A stretch of 64,000 nt of DNA from Arenicola marina (lineage: Eukaryota; Annelida; Polychaeta; Arenicolidae). Below the pieces are notes generated by a model that did not search any database, was not told the origin of the DNA, and was given only the letters and a program-made list of their open reading frames with translations. Shown one piece after another: positions 1-64,000 of the stretch. The position numbers and the translations under genes were made by a program. Each line of letters begins with the position of its first letter. Position 1 is the first letter of the stretch. Where the stretch lies: the NCBI GenBank assembly GCA_964019135.1, contig OZ025253.1, positions 3,252,520 to 3,316,519 of the forward strand. The letters run 5' to 3'.

Positions 1-74
1 ATCATGTGGCTCCCAGGTTCGTCACCATCGGCACCAAATGTAGTATTTGTGGTCCCAGGCCCGAATGGACGCCG

Positions 75-165
75 AAAGTTCTACCCGCAGAGGCGGGTTT
101 CGAACCGGCGACCTTCCGCATCCCGAGCGATCACCTTACACGTTAGGCCAAAGGGAACTTCCCAT
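75..165 (-). repeat. tRNA-derived SINE-like head
   Basis: Read on the minus strand, this has a pol III B-box-like core (GGTTCGAAACC, complement of 96-106) and an A-box-like stretch beginning TGGCCTAACG (complement of 138-150), with roughly tRNA spacing. The acceptor and anticodon stems do not pair well, so this is more likely the head of a SINE than a working tRNA. Related but not identical heads lie near 27,280-27,385 and 48,305-48,450. Confidence 0.5.
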
Positions 166-447
166 TTGGCCCGAGGCGCTTGGTGTCTTTCATCCACCGG
201 GCCTGGGCCGAGATATCACAAACCCAGTCAGAATACACGTTCCGGGAAAGACATGTAGTTTTCTTTAGCGTCTTTTGACATGATAGCGACGACAGGTCTA
301 ATTAAGTAATACACGTACAGTATTCAGGGTGATGCGCATGGGGCGTCTAAAACATCACCGGAACACTTCTTTTGGACACATGCATTGTGGACGGACACAA
401 TGGAGGTAACAATGCAGTTCGGCGCAGAAGCAAAAGAAGCGTTTCAC

Positions 448-940
448 GGACGTGTGTTAGGTCCCAAAGCGTCATAGTGACGAAAACGTCATACCACACG
501 GCCGGCACCATCTGAGAGCAAATGTACAGTTTCACACTGTGCCTCGATCGCCGTGTTTATTAACGGGGCTATGAATACTACAGGCAGCAACTCTTCAGTT
601 CCAGACATATATAAGTGTTTTCCTAAACGATGGCAGAACGATATACCCCCCCCCCCCTTTTTTCAAGGGTCTATCCCTTGGAATCTTCTACCAGAAACCT
701 TAGATTTCCTTATTTTCGGTCTCCAATGGGTCACTATAATTGTCAATCAATCACTTCTCTAAACTCTTTTTAAGACTAAAACTAAAACTAAAACTCTTTC
801 TAAAACTAAAAAAGTGACCCGGCCCCGTCACCTTTAGAAACGTTAAGCACAGCTTAGACGATAACTTAAAACTGTGTATTTCATTCTACTAAGGTCTGAC
901 GTTTTCGTCACTATGACGTTTTAGGTTCTAACAGACGTCC
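448..940. mobile_element. MITE-like element with 44-bp inverted ends
   Basis: The arms at 448-491 and 897-940 are inverted copies of each other over 44 bp with about eight mismatches; both contain the core CGTCATAGTGACGAAAACGT. The 405 bp between them has no convincing gene, only a C-run near 646-658 and an ACTAAA microsatellite near 774-815. I see no clear target-site duplication. Confidence 0.55.
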
Positions 941-1880
941 ATATTCGCAGTCTAGCTGACCCTTCACGCTTCAAATGCTTGCTCGCTACCAATTCTCACT
1001 AAATTTCGACCAGGTCGGAGAGTCGCGGCTGCCAGTTCATAAAGATGTTATACAAGTCTGTCAAGTGATGAATAAAGCGCCGTTTCTCAGGGATGTAGGT
1101 GCATATGGATTTGCTTTCCTCGGAGCAACGACCATGTCTAATGTGTCACTTATAAGCAGGAACGTGCCGGGAGAAGGCCATCAAACATTAGCGAGAGATG
1201 TGTAACGCTCCTAAATTGCACACGTCCCAACAGCGCGGTTTTCGAGAAGGTAAGCGGCTGTTATTTTAGCAATAATAATATAAAAGATATTAGTATACGT
1301 ACTAATATCTTTGCTAATATATAGAGTTAGCATAATATGCATAATATTATAAAAATTATAAATGCTTATATTATACATAATCTATATGCTTAGCATTTTG
1401 TGCAGGACATCTAATTGTGTGACAATTTACTGTCTGATTAAATTCGTGTCACTAAAATTGACTAATTGAACGTGTATCAACCTTAAAACCTGTCCAATAA
1501 ATCAGTTGACTACGTCTGAGACGTAGTACACATCCTGCGTTCTTCCTTGAGCGATGACATTCGATGAGCCCACGGTATATATAGTCTTAAACTTGATTAT
1601 TGATTGATTCTGTTTGATATGCCATTCTAACGTAGTATGCATATGCATAATTTATGTATTAATTTGGCGGGTATTATCTGAATAATAAGTAATTTTGAGA
1701 TAACTACCACCAGTGCGGGATCTAGATAAAAAACATGACTAGCGTTAGTTCTGAATTAAATGAGGAGTGTAATATAGGATAAGCTTCTTCTTTCATATAT
1801 CTGTCAATTCTTTTTCGTGATAGTGAAAGACAGCTGTCGTCAATAGCAACAATCATCAACGCCAGGCCCGACAGCGGATT
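941..1880. other. Intergenic, AT-rich, no gene seen
   Basis: Small AT-rich palindromes occur near 1,280-1,400, for example a 13-bp arm hairpin around AAGATATTAGTA. Nothing here looks coding. The last 200 bp would be the 5' flank of the GPCR; no TATA box is obvious. Confidence 0.5.
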
Positions 1881-4800
1881 ATGGCGGCGGACGCCGTGAC
1901 GTCAGGACTCCTAGCCACGACCACTGGTCGCCTCGCCTTCTTCTTTCGGGTCGTCTGGGTTGCCATGGTTCCTTTGATCCTCATCTCCAATACTGTCATC
2001 ATCATAACTTTAAAGCGGAAGCGTCGGTTGTTTATCAGCAGCAGCAACATGTGTTTGATAAACTTGGCCTGCGCGGACGGCATGACGGCCTTTACATTGA
2101 CGCCATACTTCCTAGACGGTGTCCTGCGAGAGTTGCTCGCCACGGACGACGCTGCTCGACGTTCGTATGAGTTGGTGATGTGTAAATTACACTCGACCTT
2201 CGCCGTGATATCGCAGGGAGCCTCGCTGTTCAGCATGGCGTTGATCTGCACGGAGCGCTACTATAAAGTCGTGCACCATCTGGACCAAGGACACGACAGG
2301 GTCTTTAGCCGCAGAAGGACGAAGATGTACATAGCGGTCGGTTGGACCATTTTATTCACCGTAGCCGCCATGGTCGTCGTAGACGCGTCCCCCAAACCGG
2401 CCAATGGCGCGGAGAACGAGGTAACGGTGTGCGGGCCCTTCGCGTCCTCTTCCCGGTGGCTTCGGGCAATACTGGTCGCGCTTGTCGTCGGGTTCGTTGT
2501 GCTCGATGCCTGTCTCTACGTCACGTTGCTGATCCGCGTCAAGGCCAGCCGTCGCGGTGTGAAGGACGCAGCTGCTGGGAAAGGGCGTGGCCGCAATAAA
2601 CACAGGCCGGCCTTAACCACCCTCTCCCAACACGTGGACACGAGTGGCGGACCTCGATGGAATTCTACCGACGTCACGCCCATGGCGGGACGTATCACTG
2701 CCACGCGGGCGGGTGTCTCACCGGAGGTCGCTCAGTCAAGCCTTCCTGGCGGTGGCGTACAAGTGACCACCCTCTCAGATGTCAACGAGTCAGAAAACAC
2801 ACATCGGCCGTCATCTGTTGACGACGGTCACAGACTAAATGCCGCAACGACTGGGCAGAAGTCTGATGGAAGTCAGGTGAAAACAGTCGGGGACGTGTCA
2901 ATGCCTAACACGAGTGAATATGCGCCCCGATCAGACGCTGAGCTGAATCAAGGCAACGTCATAAACCGTCCCACTGAATTGGATTATCAGAAAAAAACAG
3001 CTACGATGTATAAACTAGATCAAGTTAAAGCTGCGGCGGCGTACAATGACCTGGAGCAAGATGCAGATGTCTTCCCCCCTGCTGAACCCGTACAGTTCGT
3101 GTCTGCCGTCAAACCTACCGTCAGTCCTGGACATGATAAAGACGTGACTACCGTCAGTCCTGGACTAGATAAAGACATGACTACCGCCAGTCCTGGACTT
3201 GATAAAGACATGAGTACCGTCAGTCCTGGACTAGATAAGGACATGACTACCGTCAGTCCTGGACTTGATAAAGACATGACTACCGTCAGTCCCGGACTTG
3301 ATAAAGACCTGTCTACCGTCAGTCCTGGACTTAATAAAGACATGACTACCGTCAGTCCTGGACTTAATAAAGACCTGACTACCGTCAGTTCTGGACTAGA
3401 TAAAGACAAGACTATCGTCAGTCCTGGACTTGATAAAAACATGAGTACCGTCAGTCCTGGACATGATAAAGACATGACTATCGTCCGTCATGGACTTGAT
3501 AAAGACATGACTACCGTCAACCCTGGACTTAATAAAGACATGACTACCGTCAGTCCTGGACTTGATAAAGACATGACTACCGTCAGTTCTGGACTAGATA
3601 AAGACATGACTACCGTCAGTCCTGGACTTGATAAAAACATGAGTACCGTCAGTCCTGGACATGATAAAGACATGACTATCGTCCGTCATGGACTTGATAA
3701 AGACATGACTACCGTCAGTCCTGGACTTGATAAAGGCATGACTACCGTCAGTCCTGGACTTGATAAAGACATGACTACCGTCAGTCCTGGACTTGATAAA
3801 GACCTGTCTACCGTCAGTCCTGGACTTAATAAAGACCTGACTACCGTCAGTCCTGGACTTAATAAAGACCTGACTACCGTCAGTTCTGGACTAGATAAAG
3901 ACAAGACTATCGTCAGTCCTGGACTTGATAAAAACATGAGTACCGTCAGTCCTGGACATGATAAAGACACGACTACCGTCAGTCCTGGACTTGATAAAGA
4001 CATGACTACCGTCAGTCCTGGACTTGATAAAGACCTGTCTACCGTCAGTCCTGGACTTAATAAAGACCTGACTACCGTCAGTCCTGGACTTAATAAAGAC
4101 CTGACTACCGTCAGTTCTGGACTAGATAAAGACAAGACTATCGTCAGTCCTGGACTTGATAAAAACATGACTATCGTCCGTCATGGACTTGATAAAGACA
4201 TGACTACCGTCAACCCTGGACTTAATAAAGACATGACTATCGTCAGTCCTGGACTTGATAAAAACATGAGTACCGTCAGTCCTGGACATGATAAAGACAT
4301 GACTATCGTCCGTCATGGACTTGATAAAGACATGACTACCGTCAGTCCTGGACTAGATAAAGACATGCCTACCGTCAGTCCTGGACTAGATAAAGACATG
4401 ACTACCGTCAGTCCTGGACTTGATAAAGACATGACTACCACCAGTCCTGGACTTGATAAAGACATGGCTACCGTCAGTCCTGGACTTGATAAAGACATGA
4501 CTACCGTCAGTCCTGGACTAGATAAAGACATGACTACCGTCAGTCCTGGACTTGATAAAGACATGACTACCGTCAACCCTGGACTTAATAAAGACATGAC
4601 TACCGCCAGTCCTGGACTTGATAAAGACATGCCTACCGTCAGTCCTGGACTAGATAAAGACATGACTACCGTCAGTCCTGGACTTGATAAAGGCATGACT
4701 ACCGTCAGTCCTGGACTAGATAAAGACATGACTACCGTCAGTCCTGGACTAGATAAAAACATGAGTACCGTCAGTCCTGGACATGATAAAGACATGACTA

Positions 4801-7394
4801 TCGTCCGTCATGGACTTGATAAAGACATGACTACCGTCAGTCCTGGACTAGATAAAGACATGACTACCGTCAGTCCTGGACTAGATAAAAACATGAGTAC
4901 CGTCAGTCCTGGACATGATAAAGACATGACTATCGTCCGTCATGGACTTGATAAAGACATGACTACCGTCAGTCCTGGACTAGATAAAGACATGACTACC
5001 GCCAGTTCTGGACTAGATAAAGACATGACTACCGCCAGTCCTGGACTTGATAAAGACCTGACTACCGTCAGTTCTGGACTAGATAAAGACATGACTACCG
5101 TCAGTCCTGGACTAGATAAAGACAAGACTACCGTCAGTCCTGGACTTGATAAAGACATGACTACCGCCATTCCTGGACTTGATAAAGACATGACTACCGC
5201 CATTCCTGGACTTGATAAAGACATGACTATCGTCAGTCCTGGACTAGATAAAGACATGACTATCGTCAGTCCTGGACTAGATAAAGACCTGACTACCGTC
5301 AGTCCTGGACTTGATAAAGACATGACTACCGTCAGTCCTGGACTTAATAAAGACACGACTACCGTCAGTCCTGGACTAGATAAAGACATGACTATCGTCA
5401 GTCCTGCACTAGATAAAGACACGACTACCGTCAGTCCTGGACTTGATAAAGACATGACTACCGTCAGTCCTGGACTTGATAAAGACATGACTACCGTCAG
5501 TCCTGGACTAGATAAAGACACGACTACCGTCAGTCCTGGACTTGATAAAGACATGACTACCGTCAGTCCTGGACTTGATAAAGACATGACTACCGTCAGT
5601 CCTGGACTAGATAAGGACATGACTACCGTCAGTCCTGGACTTGATAAAGACATGACTACCGTCAGTCCTGGACTAGATAAAGACATGACTACCGTCAGTC
5701 CTGGACTAGATAAAGACATGACTATCGTCAGTCTTGGACTAGATAAAGACATGACTATCGTCAGTCCTGGACTAGATAAAGACATGACTACCGTCAGTCC
5801 TGGACTTGATAAAGACATGACTACCATCAGTCCTGGACTTGATAAAGACATGACTACCGTCAGTCCTGGACTAGATAAAGACATGACTATCGTCAGTCCT
5901 GGACTAGATAAAGACATGACTACCGTCAGTCCTGGACTTGATAAAGACATGACTACCGTCAGTCCTGGACTTGATAAAGACATGACTATCGTCAGTCCTG
6001 GACTTGATAAAGACATGACTACCATCAGTCCTGGACTAGATAAAGACATGACTACCGTCAGTCCTGGACTTGATAAAGACATGACTACCGTCAGTCCTGG
6101 ACTAGATAAAGACATGACTATCGTCAGTCCTGGACTAGATAAAGACATGACTACCGTCAGTCCTGGACTTGATAAAGACATGACTACCGTCAGTCCTGGA
6201 CTAGATAAAGACATGACTACCGTCAGTCCTGGACTAGATAAAGACATGACTACCGTCAGTCCTGGACTTGATAAAGACATGACTATCGTCAGTCCTGGAC
6301 TTGATAAAGACATGACTACCATCAGTCCTGGACTAGATAAAGACATGACTATCGTCAGTCCTGGACTAGATAAAGACATGACTACCGTCAGTCCTGGACT
6401 TGATAAAGACATGACTACCGTCAGTCCTGGACTAGATAAAGACATGACTACCGTCAGTCCTGGACTTGATAAAGACATGACTACCATCAGTCCTGGACTA
6501 GATAAAGACATGACTACCGTCAGTCCTGGACTTGATAAAGACATGAGTATCGTCAGTCCTGGACTAGATAAAGACAAGACTACCGTCAGTCCTGGACTAG
6601 ATAAAGACAAGACTACCGTCAGTCCTGGACTAGATAAAGACATGACTACCGTCAGTCCTGGACTTGATAAAGACATGACTACCATCAGTCTTGGACTAGA
6701 TAAAGACATGACTACGGTCAGTCCTGGACTAGATAAAGACATGACTACCGTCAGTCCTGGACTTGATAAAGACATGACTACCATCAGTCTTGGACTAGAT
6801 AAAGACATGACTACGGTCAGTCCTGGACTAGATAAAGACATGCCTACCGTCAGTCCTGGACTAGATAAAGACATGACTACCGTCAGTCCTGGACTTGATC
6901 CAGTGCCAAGCGCAACCATCCTTGAACTAGACCAGACGTTGGCTGAAGCTGATGCGGACGTCGCCCACGGCTGCCGTGGATCCATCGATGAGCCTCACGA
7001 TTTCGTCGAGGTTGAGATAATTATTTCTGAGCCGCGCAACAGCCAGACCGAGTCTCTCGCGAAACAACGAGCCGAGCCCGATGAGGAGCTGTCCCGGTCT
7101 GCTGTAACGGCGGGGTGCACGGTGAAGACCGCTGGGCTGTCGTTTGACGAGCGCGTCACCCGGATGGTGATCGTAGTGGTGGGGCTGCTAGGTCTGTCCT
7201 GGGTGCCCTATTTGGTGATCGCCTCCATAGCCAACACCGGGCTGCTGAGTCCGCTCACGGTCCAAGCCGTGAGGGGATGCGCGGTCACGTGGCTGGTGGC
7301 CAACGCCGTCATCAATCCCTTTGTGTACGGAGGACGGTGTCCAGAACTCAAAGGCGAATTTTGCCGTCTCTTAAGATGCACTAAAGTACGATAG
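1881..7394 (+). CDS. Rhodopsin-class (family A) GPCR with a giant repetitive third cytoplasmic loop
   Basis: Uninterrupted 1,837-codon frame encoding a seven-helix receptor. Visible landmarks: TM1 about 18-44 with N37; TM2 NLACAD with D66; C101 before TM3, likely disulfide-bonded to C184 in extracellular loop 2; ERY at 125-127 (the DRY position); TM4 about 150-167; TM5 about 194-218 with Y213; TM6 SWVP at 1773-1776; TM7 NPFVY at 1812-1816; then a short tail with cysteines 1828 and 1833 that could be palmitoylated. TM5 and TM6 are separated by about 1,540 residues, where family A receptors usually have 20-200. Most of this is an 11-residue tandem repeat (separate entry), flanked by hydrophilic Ser/Thr-rich sequence at 222-411 and an acidic segment at 1673-1750. 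The helices on both sides are intact and in frame, which argues for a real protein. Ligand and subfamily are not identifiable by eye; opsin is unlikely because TM7 lacks the retinal lysine position. Confidence 0.88.
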   Translation: MAADAVTSGLLATTTGRLAFFFRVVWVAMVPLILISNTVIIITLKRKRRLFISSSNMCLINLACADGMTAFTLTPYFLDGVLRELLATDDAARRSYELVMCKLHSTFAVISQGASLFSMALICTERYYKVVHHLDQGHDRVFSRRRTKMYIAVGWTILFTVAAMVVVDASPKPANGAENEVTVCGPFASSSRWLRAILVALVVGFVVLDACLYVTLLIRVKASRRGVKDAAAGKGRGRNKHRPALTTLSQHVDTSGGPRWNSTDVTPMAGRITATRAGVSPEVAQSSLPGGGVQVTTLSDVNESENTHRPSSVDDGHRLNAATTGQKSDGSQVKTVGDVSMPNTSEYAPRSDAELNQGNVINRPTELDYQKKTATMYKLDQVKAAAAYNDLEQDADVFPPAEPVQFVSAVKPTVSPGHDKDVTTVSPGLDKDMTTASPGLDKDMSTVSPGLDKDMTTVSPGLDKDMTTVSPGLDKDLSTVSPGLNKDMTTVSPGLNKDLTTVSSGLDKDKTIVSPGLDKNMSTVSPGHDKDMTIVRHGLDKDMTTVNPGLNKDMTTVSPGLDKDMTTVSSGLDKDMTTVSPGLDKNMSTVSPGHDKDMTIVRHGLDKDMTTVSPGLDKGMTTVSPGLDKDMTTVSPGLDKDLSTVSPGLNKDLTTVSPGLNKDLTTVSSGLDKDKTIVSPGLDKNMSTVSPGHDKDTTTVSPGLDKDMTTVSPGLDKDLSTVSPGLNKDLTTVSPGLNKDLTTVSSGLDKDKTIVSPGLDKNMTIVRHGLDKDMTTVNPGLNKDMTIVSPGLDKNMSTVSPGHDKDMTIVRHGLDKDMTTVSPGLDKDMPTVSPGLDKDMTTVSPGLDKDMTTTSPGLDKDMATVSPGLDKDMTTVSPGLDKDMTTVSPGLDKDMTTVNPGLNKDMTTASPGLDKDMPTVSPGLDKDMTTVSPGLDKGMTTVSPGLDKDMTTVSPGLDKNMSTVSPGHDKDMTIVRHGLDKDMTTVSPGLDKDMTTVSPGLDKNMSTVSPGHDKDMTIVRHGLDKDMTTVSPGLDKDMTTASSGLDKDMTTASPGLDKDLTTVSSGLDKDMTTVSPGLDKDKTTVSPGLDKDMTTAIPGLDKDMTTAIPGLDKDMTIVSPGLDKDMTIVSPGLDKDLTTVSPGLDKDMTTVSPGLNKDTTTVSPGLDKDMTIVSPALDKDTTTVSPGLDKDMTTVSPGLDKDMTTVSPGLDKDTTTVSPGLDKDMTTVSPGLDKDMTTVSPGLDKDMTTVSPGLDKDMTTVSPGLDKDMTTVSPGLDKDMTIVSLGLDKDMTIVSPGLDKDMTTVSPGLDKDMTTISPGLDKDMTTVSPGLDKDMTIVSPGLDKDMTTVSPGLDKDMTTVSPGLDKDMTIVSPGLDKDMTTISPGLDKDMTTVSPGLDKDMTTVSPGLDKDMTIVSPGLDKDMTTVSPGLDKDMTTVSPGLDKDMTTVSPGLDKDMTTVSPGLDKDMTIVSPGLDKDMTTISPGLDKDMTIVSPGLDKDMTTVSPGLDKDMTTVSPGLDKDMTTVSPGLDKDMTTISPGLDKDMTTVSPGLDKDMSIVSPGLDKDKTTVSPGLDKDKTTVSPGLDKDMTTVSPGLDKDMTTISLGLDKDMTTVSPGLDKDMTTVSPGLDKDMTTISLGLDKDMTTVSPGLDKDMPTVSPGLDKDMTTVSPGLDPVPSATILELDQTLAEADADVAHGCRGSIDEPHDFVEVEIIISEPRNSQTESLAKQRAEPDEELSRSAVTAGCTVKTAGLSFDERVTRMVIVVVGLLGLSWVPYLVIASIANTGLLSPLTVQAVRGCAVTWLVANAVINPFVYGGRCPELKGEFCRLLRCTKVR
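3115..6898 (+). repeat. 33-bp coding minisatellite, about 115 copies, in GPCR loop 3
   Basis: The unit is 33 bp, exactly 11 codons, with consensus peptide SPGLDKDMTTV. Copies vary by single substitutions (L/H, D/N, M/L/T/K, T/S/I, V/A/I) and none has a stop or frameshift. Short runs of variant units recur in the same order, for example the STVSPGHDKD then IVRHGLDKD series near 3,450, 3,640, 4,280, 4,760 and 4,900, so the array grew in blocks. Each unit offers a Ser-Pro site and a Thr pair. Because 33 is divisible by 3, reverse frames are open too; those are shadows. Confidence 0.97.
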
Positions 7395-7544
7395 TTAACG
7401 GTATATGTGGACCAATCAGTAGGTGGAATCTTCACATTTTTTGCGGCGACATATTCTAGTTTTGCCGAAAATTGACACATTTTAGTTTGAGCCAAAAGTG
7501 ACCTATTTTATTTTGGGCCAAATTGACATACTTTATTAATGGTT

Positions 7545-7805
7545 AAAATGGATACATTTTAGGTTACGCCAAAAATGGATACATTTTAGGTTACGCCAAA
7601 ATGAACACATTTTGGGTTACGCCAAAATGGATACATTTTGGGTTACGCCAAAATGGATACATTTTGGGTTACGCCAAATGGACACATTTTAGGTTACGCC
7701 AAAATGGACACATTTTAGGTTACGCCAAAATGGACACATTTTAGGTTACGCCAAAATGGACACATTTTAGGTTACGCCAAAAATGGACACATTTTAGGTT
7801 TCGCC
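7545..7805. repeat. 26-bp minisatellite downstream of the GPCR
   Basis: About ten tandem units of roughly 26 bp, consensus AATGGACACATTTTAGGTTA plus CGCCAA, with 1-bp length variants. More degenerate relatives (AATTGACATACT type) flank it from about 7,440 to 7,900. It is outside the coding frame. Confidence 0.9.
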
Positions 7806-7900
7806 AAACTACTCAAGTAGCACTTGGCCAAAATTGACCTACTTTAGTAGGGACCCAAATTGACATACTGTAATAGTGGCCAAAACTGACGTATTTTAGT

Positions 7901-8526
7901 TTCTAAAATGTACCTACGCGGACTTTTTTATGTCAGAAATGATGGATGATAGTGCTCCCCGCTTTGCAAAGTCTGATTCAGGCCTTGATAACTCTAGGAC
8001 CGTTCGGAAAATAAAGGGCGATCAGTACACTGCGTCATGAGGTACAGTCCATGTTAAAGCAGCATCTCTCAGCGCCACACCCTAACGTGGAATCTCCAAA
8101 TCTAATGTCAGTTTTTCGCTGCCAATCGCAGCGCACGTGTTTAATCGTGGGATACTACTACCAGAACATACCGTTAGTTTATTTTTTTCCCTTTTGCTTC
8201 TGAACATTTTTCTAGTCGATTATTACAAAATGTCAAGCAGAAAAAGGTTTCGGCTTTTCAGCTATGCTTGGACCGCTTTGAAACATGACCAATATAATTA
8301 GTTAATTTTTTTCTTCAGAAATCAGAAACCGTTTCGCTGTTTTGATAACGGATCGGATAACGGGATATATCAAATTGTTGTAGATGTAACCCGAGTAAAT
8401 GTCGAAAAGGGTTCAGAAAGTAAGCGTCGATTGATCGATTGATCGAACGGTTGGTGTAATCAACTGGAATCCGGCCTGCTTTGTTATAAACTGCCTCTCG
8501 TAGTTGGGACACGGATGTTACATATA
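7901..8526. other. Intergenic, no gene seen
   Basis: Unremarkable AT-rich sequence between the 26-bp minisatellite and the 8.5-kb transposon-like element. No coding frame, RNA gene or long repeat was recognised. Confidence 0.5.
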
Positions 8527-8528
8527 TA

Positions 8529-9528
8529 GGGTGGGGTGGGGCAAGACGCCCAGGTGGGGTAATACCACAGGCGCCGCAGATCGACTGACACAGGCCGGGG
8601 GGGGGGGGGGGAGGGGGGGTCGCGCACCTTCTACACAGAACTATGTAGGCGGTGCGCGACCCCCCAACCCCCCCCCCCCCCCCACCGGCCTGTGTCAGTC
8701 GATCTGCGGCGCCTGTGGGTAATACGCCCATGCCCAAAATAGACCAGACGCTCATGTTCCGGAAGACTATGAGTGACGCATACGTGTCACGTGATCATAG
8801 CCGAACGTCTGCAAGCGTGGGGTCGAGTACGCAAAAAAATAAGTATAACATTGACAATTTTCCATTATGGCCTCCTTTGATGTCAAATTGCTCAAGAATT
8901 ATTGGCTCACCATCGCTGACTTATCATGAATCAGGTCTGATTACCAGGTCAGTCACAGTAACAAGATTATAAGCTGTAACGATGCGTCTTTGAATTCGGG
9001 CGATGATTACATAAAGGCGGGCTAGGTTAAAAAACGTTACTGTTGCCTGATGGTAAAACGCCCACTTCATTTTGCGGCGAAACGCCTATCACAGTATTGG
9101 GTAGGTGTGTTACCCCACTTGGTAGGCGTTTGGCCCCATCATCATTTCTCTCATTAAAAGTATATAAATATATATATATATATTCTTGTTTAACGCATTA
9201 AGCGAAAATTCGTCTACTTTTGTAATTAGTCATAATAGAACAAATTAGAAATGCTTAAAGCTGCTCATGAATTTAATATTCACCTATATTCACTTATATC
9301 ATGACAAAAAAGGGCGTTTTGCACCCGGTGTGGGGCGAACGCCGCCAAATGCAATTTTACCTTTTCGTTTTCAACGCCTTACGGTTAATATTCACAAAAA
9401 TATTCACGTATCATTAACATAGAGCCATGCGCGATGAAGGTCTCTGACGTTATCTAGCTTGATCGCATCATACTGAAAATAAATATGGCGCATCTTGCTT
9501 AAGGTAGGCGTTTTGCCCCACTCTACCC
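8529..9528. mobile_element. About 1-kb TA-flanked inverted-repeat element (candidate)
   Basis: Ends GGGTGGGGTGGGGCAAGACG (left) and the inverse of GGGTAGAGTGGGGCAAAACG (right) match over about 22 bp with three mismatches, and each is bordered by TA. Similar internal motifs recur (TAGGCGTTT with CCCC near 9,097-9,135). No transposase is present, so this would be a non-autonomous element. It contains the foldback MITE at 8,566-8,717. Confidence 0.45.
8566..8717. mobile_element. Foldback MITE with perfect 8-bp target-site duplication
   Basis: A 152-bp snapback element. The outer 33 bases of the left arm (CACAGGCGCCGCAGATCGAC onward) are the exact reverse complement of the right end, followed by a G-tract on the left and a C-tract on the right, then inner arms ending near GTGCGCGACC. 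GGTAATAC occurs directly before (8,558-8,565) and after (8,718-8,725), a perfect 8-bp duplication. An 8-bp duplication and CAG-type ends suggest hAT mobilisation (inference). Confidence 0.85.
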
Positions 9529-9712
9529 TACAAGGGAGATTAATTTCGCTGCAAGACAGGATTCAGTGTTAACATTTTTATTTCATATTCCATTTTATTT
9601 AAAAACGCTTCAGGTTTCAAAGTGTGTCATATTGTACCATTGTTACAAGAACAACCCGCGTAATACAATGAGCTCTCCATCCAAGGGTCACCTCTTTACT
9701 CTTAATTAATCT

Positions 9713-12280
9713 GATTAGTCGGCCCATTTCATCACATGGACCCACCGATTAATCAGACCATTTCACCACACGGACCAACTGATTAATCAGACCATTTCAC
9801 CCCACGTACCACCTGATTGATCAGACCATTTCACCGCTCGGACCACCTGTTTAATCAGACCATTTCACCACACGGACCAACTGATTAATCGGACCATTTC
9901 ACCACATGGACCACCCGATTAATCAGACCATTTCATCACATGAACCCACCGATTAATCGGACCATTTCACCACACGGACCACCTGATTGATCAGACCATT
10001 TCACCACACGGACCACCCGATTAATCGGACCATTTCACCACACGGACCACCTGATTAATCAGACCATTTCACCACATGGACCACCCGATTAATCAGACCA
10101 TTTCACCACATGGACCACCCGATTAATCAGACCATTTCACCACATGGACCACCCGATTAATCAGACCATTTCATCACATGAACCCACCGATTAATCGGAC
10201 CATTTCACCACACGGACCACCTGATTGATCAGACCATTTCACCACACGGACCACCCGATTAATCGGACCATTTCACCACACGGACCACCTGATTAATCAG
10301 ACCATTTCACCACACGGACCACCCGATTAATCAGACCATTTCACCACATGGACCACCCGATTAATCGGACCATTTCACCACACGGACCACCTGATTAATC
10401 AGACCATTTCACCACACGGACCACCCGATTAATCGGACCATTTCACCACACGGACCACCTGATTAATCAGACCATTTCACCACATGGACCACCCGATTAA
10501 TCGGACCATTTCACCACACGGACCACCTGATTGATCAGACCATTTCACCACACGGACCACCCGATTAATCGGACCATTTCACCACACGGACCACCTGATT
10601 AATCGGACCATTTCACCACACGGACCACCCGATTAATCGGACCATTTCACCACATGGACCACCCGATTAATCGGACCATTTCACCACACGGACCACCCGA
10701 TTAATCGGACCATTTCACCACACGGACCACCCGATTAATCAGACCATTTCACCACACGGACCACCCGATTAATCGGACCATTTCACCACACGGACCACCT
10801 GATTAATCAGACCATTTCACCACACGGACCAACTGATTGATCAGACCATTTCACCACACGGACCACCCGATTAATCGGACCATTTCACCGCACGGACCAC
10901 CTGATTAATCAGACCATTTCACCACACGGACCACCCGATTAATCGGACCATTTCACAACACGGACCAACTGATTAATCGGACAATTCCACCACACGGACC
11001 ACCTGATTGATCAGACCATTTCACCACACGGACCACCCGATTAATCGGACCATTTCACCACACGGACCACCTGATTAATCAGACCATTTCACCACATGGA
11101 CCACCCGATTAATCGGACCATTTCATCACATGAACCCACCGATTAATCGGACCATTTCACCACACGGACCACCTGATTAATCAGACCATTTCACCACACG
11201 GACCAACTGATTAATCAGACCATTTCACCACACGGACCACCCGATTAATCGGACCATTTCACCACACGGACCACCTGATTAATCAGACCATTTCACCACA
11301 CGGACCACCTGATTGATCAGACCATTTCACCACACGGACCACCCGATTAATCGGACCATTTCACCACACGGACCACCTGATTAATCAGACCATTTCACCA
11401 CATGGACCACCCGATTAATCGGACCATTTCATCACATGAACCCACCGATTAATCGGACCATTTCACCACACGGACCACCCGATTAATCGGACCATTTCAC
11501 CACACGGACCACCTGATTAATCGGACCATTTCACCACACGGACCACCTGATTAATCAGACCATTTCACCACATGGACCACCCGATTAATCGGACCATTTC
11601 ATCACATGAACCCACCGATTAATCGGACCATTTCACCACACGGACCACCTGATTGATCAGACCATTTCACCACACGGACCACCCGATTAATCGGACCATT
11701 TCACCACACGGACCACCTGATTAATCAGACCATTTCACCACATGGACCACCCGATTAATCGGACCATTTCATCACATGAACCCACCGATTAATCGGACCA
11801 TTTCACCACACGGACCACCCGATTAATCGGACCATTTCACCACACGGACCACCTGATTAATCAGACCATTTCACCACACGGACCAACTGATTAATCAGAC
11901 CATTTCACCACACGGACCACCTGATTAATCAGACCATTTCACCACACGGACCAACTGATTAATCAGACCATTTCACCACACGGACCACCTGATTAATCAG
12001 ACCATTTCACAACAAGGACCAACTGATTAATCGGACAATTCCACCACACGGACCACCTGATTAATCAGACCATTTCACCACATGGACCACCCGATTAATC
12101 AGACCATTTCACCACACGGACCACCCGATTAATCAGACCATTTCACCACACGGACCACCCGATTAATCAGACCATTTCACCACACGGACCACCCGATTAA
12201 TCGGACCATTTCACCACACGGACCACCTGATTACTCAGACCATTTCACCACACGGACCATCTGATTAATCGGACATTTCA
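9713..12280. repeat. 34-bp minisatellite, about 75 copies
   Basis: Tandem units of 34 bp built from CCATTTCACCACACGGACCA, then CCYGATTAATCRGA. The GATTAATC core is palindromic; the two commonest forms, CTGATTAATCAG and CCGATTAATCGG, are both perfect 12-bp palindromes, with mixed forms less frequent. There is no open frame across it and no exon next to it. It lies between the GPCR and the hydrolase gene. Confidence 0.97.
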
Positions 12281-12285
12281 CTAAA

Positions 12286-13044
12286 CGGTTCATTGTTTAC
12301 AGGGAAAATGTATCCTTACACATGCTTAAATAGTCCACAATATCTAGGTCTAATGGCACAATCGTTCTTCCGACATATGTGACGCCGCATTGTCGGAATC
12401 AAAATGACAGTAGAGGGCAGACGCAGCTCAAACTTGCGACCGGGAGAGCGCGCCGGGGGTGGAGGGGGGGGGGGGTCTAAATCTGGCGACTGCCCCCACA
12501 CACCCGCGTCCGACGAGCATGCTGATGTATCGGAACATTTCACTACCCGTAACTAATTAAAGTTGCATATCTAGCTCTTTCCCACCAAAACTATCCCCAG
12601 GCGACATATATATCACAATTCGCAGAAAACTCGATTGTTTCATTCTGTAAATTCAGAAACCTAATAGACATCGCCGTTTCGACTTTGATATGACAAACGC
12701 GTCTGTCCCGCAACTCTGTCGCGGCACTGCTACTTATAACAAAGCATCGCGAAGCACAAAAACTGATGACGTTTACCACGAAGTTGAAAACCTAGTGGCA
12801 AATTGATATCACGGGCAAGGCTAAGAGACTCCATTTGGCAGTCTGACATGCGTGGAATATACACAAAAGAAATTTTAGAGGATTCAAGGACTGATTGTTA
12901 TTTAATTAATCCTTAATTAATGGAGAGACACGCGCATCACCCTTCAGCCTTGAGCCACACGGACGGCGACACGTTATCGCGTCCATTGTACATGGTCCAT
13001 AGAGTTGTCACAACGCAAATAGCGTGTTGTTTGGATGAATCGCT
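12286..13044. other. Intergenic, no gene seen
   Basis: Contains a G-rich tract near 12,455-12,475 and otherwise ordinary sequence. The right end is the 3' flank of the minus-strand hydrolase gene. No RNA gene or coding frame is convincing. Confidence 0.5.
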
Positions 13045-13737
13045 CTATGCCAGGTGTTTGGCCAGGAAGGCATACATCCTACTTGTAGCCAGCTTCACGG
13101 CTGCTTCATTGTAACTGAAGTAACTGGGGTGGGCAAACCCATGCCCGGCGTTCTCGTAGATATGCAGCTCGAAGGGGACTCCGGCTGCCTTTAACTTCTC
13201 GTTCAGAGGGAGGTAGTCCGCGGGCGAGGACAGCCCAACCACCTCGTCCTTCTCCCCGAAGTGACCTTGAACCGGGATGCGGATCTGGGTCAGGTCCGCC
13301 AGATGCGGCTTGCAGATGCCGTAGAAGGGGACAGCGGCGCTGATGTCGGGGACGGTGGCGGCGGCGAGGAAGCTGAGAGCGCCACCCATGCAGAAGCCCG
13401 CGACGCCCACCTTGCGGCACCCCCGGTCCAGAAGGTACCGGGCCGCTCCCGCCACATCCTGGGCCGCCCCCTGCCAGTCCAAATCCGCCATGTAGTGACC
13501 AGCCGTCTCCCGGTCCTTCGCCACCTTCCCGCGGTACAGATCCGGCACCATGACAACCAGATCACCCTCCCGCGCCATCTGTAGGCTGTGGGTCTCCATC
13601 TCCGGGTTGAGGCCCCACCAGGCGTGGAGGAGGATGAGGCCCCGTGGGGTGCGGCGTGGGTCGCCCGCCATCACCCCCGGGCACGCGCCAGACGGGTTCT
13701 CCGTCGAGAAGACGACCCTCTCCGTCGTTGCCGACAT
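13045..13737 (-). CDS. Dienelactone hydrolase family protein (carboxymethylenebutenolidase-like)
   Basis: Intronless 230-residue alpha/beta hydrolase. The dienelactone hydrolase family uses a Cys-Asp-His triad, and all three are visible: C116 in GFCMGG (nucleophile elbow), D164 in GEKDE and H199 in AGHGF. Other landmarks are LILLHAWWGL at 34-43 (oxyanion region) and VMVPDLYRG at 62-70. The length equals the usual family length. I chose the ATG at 13,737 because an in-frame upstream ATG at 13,854 adds 39 residues unlike the family. In bacteria the family cleaves dienelactone in chloroaromatic degradation; animal homologues such as CMBL are cytosolic esterases that hydrolyse cyclic esters. The substrate here is unknown. 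GC content is higher than its surroundings. The single exon and bacterial-type motifs could reflect an old transfer or a retrocopy. Confidence 0.92.
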   Translation of the reverse strand: MSATTERVVFSTENPSGACPGVMAGDPRRTPRGLILLHAWWGLNPEMETHSLQMAREGDLVVMVPDLYRGKVAKDRETAGHYMADLDWQGAAQDVAGAARYLLDRGCRKVGVAGFCMGGALSFLAAATVPDISAAVPFYGICKPHLADLTQIRIPVQGHFGEKDEVVGLSSPADYLPLNEKLKAAGVPFELHIYENAGHGFAHPSYFSYNEAAVKLATSRMYAFLAKHLA

Positions 13738-16309
13738 CGTGGCTCTGTGTATATGATATCCTCTCCGGGCGATAATACCGTCAACACGCTGATCAACACG
13801 TGGTGCAGCTGACAATATAACTATAGCTGACTCACAGACTTCAATCAGGTTCAATCACTGGCTATAATACAGTATTTATAGCAAGCATAGACCAGCAATG
13901 TGTCCGTGCAATGGTGTTTCACACACTGACAGAGATAGACAGTGACCCAGATCTAGATACAGTCGAGGTCTAGAGAAGCAAAAAGTCGACTTTTGTACCT
14001 ACCCTGCGCGGTAAAATATACAGACCGACACGAGGTAGTTAACATGTATGGACGGCCGTTGAGACGAGCGACTTGCATCAGGTGAGGGAATGGTGTGTCA
14101 TATTGAACCCGCATCAAGGGTCACGACGTAAGCGGGTAACATGCAGAGACTCTTGAGTATCGCGCCCTGGAAATGACTCCAATAACGACAACGGGAAGGT
14201 GTAAAAGCCATGCGGGTAATACAACTCTGAGCGACGAGATGGGGGTGGGGGGGGGGGGGGGGACCTCGCTCGGGCATAGGTTCTATGTACACATTATGTT
14301 CATTCAACAAGAGCAGGATCATTGGGCGCTGGTGCATGATGCTGGTGGCAAGAAACAGCTGTTGGTACGAATAGATAGGGGGATATTGAGCGCCTGTAAG
14401 TAAGCCAGCCCCACCCCGCCCTCACCCCACGATGCCCGCCCCGCCCCTACTGAGGGGCCCTCCACTCTCCCACGAGCCCCCCCCCACCCCCCGGAAGGCA
14501 CCCTCGACGTTTTTTTCCTATACCCGCAACAAGACACTTACGGTGAGAATTACCATACTTTTACACAAAAGCTCGCCCGGGTTTTATTTGAAAAGCCCCC
14601 CCCCCCGTGGAACGCAATGTGCAGTAGCCCCCACCCCTTTCAAAACAGCTGTCTACACCTATGATGTCACTCTACATTTCGAAGAAGAAGTTGACTTCTC
14701 GGTTTCACTGTTTGACTGAACGCGTTTTATTGAATTTACATGCCAAAAGTTATTGAAACAAATCCTATTGCTGTATAATAGACCGATCCACAATAAGCCC
14801 CACCCACGCTTGATTCCTTTTACCTTAATCGTGAGTATGAAATTTACAATCATAGCTCATGGTAGGTACAAGTTGGAAGTACTCATCTCTGAAACTGACA
14901 ACATAGTGAAACTTGCGCGTTCATCTCTTTTCACCGCATGATTGGATAAAAGCAACAGTGACGTCAGTGAATAATTGACAGCCTAAATCCGTCTATGGTT
15001 TCAATAAAATTGTACAAGTTTGACATTATAAAAAGTACATGTAGCGTGGAAAGGAGACTTTCCCGCATTATATCTGACGGGGAGACTGGCGTTAAGTCAC
15101 CAGTATAGAAAATCTCGTCAATAAACACGCTCACACACAAAAAACGACCAATGAGTTATTAGTTTTCAGCACCTATTTTATTACGGATTGCAATAATGCT
15201 CAACATTCATTCGTTCGTTATGGCAGGCACACTCGCTCGCCGGTATAGAAGACAATGCATATAACACACACACTAACTGGCATAAAATCCCCACGTGGTG
15301 GAAATGTACCTGTCTGCGGCACCCCGTAGACTCCACTCTATCACTCACCAGCGCGCACCTGCCGTCTCGCCACGCTAGGTCCTGCGGCGCCGGGCAACAC
15401 GCGATAATTTACATAACAACGATTGACACAGTCCGCCTTTATTATTACCGCACATCTAGGTAAATGCCTTCGTTATTACCGCACAGCTAGGTAAATGGCA
15501 ATGTGAACTCAAGAGGATTTACTTTCTGCGGGTTTCCGTTGTTATCTGACATCAATAAAATAACAACAGCGCGAGTTTGAGACGTGTACTGGGCGGACAC
15601 CACTGTGTAAGTGACATCAGCCCGATATTTCCATTATCGGCCCGAAGACGAAGACGAACGATGAAAATGAGAGGGCTGCTACCTATTACAGTCGGGCCAA
15701 TATCGCTCCCAGTGCCATGCAAACTCGCGCTGTCGCTATTAGTACGAGAGACAATCTGTACCATCGCCAGGGACCTCTCCCAATCCGTCCATACAACAGC
15801 GACCAGTTATGATCCAAGAGGAGCGCGTTATGATATGAAGTGCACAGATTTATCTTTTTCTCTGTCCTCAACTACATGTACTATGAACGGGACTGAATTA
15901 ACAACACGTGTAGGGTCGATTAGCTGCTAAAGTCATGGGCGAGTGAAATAAATATGTAACCGCCAACATAATTTCTGAAACAACTATGTAACTACAACCA
16001 AGATATTACATATGGCCGAGTTTCAGCATTTCCGAAACTACATTTTGTCTCCAACCGCCGGACAAAGATACTTAAACACTACCTTCATTGCTTATTCAAA
16101 CCAGACAAAAAACTTATAAAAATGTTGATAATGATGTACCAGTGAGAAATTAAAAATGATTACCGTATCAGTGAAAAATTACATTGGCTGAATGCGCCTG
16201 GGTGCTCTAAATCCACCATTCTATAAACTATTCTACATATTTATACTTTTAGTCATCACAAAGTCGCGTCCTATTTACTGACCCCAGCACACTCGTACAG
16301 AAGCATCAA
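13738..16309. other. Intergenic, no gene recognised
   Basis: Holds a poly-G tract at about 14,241-14,262, C-rich tracts at 14,405-14,500 and 14,588-14,600, and a direct duplication of about 31 bp at 15,437-15,498 (TTATTACCGCAC then CTAGGTAAATG). Short frames such as 15,577-15,930 have no recognisable homology. The first few hundred bases are the likely promoter side of the hydrolase gene. Confidence 0.5.
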
Positions 16310-16740
16310 CGTGACGTCATCATACACAGCTGGCGAGACCTTCCACACCAGGACGCTTCACGATGACGTCATCACAAGTACAGTCGCTACCTGTTTCAAC
16401 CAACTCCCAAGCCACGTATACACAATGCGAGTCTCAATGAGCGAATAATGGTTTCTCTCAGACACGCCAAGGCCCAGAACTGCACACACCTAACCACACA
16501 ACCTTCCTACAATGGCCATCCCAATATCGACACATTACACGTCCCAAAACACTTCCTGCATCATACAATTTCAAGTGACGTCATAGCCTCCTAGCGACGT
16601 CATAGACTCCTAGCGACGTCATAGACTCCTAGCGACGTCATAGCCTCCTAGTGACGTCATAACCTCCTAGTGACGTCATAACATCACGGCGACATTAATA
16701 ACAATGCCGCGTCGCACATCTTCATTAGCCACGGCGTCTT
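16310..16740. promoter_or_regulatory. Cluster of CRE-like TGACGTCA sites with an 18-bp tandem repeat
   Basis: GTGACGTCAT-type palindromes occur near 16,311, 16,363, 16,575, 16,652 and 16,670. Between 16,573 and 16,690 an 18-bp unit (GACGTCATAGACTCCTAG) is repeated about six times, some units with CGACGTCA. TGACGTCA is the classical CREB/ATF site. The cluster lies just beyond the 3' end of ATAD3, so a regulatory role is inference; it may be only a small minisatellite. Confidence 0.5.
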
Positions 16741-16986
16741 CGTGACGTTATCGAAACATGTGCCAATAACCAGCCGTCTAACAGACATCGTCAACGGCTC
16801 CTCATCTATTTGCGCAATTATTTACCTCTCCTATCCGTCCTTCCCTCCATCACCACCTCTTTCCCCCAGTCACCCCCATCCTCCACTGAGGGCACCACAC
16901 CCCGCACCGTGGGGACGGTCAGTGGGTGGGTTGGGGTGGCTGTGTGCGGTCACACTAACATCTCAGCCTATGGGTCCCGCCACTCA

Positions 16987-17211
16987 TCAGGATTTGATCA
17001 TGCCGTTGGGCGGGACGAAGGACTGAGAGTCCTTGCTCAACATCGACACCGGATCGGCGGCCGCCATCTTGGCCTCGTGCATGACCTTGTAGTGACCTTC
17101 CTGCTCATGCTGCCAGCGGACTTTCTTGGCGTGCGCGCGCACCGCGTCGTTCACGCGGTCGTCGATCATGGTTTCCGTGAGGACGCCGGTCTCGGAGGCG
17201 TAGGCAGTCGC
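16987..17211 (-). CDS. ATAD3: ATAD3 exon 14 (terminal)
   Basis: 74 codons plus [23 protein letters not shown] onward; acceptor GTTGCAG. The tail beyond [10 protein letters not shown] is not conserved with vertebrates as far as I can judge. Confidence 0.96.
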
Positions 17212-20200
17212 CTGCAACACACACGACACAAGGATTCACTTACCTAATCACTAGGCTAATCCTCCTTCAATTAAAATCGGGTTGGTTGGTTGTATATTCA
17301 GGACCAATTTTGGTCAAATGGCTCCAATGGGAAAATGAAGGAAAGAGCGGAGCCATGTACCCAGAGTAACCAATTAAAATTGGGACAACCTCTTTAAATA
17401 ACACGATTTCTGCTATCAAGGATGTTTAAATCCCTTTGAGTTTTTATGCTATTACACTAAAGCTTAGGTCATAAATACACGAAAAAAATTCTCCCGCGGA
17501 AACGTGGTTAAAACAGAGGGAAACCATATACCATATGGCCTAAAAGGGCGACCGCAACTTTTTGGACCGGACAGCTATACTATTCTAGACTAATGTATCA
17601 AATTGCATGGGCATATCTAGGAAGAATGGCAAATGTTGATGTTTTCTAGTGCAGCTCATCTATGATAATAGGTAATAAATCTATGTGATTAATTCAGGTA
17701 ACAAAACTGATTGAAGTGATGATATACTGAATACCCCTCATACAGAAACACACATGAGACATTGTTGCACAAACCCCCAACAGCCTACTGAGAGCACCAG
17801 ACTACTCAACATCACGGTGTCCCTCTCAAACCAAACAACAGGGTGGCTGGCTAACCTGGCTAACCGAACTGACCTGGCCGGGGGAACTGGACACAATGGC
17901 AGGTCCAGGGGGGCGGGGAGATCCTCCCCTCGTGGATAGACCCCCCCCCACATCCCTACCCCCCCCCCCCCACATTCATGGATACGCCGTTGCCCTTCAC
18001 ATCCGGACGCCGGGGGTCGCACCCTACATACCTGCCAGGCGACTCCCAGCTTGGATATTTCACGGCCGGAGAGACCGTCAGTCATGGCGGCGATCTCCGA
18101 GCACTTGACGCCGTAGTCAAACTTGTCAACCTTCAGCCGTCTGCGACAGGTAATTAAAGCACACACTGAGAAACCAAAGATCTGTATTTACGCCAGCAAT
18201 TTTAAGGAATCGGCAACAGAAATGTCATTGTGAGAGGGAATGTCGGGGATTTTTCCGACTTACATAGAAGGTGAAACTTTATGTTCATCAGTCAGAGATA
18301 GTCAGAACTATCAGAAATAGAAAATATAGCAAATAAAGAGACATCTTTGTTTCACACACGCCTATATATTATGAACCTTCGGTTTGTCACGCGTTTTCGC
18401 CTGTAGGATATGTTCATTATTGTAATTATCTCCGTACAATTATGGAAATAAATCATATACACTATTTATAAAGAAATAAAAAGAAATAAAAAAATAATAG
18501 CAACCAAGATGCAGAAACAATCGTGTACTTGTTCGTATTCCTCTATTTGTTTGTATCCACACCACCACTCATGATCCAGCCTTGAGGTCGTAACACACCA
18601 ACTTATTACCTCTCACGCCATTGCTGGCTGTAGGTCGAGTCGCTACGCATCCCTTCGCCACGCCCCCCCCCCCTCACGGGCAGCAGAATGAACATGTCGA
18701 AGTAAACGCGCACCAGTCCCCTCCACACCCTCCCTCTGACACCCTCCCCTCCCCTCCCTCTGACACCCTCCCCTCCACTCCCCCCCCCCCCACACACACA
18801 CACTCACCTCTTGCCCTCCATGGCGGGCTGCAGGACGAACATGTCGAAGTACACGCGCACCAGTCCCCCTCCCCCCCTCCCTCTGACCCCCTCCCCTCCC
18901 CTCCCCTCCCTTCCCCCCCCCCCCCCACACACACACTCACCTCTTGCCCTCCATGGCGGGCTGCAGGACGAACATGTCGAAGTACACGCGCACCAGTCCC
19001 CCCCCCCTCCCTCTGACACCCTCCCCTCCCCTCCCTCCCCCCCGCCTCACACTCACCTCTTGCCCTCCATGGCGGGCTGCAGGACGAACATGTCGAAGTA
19101 CACGCGCACCAGTCGCTCGCGCTCCTCAAGTGTCGGTGAGTCGAACTCCACCATCTCGTCAATTCGGTCGTTTATCGCCCAGTCGAACTGCTCGGGCTGG
19201 TTACTGGCCAGCACCATCATGAACCTAGAGAAGAGGGAAGAGCTTTGTCACTCATAGGTCATGCAAACATCATAAACATAGACAGAGGGAAGGATTTTGT
19301 AATCTACAGGTCATATTGGCATCATACACCATGATACACCTAGATTTCCAGTATTACTAAAAAAGTTGGAAAAATCTAGACACAGGGGGAAGAATGGTAT
19401 TAATCTGGGGCTATTCAGACATGTCCTGCGTTGAGCCCCCCTCCTCCCCCCTTTTCCCCACGTGCGACTTGTGCTCACTTGTTAGACTGTTCTCCCGTCC
19501 GGTAGAGGAAGGCGTTGAGCGTCGCTCGCAGGTCCTCGCTGATCACCTCCTGACTCCGCTTCCGTAAGAAGGCGTCCGCCTCGTCCACAAACAGCAACAC
19601 CCTGCAGGAACAAACACAGGGGGTAACACTCAAACCTCAAACACTCCGCTTCCGTAAGAAGGCGTCCGCCTCGTCCACAAACAGGAGCACCCTGCAGGAA
19701 CAAACACAAAGTGCTGACTCAGCAATACAACTATTGTAATCTCTTATAGATGCACTCCTATGATCATTTAGCGTGTAATCAAATATTACGTGAGAAAGTG
19801 GATACCCTAAACCCTGGTACCTACTCTCTGCTGGTGTTGGCCCAGTCAAACACCCTGGTACCTACCCCCGTCTGCTGGTGCTGGCCCAGTCAAACACCCT
19901 GGTACCTACCCCCGTCTGCTGGTGCTGGCCCAGTCAAACACCCTGGTACCTACCCCCGTCTGCTGGTGCTGGCCCAGTCAAACACCCTGGTACCTACCCC
20001 CGTCTGCTGGTACTGGCCCAGTCAAACACCCTGGTACCTACCCCCGTCTGCTGGTGCTGGCCCAGTCACACACCCTGGTACCTACCCCCGTCTGCTGGTG
20101 CTGGCCCAGCCAAACACCCTGGTACCTACCCCCGTCTGCTGGTGCTGGCCCAGTCAAACACCCTGGTACCTACCCCCATCTGCTGGTGCTGACCCAGTCA

Positions 20201-23200
20201 AACACCCTGGTACCTACCCCCGTCTGCTGGTGCTGGCCCAGTCAAACACCCTGGTACCTACCCCCGTCTGCTGGTGCTGGCCCAGTCACACACCCTGGTA
20301 CCTACCCCCGTCTGCTGGTGCTGGCCCAGCCAAACACCCTGGTACCTACCCCCGTCTGCTGGTGCTGGCCCAGTCAAACACCCTGGTACCTACCCCCGTC
20401 TGCTGGTGCTGACCCAGTCAAACACCCTGGTACCTACCCCCGTCTGCTGGTGCTGGCCCAGTCAAACACCCTGGTACCTACCCCCGTCTGCTGGTGCTGA
20501 CCCAGTCAAACACCCTGGTACCAACCCCCGTCTGCTGGTGCCTGCCCAGTCAAACACCCTGGTACCTACCCCCGTCTGCTGGTGCCTACCCAGTCAAACA
20601 CCCTGGTACCTACCCCCGTCTGCTGGTGCCTACCCAGTCAAACACCCTGGTACCTACCCCCGTCTGCTGGTGCTGGCCCAGTCAAACACCCTGGTACCTA
20701 CCCCCGTCTGCTGGTGCTGGCCCAGTCAAACACCCTGTGCATGGCTGTCACGCCGTCTCGCCCCATGGGAGCCACGTCACCGCCAGTCATGATGGCGTAG
20801 TCCATCCCAGAATGCTTAGCGAGACTCTGGTATGAAACAAAACAAGTTATAAAAAAAATATTTAAACAAAAAGCGTCAGTGAAAACATAACTTTGTTAAA
20901 GACAGGTCTTGCTTTCTCCTTTTACTAGGTCGTCTGAAACCAGATTTACAAACATATATATATTATCTTGACCAAATCTTGCGACAATGGCCGGTAGCCA
21001 ATTTCGAGAAAATCTGAAAACGTTCCATCGTGCACTGGACACCGAGGTTACCTTGGCAAACATCGTCTTTCCGGTTCCGGGAGGTCCGTAAAATAATATG
21101 TTCCTGTAGAATCCTTTGTTCTTTTTGGTGTGTCTGGTTGCTATGGCGATATCTCGTAACCGTTCTTCCGCAGTTGGCTGAATAACGGAGACGATTCATA
21201 TTAAGATGGCGTCAGCACATCATCAATACATTCAATACGTCCGAAAATATCACATGAAACGGGAAGATAGCTTTGCTTCGAAATGGTGATATTTATGGCC
21301 ACTTTTGTCCACATGAAGGGTAACTTGGGCCATGAAACTTGCAAGGGTTTATATCAACGACCTGTTAATCTGCAGCTCAGTCTGCTCAATAACTGAGCTA
21401 GGGGGGGTTAATTTCACCGTTGCTTTGAACAACACTGCAAAATATTTATAAATAAATGTTTCTTTCTGCTTTTTGCCACATCTTAAGTCACTCAGAAGTT
21501 TCATACTGAATATCTGCGTAAGCACCAATAAAAAAAAATACGTAAACAAATATCAGAGAAAGATCAGTAATAGAGAAATATTAATTTCAGACATTATTAT
21601 ATTTTTCTTTCTGTCGCCGTAATAGCCAGCAAGCCGCGTTCAGTGACTGATGTTACACCCAACTGACCTTGAGAATAATGCCCTTCAGCGCGTCCTCTGC
21701 CTTTGTCGTGGCACGCTTGTAAGTCTAAAGAAAAAAAGGCATGCATACATTAATAATTCAATAAGCAAAAAAATAAAACTCTCATATTGGCGTATAGATC
21801 AACAGTTCAAGCTATAGCTACGGTACCTTCACTCGAAAACATATGTGTATACTATCGTTGCTCCGCATTTTGCGACTCTATATATCCTTACGGATAGAGA
21901 TAATTTAACAATATGTATGGGTGAAAATACCATGCCATCTATAGTATAGTGCAAGAGACAAAACTACAACTCTCACATCTTGCTGCCGCGCTCTCGCCAA
22001 ATAATGGTGATTACCCTAGGCAAATAAAGTTTCGCCTTGATGCCGTACGCTGTGACAAGTACCGGCGCACTCAATATGTATTAGCCAGGGACCTACCTTG
22101 ACAGGGTGCTTGATTCCCTCCAGGAAGGTAAGTCGGGACGTCTCCCTGATGAGCGAGGGCTTCCCCAGTCGGTTCTCGATGTACCGCGCCGCTACGCCAG
22201 TCCCGAACTTCGCGGCGTACACCCCAACGGCCACCAGCGTCAGACCGGCCGCCTGCCATACGGGAAAGATACATCATTAGCGGCGTACACCCCAACGGCC
22301 ACCAGCGTCAGACCGGCCGCCAGCCATACGGGAAAGGTACATCATTAGCGGCGTACACCCGAACGGCCACCAGCGTCAGACCCGCCGTCTGCCATACGGG
22401 AAAGGTACATCATTAGCGGCGTACACCCCAACGGCCACCAGGGTCAGACCTGCCGCCTGCCATACGGCAAAGGTACATCATTAGCGGCGTACACCCCAAC
22501 GGCCACCAGCGTCAGACCGGCCGCCAGCCATACGGGAAAGGTACATCATTAGCGGCGTACACCCGAACGGCCACCAGGGTCAGACCGGCCGCCTGCCATA
22601 CGGGAAAGGTACATCATTAGCGGCGTACACCCCAACGGCCACCAGGGTCAGACCGGCCGCCTGCCATACGGCAAAGGTACATCATTAGCGGCGTACACCC
22701 CAACGGCCACCAGGGTCAGACCAGCCGCCTGCCATACGGGAAAGGTACATCATTAGCGGCGTACACCCCAACGGCCACCAGCGTCAGACCGGCCGCCTGC
22801 CATACGGGAAAGGTACATCATTAGCGGCGTACACCCCAACGGCCACCAGGGTCAGACCGGCCGCCTGCCATACGGGAAAGGTACATCATTAGCGGCGTAC
22901 ACCCGAACGGCCACCAGGGTCAGACCGGCCGCCTGCCATACGGGAAAGGTACATCATTAGCGGCGTACACCCCAACGGCCACCAGCGTCAGACCGGCCGC
23001 CTGCTATACGGGAAAGGTACATCATTAGCGGCGTACACCCCAACGGCCACCAGCGTCAGACCGGCCGCCTGCCATACGGGAAAGGTACATCATTAGCGGC
23101 GTACACCCCAACGGCCACCAGCGTCAGACCGGCCGCCTGCCATACGGGAAAGATACATCATTAGCGGCGTACACCCCAACGGCCACCAGGGTCAGACCTG

Positions 23201-26200
23201 CCGCCTGCCATACGGGAAAGGTACATCATTAGCGGCGTACACCCCAACGGCCACCAGGGTCAGACCCGCCGCCTGCCATACGGGAAAGATACATCATTAG
23301 CGGCGTACACCCGAACGGCCACCAGGGTCAGACCGGCCGCCAGCCATACGGGAAAGGTACATCATTAGCGGCGTACACCCCAACGGCCACCAGCGTCAGA
23401 CCTGCCGCCTGCCATACGGGAAAGGTACATCATTAGCGGCGTACACCCCAACGGCCATCAGCGTCAGACCCGCCGCCTGCCATACGGGAAAAGTACATCA
23501 TTAGCGGCGTACACCCCAACGGCCACCAGCGTCAGACCTGCCACCTGCCATACGGCAAAGGTACATCATTAGCGGCGTACACCCCAACGGCCACCAGGGT
23601 CAGACCGGCCGCCTGCCATACGGCAAAGGTACATCATTAGCGGCGTACACCCCAACGGCCACCAGGGTCAGACCCGCCGCCTGCCATATGGGAAAGGTAC
23701 ATCATTAGCGGCGTACACCCCAACGGCCACCAGCGTCAGACCTGCCGCCTGCCATACGGCAAAGGTACATCATTAGCGGCGTACACCCCAACGGCCACCA
23801 GCGTCAGACCTGCCACCTGCCATACGGCAAAGGTACATCATTAGCGGCGTACACCCCAACGGCCACCAGCGTCAGACCTGCCACCTGCCATACGGCAAAG
23901 GTACATCATTAGCGGCGTACACCCCAACGGACACCAGGGTCAGACCTGCCGCCTGCCATACGGCAAAGGTACATCATTAGCGGCGTACACCCTAACGGCC
24001 ACCAGCGTCAGACCTGCCGCCTGCCATACGGCAAAGGTACATCATTAGCGGCGTACACCCCAACGGCCACCAGGGTCAGACCAGCCGCCTGCCATACGGC
24101 AAAGGTACATCATTAGCGGCGTACACCCTAACGGCCACCAGGGTCAGACCGGCCGCCTGCCATACGGCAAAGGTACATCATTAGCGGCGTACACCCCAAC
24201 GGCCACCAGCGTCAGACCGGCCGCCTGCCATACGGCAAAGGTACATCATTAGCGGCGTACACCCCAACGGCCACCAGGGTCAGACCAGCCGCCTGCCATA
24301 CGGCAAAGGTACATCATTAGCGGCGTACACCCCAACGGCCACCAGCGTCAGACCAGCCGCCTGCCATACGGCAAAGGTACATCATTAGCGGCGTACACCC
24401 CAACGGCCACCAGGGTCAGACCTGCCGCCTGCCATACGGGAAAGGTACATCATTAGCGGCGTACACCCCAACGGCCACCAGCGTCAGACCGGCCGCCTGC
24501 CATACGGCAAAGGTACATCATTAGCGGCGTACACCCCAACGGCCACCAGGGTCAGACCAGCCGCCTGCCATACGGCAAAGGTACATCATTAGCGGCGTAC
24601 ACCCTAACGGCCACCAGGGTCAGACCGGCCGCCTGCCATACGGCAAAGGTACATCATTAGCGGCGTACACCCCAACGGCCACCAGCGTCAGACCGGCCGC
24701 CTGCCATACGGGAAAGGTACATCATTAGCGGCGTACACCCCAACGGCCACCAGGGTCAGACCTGCCGCCTGCCATACGGGAAAGGTACATCATTAGCGGC
24801 GTACACCCCAACGGCCACCAGCGTCAGACCGGCCGCCTGCCATACGGCAAAGGTACATCATTAGCGGCGTACACCCCAACGGCCACCAGCGTCAGACCAG
24901 CCGCCTGCCATACGGCAAAGGTACATCATTAGCGGCGTACACCCCAACGGCCACCAGGGTCAGACCTGCCGCCTGCCATACGGGAAAGGTACATCATTAG
25001 CGGCGTACACCCCAACGGCCACCAGCGTCAGACCGGCCGCCTGCCATACGGCAAAGGTACATCATTAGCGGCGTACACCCCAACGGCCACCAGGGTCAGA
25101 CCAGCCGCCTGCCATACGGCAAAGGTACATCATTAGCGGCGTACACCCTAACGGCCACCAGGGTCAGACCGGCCGCCTGCCATACGGCAAAGGTACATCA
25201 TTAGCGGCGTACACCCCAACGGCCACCAGCGTCAGACCGGCCGCCTGCCATACGGGAAAGGTACATCATTAGCGGCGTACACCCCAACGGCCACCAGGGT
25301 CAGACCTGCCGCCTGCCATACGGGAAAGGTACATCATTAGCGGCGTACACCCCAACGGCCACCAGCGTCAGACCGGCCGCCTGCCATACGGGAAAGGTAC
25401 ATCATTAGCGGCGTACACCCCAACGGCCACCAGTGTCAGATCGGCCGCCTGCCATATGGGAAAGGTACATCATTAGCGGCGTACACCCCAACGGCCACCA
25501 GGGTCAGACCTGCCGCCTGCCATACGGCAAAGGTACATCATTAGCGGCGTACACCCCAACGGCCACCAGCGTCAGACCAGCCGCCTGCCATACGGCAAAG
25601 GTACATCATTAGCGGCGTACACCCCAACGGCCACCAGGGTCAGACCTGCCGCCTGCCATACGGGAAAGGTACATCATTAGCGGCGTACACCCCAACGGCC
25701 ACCAGCGTCAGACCGGCCGCCTGCCATACGGCAAAGGTACATCATTAGCGGCGTACACCCCAACGGCCACCAGGGTCAGACCGGCCGCCTGCCATACGGG
25801 AAAGGTACATCATTAGCGGCGTACACCCCAACGGCCACCAGCGTCAGACCAGCCGCCTGCCATACGGGAAAGGTACATCATTAGCGGCGTACACCCCAAC
25901 GGCCACCAGCGTCAGACCGGCCGCCTGCCATATGGGAAAGGTACATCATTAGCGGCGTACACCCCAACGGCCACCAGCGTCAGACCGGCCGCCTGCCATA
26001 CGGGAAAGGTACATCATTAGCGGCGTACACCCCAACGGCCACCAGCGTCAGACCGGCCGCCTGCCATACGGGAAAGGTACATCACTCTTAGTACAGGTAC
26101 TTCATAAGACTGGACATATTTCTATTGTTTAGTTCGACTCGTCACATCATGTTTTTCTAACGAACACCCCTCCCCCCCCCTTACTGTGCCAATATAACAC

Positions 26201-29200
26201 TTTATTATGTGGATGGAGTATTTGATAACGTGAGAGAGAATTTTGCAGGAATGTTCACGTATATTTTATAAAGGATAAGAAAAACAAAACAAAAACACAA
26301 ATATTGTATAGGGGCAGTATAACACTTCATGGCGTACTTGATAATGTTAATGTTAACAAGGTACATTATTAGGTCATTTGTATTATCCCGCTATCCATAC
26401 AGCGAACACCAAGTTATTTGAAATCTCACAATTCAGACATTGAACTTACATTACTACAAGTGCACTGCAGATAGGTATCATAAAGTTACAATATAATATT
26501 TATTTTCACTCACAGTTGCAGAAACTTTGTCCCAGTCGGACACAAATGCCTGGAATCCAGTACCAAGCACCGAACCAGCGGTTCTGGAAGCAGCAACGAC
26601 ACCACATAATCAGCGCCTTTCATTATACCGGGACTCGTGAACGCATAGGACAGAGTTATATCTCAGTACACACATGGAAGTCCTATAAGCAATATAAACC
26701 ACCAGATGGTGGATGATAATAAACGTCACGCTCGGCAGTTTGAAACGGGCACTATAACCTATGGAGGGCACATCGCGCCGATGGGGTCTGAAGCACCAAG
26801 GGTAGAGCGGAGTCATGTTTAGGGGAGGGGGGAGAGGGGCATTCTAATCTCTCCAATAGACATCTTCATCCTGGAAGAAGTGAGACGTTCGCACAGACTG
26901 ACATGATCCCCCGGACTACGGCACGATGGCTGGCCCACCAGCAGGGCTACCCACCAGGCCATTCCCGTGGCTACTTGAAAAATGACAAGGAACTGTGATC
27001 CAAGCAAAAGTAGGATGTTGGAATACAACTCAGGCAAAAGATGAAGCGATGTCTTCATACGATAACGGTTACGTTGAGGCCAGGGTTGACAACATTTGTA
27101 AGATTTCGCCCGTGATAAAAAAAATCATCCCACTCCCTCTATATATTTCCAGCGTGGCCAGATATGCATCTGGATGGCATAGGCGACATTTCCTACAACC
27201 GTCCACAATCACATGCCTCACAAACTCTCTTTTGGAAAGCTTTTCGCTTGCAGACACTTTGTGCACACATGGCTAAACTGGGCCAAGGAACCTCCCGGGG
27301 TGACGAAACATGCGCCACATTCGAACCCAGGACCTATTGGTCTGCGGTCTAGTGCGTTAACCACTACACCAAGGGGACTTTCACGTCAAACATAAAAATT
27401 AATATCAATTAATTCAATGTCAAAACAAAAACGGTTGTCCAAAACACAGGACCACGTGACCGGAACTCACTGGATGGACTCCATGATGGTTTTCCTCCTC
27501 TCAGCGGCCTTGACCCTGATCTGCTCCAGGTTGATGTCTCGGTTCTCCCGTTCGACCTTGGCGCGACCTTTGATCTCGGCCTCCATCCGCAGCATATCAT
27601 TCTTGTGACGCAGCTCCGCCTCATGCTCCACGGTCTCTGCAGTCAGAGAACAAGATTCAACCAGAGAGAAGGATTATTGTACATGTGGTCCCTACAGTCA
27701 GAGAACAAGTGTTAACTAGACAACTATGATTGTACATGGGGTCCCTACAGTCAGAGAACAAGTGTTAACTAGACAACTATTATTGTACATGTGGTCCCTA
27801 CAGTCAGAGAACAAGTGTTAACTAGACAACTATTATTGTACATGTGGTCCCTACAGTCAGAGAACAAGTGTTAACTAGACAACTATTATTGTACATGTGG
27901 TCCCTACAGTCAGAGAACAAGTGTTAACTAGACAACTATTATTGTACATGTGGTCCCTACAGTCAGAGAACAAGTGTTAACTAGACAACTATTATTGTAC
28001 ATGTGGTCCCTAGTCAGAGAACAAGTGTTAACTAGACAACTATTATTGTACATGTGGTCCCTACAGTCAGAGAACAAGTGTTAACTAGACAACTATTATT
28101 GTACATGGGGTCCCTACAGTCAGAGAACAAGGGTTAACTAGACAACTATTATTGTACATGTGGTCCCTACAGTCAGAGAACAAGTGTTAACTAGACAACT
28201 ATTATTGTACATGGGGTCCCTACAGTCAGAGAACAAGGGTTAACTAGACAACTATTATTGTACATGGGGTCCCTACAGTCAGAGAACAAGTGTTAACTAG
28301 ACAACTATTATTGTACATGGGGTCCCTACAGTCAGAGAACAAGGGTTAACTAGACAACTATTATTGTACATGTGGTCCCTACAGTCAGAGAACAAGGGTT
28401 AACTAGACAACTATTATTGTACATGGGGTCCCTACAGTCAGAGAACAAGGGTTAACTAGACAACTATTATTGTACATGGGGTCCCAACAGTCAGAGAACA
28501 AGTGTTAACTAGACAACTATTATTGTACATGGGGTCCCAACAGTCAGAGAACAAGTGTTAACTAGACAACTATTATTGTACATGGGGTCCCTACAGTCAG
28601 AGAACAAGTGTTAACTAGACAACTATTATTGTACATGGGGTCCCTAGTCAGAGAACAAGTGTTAACTAGACAACTATTATTGTACATGTGGTCCCTACAG
28701 TCAGAGAACAAGGGTTAACTAGACAACTATTATTGTACATGGGGTCCCAACAGTCAGAGAACAAGTGTTAACTAGACAACTATTATTGTACATGGGGTCC
28801 CAACAGTCAGAGAACAAGTGTTAACTAGACAACTATTATTGTACATGGGGTCCCTACAGTCAGAGAACAAGTGTTAACTAGACAACTATTATTGTACATG
28901 TGGTCCCTACAGTCAGAGAACAAGTGTTAACTAGACAACTATTATTGTACATGGGGTCCCTACAGTCAGAGAACAAGTGTTAACTAGACAACTATTATTG
29001 TACATGGGGTCCCTACAGTCAGAGAACAAGTGTTAACTAGACAACTATTATTGTACATGGGGTCCCTACAGTCAGAGAACAAGTGTTAACTAGACAACTA
29101 TTATTGTACATGGGGTCCCTACAGTCAGAGAACAAGGGTTAACTAGACAACTATTATTGTACATGTGGTCCCTACAGTCAGAGAACAAGGGTTAACTAGA

Positions 29201-32200
29201 CAACTATTATTGTACATGGGGTCCCTACAGTCAGAGAACAAGGGTTAACTAGACAACTATTATTGTACATGGGGTCCCAACAGTCAGAGAACAAGTGTTA
29301 ACTAGACAACTATTATTGTACATGGGGTCCCAACAGTCAGAGAACAAGTGTTAACTAGACAACTATTATTGTACATGGGGTCCCTACAGTCAGAGAACAA
29401 GTGTTAACTAGACAACTATTATTGTACATGTGGTCCCTACAGTCAGAGAACAAGTGTTAACTAGACAACTATTATTGTACATGGGGTCCCTACAGTCAGA
29501 GAACAAGTGTTAACTAGACAACTATTATTGTACATGGGGTCCCTACAGTCAGAGAACAAGTGTTAACTAGACAACTATTATTGTACATGGGGTCCCTACA
29601 GTCAGAGAACAAGTGTTAACTAGACAACTATTATTGTACATGGGGTCCCTACAGTCAGAGAACAAGGGTTAACTAGACAACTATTATTGTACATGTGGTC
29701 CCTACAGTCAGAGAACAAGGGTTAACTAGACAACTATTATTGTACATGTGGTCCCTACAGTCAGAGAACAAGGGTTAACTAGACAACTATTATTGTACAT
29801 GTGGTCCCTACAGTCAGAGAACAAGGGTTAACTAGACAACTATTATTGTACATGGGGTCCCTACAGTCAGAGAACAAGGGTTAACTAGACAACTATTATT
29901 GTACATGGGGTCCCAACAGTCAGAGAACAAGTGTTAACTAGACAACTATTATTGTACATGGGGTCCCAACAGTCAGAGAACAAGTGTTAACTAGACAACT
30001 ATTATTGTACATGGGGTCCCTACAGTCAGAGAACAAGTGTTAACTAGACAACTATTATTGTACATGGGGTCCCTAGTCAGAGAACAAGTGTTAACTAGAC
30101 AACTATTATTGTACATGGGGTCCCTACAGTCAGAGAACAAGTGTTAACTAGACAACTATTATTGTACATGGGGTCCCTACAGTCAGAGAACAAGTGTTAA
30201 CTAGACAACTATTATTGTACATGGGGTCCCAACAGTCAGAGAACAAGTGTTAACTAGACAACTATTATTGTACATGGGGTCCCTACAGTCAGAGAACAAG
30301 TGTTAACTAGACAACTATTATTGTACATGTGGTCCCTACAGTCAGAGAACAAGTGTTAACTAGACAACTATTATTGTACATGGGGTCCCTACAGTCAGAG
30401 AACAAGTGTTAACTAGACAACTATTATTGTACATGGGGTCCCTACAGTCAGAGAACAAGTGTTAACTAGACAACTATTATTGTACATGGGGTCCCTACAG
30501 TCAGAGAACAAGGGTTAACTAGACAACTATTATTGTACATGGGGTCCCAACAGTCAGAGAACAAGTGTTAACTAGACAACTATTATTGTACATGGGGTCC
30601 CAACAGTCAGAGAACAAGTGTTAACTAGACAACTATTATTGTACATGGGGTCCCTACAGTCAGAGAACAAGTGTTAACTAGACAACTATTATTGTACATG
30701 GGGTCCCTAGTCAGAGAACAAGTGTTAACTAGACAACTATTATTGTACATGTGGTCCCTACAGTCAGAGAACAAGGGTTAACTAGACAACTATTATTGTA
30801 CATGGGGTCCCAACAGTCAGAGAACAAGTGTTAACTAGACAACTATTATTGTACATGGGGTCCCAACAGTCAGAGAACAAGTGTTAACTAGACAACTATT
30901 ATTGTACATGGGGTCCCTACAGTCAGAGAACAAGTGTTAACTAGACAACTATTATTGTACATGTGGTCCCTACAGTCAGAGAACAAGTGTTAACTAGACA
31001 ACTATTATTGTACATGGGGTCCCTACAGTCAGAGAACAAGTGTTAACTAGACAACTATTATTGTACATGGGGTCCCTACAGTCAGAGAACAAGTGTTAAC
31101 TAGACAACTATTATTGTACATGGGGTCCCTACAGTCAGAGAACAAGTGTTAACTAGACAACTATTATTGTACATGGGGTCCCTACAGTCAGAGAACAAGT
31201 GTTAACTAGACAACTATTATTGTACATGTGGTCCCTACAGTCAGAGAACAAGTGTTAACTAGACAACTATTATTGTACATGGGGTCCCTACAGTCAGAGA
31301 ACAAGTGTTAACTAGACAACTATTATTGTACATGGGGTCCCTACAGTCAGAGAACAAGTGTTAACTAGACAACTATTATTGTACATGGGGTCCCTACAGT
31401 CAGAGAACAAGTGTTAACTAGACAACTATTATTGTACATGTGGTCCCTACAGTCAGAGAACAAGTGTTAACTAGACAACTATTATTGTACATGGGGTCCC
31501 TACAGTCAGAGAACAAGTGTTAACTAGACAACTATTATTGTACATGGGGTCCCTACAGTCAGAGAACAAGTGTTAACTAGACAACTATTATTGTACATGT
31601 GGTCCCTACAGTCAGAGAACAAGGGTTAACTAGACAACTATTATTGTACATGGGGTCCCTACAGTCAGAGAACAAGTGTTAACTAGACAACTATTATTGT
31701 ACATGGGGTCCCTACAGTCAGAGAACAAGTGTTAACTAGACAACTATTATTGTACATGGGGTCCCTACAGTCAGAGAACAAGTGTTAACTAGACAACTAT
31801 TATTGTACATGTGGTCCCTACAGTCAGAGAACAAGTGTTAACTAGACAACTATTATTGTACATGGGGTCCCTACAGTCAGAGAACAAGTGTTAACTAGAC
31901 AACTATTATTGTACATGGGGTCCCTACAGTCAGAGAACAAGTGTTAACTAGACAACTATTATTGTACATGTGGTCCCTACAGTCAGAGAACAAGTGTTAA
32001 CTAGAGAACTATTATTGTACATGTGGTCCCTACAGTCAGAGAACAAGTGTTAACTAGACAACTATTATTGTACATGGGGTCCCTACAGTCAGAGAACAAG
32101 TGTTAACTAGACAACTATTATTGTACATGGGGTCCCTACAGTCAGAGAACAAGTGTTAACTAGACAACTTTTATTGTACATGGGGTCCCTACAGTCAGAG

Positions 32201-35200
32201 AACAAGTGTTAACTAGACAACTATTATTGTACATGTGGTCCCTACAGTCAGAGAACAAGTGTTAACTAGACAACTATTATTGTACATGGGGTCCCTACAG
32301 TCAGAGAACAAGTGTTAACCAGATAACTATTATTGTACATGTGGTCCCTAGTCAGAGAACAAGTGTTAACTAGACAACTATTATTGTACATGTGGTCCCT
32401 ACAGTCAGAGAACAAGTTTTACCCAGAGCTAAGTCTTATTGTACATGTGGTCATTACAGGATGTGAACAGTAAAGGTCACCAATTTTTTCTAAAATCGAT
32501 ATCTATTAGCGGCCCTAAACAAGTGTTAACCAGAGACAAGTAGTATTGTACATGTGGTCCCAACAGGATGTGGACAGTAAAGTTCCCTTATTTTTTCACC
32601 AAATCGATATTGATTAGCAGTCATGATAATCAAGAGATTATATTATCTCCCATGAAGTGACTTAAAATAATAATATAACACAATTCACTCATAAAATTAA
32701 GAAGCATGAATACAGATAGGACATTCCATGACCTAAAAGCACATGACGAGATTTAATGTTATTTACCGGTACTATTCATATTTTTCAAGAAAATTGTTAC
32801 CAATACATACTTCTGCGCATAGACTCTTGTTTGGCGATAGACTCTTCTTGTTTCCGTAAATTGTCCTCCTGTACCCTAGTCTACAAATGTAAACACTGGA
32901 ATGAACACAGTACACAAGTGACTTGAATGCATCAATCCTTTCACTATCGTACCTATAGCACTGAGGCAGCCAAAGCCAGTCGAAACAAGGCATACATCAG
33001 GAAAAGTTATTTCATTGTCTGAATATTTTAAATACGTTACACAAGAGGTCAATTCTGATGTCTGCCGGGTTTGTCCAGCATTCTTTTCACACTACATGCA
33101 TTTGAGGTGCACACAGGATCTCAGAACTCATTGCTTGCTGAGCATTACAAGCCTTGTACATTTGCCACACAAGTACCTGTTGTGCAAGTTGGTCCTCATA
33201 TCGTCTCCTGGAGAGTTGATCTTGGTACTCAGCTCTCTTCTGATGCTGTTTAGTCTCCTCACCCAGTGTCTTTCTCTTTTCTTCTCCTGCTACTTGCATC
33301 TGGTGTGCTTTTACTTTCTCTATTTCGGCTTCATATTCCTTTGGGAGCATAGTTACACTCATCAGACATGACTGATACAAATTCAATAAGGCTTATCTTT
33401 CGCTATGATAAACTGTATCTAAAATCATGTGCTGTATATTCTTATGTTAATACAATCAGAATATCTCCTATTCACATTTGTGTACCAGGTAATACATAAT
33501 GATATATAAGTAGGTATACATCTGGTACTGTCCTACACATTTTCCTATAGGGTAATACAATCAGGATCCCATTTACTTTTAACATATTCATACCCGACAA
33601 TAACCTCCACAGTTCTCCTTGATACATTAATACATCATACAGATACCATCATCAACAACAAGGATGTTTGCTGTAAGACAGCTAGTCTGTTAAAGGGGAA
33701 AGCAATTCCGGCCGCAAATGCGGTGCCAATGAGAGAATATAGTCTAAAGATACGTTTCCTAAAAGAAAAAAAATTATAATTACTAAATTCGCAGAGAAAA
33801 AAAATATTTTAGGCTTAAAAACCCCTATTGTCGCCCATAAGTGTACTTTTTGTGGGCGCAGACATTTAATTCCCCCGGGCCTCGTATCAACCAATCAGAA
33901 ACCAGCCCGAAACAAGGTCACTACGTCACAGTAGCGGAGGGATCACTTCCGCTGGCATGCCCTGTTAGCATGTAAACACGGGTCCGTTCGTTTACCGCCG
34001 ACAACCGCCGGCTACCGCCGACAACCACCGGCTACCACCGGCTACCACCGACTAATGATAACAAGCCTATATTCTCCTGTACTAACTAACGTATAATGCA
34101 CTTGTGAGAATAATAAGGGATGTCGGTGGTAATGATATATATTCGGTAACTATAGATGGGACTATAGATGAGGTCTGTCGGTGGTAACTATAGTATAGAT
34201 GGGGCCTGTCGGGGGTAACTATAGATGGGGCCTGTCGGCGGTAACTATAGATGGGGCCTGTCGGCGGTAACTATAGATGGGGCCTGTCGGCGGTAACTAT
34301 AGATGGGGCCTGTCGGCGGTAAGTATAGATGGGGCCTGTCGGCGGTAACTATAGATGGGGCCTGTCGGCGGTAACTATAGATGGGGCCTGTCGGCGGTAA
34401 CTATAGATGGGGCCTGTCGGCGGTAACTATAGATGGGGCCTGTCGGCGGTAACTATAGATGGGGCCTGTCGGCGGTAACTATAGATGGGGCCTGTCGGCG
34501 GTAAGTATAGATGGGGCCTGTCGGTGGTAACTATAGATGGGGCCTGTCGGCGGTAACCGTAGATGGAGTCCCACTGACAGTAGAATGTCCCACTGAATTG
34601 CAATAGATTAGTAACACGTTTGTAATCAACATCAAGGAAACATGGAACTGTATTACACCAAACAAACTCTCCACGGTATCACTTTGAATTGCAATACGTT
34701 GGTAGCACATTTGCCTGTGAATAACTTCAAAGAAACATGAAACTGTATTACAACAAATAAGCAATCTAAAGGTGTCACTCTGAATTGCAATACGATGATT
34801 GGTTACACCTAGCTTTTTTTGTGAGCAACATCAAAGAAACCTGGAACTGTATTACACCAAACAAACTCTCCAAAGGTGTCACTTTGAATTGCAATACGTT
34901 GGTAACACATTTGCCTGTGAATAACTTCAAAGAAACATGAAACTGTATTACAACAAATAAGCAATCTAAAGGTGTCACTCTGAATTGCAATACGATGATT
35001 GGTTACACCTAGCTTTTTTTGTGAGCAACATCAAAGAAACCTGGAACTGTATTACACCAAACAAACTCTCCAAAGGTGTCACTTTGAATTGCAATACGTT
35101 GGTAACACATTTGCCTGTGAATAACTTCAAAGAAACATGAAACTGTATTACAACAAATAAGCAATCTAAAGGTGTCACTCTGAATTGCAATACGATGATT

Positions 35201-38200
35201 GGTTACACCTAGCTTTTTTTGTGAGCAACATCAAAGAAACCTGGAACTGTATTACACCAAACAAACTCTCCAAAGGTGTCACTTTGAATTGCAATACGTT
35301 GGTAACACATTTGCCTGTGAATAACTTCAAAGAAACATGAAACTGTATTACAACAAATAAGCAATCTAAAGGTGTCACTCTGAATTGCAATACGATGATT
35401 GGTTACACCTAGCTTTTTTTGTGAGCAACATCAAAGAAACCTGGAACTGTATTACACCAAACAAACTCTCCAAAGGTGTCACTTTGAATTGCAATACGTT
35501 GGTAACACATTTGCCTGTGAATAACTTCAAAGAAACATGAAACTGTATTACAACAAATAAGCAATCTAAAGGTGTCACTCTGAATTGCAATACGATGATT
35601 GGTTACACCTAGCTTTTTTTGTGAGCAACATCAAAGAAACCTGGAACTGTATTACACCAAACAAACTCTCCAAAGGTGTCACTTTGAATTGCAATACGTT
35701 GGTAACACATTTGCCTGTGAATAACTTCAAAGAAACATGAAACTGTATTACAACAAATAAGCAATCTAAAGGTGTCACTCTGAATTGCAATACGATGATT
35801 GGTTACACCTAGCTTTTTTTGTGAGCAACATCAAAGAAACCTGGAACTGTATTACACCAAACAAACTCTCCAAAGGTGTCACTTTGAATTGCAATACGTT
35901 GGTAACACATTTGCCTGTGAATAACTTCAAAGAAACATGGAACTGTATTACACCAAACAAACTCTCCAAAGGTGTCACTTTGAATTGCAATACGTTGGTA
36001 ACACATTGGCCTGTGAGTGACATCAAAGAAACAAAGAAAGTATAAAACCCTGTCCCAACTCTCTGTGTCAAACAGTTTGGTCTTGACCACTGCTACGAAC
36101 ACAACCAGGATGAAGCCGTCGCGACTCGGTAGACGGCGGGTGCAATACCCTTGTGTCACATGCACGAAGAATTGTCTCGAAGATGCCATACAGTGTGACA
36201 AATGCGACCAATGGCTGCATATGTCCTGCCTCCAGTTAGGACCAGATGAAGCAAAGGAATGGCAAAAAGATGACCTCATCTTTCTCTGCCCTAACTGCAT
36301 CCATCCAGACACATTTTCGTACCAAGACGGCCTGAAGCGCCTAGCCTCGGCGCAAGCCGAAGGACGGCTCCTCAGCACCGCAGAAAGTGAGAAGCTGCTG
36401 TTGAGAACCTATGGCCTGACATCCGTTGCTCTGTCATCACCAGACAACAGTTCCAGTCAGATCGATGCAAGTGCGACTATTATTCTTCAGAACATACATC
36501 CCATCATACTTCAGCATTTTAGACCCCTTCGGGTTGAAGGAGATGGAAATTGTTTCTACAGAGCTGCATCACTTGCTCTGTTTGGAACCGAGGAACGCCA
36601 CCAAGAACTACGATACAGAGTTGCTGTTGAAATAATAACCAACAAAGATCGTTACGGTGTCACCGGGAGCGGCTTCCCCGCAGAATTATTGGACCCTAGT
36701 TTCGTGCTGGCCGACTACGAGACTTACTGCTCCTCGACACCTCGTAATGGAAGTCTGAGCGACATTCTTCACTTCTATGCACTTAGTGCATTGATTGGCC
36801 GGCCCATCAGAAGTTATTTCCCACCTGTGAGCATTGACATTCCTGTGCACAGTCGTATTGTCTACGGAACAGGCGTTAGAAAGTGTCAGGAGCCTGCAGC
36901 TACACTCATGTGGTCAAAGTTCGAGTGCGGCATGACATGGCAAGTTCCTGACCATTTTGCCGTGTTGTGGCCCATCGACTCCCAGGCGGACACCTGTATC
37001 GAGCTCTACTCCGACAAAGGACCTCGCTCTAGCACCCCGTCGCAACCAACTTATATAGACGCTGTCGGAGAAAGTTTCAGCACGTTCAGCGACATCTCTC
37101 TTCTGGAGGCGCACGATGAATTATCAGCTGAAACTCCAAGCGCCTCGCTTGACCAGGATCTCAGCTGTCGGCAGCAGAATTCAGAGAAAAGTCATCCGCC
37201 CTCCGTGCCCTCTGAACCAGCTAAGATGCCGACTGATCCCGGGCATACGCAGGTGGAGGGACGTTTCCTAAACATACAAGAAGTGACCGAACGGATCGGG
37301 GGAACACCCAACCCGCTGGCAGCCATTCCCAAAGGACGGAAGAACAATGTTTACTTCATTGTTGCAAGGAAGGATGCCCGACCGACCGCAGTGTACACCG
37401 ATATGCTCCTAAACGACTCCGCGACTGCACCAAGAAATACTGCTCACGTTCGGCGAGTCCGCCATCAAGAGAAGGAAGATAGCGGACAGCCCAGCAGCAA
37501 CAACATCGCTGACCAGGTGGCTGCGGTGCAGAACATGTTGCACGAACATCCGTTCGTCCGACACCTGCTAATCAGCGAGGGAAAGCTGCCGTCCGTCATT
37601 CTGTACCTTGACAGCCAAATTACACAGATGAAAAATTTGACCGCGATTGGCCAGGACAACGTCGTCGGCATCGATAGAACATTCAATTTAGGAGAGTGTT
37701 TTGTGACTACGACCGTCTTCAAGTGTACAACTGCTATCAGAAGGGAATCTGCAGAGAGTCCTATCTTCATGGGACCTATGCTGCTTCATTGGGATGGAAA
37801 ATATGAAACTTACTACGGTTTCTTCAGCCATCTGAAGATGCTGTTCCAGAAGACTGTCAACACCAGCTTGAAGATGGACGGCTTCCTGCTTGGCAGTGAC
37901 GAAGAAAAGGCTTTGACGAAGGCCATTCACGATTGCTTCCCCGAATCAACTCATCTTCTTTGCCTCCGTCACTTGTCTGAGAACGCTCGTCGATACATGT
38001 CAGACAAGGTTGGCGTTCCCACATCTCGTAGAGACAGACTTGTCTCCGGGATGTTTCACGCGGAGACCGGACTAGCTGCTGCTGACGATTCGACAACATT
38101 TGATGAGCGACAAATGCAGCTGATGGAACAACTATCAGACATCCCGAAAATGCAGCAATATTGTGAAAAGAGACTGTTTCCTTTGATTAGGCGACATGTC

Positions 38201-41200
38201 TTCGCCGGGAAACAAAGTCAGACGACTGGAACGAGCCTGTGGACTAACAACAACGCCGAGTCGATGAACCATGTGTTGAAATGCGCTATCAACTGGACAC
38301 CGAAGAAACTACCTCAACTCATCGAAATACTACACAAGATCGTGGCGACCCAGTATGCAGACCTGAGAAGGTCCTTATCTGGACAAGGGAACTTCACAGT
38401 TATTCCTACCCTAGACCGATTGACAGTTTCACCACAGACCTGGGCATCCATGACAACTACTGAGAAAGACTTGCGGCTCAAGAAGTTGATCCAGGCCAAG
38501 CCCCAGGGCCCTCACGTTGTTTGTTCCAAAGGTCAGCTACGCGTTCCCTCCGTTCCCTCAAGTGCCGGAAAGAAGCCCCAGCAGAGGAAGAGGAAACGAG
38601 CTGACCGCACAACAAGCAGCCGCAAAAAAATCAACTTGTTACAGTGAAAACGCAACACATATCCTGTGGACGTTGATGTCTCATGTATAAATATGCATAA
38701 ACTATGTACTCTATGTAAATAAATTTGACCGTTTAAATGATTTCTTATTTGTTATCTCATTTCTTCACAATGCTTGTCGGCGCTAAATAAAAAAAATAGG
38801 CTGTTACTGTTAGTCGGTGGTATCCGGCGGTTGTCGGTGGTAGCCGGTGGTTGTCGGCGGTAGCCGGCGGTTGTCGGCGGTAAACGAACGGACCGTGTAA
38901 ACACAGCAAAATAAATATGGAGAGATTTCGGGATCACCGATTACTTGGTCTGTGGGACTCGCACATGTCACTTCGCAAGCGAACAACTATACCAACAAGA
39001 AAAGGGATTATCCCTGAACAAAATGCCGCATTGTGCAGCTGTGAATTGTTCGAATTCATCCGCCAACAAGCCGAAAGGGAGTACGCTATCTTTTCACAAG
39101 TTTCCCATCAAGGATGCGGCACTGTTGAAGCAATGGCTCCACAACATGTCCCGAGCGCAATTTTGGCCGACAAAATATTCAACGTTGTGTTCGGAACATT
39201 TTACTGACAATTGCTTCGAGGAAGATTTGTTTGAAAGATACGTAGGGCGAACGGCTTCTGAGCAGAAGAGACGGATATTGAAGCTTGGTGCTGTACCGTC
39301 CGTGTTCTCACATCGACCACACCAGGCTGCAGCGCGACAACACACCCAGGATAGGCTACAGCGCCGTGAACGGCAAAAGGTAAGCATATATTTAAACAGT
39401 CAATTGATCTAGGGGGTTGGGATATTATTATCAATATAACAAAATTAACATTTTCAGTGACCAGTTAATTGTAGTCAATACCCCAAAGACCTTGCTATGA
39501 TTTTGAATACCCTATCACTGTATCAGCCTGAATGTGGTGACTAAAAATCTAAGGGTCTTTGCTACCAGGGAAAAATGTCTAGCTTGAATTGAAAGTTTTA
39601 AATAGTTTACTTAGTCGCAACAATTATAAATAAACTATAGGTAAATAGGCATAGATCTCTAACAATGGCTTTTATATTTAATTTGTAGTGTACATAGTTT
39701 TTTTATATTTATTATGTATATACCAAAGAATAAATAGGTCTAAGGGATGCAATTATATATTTGATACCTGGGCTAATATTTGGGGGTGGTGGGGATGAGG
39801 AATGTAGATGGTGGGGTGGCAGGTCTTACCAGAGGGGGTGGGGTGGTTGTTATCAGCTTTGCAACTGCACATCATGTCTAGACAAAGGTCCCAGTTCCAG
39901 ACAGCAGGCTAGATATAGATAGTGTTGTTATAATGTGTAATTAATACCTGGGTCCGTTTCATAAAACTGTATTAGGGATTATAGTTAATACATATATGAA
40001 TTTGTGTGCATTTCATAAAAGTTAATCCTTTAGTTAAAAGTTAATACTTGATACATTATTCGGCTGTATTTACAAGCATCTGATTGTCACTACTTTGCGT
40101 CAGTGTATGACTTACCTATGCATGATTTCATGTACGAATGCGTCACGTCATGAAATCGTCAACAAGGCGGTAAATGCATTCAAATAATGCTGTTAATTCA
40201 TATTAGCGAGAGCGTAATCAGGATTAACTAATACCACTCAGATTTTCTTTTATGAAACGCCTAATACAGATACACTTTAATTTGTATTAGGCAATCTGTA
40301 TTAAATATTTAATCAGTATTAAATATTTAATACAGATCTGTATTAAATATTTAATCCTGGGGATAATGGATATGGCAGACTTGTATAAAACAGTATAAAA
40401 TCCATAACAAGCCATCTAATGAGGCCAGGGTGGTGCCTGGTCAGGTATCTGGTTTGGCTGGCCTGTCTATAGACTGAAAGGGGTGGTGCATGTTCAAATA
40501 TCTGATTTATCATAAGATAGCAATAGATAGAAGGGATTTACATGGTTAGGAGATTGTACATGCAATTTAAATGTAGTTACACCGGTACCGTTACACCTAT
40601 AGATCTAGCATTTTTTCCATGACAATCCATTTAAATACCTTGAGCCAAAACAAGTTCATTTCAGAACTAATAGACACTTTATCAGTTAACTTTATTACTT
40701 GGGATGATAACAAACCCTAGAGAATGTGACAAGAACACAAACAATGCAATCAAACAATAGAATAGTGCAAATTTAGCATGATTTGGCAGGTAAAAAAGTA
40801 GCAATGCTTTCTAAATTTTGATGGTATGGTAATAGAAGGCTATATTTTGCTAATCCAGATGCATGCAAGTGCACTATGCTCTTATTTATTTCACACTAAA
40901 TGTGTAGTTTGATGCAATAAAATACATCACTTGAACTTGAATGATTGAAAGGTTCCTCATGGAAAAACTTGCTCTTCTAATCTGTTAATGGGTTAACAGC
41001 TTACCATAGTGTCTTGTACATTACAATATGATATGATAAACCCTAATGTAACATATTGTTGGAGTGACATAGTTTTCTTATTCAATATCTATTTTTTCCA
41101 GTGATTGTTTACACAACTATTTAGTGTAGTTCCAACCATGTTGAATTTGTGTGTATTTAATGTATTATGAATTATGGGCCTGATGGCCTTGGAAACAAAA

Positions 41201-44200
41201 TAAATCACTCTCACTCATTCCAAGGAGATGCAGATAAATCATTTGTAGGATATGCAGCCCAAAGCTATATATAAGTTATGTCAAGTCAGTATAAAGAGCA
41301 TTTTTCACTTGCTCTATCAACTCGTAATTGCAAATTTCTATGCAATATGTCAACAGAGAATGACTGACATTACAATTTTGTAATATTTCATTTGCATTAA
41401 AGTTCCTTGTCTATGACCTGTTATCATGCCTAAACTGTGCAATAAATAGATCCTTGGCTGTGTCTTGGCAGAAATTCAGAAATTAATGGGAGTCATGAGC
41501 ATAGTCATGAGATAGCACATAAGAAAGCAATACTTGTTTTTACTTTAAAACATGAAATGCATTTTGAGATGCATGCATGATCTCATAACCAAGTAAATCC
41601 TTCAATCTATTGATGACTTATGATAAATCAAAAAAAATGTAGGTGTAACATTGAGATGCATGCATCATCTCATAACCAAGCATATAAAAACTTATCCTGG
41701 TGTAACAACTGAACAATGGCATCTAGCTTCACTCTGTTTGGATGTAGGGCATGATCCCCTGCAGACGCATTTCACACCTCGCCCACAACAACTGAACAAT
41801 GGGATCTAGCTTTAATCTGTTTGGATGTAGGATATAATCCCCTGCAGACGCAATTCACACCTCGCCCACAACAACTGAACAATGGGATCTAGCTTTAATC
41901 TGTTTGGATGTAGGATATAATCCCCTGCAGACGCAATTCACACCTCGCCCACAGCCTCGACGCATCATCGCCCCCTCCCCCCCCCCCCGCCACTAAAAAG
42001 ACCCCAGTACCTAGCCACTAGAAACCTCCTTCACACACTCCAGGTATGGGACTTATCCAGGTATAGAAGCCAATGCACATCTATTAGTTATTATTACTGC
42101 CGCCCCCACCCACTCTACATGCACCACAGGAAGCAGAAGTGACAGATTATTCGAAGGGGATTAAGATATTATAACAGTCTGGCCATGCAATTACATTGTA
42201 AACCATACTACTGGTTAAAGGGGGTGAGCCTGTAGAAATACCCACTGACAAAGTAAATCCCTGTGCTGACTTTGTTTACAAGAAAACAGGGCAGGAAGGG
42301 ATTATTGGACACTGATTAGTCAGTTAAAGTAGCTTTGTATGCTGCTCAGGCAGATAACCTGGTCTGATAGGGATATATAGAATTAGTAAAGAATAATTTG
42401 CATATATTATTGATATCAGATTGTGGCTCAGCTGTTGAAAGTTGAACCGTCAACAAGCAAAGATTCTACAGCACCTAAGAGGCCTTCTGTAGTACCAAAG
42501 AAAGCCAGGAGAATAGAGACAGTTACTTCAGGCGAACTTGATGAGGAGGACGTGGTCGCCGCAGTCAAGTATCAGGTATGAGTTATCAAAGTCATGCGAT
42601 CACTGCTGATGTGAAGTTGTATTTGGCAGAGCCTGTCGGGGTTGGCTATATTAAACAAGTGCGGCTACTGCCACGGTAAGGTTAGAGTAGCATTTTGAAC
42701 AATGTAGGAGGAGAAACCAGGGTTAATAGGAATGGATTACACTAATCATGTTAGTTATTATTTATTAGTGTCTAAAAACATACGTGAAATACGGTACCAA
42801 TGTAGTCAATGTTTGTGATCAGTGATAATACGTGGATTTTTGTTATCATATTATCATACTACACATATTATTTTAGCTGGATATACAGCAAAAGACAGAA
42901 TCCCCTGGTACACCGCTGAAGCCCCCTAGTCCACCAAAAAAAGTAAGTTTATTGACATATTTTTCTTATTTCATTATTCTCTGCCCATGAATACCCTGTT
43001 TATTGTTTTTGTTGTAATCCAGACAGAGTAATTATTTTACTTTGTATTCCATTAATCTAAATCCTTACAACTACATAATGGAGAAACCATAATATTGTTT
43101 ATCAAAGCAGTTCTAACAGAAGAATATGTTTATTATTTAGTTATATGATAGAGAGTGGCATACAATATGTGGTTGACTTACATTTTATAAGTGGCACGCT
43201 AGATGAACACTTCCTGTAAAATTAAAAAGAGGGAATCTAATTGCTCTTTTCGTCATCTTTCTATGCAGCCTAAGTTCTCGCCGAGTGTCAGGTACGGCAC
43301 CCCAAAACGAACGAGACTCGACCATCCGTACGCCTCCAAAGCTACGTCGACATCTGCATCCACCCAAACAGAATGGAAAGCGGACTTAGTGGACCCTACA
43401 CAACCGGTAGTTACTGGCTCCACACCGTCTTCACCTGGGCCAAGCAGCGACCTGTCAGACATCGAACCTCTTTCTGTTACGCCTGAAAGTGATTCAGCTT
43501 TCATCCCCAGTTCGTCTTCAACAACAGGATCCGATATCGACGATGATGATGGGAATGAGCTGACAGGCAAACGATACGTCGTACATTACGAACAGTTAAT
43601 TAAATTGCTAAAGTTCTGTGGATCCTGTGGAAGTCCCATTCTACACAGGGAGACGAGGACTTCTGGGAGCATGTTAAGCATTAAGTTGTCGTGCCATTTG
43701 GGACATGAGTACATATGGAACTCACAGTCGGTGGTAAATGGACTTCCCCAAGGCAATATGGTCCAGGCCGCTGCCATCCTCTTCTCCGGGACGACTTATA
43801 GTGCTATCAGTTCCTTTGCTAAGGCAGCAAACATTCAATTCTTTACCCGACCAGTGTTCGACAAATTGCAAAAAGAACTATTCATACCAGTGGTACAAGA
43901 GGCTTGGTCAGCCGAGCAAACCAAGTGTATCGAAGAGATGAAAAAGTCAGGACGCTTCGTGCTTGGTGGAGATGGCCGCTGTGACAGCCCGGGTCACACT
44001 GCCAAGTACGGGTCGTATACCCTCATGCACGTGGACGGCGCCGGCATAGTCGGCAGCAGAAAGATAATTTCAACAGAGCTCGTACAAGTGTCAGAGGTAA
44101 TGTGTTTTTTCTCGTCATTAATAATTACTTTCTGAAATGTTGCTCCACTTTTATCCAATGGTGATTAAGCTTTGTCAATTGTGCCGCTGTCGGGTACTTG

Positions 44201-47200
44201 TTATCATTATTACGGATGACTCAATGTAGGTTATACATATAGTACAGTGACAAAAAATAAAGCGACTCCAATTTGAACAAAATACAATTTTGGGCATGTT
44301 GTTAATTGACAGAAAGTTCTCTAAACGAAGCGTTATCCTGATTGGGAACAAATAACTGAATCCCTGGCCTCTATTTTGCTTCATCACAGGTCAAGAATTC
44401 TAATCATTTAGAACCAGAAGGACTCCGCAGGGGCTTGAATGCATTAGCAGCGGAAGGCCTGACACCTCCCATTCTGGCGACGGACAGGCATCTTATGGTT
44501 GGCAGCATAATGAAGAAGGATTATGCCACGGTTAGTTTCATATGTATGTATATCAAGTGTCGTATATGGTAATTACTAGATTTAAAAGAATCAAACCGAA
44601 TTACTTATTTCAAATATTCCTACACACAATGACAATCCTTCTCGTCAGCATTTTGACAATGGTTAAAATAGATCAGAAATGTACGTCAATATTTCTGCAT
44701 GTTTTTTGCTTTCCTATTGACAGCCAACCTTTGAGTTCCATATAATCTATACTGGTTGTTCGTGTTTACTTGTTAGATTGACCACCAGTTTGATGTTTGG
44801 CATTTGGCCAAAGGCGTGACCAAGAAGCTTACCGCCAAAGCCCTGACCAAACAATGTGAGGACTTATTACCGTGGATTCAAAGTGTGACCAACCACCTGT
44901 GGTGGTGTGCGGCGACATGCGATGGCAATTCTCAACTTCTGACGTAAGTGTCTCGACTAAAGTGTTATAGTTCACCTCGGCGTAGAACAAAAGCTGTGTT
45001 TTTATTAATCACCGTTATCATAACGATATAAATCGGATGTAGAAAACGGCTGGTCTTACTTGTGCTATAAGTTGTACTTAGTACGTGCTACTGTTAAAAC
45101 AGAAACAGAGTTCACAAAACAGAGTTCACAAAAATTACTCTTTCATTGCAACAGGGAAATGTGGACTTCAATACTGAAGCATGTCACCAACTGCCATGCT
45201 TGGGTTGGCGGTCGCGTGTACAACAAGTGCACGCATCCACGCTTGAAAAAGGCCGAACGCAAGGTAGCGTGGTTGAACGACAAATCGCCAGCTTACAAAG
45301 CGCTGAAGGATGTAGTCATGGACAAGTCCCTCATCAAGGCCCTGCCACACATGACAAGCTTCTGCCACACCGGAAACCTGGAGGTGTTCCATAGCATGCT
45401 GCTAAAGTACTGCCCGAAGAGACTTCACTTCGGATACGACGGTTAGTATCAAGTGCATATCTACCTCCCACGACCGCGTATTCTAAACCTGCATTACATG
45501 CATTACATGTTGCATTACAAGGGAGGATGTAAGGACGACTGGGAGGGGGGGGGGGGCGTAAGACGGAGGAGGAATCGCACCCAAAGGGGGCTGGGGGAGG
45601 GGCTCTATAAAATAAGTCCAGCACTATATTGTATTAAATTTGCGATGACATTTTTACGAGGGTGAAGAATGTTTAAAACGAAACCCCGCTCTGCAGCTAC
45701 CGGACCCCGGAGGTCTATAATAAGAGAAACTGCTCTCTGTGATGTCTTTACTTATGTACGTATCCAGGATACACTTCACTTGTGTTGCCTCCTTTCATCT
45801 CCTGGCCCCGCTGTGCTAGGCACTTTTGACGCCAAGTATATGGGCCTATTGTCCTGATCCAGATGGTGGTCAGAGAGATACACATCAATTGTGTGGCCTC
45901 CTTTCATCTCCTTGCCCCGCTGTGCTAGGCACTTTTGACGCCAAGTATATGGGCCTATTGTCCTGATCCAGATGGTGGTCAGAGAGATACACATCAATTG
46001 TGTGGACTCCTTTCATCTCCTTGCCCCGCTGTGCTAGGCACTTTTGACGCCAAGTAATGGGCCTATTGTCCTGATCCAGATGGCAGTCAGAGCGATACAC
46101 ATAAATTGTGTGACCCCTTTCATCTCCTGGTCCCGCTGGGCGAGCCACGTTTTACGCCAGGTGTATTGCCCTATTGTCTGGATCCAGATGACTGATTACT
46201 TTTGTCGACAGAACGGCATTTTGTCTCGACAGACCGGCTTGTCTTCACAAAATTACTTTTGTCGACAGAATGAAGGGGGTTACACTTGGCGCCTCATACA
46301 TATCAAGCTAGAAGAGCTGTCAATTTTCTTTAGTGGATAATTATATTCTGCGTACACTTGACAATAATGTGCACATAATTTCTGAGCTGAGCTCACAACA
46401 TTCAATGTATGACAATCCTTTTTCCCAGCTATGAAGGCGCGGATGATGTTGGCTGCCTTAGACTGGAACAGCCAAGAACGAGAGGCTAGTGTGGATGCGG
46501 AGGGCCAACATAAGTATCAGACGGTCTTCTCAAAGCGCCGAAAGCGTTGGGTTCTGCGCGCAGCCTACAAAACCAAAGGTGGAGGCGCCCACGTGGGACC
46601 TTTGATGAAGCGTGTAGAAGAGGTCCATCGGGACCAGGTCCACCTCCCGCCCATGGCAAGACCCGATGACATGCCTGCGCATATGTCATCGCAAGTCAAG
46701 CCAGCAAAGGAAGAGCTTTTGGCCCAACGAAAGAGTCGCTTTACCAAATAAGCGAACTTCATCGATTGTTCGATGCATGAACTAGAGAAGAGTCACATCT
46801 CTGTAAAACTGCGGTGTGTATTAATTTAATGAGTTATGTTTGCGGTGAAATAACCCTGTATTCCATCATGCCTGGTTACTTTTGTAGGTATATAGCCTTT
46901 AAACCCCTCGTGACAGTGTCGTCTATTGATCAACTATCAGGTGCATTTGTGTACTAGCCAAATAACGTGATATTCTGCCTGTTCATAGAAATTCCGATTA
47001 AAAGTTATAGTTGCTTACAACATTGTCAACCTATCAATCGAAGGCGTGGATTTTTCTTGATTTTCAAATAAATTTGTGTATAGTTAAAGTTCTTCTGTGT
47101 TGTTAAATGTAACTGATCGTGCTGATTGTAAATAAATATTTTCAATGAAATATGAAGTTATTACTGGTAATGCAGAACAGATAAAATGTCTTACATAAAA

Positions 47201-50200
47201 GCTCCACAGAAAATTTATTATCAATTACATGTTGAAGTCCACATGATACATACAGAAGAATAAAAATAAATAAAATTGTTACAAGAAGTAGATACGTGAT
47301 GCTGGTATTATTAACCTGGTAAGTTTTAACCACGCTACAAGTAACATATAAGAGATCCTTTTAGCACCAGGTATGCATACTCATTTCGATCATTAACTTC
47401 CACATTTTGGGCAATACTTGAACTTAAATCACTCAGACTCCGTCGAATGGTAGCCTGTGTAATCCCCATCTTCAGCTTTGGGAAAGGAACTTCGTATTTT
47501 GTCAACCACACAAACTGGGATAACTCTCCGTTGCTTCCGTCCCAACTTTCCATAGACCCACCAGCTAAACTGCCTGTATGCCGCCCATCTCAAAGAGCTG
47601 AAAGGAAATTAATGCATTTAAAAACTAGTAAAAAAAAGTTTCAATGCATTTAACTTTAAACAAATATGTTTCTAAAGCACAGAAATCAATTGCACTGATA
47701 AATGGTAGAATGCCAGTACAACAACTTACCATCCTACTTTTATCCTAAATGATCAGATTTCTTTTTAATATTTACTAACATTTGCACCTGAAAAGTTTAA
47801 TATAATTACACTATTGTTATAAATCACTACACATTGTTGTATATGAGGAATTATCTGTTGATAAGGTGAAATATTAGAAGCTTGAAACCAGATTTGAGAT
47901 TTAAATATGTCACTGAAAATCACACACAGAACTAAAAGTAGCCTTACCCATTTCCACATGGATCCACTGGCCACATATCTCCTCGAACATGGTTCAGTGC
48001 AACAAGCACATTGCGTAACACTGCCTCATTCAGACACAGGGTCATGAAGTCCGGATTGAACGTCACACAGCAGTGATCTAAAATTTTTAAAAAAAGGACC
48101 AATAGTGTCAATTGAAAAGCAGTGTATGTTTTTTTTATGATATCCCAAAATATCTTCATTTTGTTTCTAATGCTAAAGGTGCCAGCTCAGGAAATTTTCA
48201 TTTTGAATAGGACCCACATTATTGCCTTTAATGATAATAATTAAATATAAGAGTTTACATTCCAGGATCCCCAATTGTTTTGAAGAACATATACGTTATC
48301 ACATTTATCCCATATCACACCTTGGTGTAGTAGTTCGTGCACTAGACCACAGATCTGGGTATCTAACTCTGGGAGCATATTTTATGCATTCATCACCCTG
48401 GGAGGTTTCTTAGCTGATTTTAACCCAATTCATATGATTAGCTTGGCTAGGTTTTAGATTTATAAGAATATATCCAATAAGGGAGGATTAGGATACAGGG
48501 CCAATGACATCATAAGTTCTGGAACACCTTTGAAAATTACTGATCACCCAGTTTGCATTGTGTACAGTAATCAGACCAGGGATTGCACAGGTACCAGTGA
48601 TTACTCACTGGGCAAAAGATGCTAAAAGTAATATGCCAACGCTTAGAATCTTACAAAATAGGCATCAAAATAGCTGTCTCACATCAAAGCATCTGCCTGG
48701 TAAAAGTTTGGACAGAAATTCATAGGAATAAAATTACGAAAGTGCATTTTTCCAAGATCGCAATCGCTGGTAGACCTGTGAACGACACATTCTGTGTGTA
48801 CCCCCCCACCCCTGCGCAATCACTGGTCCACCAACGATACTTGTAAACATATATACAATATAGAAATGTACCCACTTTCCACAAAAATTCTGGCTAATAC
48901 CCTGCTAGATCTATATGCCGGTTAATAATTAATGGGTCGAAATATTGGTCATAAGTCACGTTAGCGAGGGAACTGCGAAATAAAAGGGATTTAACACTGC
49001 AAAAACCTATATAACAGAGGGAATCGTATAGTTAAGGGACTGCATCATAACTTTTAAATCTTAAACTTTAAGTTTTAATAACTGATTTATATACAATGCT
49101 TGCCATATTGATATTTGTTTATGATTTAGCATTTTAGCTTAAAAATCAGTTTAGAATTGCCAATTGGGTGTTCAGTAGCCTGAATGTTCAGACGTTACTG
49201 TCTTGACACTTGTTCTTGTGACTGTAACAGTCACAAGAACAAGTGTCAAGACTAACGTCTGAACATTCAGGCTAGGTGTTCAGGTGTTATGCATCCAAGG
49301 TTTTGAAGTAAGTAAGTGAGCTATTAAAACTTTGTAGTCATTCAAAGTAATTAGATCCAGGCCTACCTGTTTTTCCTTTTGTAGATTTCTGCCGCATTTG
49401 CTCCACTTCTGCGCAGCAAATACACTCCTTTTCAGTCTGAATTGTGTCGGTGTGGCATCGGTCACAACGTCAACGACACCAATTCGTGCTGCGAAGCCGC
49501 TCAGAATCAGTCGGTTCTTCATCAGATGACTCATCGCCATCGGAGTATTCCTCACCTATTTTCATTTCCCTTTCTTCGCCTCGCGTTGGTTCAAACTGGT
49601 AACCTAATAAACCACTGCTTACTGCAGAATGCGACGGCAAAACTATATCTTCTTCCGAATCACTTGATCGAACCGCATCTTGTTCCGCCATGTTGAAATC
49701 AACCGGAAATAAGTTATTTCTTACTACAGTACGGAAACTCCACATAAAAACTAAAATGCGGATCTCGAATCGCGTTTCGGTGTCCGCTTCTGTGACGTCA
49801 TCACTACCTGGAAATGTCAGCCTCCATGACTGGGGTAGGGGGTAGGATACAACTGATGATTACTTCGCTATTATGTCACTGAAAAATATGTTCTTTTGGG
49901 GATAGACTCCTTAGGCTACATACTTCAAAAGAAAAATCAATCATCCACGGTCTTGGCTTCCCCTTTAAACTACATACAGCAGTCTATTTTTCTGCATTAT
50001 GATAGGCATATCATATTTTCTCATGTGAATAAGACCCACCTTCATCTGTGCTTGCAGCTTTATCTGTGATGTCTGTTCTTGCATTTTAGATAACTCCAGC
50101 GCCTGGCCAGCATGAGCTTAAATATAAATTACATTAAATAAAGACATTTTCAATATTGCAAAAAACAAAAAAAACTTATAAAACCATATATAAGACAAGA

Positions 50201-51542
50201 ACAGCTCAATTGCTGCTTAAAATTAGAATCTGTTTGCACCATATACCATATACCGGTAAAGTATATGACAAAATGTAAAAGCTCAACTGAAAGTAACTGC
50301 CAGGGTAATAGTGCACCTCAATGTTATTCAGTGTAAGTAACCTCAGGCAAGCCCGCTTCTCTGTTACATTCCTTAGACGCTAGTAGGGAATCAACTGTAA
50401 TCATTTGATCTAGAATTATGTAATGACAACAACGCCAGAACAGATTGAGCAAGCATGGCTGACATCGGAAGAATTTTCCTGGGAGATCTCAGGTACAGTG
50501 CGCAAGATGCCTATTGGTCAGCTTTCACATGAGGCTCATGTGGCGAGGTACTCCTAAAAATCTGTCATTTTGATTAATCACATCATAGGGAGATGCTATA
50601 TAAATATTTGTCATAATTCAATATATTTTGAAGTTGCATCCCTTTTGTCACGTGACACATTTTTCGACTGCCGACCAATCAGATTTATCTCGCTCACTGT
50701 GCCTGAGATCTCGCAGGTGAATTCTCGCGATATCAGCCATGTTTGCTCAATCTGCTCCAGAGTTGGTTGTTGTCATTGCATAATTCTTCATTTGTCACGA
50801 ATACATGGCAGTACAGGTCTCATTTACTTTTTGATGGAATAAATAAATTAGTCAAATGTAGTAAATATGCGATATTGGGGGTTGAAACTGGTACCTGTCA
50901 CTCAGTTCCAGCAAGAATGGGGCACCTTGTATATTTAGTATACGTTATGAGGCCTCCTACCCCCGCCCCCCCCCCTGGCCTCCCCCTCCACTGATTTACT
51001 GTGCCTGTGGTCTCACTATATCAGTGTATTTTTCTATACTCCCCTAAGTTTTGATCAGAAATATAAAATATATCTTACTTGAATAATTTGCAACCATGTC
51101 ACAACATTTAATTGATTTATTAAATAGAACAACATTCCCCATAGCATTAACAACGCGGTGGAACAACACCATGTACTAAACTGCTAAATGTAAAATGATG
51201 AAATATACAAAGGCCGGTTGCGGCGGTTTGACAGGTGGGCGATAATAGAGTAAATTGACCTCAAACAACATGTGGCGAGTCTGGACTTTTCGAGACACAA
51301 AATTATCGCGCAGGACTTGATTCCTCACCTGAAGCTTCCAGATCCTTGGCAGCCTTCGCCGCTCGCTCCAGAGCAGCGGAATCGAAGCTGTAGGCATCGG
51401 AACGAGTCTTCTCCTGACCTTGTCCGCCCTTCCCCTGATCCCCCCCGGAGTCGTCACCGGGAAGACCGGCCGCCAGCCCCGGGAACAGGGGGGCCGTCGC
51501 CGGTATATCCTGCCCCTTCCCCATCCCGAATAGCCACGACAT
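16987..51542 (-). CDS. ATAD3: ATAD3, mitochondrial AAA+ ATPase (whole gene, 14 exons, 34.6 kb)
   Basis: All exons join with consistent phases into 615 residues, close to the 586-634 of human ATAD3 proteins. ATAD3 is an inner-membrane AAA+ protein that contacts the outer membrane and is tied to nucleoid organisation, cholesterol handling and cristae structure. The predicted order is: N-terminus starting MSWLFG; coiled coil in exons 2-5 (about 75-235); a hydrophobic segment at about 255-275 in exon 7; Walker A GPPGTGKT at 355-362 in exon 9; Walker [11 protein letters not shown] with D414-E415 in exon 11; sensor-type SNQPEQFDW in exon 12. Junctions are GT-AG. Intron 2 carries a 16-kb transposon, and five junctions are amplified as tandem arrays. 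It is head to head with AGXT, with 2.1 kb between the start codons. No polyadenylation signal was firmly placed. Confidence 0.96.
18032..18140 (-). CDS. ATAD3: ATAD3 exon 13
   Basis: 109 nt encoding [20 protein letters not shown] through KLGVAWQ, the AAA+ lid with SGREIS; acceptor GTCGCAG, donor GTATGT, phase 0. Confidence 0.96.
18680..19113 (-). repeat. Exon 12 3'-end / 5' splice-site duplication, 4 copies
   Basis: Four spaced copies of the segment encoding [18 protein letters not shown] followed by a GTGAG donor: the true exon end (19,057-19,113) and copies near 18,942-18,998, 18,805-18,863 and a degenerate one at 18,682-18,717. The 60-80-bp spacers are CT-rich on the plus strand with C-tracts. 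Periods are 115-137 bp. Confidence 0.93.
19057..19224 (-). CDS. ATAD3: ATAD3 exon 12
   Basis: 168 nt encoding [20 protein letters not shown] through LQPAMEGK; acceptor CTCTAG, donor GTGAGT, phase 2. Its 3' end and donor are repeated three more times downstream. Confidence 0.97.
19479..19601 (-). CDS. ATAD3: ATAD3 exon 11 (Walker B)
   Basis: 123 nt encoding [20 protein letters not shown] through RTGEQSN; acceptor CCTGCAG, donor GTGAGC, phase 2. A second, truncated copy of its 5' half lies 90 bp upstream in the transcript at 19,643-19,691. Confidence 0.97.
19553..19705 (-). repeat. Exon 11 5'-end / 3' splice-site duplication, 2 copies
   Basis: A 90-bp direct duplication copies the acceptor CCTGCAG and the Walker B start [16 protein letters not shown]. 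The upstream copy (19,643-19,691) then runs into V and a stop, so it is a pseudo-exon with a real-looking acceptor. Confidence 0.93.
19810..20736 (-). repeat. 44-bp array of exon 10 end plus 5' splice site, about 21 copies
   Basis: Each 44-bp monomer (minus strand) contains exon 10 sequence encoding [11 protein letters not shown], the donor GTAGGTAC, then CCAGG leading into the next copy. The copy at 20,702-20,736 is the real end of exon 10. Copies differ by only a few substitutions. Confidence 0.97.
20702..20826 (-). CDS. ATAD3: ATAD3 exon 10
   Basis: 125 nt encoding [20 protein letters not shown] through [11 protein letters not shown]; acceptor ATACCAG, donor GTAGGT, phase 2. The last 35 nt plus the donor are the first copy of the 44-bp array at 19,810-20,736. 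Any of its donors is a potential site, but only the first avoids the in-frame stop. Confidence 0.96.
21052..21177 (-). CDS. ATAD3: ATAD3 exon 9 (Walker A)
   Basis: 42 codons, [20 protein letters not shown] then the P-loop GPPGTGKT and MFAK; acceptor TATTCAG, donor GTAACC. Confidence 0.97.
21668..21724 (-). CDS. ATAD3: ATAD3 exon 8
   Basis: 19 codons, [19 protein letters not shown]; acceptor TTCTTTAG, donor GTCAGT. It aligns with the LLSRPQDALEGVVL segment. Confidence 0.92.
22097..22252 (-). CDS. ATAD3: ATAD3 exon 7 (hydrophobic segment)
   Basis: 52 codons: [20 protein letters not shown] (membrane-associated segment) through [12 protein letters not shown] and KHPVK; donor GTAGGT. Its acceptor and first 41 nt are the terminal copy of the 68-bp array that fills 22,212-26,084. 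Confidence 0.97.
22212..26084 (-). repeat. 68-bp array of 3' splice site plus exon 7 start, about 57 copies
   Basis: Each monomer (minus strand) holds a short tract TACCTTTCCCGTATGGCAG, that is an acceptor, then 41 nt of exon 7 encoding [13 protein letters not shown], then TAATGATG into the next copy. The exon-proximal copy is the true exon 7 junction. Variants include CCGTA/GCGTA at the pyrimidine tract and CGCTGG/CCCTGG in the exon part. Confidence 0.98.
26085..26513. other. ATAD3 intron 6 remainder
   Basis: AT-rich intron sequence between the 68-bp array and exon 6, with a C-tract near 26,167. No other feature was recognised. Confidence 0.5.
26514..26583 (-). CDS. ATAD3: ATAD3 exon 6
   Basis: 70 nt encoding [20 protein letters not shown] then SAT; acceptor CTTCCAG, donor GTGAGT. 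It restores phase 0 between exons 5 and 7 and matches the family's TAGTLFGEGF-type segment. Confidence 0.93.
27275..27385 (-). repeat. tRNA-derived SINE head in ATAD3 intron 5
   Basis: On the minus strand, A box TGGTGTAGTGGTTAACGCAC and B box GGGTTCGAATG are separated by about 30 nt, followed by CACCCCGGGAGGTTCCTTGG. The body sequence is shared with the degraded copy at 48,305-48,450, so this is a dispersed SINE family. Confidence 0.75.
27471..27636 (-). CDS. ATAD3: ATAD3 exon 5
   Basis: 166 nt encoding [20 protein letters not shown] through RKTIMESI; acceptor CTGACTGCAG, donor GTGAGT (phase 2). Its acceptor is the terminal copy of the 53-bp array immediately upstream in the transcript (27,627-32,440). 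Confidence 0.96.
27627..32440 (-). repeat. 53-bp array of exon 5 3' splice site, about 90 copies
   Basis: Each 53-bp monomer (minus strand) contains CTTGTTCTCTGACTGTAG then GGACC, a near copy of the real exon 5 acceptor CTTGTTCTCTGACTGCAG then AGACC, plus 30 bp with TGTCTAGTTAACA. Diverged units trail off to about 32,590. Variant monomers (TAGTCAG deletion, CCCAACAG, AAGGGTT) recur in the same order, giving higher-order repeats of about 39 units, for example 28,640 and 30,707. Confidence 0.97.
32811..32880 (-). CDS. ATAD3: ATAD3 exon 4
   Basis: 70 nt encoding [20 protein letters not shown] and MRR; acceptor TTTGTAG, donor GTATGT, phase 1. It aligns with the [11 protein letters not shown] region of the family. 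Confidence 0.94.
33177..33338 (-). CDS. ATAD3: ATAD3 exon 3
   Basis: 54 codons, [10 protein letters not shown] through [10 protein letters not shown], charged coiled coil. Acceptor CCAAAG, donor GTACTT. It lies 355 bp from the left end of the transposon that fills intron 2. Confidence 0.95.
34145..34567 (+). repeat. 26-bp subterminal array inside the MULE, about 15 copies
   Basis: Unit GATGGGGCCTGTCGGCGGTA plus ACTATA. The embedded GTCGGCGGTA is the same motif that is iterated in the terminal inverted repeats, so the array could multiply transposase-binding sites (inference). Confidence 0.93.
34590..36010 (+). repeat. 200-bp tandem repeat upstream of the MULE gene, about 6.5 copies
   Basis: Near-identical 200-bp units, each itself a diverged dimer of about 100 bp (both halves contain GAATTGCAATACG and AACTGTATTACA). 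Identity between units is so high that expansion must be very recent. The array ends 30 bp before a TATA box. Confidence 0.95.
36041..36047 (+). promoter_or_regulatory. TATA box of the MULE gene
   Basis: TATAAAA lies 63 bp upstream of the ATG at 36,110. It falls inside the longer open frame, which supports the ATG at 36,110 rather than 36,017 as the start. Confidence 0.6.
36110..38647 (+). CDS. PHD-OTU-MULE fusion protein (Mutator-like transposase)
   Basis: Intact single frame, 845 residues from the ATG at 36,110; residue numbers here count from an in-frame ATG at 36,017. A C4HC3 PHD finger at 46-94 has C46, C49, C60, C63, H68, C71, C91 and C94. An OTU-type cysteine protease domain follows at about 165-320, with GDGNCFYRA (D176, C179) and the catalytic-type H313 in PDHFAVLW. 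The second half is a MULE-type DDE transposase: D553 in [11 protein letters not shown]628 in [11 protein letters not shown]649/H652 in LLCLRHLS and E748 in NNAESMN. The C-terminus is Lys/Arg rich (nuclear localisation likely). All predicted catalytic residues are present. OTU enzymes remove ubiquitin; PHD fingers read histone tails. Together with the MULE ends it is the element's own transposase. The upstream ATG was rejected because its first 31 codons lie over the TATA box and repeat. Confidence 0.93.
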   Translation: MKPSRLGRRRVQYPCVTCTKNCLEDAIQCDKCDQWLHMSCLQLGPDEAKEWQKDDLIFLCPNCIHPDTFSYQDGLKRLASAQAEGRLLSTAESEKLLLRTYGLTSVALSSPDNSSSQIDASATIILQNIHPIILQHFRPLRVEGDGNCFYRAASLALFGTEERHQELRYRVAVEIITNKDRYGVTGSGFPAELLDPSFVLADYETYCSSTPRNGSLSDILHFYALSALIGRPIRSYFPPVSIDIPVHSRIVYGTGVRKCQEPAATLMWSKFECGMTWQVPDHFAVLWPIDSQADTCIELYSDKGPRSSTPSQPTYIDAVGESFSTFSDISLLEAHDELSAETPSASLDQDLSCRQQNSEKSHPPSVPSEPAKMPTDPGHTQVEGRFLNIQEVTERIGGTPNPLAAIPKGRKNNVYFIVARKDARPTAVYTDMLLNDSATAPRNTAHVRRVRHQEKEDSGQPSSNNIADQVAAVQNMLHEHPFVRHLLISEGKLPSVILYLDSQITQMKNLTAIGQDNVVGIDRTFNLGECFVTTTVFKCTTAIRRESAESPIFMGPMLLHWDGKYETYYGFFSHLKMLFQKTVNTSLKMDGFLLGSDEEKALTKAIHDCFPESTHLLCLRHLSENARRYMSDKVGVPTSRRDRLVSGMFHAETGLAAADDSTTFDERQMQLMEQLSDIPKMQQYCEKRLFPLIRRHVFAGKQSQTTGTSLWTNNNAESMNHVLKCAINWTPKKLPQLIEILHKIVATQYADLRRSLSGQGNFTVIPTLDRLTVSPQTWASMTTTEKDLRLKKLIQAKPQGPHVVCSKGQLRVPSVPSSAGKKPQQRKRKRADRTTSSRKKINLLQ
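38718..38723 (+). terminator. Polyadenylation signal of the MULE gene
   Basis: AATAAA 71 bp after the stop codon and before the right terminal inverted repeat. Confidence 0.6.
39023..39379 (+). CDS. THAP transposase exon 1 (THAP finger)
   Basis: 119 codons from [10 protein letters not shown], donor GTAAGC, phase 0. The ATG is chosen because the THAP fold begins within three residues of it. Confidence 0.92.
39023..46751 (+). CDS. Kolobok-type THAP transposase (whole gene, 8 exons)
   Basis: Eight exons joined in consistent phase give 774 residues with no stops. The N-terminal THAP zinc finger (1-95) shows C4, C9, C56, H59, W38 and AVPSVF at 90-95. A proline- and acidic-rich linker (120-330) leads to a zinc-ribbon-like segment ([14 protein letters not shown]) and a transposase core: D428 in [18 protein letters not shown]501 in LATDRHLM, the [10 protein letters not shown] block at 519-528, and E648 in [11 protein letters not shown]. 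These three acids are my candidates for the DDE triad. THAP fingers bind the element ends in P and Kolobok transposons. A polyadenylation signal lies at 47,067-47,072. I recognise the core as a widespread fish/invertebrate transposase family; naming it Kolobok rests on THAP plus TTAA. Confidence 0.88.
39954..40259. mobile_element. MITE-like inverted repeat in transposase intron 1 (candidate)
   Basis: CGTTTCATAAAA at the left and TTTTATGAAACG at the right are exact inverted copies about 300 bp apart, each next to a TAATAC-type sequence. AT-rich palindromes follow to 40,350. No clear target duplication. Confidence 0.4.
41725..41960. repeat. 85-bp tandem repeat, about 3 copies
   Basis: Direct units containing CAACTGAACAATGGGATCTA and CCCCTGCAGACGCAATTCAC, in intron 1 of the THAP transposase gene. 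No exon sequence in the unit. Confidence 0.88.
42420..42575 (+). CDS. THAP transposase exon 2
   Basis: 52 codons, [14 protein letters not shown] onward, acceptor GATATCAG, donor GTATGA; low-complexity linker. Confidence 0.75.
42877..42942 (+). CDS. THAP transposase exon 3
   Basis: 22 codons, [20 protein letters not shown]; acceptor ATTTTAG, donor GTAAGT; proline-rich linker. Confidence 0.72.
43269..44096 (+). CDS. THAP transposase exon 4
   Basis: 276 codons: Ser/Pro/Asp-rich linker, zinc-ribbon-like cysteines, then the first catalytic Asp in GGDGRCDS. Acceptor TATGCAG, donor GTAATG. Confidence 0.93.
44390..44530 (+). CDS. THAP transposase exon 5
   Basis: 47 codons containing [18 protein letters not shown] with the second candidate catalytic Asp. 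Acceptor TCACAG, donor GTTAGT. Confidence 0.92.
44777..44943 (+). CDS. THAP transposase exon 6
   Basis: 167 nt, [18 protein letters not shown] onward; acceptor TTGTTAG, donor GTAAGT, phase 2. Confidence 0.92.
45155..45441 (+). CDS. THAP transposase exon 7
   Basis: 287 nt, [10 protein letters not shown] through [20 protein letters not shown], with the candidate catalytic Glu; acceptor GCAACAG, donor GTTAGT, phase 1. Confidence 0.93.
45775..46140. repeat. About 118-bp tandem repeat, 3 copies
   Basis: Units containing CCTTTCATCTCCTTGCCCCG and GATCCAGATGGTGGTCAGAG, in the last intron of the THAP transposase gene. Confidence 0.85.
46429..46751 (+). CDS. THAP transposase exon 8 (terminal)
   Basis: [13 protein letters not shown] onward to TAA; basic C-terminus. 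Acceptor TTTCCCAG. Confidence 0.92.
47429..49691 (-). CDS. P2X7-like zinc-binding domain protein, 3 exons, with in-frame TGA
   Basis: Cargo gene convergent with the transposase. Exon 1 (49,367-49,691) encodes an acidic head [15 protein letters not shown] and a Cys cluster NWCR, TGA, RCDRC, ECICC; exon 2 (47,948-48,077) encodes [20 protein letters not shown] onward; exon 3 (47,429-47,597) encodes [20 protein letters not shown] and [15 protein letters not shown], then a stop. Splice phases fit throughout (207 codons counting the TGA). The pattern matches the C-terminal cytoplasmic (ballast) domain of P2X7 receptors and the stand-alone invertebrate proteins related to it; there is no channel part. 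The TGA at 49,470-49,472 falls in the Cys cluster, where the family has Cys residues. It may be a nonsense mutation, a sequencing error or, less likely, selenocysteine. Confidence 0.82.
48305..48450 (+). repeat. Degraded SINE copy
   Basis: CTTGGTGTAGTAGTTCGTGC (A-box region) then CACCCTGGGAGGTTTCTTAG, matching the SINE at 27,275-27,385; the B box is decayed. It lies in intron 1 of the P2X7-like gene. Confidence 0.65.
49176..49274. mobile_element. 99-bp hairpin MITE with 9-bp TSD
   Basis: An almost perfect palindrome: the arm starting TAGCCTGAATGTTCAGACGT is mirrored by the arm ending with its complement, around a 3-base turn. GGTGTTCAG is directly repeated on both sides (49,167-49,175 and 49,275-49,283). 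A 9-bp duplication suggests MULE mobilisation. It lies in intron 1 of the P2X7-like gene. Confidence 0.92.
50040..50116 (-). CDS. ATAD3: ATAD3 exon 2
   Basis: 77 nt between acceptor TTTAAG and donor GTGGGT. It encodes [18 protein letters not shown] and onward, matching the start of the ATAD3 coiled coil; it ends in phase 0. Confidence 0.93.
50413..50786. mobile_element. 370-bp MITE with about 88-bp inverted ends
   Basis: Left arm 50,413-50,501 and right arm 50,698-50,786 are diverged inverted copies (shared blocks AATGACAACAAC, AGATTGAGCAA, ATGGCTGA, GAGATCTCAGG). TCATTTG occurs near both outer edges, a possible but offset target duplication. It lies in ATAD3 intron 1; no coding capacity. 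Confidence 0.75.
51329..51542 (-). CDS. ATAD3: ATAD3 exon 1
   Basis: Starts at the ATG of [10 protein letters not shown] and reaches DLEAS, followed by donor GTGAGG (phase 1). The start is chosen because MSWLFG opens ATAD3 proteins across animals. Confidence 0.96.
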
Positions 51543-53655
51543 GTTTGTCCACGGGAGTCACGACTGGAATTTTGTCTTCTGAGCGTTGGTGAGGTTATAA
51601 ATGGGTGAAATCCAGCTTTAGTTTACATCAACATCCGACATGCGAACTTCACGTGTAGCAGACAAACGGAAGTCAGGTTTTGTTGCCGCTGCCGCGCGCT
51701 CTGGTGTCAGGTTTGGGAACCAACCACGTTCAGGGGTCGTTTCCACAGTCCGGACTCGAGGGCTTGTAGTGGCTTCTAGAACAGAACGCAGAAAGTATGA
51801 GAAGTCTGGACCTATACAACCGTTTCTGCTAGACAAGGGTGGTGTGAATATACCTCTCAGCAATACAGGATATTTGCTTCGCTGTCGCATTTCGGTGACA
51901 TTCCCGCGAAAATGGCCACGAAAGGCTCACCCGCCCCATATATATATAAAAATTTATATTCTTTCCGTTTACGGTCTTGATACGAGCTAAATGCAGACAA
52001 CAGATATTAATGCGTTTAATTAGTATAAATATATATTTATTTGGCACGGGCATAACATTTTTTTTAACGCTGAGCAACTATTTGAACAAGATCTAAAGAA
52101 AAAAACTGTATATATACATAATTAATGTTGTTATATAGTCAATTAATTATAAGTCGATCTCATATCACCCTCAATAAAATTCGTTCAATTTATGTTGAGT
52201 ACATGCTGACTAAATTCGTTATAACGCATAAAATATGTGCCTTGAGATATATAATCCATATACAATGTTTACATTAACTACATGGCAAGCTCCGAAAAAA
52301 TCAACAAAAAACAGGGCCAAATATGCAAATATAGTTTGATTTTCGTATTAATTTAGTTGATTGGCGTTCCCAGTCAGACATCTGTCACACTCCCACACCA
52401 CGGTTTCAACATTTGCCTATGAATTAAATCGTGATTCATGTTCGTGATTCTTTAGGAGTAATTCAACTTATAGGCCTATTTAATTATGACTAAATATTAC
52501 AGCGCACATTTTATTTAATAAACTTAACCCTCAGCGTTTTAATATTAGTCAATTTTTCAACAACCCAAAGATTCGGATGAGAATTTTTTTGCATCCACCA
52601 TTCGTGTAACATAATTTAACTCACTCCACCCCTTCGCGCGCCTCCCCGGTCCGATCACTTCGTCTCAATCTCTAATCTACGGCTGGAAATACAGCTGGAT
52701 ATAAACGATACTGAACTTATCCAAAAAGCGACACGGAACGTCGCGAAAAATGGACGTTTGACACTGACCATTTTTAAAATCGACCTTGGACCCCCCCCCC
52801 CCCCCCCCCGCTACAGGGTAAACCGTGATATTCGGAGTATATCGCACTAGAGGACAGCCTAACTATAGATCGCCAAATCTGCATATGTTGTGAAGACGTT
52901 TATTTCAGTCTACTATAGTGAGTACAGGAGCGTGTCCGGGGCGGGCTGGGGGGGGGGGGACACAAGGGGTACTTATGCCCCACCCCTGCCTAAATATAAC
53001 CGAGCCTTGTCGCTGCCTCCCCCCACCCACCCCCCCCCCCCCCCTGAAAATGAAGTGAGTGTTTTTGAAAACGCCCCTTGACTAAAGTAGTTTATCTTGT
53101 GAGTTAACCCTTTATTGCCCGGCACACACTACCCATGAACAGCGACATATGGCTCTAAATTAATGGCCGTTGTGAGTACCATCCAGTTCCTTTAGATATT
53201 CAATTCTCACCTACTTGGCCAATATCTATGCCTTAAATAATTCTGTGCAATATAGCAACATTTCTGCGATGATATACAATAAAATATATATTTGTGAGTT
53301 TATTTTTATTCAACATGTCAGCCTGCCTAGCTCACATGACCTCCTTTTCAAACTGTTGTTGTGACTGAGTGCGAACGAACCACTTCAAAAATCTAATGGG
53401 TTAAAGGGTGTGCACCCAATAGGGAATGCACCAATACCGCAGCGTACTCCTCACCGCACGCCTAAGGCGGACGCCTTTGGGATATGACTACGGCTGTGGT
53501 AGAGTCCTTGCGCCCGCATACAGGGCGACGATTTAACTTGACACTTGACGAGATAAAAAGTTTACAATACCACTCGGCGCATAAGATGCTTCACTGCTAG
53601 CGAGACGTGTCAGTAGAGGGTATCTTGAAGTTAGTCGTACACCCACAAGGACATC
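51543..53655. promoter_or_regulatory. Shared 5' region between ATAD3 and AGXT
   Basis: 2.1 kb between the two divergent start codons. It contains a 116-codon plus-strand frame at 51,640-51,990 without recognised homology, C-tracts near 52,791-52,809 and 53,017-53,043, a G-tract near 52,948-52,959, and AT-rich sequence. No TATA box or CpG-island-like core could be fixed by eye. Confidence 0.45.
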
Positions 53656-53808
53656 ATGGCTGTTTCTCCCCCGCCAGCTAACCTTCTGACACCAATGAAC
53701 TTCCCCATGAAGTTGCTCATGGGGCCCGGACCATCGAATTGCTCTCCGAGGGTGCTGGCAGCGAGCGCCCTCCCACTGTTGGGTCACCTCCACCCAGAGT
53801 TTGTCCAG
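53656..53808 (+). CDS. AGXT: AGXT exon 1
   Basis: 51 codons from [10 protein letters not shown] to HPEFVQ, donor GTAAGC, phase 0. Confidence 0.94.
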
Positions 53809-56800
53809 GTAAGCTCACCCTTAATTAACCCCCTCCCTAAAAAAAACAAAAAAACAAGCTATACGTACAGGCATTTGCACAGTGTGCCTTGTGTGAGCGG
53901 GACAGGTGTCTGAATTGGTAACGATATGTAGGCCAATAACGTTACGAAACGTAATCAATATATCTAAACTTGAAAGCATATATTTAATGATTAAATGTAC
54001 GATTCAAACTGAAGGGGTGGAGCTGGTGGGTATCAATCTTTAACAACATTAATTGCATTTTTTTACTTTTCCGTTTTAATCTGACAGTTTTTCGCCGAAC
54101 CAAACAGAACGATATATTTCTTGTAATTTTCACGACATGCTGCAAACTGCACCGACTCTTAATAAGTGCAGGCGATGTAAATCTTTTTTTTTTGCAGCGC
54201 CGAGGGATGATCTGGATGCATTATGACGACCTGTATCACGAAATACGTATGCAGGTGTGAACAATGTACCCGGCTAAGTACGGGTGCAGATTGCAGGCTG
54301 CATAATCGGCTATAAATTTCTGGTGTAATTCATTTTTTTATCGATACTTCGGTCTCTTTGCTCCCGTGGTCGATGGTTTAGTAGACCATGGAAGCCGTCG
54401 ATAGTTCGGCCTCCTTGCTCCCGTGGTCAATGCTTTGGTAGACCATGGGAGCCGTCGATACTTCGGCCTCCTTCCTGTTCGTGGTCGATGCATTGGCAGA
54501 CCATGGGAGCCGTCGATACTTTGGCCTCCTTGCACCCGTGGTCGATGGTTTAGTAGACCATGGGAGCCGTCAATACTTCGATACTTCGGTCTCCTTGCTC
54601 CCGTGGCCGATGCTTTGGTAGACCATGGGAGCCGTCGATACTTTGGCCTCCTTGCACCCGTGGTCGATGGTTTAGTAGACCATGGGAGCCGTCAATACTT
54701 CGATACTTCGGTCTCCTTGCTCCCGTGGTCGATGCTTTGGTAGACCATGGCAGCCGTCAATACTTCGGCCTCTTGCTCCCGTGGTCAATGCAATGGTAGA
54801 CCATGGGAGCCGTCGATACTTTGGCCTCCTTGCACCCGTGGTCGATGCTTTGGTAGACCATGGGAGCCATCGATACTTCGGCCTCCTTGCTCCCGTGGTC
54901 GATGCTTTGGTAGACCATGGGAGCCGTCGATACTTCGGCCTCCTTGCTCCCGTGGTCGATGCTTTGGTAGACCATAGGAGCCGTCGATACTTTGGCCTCC
55001 TTGCTCCCGTGGTCGATGCTTTGGTAGACCATGGGAGCCGTCGATACTTCGGCCTCCTTGCTCCCGTGGTCGATGCTTTGGTAGACCATGGGCGAGGTAG
55101 ATATTTCGGCCTCCTTGCTCCCGTGGTCGATACTTTGGTAGACCATGGCAGCCGTCAATACTTCGGCCTCCTTGCTCCCGTGGTCAATGCAATGGTAGAC
55201 CATGGGCGAGGTCGATACTTTGGCCTCTTTGCTGTCCGTGGTCGATGCTTTCGTAGACCATGGGAGCCGTCGATACTTTGGCCTCCTTGCTGTCCGTGGT
55301 CGATGCTTTGGTAGACCACGGGCGAGGCCGATACGTCGGCCTCCTTGCTCCCGTGGTCAATGCAATGGTAGACCATGGGAGCCGTCGATACTTTGGCCTC
55401 CTTGCACCCGTGGTCGATGCTTGGGTAGGCCATAGAAGCCGTCGATACTTCGGCCTCCTTGCTGCCCGTGGTCGATGCTTTGGTAGACCATGGGAGCCGT
55501 CGATATTTCGGCCTCCTTGCTCCCGTGGTCGATGCTTTGGTAGACCACGGGCGAGGTTGATATTTCGGCCTCCTTGCTGTCCGTGGTCGATGCTTGGGTA
55601 GACCATGGGAGCCGTCGATACTTTGGCCTCCTTGCACCCGTGGTCGATGCTTGGGTAGACCATAGAAGCCGTCGATACTTCGGCCTCCTTGCTGCCCGTG
55701 GTCGATGCTTTGGTAGACCATGGGAGCCGTCGATACTTCGGTCTCCTTGCTCCCGTGGTCAATGCAATGGTAGACCATGGGCGAGGCCGATACTTCGGCC
55801 TCCTTGCTGCCCGTGGTCGATGCTTTGGTAGACCATGGGAGCCGTCGATACTTCGGTCTCCTTGCTCCCGTGGTCAATGCAATGGTAGACCATGGGCGAG
55901 GCCGATACGTCGGCCTCCTTGCTGCCCGTGACCGATGATTTAGTAGACCATGGGAACCGTCGATATTTCGGCCTCCTTGCTCCCGTGGTCGATGCTTTTG
56001 TAGACCACGGGCGAGGTTGATATTTTGGCCTCCTTGCTCCCGTGGTCGATGCTTTGGTAGACCACGGGCGAGGTTGATACTTCGGCCTCCTTGCTCCGGT
56101 GGTCGATGGATTTTATAATCTGGTCTGCAGACGTGTTCCCGAAAACACTAATAGATTTCTTGACTTTGTTTAGCCTTTGTGTCTATTCCTTGTGTTTCAG
56201 ATCATGGATGAAGTCAAGGAAGGGATTCAATACGCCTTTCAGACAAGAAACAAGTTGACGCTGGCAATCTCTGGGACTGGTATTGTAACTTCAACTATTT
56301 GGTGCAAGAAGATGAATAATATTTTATAAGTAACATGATATTTTATATCTTAATTGCGAACACAAAATACATAAATATACTGAACTGAAATTCAGGCATG
56401 TTAAATTGGTCTACTAGCATGAGACAGAATAGGGCTTTTTGCCTATATATATGTCCATATATACATACATTCTGGCCGTTTTTTCTGTGTCAAAAATGAT
56501 GACAGATATGGCTCAAACGTTCAAGCAAGACGTTCAGGATCTATAATATATATTGAGGCAAATGGTGTTTAACGGTTTAAATACAAATACGTGAGTATTC
56601 TATGGACAGCGCACACACAGAGATTAGACAATGCTAATGATATGTGCGGGTTGTCATGGGTGCGTCATATCCCTTCAGGTCATGCTGCTATGGAGGCCGC
56701 GTGCTGTAACCTGGTGGAGCCTGGAGACAAAGTATTGGTGGCATGTACAGGAATCTGGGGTGACAGATTCTCTGACATGTCAGAAAGGCACGGTACGACT

Positions 56801-59800
56801 ATAATTTGTTTCTTTCTCGTTCTTGGGTTTTATTGTAGATATTTTAAATTTAATTTAAATAACACATTAAAATAATTTACATATGCAGGGCTCATTGGAA
56901 CTATTGTGATAATTGATTTTATACTTATTGACGGTGGTGACTATGAATATATGTGGTACATCTTCACGACGATGAAGATGCGCTGGATGTGATAAAGTGG
57001 TTTGTCTTAATTAATGTTCATCAGGCGCTGTGGTCTCGAAGATGGTGAAGCCCCCAGGGGGAGTTTTGTCGCTGACAGAAATTGAAACGGTAATCTTCCT
57101 CTTGACCAACTGACACTGAATCATTCGTAATGGAACCAGCTGTCTCAGCCGCTGGTCTTTTTACTTACTTGTGTAATATATGGATCGGGTGGCACTTTCT
57201 TAGTCAGTCAGAATCGTTTATTTGACCAAGAAATGTAGTACATCAACAAAACATAGATATAAATGTAGTACATCATACAAAACATAGATATACGGATTGG
57301 CCAGGAGACTCCCATTAAGACACAGGTAGGTCGCTATCATGGGAGCCACATATATATATATACCGGTAAATATAAACAGTTGACAAGGTAGGTTGGGACT
57401 GCTGCTAATAGGGCTGTACAGTCACTTCGGGATCTTATCGAGACCCCACGAGACAGGGATACCTATGCTCTACGTCAATGCCTAGCATCAACGGCCTGTA
57501 CGTGCTGCCTACCTTCCGGTTGTTTGCCTTCACTCACCTCACACACAAGATCGGCTAAAGCTGTCCTTGGAAGCACAAATAACCACAGAAGTTATGTGCA
57601 TATCCGAATTATAACCATCCGAGTAGATTTATGTAATGTATGAGCGGTTAGGCAGTTGATAAACCAGAATGCGGTTGTCTCATGAGTGACTGTCAGTGTC
57701 AGGCGATCTAACGTGCTGCGCGGGGTTTTCCATGTCGTATGACGTAATAATCATCATGACGCGCGTGTCTGCGCGCGGTATGTATGGTTACGTAACAACG
57801 CTCCTTATATGGACTGAGCAGGTGAGGACAATGGTGCTCCGTTTGTCGTAGAACTGTAAACATCGATGATTTGGCTCAAAATACAACGCTTCCAACAGCC
57901 TCATCGAAGGGACCACATGCATTATGGAGAGATAAATGTCTTATCTTTAATGATATTATTATTTTATAGTTAGCCATGCCTGGACCAAAGCAAACAAAAA
58001 ATAGTTTCACACCCACTCGATTTTTCACGCACAAACCGCGCAGCCGGCCGGTTCCCAACACTAAAACGTTGACTACAATGAGTGCGAGTCACGCAGTTGC
58101 AGCAAGGCACCAGCGTGATGCGCACTCGTTCTAAGAGCACGTGTTTTTTTGTTGGTCCCCAAAAGACCTAAACCGGAAATAGAAACCGCGAGAACTGTAC
58201 AGCCCTATTACAAGCGTTTTATAGGCGAAAGAGATGGGGAGCTATATTCGATACATTAAGTAGCGGAGCTAAATAATAGTTAGATTCTTCATAATAATGG
58301 CTAAAAAATCTTTGCAAATGTCATTTACCGGTAGTCTGAATAATATCATGAGATATTACTTTCTATTACTGCAAACTATAAGCGATCAAAATGAAAAATA
58401 CAGTGATATTGACCACAAAATGCAGAGGATTACTGTACACGATGGCAAATATAACAATGAGCAATAGAACATACATTTCTGTATAGTCCTAACAAATAAT
58501 TTTTTAAATATAGGGTGAAACCAATCAAGCTATGTGTGAAGACTTTGTCCTTAACTATAGATGGAAGTGTATTCATGGTAGTAGGGAGGCTAATTCTTAG
58601 GCATCGCTTAGCATACTCATGCCTTGTAGAGCTTACAAATACTTATGTTTGTTTCTTGTATTATGCCAATGAATATCTGAACTTTGTCTAAGTGACATAT
58701 TGAACAAATATGATGGTAATGTATCATGGGATAGGTTGTAGAAGAATTTCATTTGGTGCAGTCGATGGATATCGTCTATTCTTAATAACTTCAACTGCTT
58801 GAATAGTGGTTCAGTGTGGGCATTGTATGGGCTAAGGGTAATTATTCGAATTGCTTTCTTTTGCATGTTTCAGACAATCAGTGAGTTATATAGCATTAAC
58901 AGAATTCTCTGGGGAAGGGTGTATTTCAGCCGGTTGAGCATTCCGACTCGTTTAGACAATTTACGGGAGAGTTGATCAGTATGACAATGCCACCCTAGAC
59001 GACTATCAATAATTACCCCAAGTAGATTAAAGTTCTCTACACCTACTATTTCCACATTATCCATCATGATCTGAGGTATCAGAATTTTTTTCTGTGGCAT
59101 ATGAAAGATCATGTACTTTGATTTTGTGGTGTTTAGTGATAATTTATTCACTTTCAGCCAGATATTGACCTTTTCTAATTCGTAGTTTATTTTGTTATTA
59201 TCGGTTGACATATTTAGGGTGTTGAGGGTACTCTACAGGGTGGCATCGTCAGCATATATGATGGCTCTAAGCAGATCAGAAGCTTTAGAAATGTCATTTA
59301 TATATATTATGAATAAGAGGGGACCAAGTATTGACCCTTGGGGCACACCAGTAGTGATATTTAATAGATTCGATTTCTCGTCTTCAAATTGAACATACTG
59401 AACCCTGTGACTCAAGTAGCTTTCTAACAGGGTTAGGGCCGTTCCAGTAATTCCATAATAATTCAGTTTGTATAAAAGTATTTTATGATCCAGAGTATCA
59501 AAGGCTTTTGATAACTCAAGGAAAATGCTTATGGGGGTATTACCTTGATCCAAGCTAGCAGTGGTACGGTCTATTAACTCAAGAATGGCCTGCTCTGCTG
59601 AGTGTTTTTCACGGAATCCATATTGACCATTTGTCAGTAACATATTTCTTTTAAAGTGGTTATGGATTTGGTAGTATATAATTTTTTCGAAGACTTTAGA
59701 GATTGCCGGAAGAAGTGATATGGGGCGATAGTTTTCCAGTTTCGTATCCAATCCACTTTTGTAGGTTAGGATAACTTTTGCTACTTTAAGTTTCTCCTGG

Positions 59801-60980
59801 AATATGCCTGTAGTCAAGGATTGGTTTATTATTATTGCTATGGCTTCACTTACTTCACATTTTATTTCTTTTAACAAGATAGTGGATAATTCATCATACC
59901 CACTGCTTGACTTAAACTTCAGTTTATTTATAGTATCCTCCACATCTTTTTTATTGATGAGTGACAGACTTATTTCACATTCACACAAGTATTGTGTAAA
60001 CGTTTTACCTTCAGGAGAGTTAATTGCCCGTGCTAAATTGGGGCCGATATTTGTAAAGTAATGGTTAAAGGCATTTGCTATTTGCGCTCTATCATCTATT
60101 CTTTTAGAGTCTATGTCATAGTACTTGGGAGCCAATTCTTTGCAAAATGATTTACAAAGTACCGTGTTTATAGTTTTCCATGTTTGTTTCATGTCAGACT
60201 TGTATTTTTGAAAGAGATAGTCATAATGATGTTTTTGGGCTAAGCGTATATTTTTGGTAAGGATGCGGTTATACGTCGAGAGGTTGGTCTTTAACGTCAG
60301 GTACTCAGGGGAAGTGGGCGAAGTCTGTTTTAGCTTCTTATACAATACAACCCTCATAGACTAGAAGCTTGTCTTTTTTTCAAAACTAACGTAATTCTGC
60401 TTTAATAGGAGATGGTCAAGGTTTTATTTTGGCGCCGAATCCCGTTTAAACTACATTTAATAGTGGTACGACGGATTGGCCATAAGAAAATGCATCATCT
60501 GCACATTGGTGAATTGAATAGTCAAACGGTTGAGTGTGCACAATTACGCTATACGGTATGCACACTTGTACCATGGAATATTAAAACGTGATCGTCCCCC
60601 ATTGATATCGCTGTAGCTCTTTGTGCGTGAAATGGCAAGTAACAATGATAATTACGGTATAGGCAATATTTCATTTCTATATGACACCGAGCCGTGGCTT
60701 AGATCGAGCTAGTACATACGATATCAAAAAGACGACTGATATCCACGTGATTTCCTTCATTCTTACAACAACGTTTTAGTGCCGACTCTTTATCTGTATC
60801 AAGTGTTATAGAATGTTAAAAGTATAACGCATCTATCCTTGCAATTGTATGTCAACAAGTTGTTTACCTACCGCCGCAGAACCTAAAGTCGGTCAGACCG
60901 GCCGTAATGTTCATCACCCAAGGCGAGAGCTCCAGCGCTACACTACAGCCCCTGGAAGGCATAGGAGCTCTCTGTCACAG
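53656..60980 (+). CDS. AGXT: AGXT, alanine-glyoxylate aminotransferase, exons 1-5 (3' part outside window)
   Basis: Five exons joined in consistent phase give 170 residues of an enzyme of about 390. AGXT is a PLP-dependent class V aminotransferase that converts glyoxylate plus alanine to glycine plus pyruvate in peroxisomes or mitochondria. Seen: MGPGPSN (22-28), [45 protein letters not shown] and the [19 protein letters not shown] substrate/PLP-binding segment. The PLP lysine is further downstream and not in this window. A start at 53,656 gives a short N-terminus without an obvious mitochondrial presequence. Exon 5's 3' end is amplified as a 74-bp array. Intron 4 holds a hAT-like element and a LINE remnant. 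Confidence 0.95.
54199..54255 (+). CDS. Possible cassette exon in AGXT intron 1
   Basis: 57 nt, in phase with exon 1, open ([19 protein letters not shown]), preceded by a strong polypyrimidine tract and TTTGCAG and followed by GTGTGA. Not part of the conserved AGXT protein, so it may be a chance match. Confidence 0.2.
54341..56108. repeat. 57-bp minisatellite in AGXT intron 1, about 31 copies
   Basis: Unit about 57 bp containing GTGGTCGATGCTTTGGTAGA, CCATGGGAGCCGTCGATACT and TCGGCCTCCTTGCTCCC. 57 is divisible by 3, so frames stay open on both strands without coding meaning. No exon sequence in the unit, unlike the boundary arrays. Confidence 0.96.
56201..56279 (+). CDS. AGXT: AGXT exon 2
   Basis: 79 nt, [20 protein letters not shown] onward to SGT; acceptor TGTTTCAG, donor GTATTG. 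Confidence 0.95.
56679..56792 (+). CDS. AGXT: AGXT exon 3
   Basis: 114 nt, [20 protein letters not shown] through SERH; acceptor CCCTTCAG, donor GTACGA. Confidence 0.95.
57025..57089 (+). CDS. AGXT: AGXT exon 4
   Basis: 65 nt, [21 protein letters not shown]; acceptor TCATCAG, donor GTAATC, phase 0. Confidence 0.93.
57406..58210. mobile_element. About 0.8-kb non-autonomous element, hAT-like ends
   Basis: TAATAGGGCTGTACAGT at 57,406 and its exact inverse ending at 58,210. TAGGGCTGT-type termini resemble hAT elements, but no 8-bp duplication is evident. No transposase inside. Lies in AGXT intron 4. Confidence 0.55.
58633..60357 (-). pseudogene. 5'-truncated LINE remnant (reverse transcriptase, Jockey/CR1-like group)
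   Basis: Minus-strand reverse transcriptase in AGXT intron 4. Visible motifs: [68 protein letters not shown] and the YADD box, then thumb/connection sequence. Several defects show it is dead: the catalytic-type Asp before LSKAFD is Glu, a TAG follows YADDATL at 59,233-59,235, and near 58,867-58,872 a stop coincides with loss of a block before MQKKAIRII. The endonuclease part is missing. Confidence 0.9.
60880..60980 (+). CDS. AGXT: AGXT exon 5
   Basis: 101 nt, [20 protein letters not shown] through GALCH; acceptor CGCCGCAG, donor GTAAAT, phase 2. Its last 56 nt and donor are the first copy of the array at 60,925-63,650. Confidence 0.95.
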
Positions 60981-63650
60981 GTAAATACCCATTAAAGTGA
61001 GAGTTCCAGCGCTACACTACAGCCTCTGGAAGGAGTAGGAGCTCTCTGTCACAGGTAAATACCCATTAAAGGGAGAGTTCCAGCGCTACACTACAGCCCC
61101 TGGAAGGCATAGGAGCTCTCTGTCACAGGTAAATACCCATTAAAGTGAGAGTTCCAGCGCTACACTACAGTCTCTGGAAGGCATAGGAGCTCTCTGTCAC
61201 AGGTAAATACCCATTAAAGTGAGAGTTCCAGCGCTACACTACAGCCTCTGGAAGGCATAGGAGCTCTCTGTCACAGGTAAATACCCATTAAAGTGAGAGT
61301 TCCAGCGCTACACTACAGCCTCTGGAAGGGGTAGGAGCTCTCTGTCACAGGTAAATACCCATTAAAGTGAGAGTTCCAGCGCTACACTACAGCCTCTGGA
61401 AGGGGTAGGAGCTCTCTGTCACAGGTAAATACCCATTAAAGTGAGAGTTCCAGCGCTACACTACAGCCTCTGGAAGGGGTAGGAGCTCTCTGTCACAGGT
61501 AAATACCCATTAAAGTGAGAGTTCCAGCGCTACACTACAGCATCTGGAAGGCGTAGGAGCTCTCTGTCACAGGTAAATACCCATTAAAGTGAGAGTTCCA
61601 GCGCTACACTACAGCCTCTGGAAGGGGTAGGAGCTCTCTGTCACAGGTAAATACCCATTAAAGTGAGAGTTCCAGCGCTACACTACAGCCTCTGGAAGGG
61701 GTAGGAGCTCTCTGTCACAGGTAAATACCCATTAAAGTGAGAGTTCCAGCGCTACACTACAGCCTCTGGAAGGGGTAGGAGCTCTCTGTCACAGGTAAAT
61801 ACCCATTAAAGTGAGAGTTCCAGCGCTACACTACAGCCTCTGGAAGGGGTAGGAGCTCTCTGTCACAGGTAAATACCCATTAAAGTGAGAGTTCCAGCGC
61901 TACACTACAGTCTCTGGAAGGGGTAGGAGCTCTCTGTCACAGGTAAATACCCATTAAAGTGAGAGTTCCAGCGCTACACTACAGCCTCTGGAAGGGGTAG
62001 GAGCTCTCTGTCACAGGTAAATACCCATTAAAGTGAGAGTTCCAGCGCTACACTACAGCCTCTGGAAGGGGTATGAGCTCTCTGTCACAGGTAAATACCC
62101 ATTAAAGTGAGAGTTCCAGCGCTACACTACAGCCTCTGGAAGGAGTAGGAGCTCTCTGTCACAGGTAAATACCCATTAAAGTGAGAGTTCCAGCGCTACA
62201 CTACAGCCTCTGGAAGGGGTATGAGCTCTCTGTCACAGGTAAATACCCATTAAAGTGAGAGTTCCAGCGCTACACTACAGCATCTGGAAGGCGTAGGAGC
62301 TCTCTGTCACAGGTAAATACCCATTAAAGTGAGAGTTCCAGGGCTACACTACAGCCTCTGGAAGGGGTATGAGCTCTCTGTCACAGGTAAATACCCATTA
62401 AAGTGAGAGTTCCAGCGCTACACTACAGCCTCTGGAAGGGGTAGGAGCTCTCTGTCACAGGTAAATACCCATTAAAGTGAGAGTTCCAGGGCTACACTAC
62501 AGCCTCTGGAAGGGGTATGAGCTCTCTGTCACAGGTAAATACCCATTAAAGTGAGAGTTCCAGCGCTACACTACAGCATCTGGAAGGCGTAGGAGCTCTC
62601 TGTCACAGGTAAATACCCATTAAAGTGAGAGTTCCAGGGCTACACTACAGCCTCTGGAAGGGGTATGAGCTCTCTGTCACAGGTAAATACCCATTAAAGT
62701 GAGAGTTCCAGCGCTACACTACAGCCTCTGGAAGGGGTAGGAGCTCTCTGTCACAGGTAAATACCCATTAAAGTGAGAGTTCCAGGGCTACACTACAGCC
62801 TCTGGAAGGGGTAGGAGCTCTCTGTCACAGGTAAATACCCATTAAAGTGAGAGTTCCAGCGCTACACTACAGCATCTGGAAGGCGTAGGAGCTCTCTGTC
62901 ACAGGTAAATACCCATTAAAGTGAGAGTTCCAGCGCTACACTACAGCCTCTGGAAGGGGTATGAGCTCTCTGTCACAGGTAAATACCCATTAAAGTGAGA
63001 GTTCCAGCGCTACACTACAGCATCTGGAAGGCGTAGGAGCTCTCTGTCACAGGTAAATACCCATTAAAGTGAGAGTTCCAGGGCTACACTACAGCCTCTG
63101 GAAGGGGTAGGAGCTCTCTGTCACAGGTAAATACCCATTAAAGTGAGAGTTCCAGGGCTACACTACAGCCTCTGGAAGGGGTAGGAGCTCTCTGTCACAG
63201 GTAAATACCCATTAAAGTGAGAGTTCCAGCGCTACACTACAGCCTCTGGAAGGGGTAGGAGCTCTCTGTCATAGGTAAATACCCATTAAAGTGAGAGTTC
63301 CAGCGCTACACTACAGCCTCTGGAAGGGGTAGGAGCTCTCTGTCACAGGTAAATACCCATTAAAGTGAGAGTTCCAGGGCTACACTACAGCCTCTGGAAG
63401 GGGTATGAGCTCTCTGTCACAGGTAAATACCCATTAAAGTGAGAGTTCCAGGGCTACACTACAGCCTCTGGAAGGGGTATGAGCTCTCTGTCACAGGTAA
63501 ATACCCATTAAAGTGAGAGTTCCAGCGCTACACTACAGCCTCTGGAAGGGGTAGGAGCTCTCTGTCACAGGTAAATACTCATTAAAGTGAGAGTTCCAGC
63601 GCTACACTACAGCCTCTGGAAGGGGTAGGAGCTCTCTGTCACAGGTAAAC
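60925..63650 (+). repeat. 74-bp array of AGXT exon 5 end plus 5' splice site, about 37 copies
   Basis: Each monomer carries about 56 nt of exon 5 (CCAGCGCTACACTACAGCCT, then GGAGCTCTCTGTCACAG) followed by donor GTAAATACCCATTAAAGT. The first copy is the true exon 5 junction. Copies vary at a few positions (GGGGTAG, GGCGTAG, GGGCTAC). Confidence 0.98.
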
Positions 63651-64000
63651 TCCTCAGCAACAGGGAAACCAGACCACTGAAGCTTTCGTTATTATTACCA
63701 CAATAGGGTATGTAGCACTTGTAGCATTAATTTCAATTTTATTACTAGCAACTATTACCATTAGTAACATATTTGCACTATCAGCAGCGTTCTTATGACT
63801 ATTAACATTCATTTCATTATCATTTATTACTATCATTATCATAATTTTTATCACTGTCATCATCATTTTCATCATGATCATTATCATAATTTACATTACT
63901 CTCATTATCTTTATCGTCATTTTCATCTCCTATCATTATCATCATAATTTTCATCTCTATCATTATCATCACCACTGCATGTCATTATCTTCATGTTTAT
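63651..64000. other. AGXT intron 5 start, low-complexity
   Basis: Degenerate ATC/ATT triplet repeats (CATTATCATC) to the window edge; no exon 6 seen. Confidence 0.6.

Follow-up and report, generated by a model that had tools for sequence, protein, structure and literature searches.

The question raised by this locus is why tandem repeats should lie across the splice junctions of two neighbouring genes, and how those genes could still yield protein. We examined a 64 kb stretch of the Arenicola marina genome (the window) containing ATAD3 and the 5' part of AGXT. Arrays were detected with TRF and a lag scan of the window, which gave 20 arrays at one setting and 21 at another, and by a scan centred on the 35 ATAD3 and AGXT junctions with ungapped lags of 10-199, in which a nested transposon gene was scored separately. 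Tandem arrays extended into the intron at six of the 35 junctions, three donors and three acceptors (A1-A6; Table 1). The six array junctions scored 58-148, the acceptor of ATAD3 exon 12 scored 13 and the other 28 scored 9 or less. These results confirm that the assembled sequence carries junction arrays in ATAD3 and AGXT. They also bear out the preliminary description of this DNA, which had claimed six arrays at both types of site, with about 2, 4, 21, 37, 57 and 90 copies (about 4, 2, 21, 57, 91 and 37 for A1-A6 here) and units of 44, 53, 68, 74, 90 and about 115-137 bp, lengths with which TRF and the lag scan agree. Copy numbers are given as assembled.

Table 1 Gene models and junction arrays, in window positions
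Feature	Position	Strand	Description
ATAD3 gene	16987..51542	minus	14 exons; complete 615-aa ORF, GT-AG junctions
ATAD3 exons 1-7	51329-51542, 50040-50116, 33177-33338, 32811-32880, 27471-27636, 26514-26583, 22097-22252	minus	Rebuilt model
ATAD3 exons 8-14	21668-21724, 21052-21177, 20702-20826, 19479-19601, 19057-19224, 18032-18140, 16987-17211	minus	Rebuilt model
AGXT exons 1-5	53656-53808, 56201-56279, 56679-56792, 57025-57089, 60880-60980	plus	Rebuilt model
A1, donor of ATAD3 exon 12	18667..19125	minus	~4 copies, spacings 116, 133 and ~147 bp; ~58 bp exonic
A2, acceptor of ATAD3 exon 11	19553..19708	minus	2 copies, 90 bp apart; ~49 bp exonic
A3, donor of ATAD3 exon 10	19811..20737	minus	21 copies x 44 bp (32 exonic + 12 intronic)
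A4, acceptor of ATAD3 exon 7	22209..26084	minus	57 copies x 68 bp (27 intronic + 41 exonic)
A5, acceptor of ATAD3 exon 5	27632..32618	minus	91 copies x 53 bp to 32459; ~5 exonic bases
A6, donor of AGXT exon 5	60920..63649	plus	37 copies x 74 bp (56 exonic + 18 intronic)
A7 (probable only), acceptor of ATAD3 exon 12	19215..19314	minus	Degenerate two-copy duplication, 52 bp; ~10 exonic bases

The ATAD3 protein matched Pfam ATAD3_N (2.3e-100) and AAA (1.8e-23), and its ORF is intact when the exon-proximal copies are used, with no array-derived exon needed. The AGXT model covers exons 1-5 (53656..60980), the rest of the gene lying outside the window; it matched Pfam Aminotran_5 (1.9e-13) and serine-pyruvate and alanine-glyoxylate aminotransferases in the PDB, with E values down to 9.3e-60. 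With the arrays subtracted, nine of the 13 ATAD3 introns measure 100-530 bp, and in three ATAD3 introns the array makes up 90-96% of the length.

Five of the junction arrays are clear. A5 is marginal, because it includes about five exonic bases, its exon-proximal copy has diverged (79% to the consensus) and the ungapped scan starts it 29 bases past the junction; TRF starts it inside the exon. Beyond 32459 its copies are degenerate. The exonic share of the unit was 58/116, 49/90, 32/44, 41/68, 5/53 and 56/74 for A1-A6, respectively. TRF and the lag scan gave A1 a period of 116-133, and its outermost copy is truncated, with the donor context gone. A2 is absent from the TRF list and was found by the lag and junction scans; its similarity extends by eye over about 66 bp and is followed by a spacer without a match. 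A seventh, degenerate junction array (A7) is probable. TRF reports 1.9 copies at 77%, and the gapped score was matched by none of 2,000 shuffles, yet by 8 of 4,000 real adjacent windows; the ungapped score of 13 was reached at 70 of 3,000 control positions, which is not unusual across 35 junctions, so A7 is rated as no more than probable. Three arrays and this probable fourth lie inside 2.1 kb across ATAD3 exons 10-12.

We then compared these positions with chance placement. Under uniform placement in the window, 0.89 of 20 arrays would be expected to span a junction (P(>=5)=1.1e-3; P(>=6)=1.2e-4), and two narrower regions gave expectations of 1.16 of 8 (P(>=5)=2e-3) and 1.13 of 15 (P(>=5)=3.2e-3), all of these being P values from a window picked post hoc for its pattern. 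This test used the TRF start of A5, 27632, entered manually in place of the 27665 from the ungapped scan; the limits of the transposon stretch, 33985-49900, were likewise manual, and the exons of ATAD3 and AGXT were the only places where arrays could not fall. Within ATAD3 exons 3-14, a hand-chosen region, finding five of five arrays at junctions had P=7e-4; leaving out A5 gave P(>=4 of 5)=0.013. On the premise that every unit touches an exon and that arrays inside exons are purged, each array would have a 0.81-0.94 chance of spanning a junction. The nested transposon gene has 14 junctions, placed by eye on anchors, and none of them carries an array; with these included the rate is 6/49, and the age of that gene may explain its array-free junctions. 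Unit length is not a multiple of three in five of the six main arrays, and the sole array inside an annotated ORF in the window, that of a GPCR, has a 33 bp unit.

Could any copy other than the exon-proximal one serve in splicing? We ran 188 of the 206 such copies, or decoys, through an ORF test, the other 18 having altered motifs; for A6 the test was limited to extension of exon 5. None of the 188 keeps the ORF (0/77 in A5), and the 62 that are in frame by length all run into a stop. Thus, only the exon-proximal copy can yield protein, and from the ORF we infer that this copy is the splice site used. The splice dinucleotide is intact in 190 of the 206 copies of A3-A6, functional copies counted, with AG lost in 13 of the 91 A5 copies. 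Splice cores held 2 variants in 8 positions versus 1.94 expected, a low-power comparison in which selection on decoy cores found no support. As the cores vary at the overall rate and the dinucleotide is mostly kept, the decoys look as though they are ignored in splicing. The exonic parts of A3, A4 and A6 carry 12 synonymous, 17 nonsynonymous and 1 stop change, and with a synonymous share of 12/30 versus 27% expected (P=0.09), coding constraint on the decoys is not clearly seen.

When the six units were compared pairwise, the score of the best of the 15 pairs was reached by 11 of 200 shuffles, and no pair was related beyond chance. Common ancestry is therefore unsupported, in line with the independent origins proposed in the preliminary description. 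The GC content of the units is 0.54-0.69 in five of the six and 0.42 in A5. High GC is a weak mark of junction arrays, as 6 of the 14 other arrays in the window reach at least 0.51, and it lends little support to seeding from exons, because junction units contain exon by construction. A5, with almost no exonic sequence and low GC, fits an intron-seeded array abutting a junction and speaks against exon seeding. Single-strand folding of the units was not unusual (z-scores -1.0 to 1.6) and offered no structural cause, and Rfam returned no matches at gathering thresholds. Haplotype blocks recur by eye along A4-A6, a pattern from one haplotype that is consistent with length or somatic instability.

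We propose that the arrays are probably mirages, as such structures are called in amphioxus, grown into the intron from tandem duplications straddling the border, and that survivorship explains their excess at junctions. A seed duplication across the border would then lengthen on its intron side through slippage or unequal exchange, at times by multi-unit blocks. The copy joined to the remaining exon would stay under selection as the used splice site; exon definition would pick it because it gives the shortest exon, at donors and acceptors alike. The remaining copies would be bypassed by the spliceosome, drifting and homogenizing like ordinary intronic minisatellites. Junctions would be over-represented most likely because seeds prefer exonic DNA; those wholly within an exon would persist only with a unit length divisible by three, whereas border-straddling seeds would survive at any length. 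The proposed seeding bias draws on few arrays from a single window picked post hoc, and one coding array underlies the contrast in divisibility by three.

An alternative is that splicing itself is mutagenic, with transcription-coupled breaks, R-loops or stalled spliceosomes seeding duplications at borders. This would suit the local excess (P ~1e-3 to 1e-4), the involvement of both donors and acceptors and the crowding at ATAD3 exons 10-12, but we consider it unlikely: there is no common register, the exonic share differing from unit to unit, survivorship accounts equally for the excess, and the transposon gene's junctions are free of arrays. A mechanism aimed at splice signals was set aside on the same differences in register. 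Thus, of the earlier suggestion that some process 'targets or tolerates' boundaries, tolerance is supported, given the decoy ORF results and cores that vary at the overall rate, whereas targeting is not shown, as no register is fixed and survivorship would suffice. It is similarly doubtful that the arrays came to lie at junctions by coincidence, through random seeding alone. Chance is favoured by the abundance of minisatellites in this genome (20 arrays in 64 kb), by introns that are short once freed of arrays, by the post hoc choice of window and by the weaker result without A5; the low P values for the window and for both narrower regions stand against it.

Two further explanations appear very improbable. 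The arrays might be selected to regulate ATAD3 and AGXT as redundant splice sites or U1/U2 snRNP platforms, which the many intact dinucleotides would suit, but the splice cores are no more conserved than expected (at low power), A5 has repeatedly lost its AG and every tested decoy breaks the ORF. Misassembly, for its part, might have inflated copy numbers or duplicated junction copies. Arrays of 3-5 kb with 95-97% mean pairwise unit identity are hard to assemble, and a supplementary note to the amphioxus globin paper has one mirage aberrantly assembled in the genome draft. However, the copies here show ordered variants, not clean iteration, the ATAD3 ORF is intact, and new sequence data are stated to have borne out the amphioxus PGBD5 repeats.

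Provided that the arrays are real, they amount to a natural splice-site competition experiment, in which tens of copies of one donor or acceptor each carry at most 58 bases of their own exon and only the full-exon copy can make protein. They would also be a visible source of intron-length change, as junction duplications stretch introns from a few hundred bases to kilobases, and might supply material from which new introns form; mirages may then have been under-counted in older assemblies. We raise more tentatively the possibility that introns throughout the genome of this lineage owe much of their growth to arrays born at junctions, with seeds there amplified to dozens of copies, many introns consisting almost entirely of unused intact splice sites and the spliceosome choosing among dozens of nearly identical sites purely by exon context.

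Ordinary intronic or coding minisatellites (VNTRs), several of which occur in the window, form the same head-to-tail arrays but include no used splice junction. Intron gain by tandem duplication, as described in the available text for potato RdRp (PMC4974935), likewise involves a tandem duplication carrying splice signals within a gene; a new intron arises there, whereas here existing introns lengthen. A new spliced intron or exon from a duplicated segment is not indicated by our models, in which the ATAD3 ORF is complete without an array exon and AGXT is covered for exons 1-5. The closest counterpart is the amphioxus 'mirages', a precedent named in the preliminary description that proved genuine. 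In the available text of two papers (PMC3087553, PMC3902484), they are described at Adh3, the globins BflGb6 and BflGb9, PGBD5 and troponin C, with retinol dehydrogenase and presenilin cited as loci of similar structure. Their units measure 10-72 bp in Adh3, 60 and 108 bp in PGBD5 and 150-160 bp in the globins; stated copy numbers are 2-7, with no figure in that text for Adh3 or troponin C, and splicing is reported or argued to be undisturbed. The arrays of this study share with them minisatellite-like tandem units of variable length across exon-intron borders, at donors and acceptors. Such units span a boundary at 6 of our 35 junctions, marginally in A5; the real exon borders the array and leaves the protein as it was (in AGXT, for exons 1-5 only). 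They differ in affecting six junctions in two adjacent genes, with three introns almost filled by array, and in reaching 21, 37, 57 and 91 copies in four arrays. Compared with the 2-7 copies stated in the available text, they look like very large cases of the mirage phenomenon already in print.

Exon positions were read from the sequence, and a script then joined the exons. The 14 ATAD3 exons gave an open, uninterrupted 615-amino-acid product (Pfam ATAD3_N, 2.3e-100; AAA, 1.8e-23), and AGXT exons 1-5 gave 170 amino acids that matched solved serine-pyruvate aminotransferases (E down to 9.3e-60), for a total of 35 junctions (26 in ATAD3 and 9 in AGXT). The preliminary description had reported tandem arrays at splice junctions, and these were borne out by TRF and by a lag scan run uniformly over the window. 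TRF returned arrays of 44 bp x21, 68 bp x57, 53 bp x91 and 74 bp x37, along with a C-rich array of 116-133 bp; the lag scan found 20 arrays across the whole window under one setting and 21 under another, and added a two-copy 90-bp duplication.

For each of the 35 junctions, a score was computed for a copy of the junction shifted into its own intron. Six scored 58-148, one scored 13 and 28 scored 9 or less. A5 is a marginal junction array: it includes about 5 bases of exon, its exon-proximal copy has diverged, and it did not span the junction in a strict ungapped scan. A7 is a probable one: its score was matched by none of 2000 shuffles, yet by 8 of 4000 real adjacent windows, and its ungapped score was attained at 70 of 3000 control positions. 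ATAD3 intron 10 carries an acceptor copy at one end and donor copies at the other. Kinship among the A1-A6 units was not beyond chance. By eye, the A2 duplication matches over about 66 bp of its 90-bp period before an unmatched spacer, and may represent an array that has only begun to form. In a transposon gene nested in ATAD3 intron 2, 14 junctions were located by eye, and none scored above 9.

Features in the window
Feature	Position	Location	Observation
A1	18667..19125	donor, ATAD3 exon 12	score within 58-148
A2	19553..19708 (duplication 19553-19740)	acceptor, ATAD3 exon 11	score within 58-148
A3	19811..20737	donor, ATAD3 exon 10	score within 58-148
A4	22209..26084	acceptor, ATAD3 exon 7	score within 58-148
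A5	27632..32618	acceptor, ATAD3 exon 5	score within 58-148; marginal
A6	60920..63649	donor, AGXT exon 5	score within 58-148
A7	19215..19314	acceptor, ATAD3 exon 12	score 13; probable only
Candidate DNA transposon	33993-38882	ATAD3 intron 2	weak PHD, OTU, MULE matches in one ORF (36017-38647)
Flanking repeats of candidate	33993-34054, 38808-38882		short, GC-rich, tandem; inverted copies
Second transposon-like gene (by eye)	~39000-46750 (+)	ATAD3 intron 2	intron-containing; source of the 14 scored junctions
ORF of second gene	43203-44135		no Pfam match
Rhodopsin-like GPCR ORF	1881-7394 (+)		intronless, 1837 aa; 7tm_1 1.9e-23
Long inverted repeat (by eye)	~8570-8710		surrounds G-rich and C-rich runs
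34-bp x76 array	9711-12279	between GPCR and hydrolase-like ORFs
Dienelactone hydrolase-like ORF	13045-13740 (-)		DLH 4.3e-42
57-bp x31 array	54341-56113	AGXT intron 1	wholly intronic
Reverse transcriptase ORF	59233-60357 (-)	AGXT intron 4	RVT_1 3.5e-24; LINE-like remnant

We compared these counts with random placement, collapsing each array to one unit and allowing none wholly within ATAD3 or AGXT exons. Across the whole window, 0.89 of 20 arrays would be expected to span a junction (P=1.1e-3 for at least five, 1.2e-4 for at least six). For the two genes, the expectation was 1.16 of 8 without the transposon stretch (P=2e-3 and 1.1e-4) and 1.13 of 15 with it (P=3.2e-3 and 3.4e-4). In ATAD3 exons 3-14, five of five arrays span junctions when A5 is included (P=7e-4); with A5 uncounted, P for at least four is 0.013. 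These P values hold for this window only and are not genome-wide, because the window was itself picked for the pattern.

The array share of ATAD3 introns 4, 6, 10 and 12 is 96%, 90%, 91% and 43%, respectively; stripped of their arrays, the first three would measure about 190, 430 and 100 bp. We spliced in silico 188 of the 206 decoys (copies of a splice site other than the exon-proximal one), those with an intact motif, covering for AGXT extension of exon 5 only. None kept the reading frame open, including the 62 whose length change is a multiple of three. As the frame was lost with every decoy spliced, protein would be obtainable from exon-proximal copies only, which agrees with the earlier proposal that these are the functional junctions.

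The splice dinucleotide is kept in 21/21 near-full copies of A3, 54/57 of A4, 78/91 of A5 and 37/37 of A6, functional copies included. Eight splice-core positions showed 2 distinct variants against 1.94 expected at the overall rate, and the exon-derived portions of A3, A4 and A6 held 12 synonymous changes, 17 nonsynonymous changes and one stop (27% synonymous expected, P=0.09). On these counts the copies appear to resemble neutral DNA, in tests of low power. Blocks recur by eye in the haplotype strings along A4, A5 and A6, as would be expected of multi-unit exchange or slippage.

As the simplest reading, we propose that a tandem duplication straddling the border would seed an array, that amplification would extend it intronwards and that, as the reading frame suggests, splicing would choose the copy attached to the full exon. 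Exon definition would predict this choice at both donors and acceptors. The wide differences among registers speak against a mechanism directed at splice signals. If a unit must touch an exon and exon-internal units are purged, its chance of spanning a junction is 0.81-0.94; the excess is thus explained by exon-biased seeding combined with survivorship. Among the six main junction arrays, five have a unit length that is not divisible by three, whereas the lone ORF-internal array, in the GPCR, has a 33-bp unit; this contrast is in line with survivorship, its coding side being one array. Five of six junction units have a GC content of 0.54-0.69, versus 0.41 for the gene region's DNA outside coding sequence and arrays, but GC is a poor guide to exon seeding because these units necessarily include exon and 0.51 is also reached by 6 of the 14 remaining arrays. 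A5, AT-richer and almost entirely intronic, does not fit exon seeding.

The window holds other repeats and mobile elements. The candidate element in ATAD3 intron 2, which contains 26-bp and 200-bp arrays, is probably a DNA transposon; of its domain matches, MULE falls under its curated cut-off. The middle of the GPCR ORF is an in-frame coding minisatellite (about 115 copies of an 11-aa repeat) that seems to lie in the third intracellular loop; a Baculo_PEP_C match to it resembles low-complexity noise. The AGXT intron 1 array occupies 74% of that intron and ends about 90 bp short of the exon 2 acceptor.

The junction arrays most likely belong to a known phenomenon, the mirages of amphioxus, minisatellites that span exon-intron borders. 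Portions of two papers provide the precedent: a globin study (PMC3087553) and a PGBD5 study (PMC3902484), the latter describing splice-site repeats whose number varies between assemblies (2 or 7 copies for a 60-bp unit, 3 or 6 for a 108-bp unit) and citing Adh and troponin C. Within a comparison limited to those two papers, the arrays described here are larger than the mirages.
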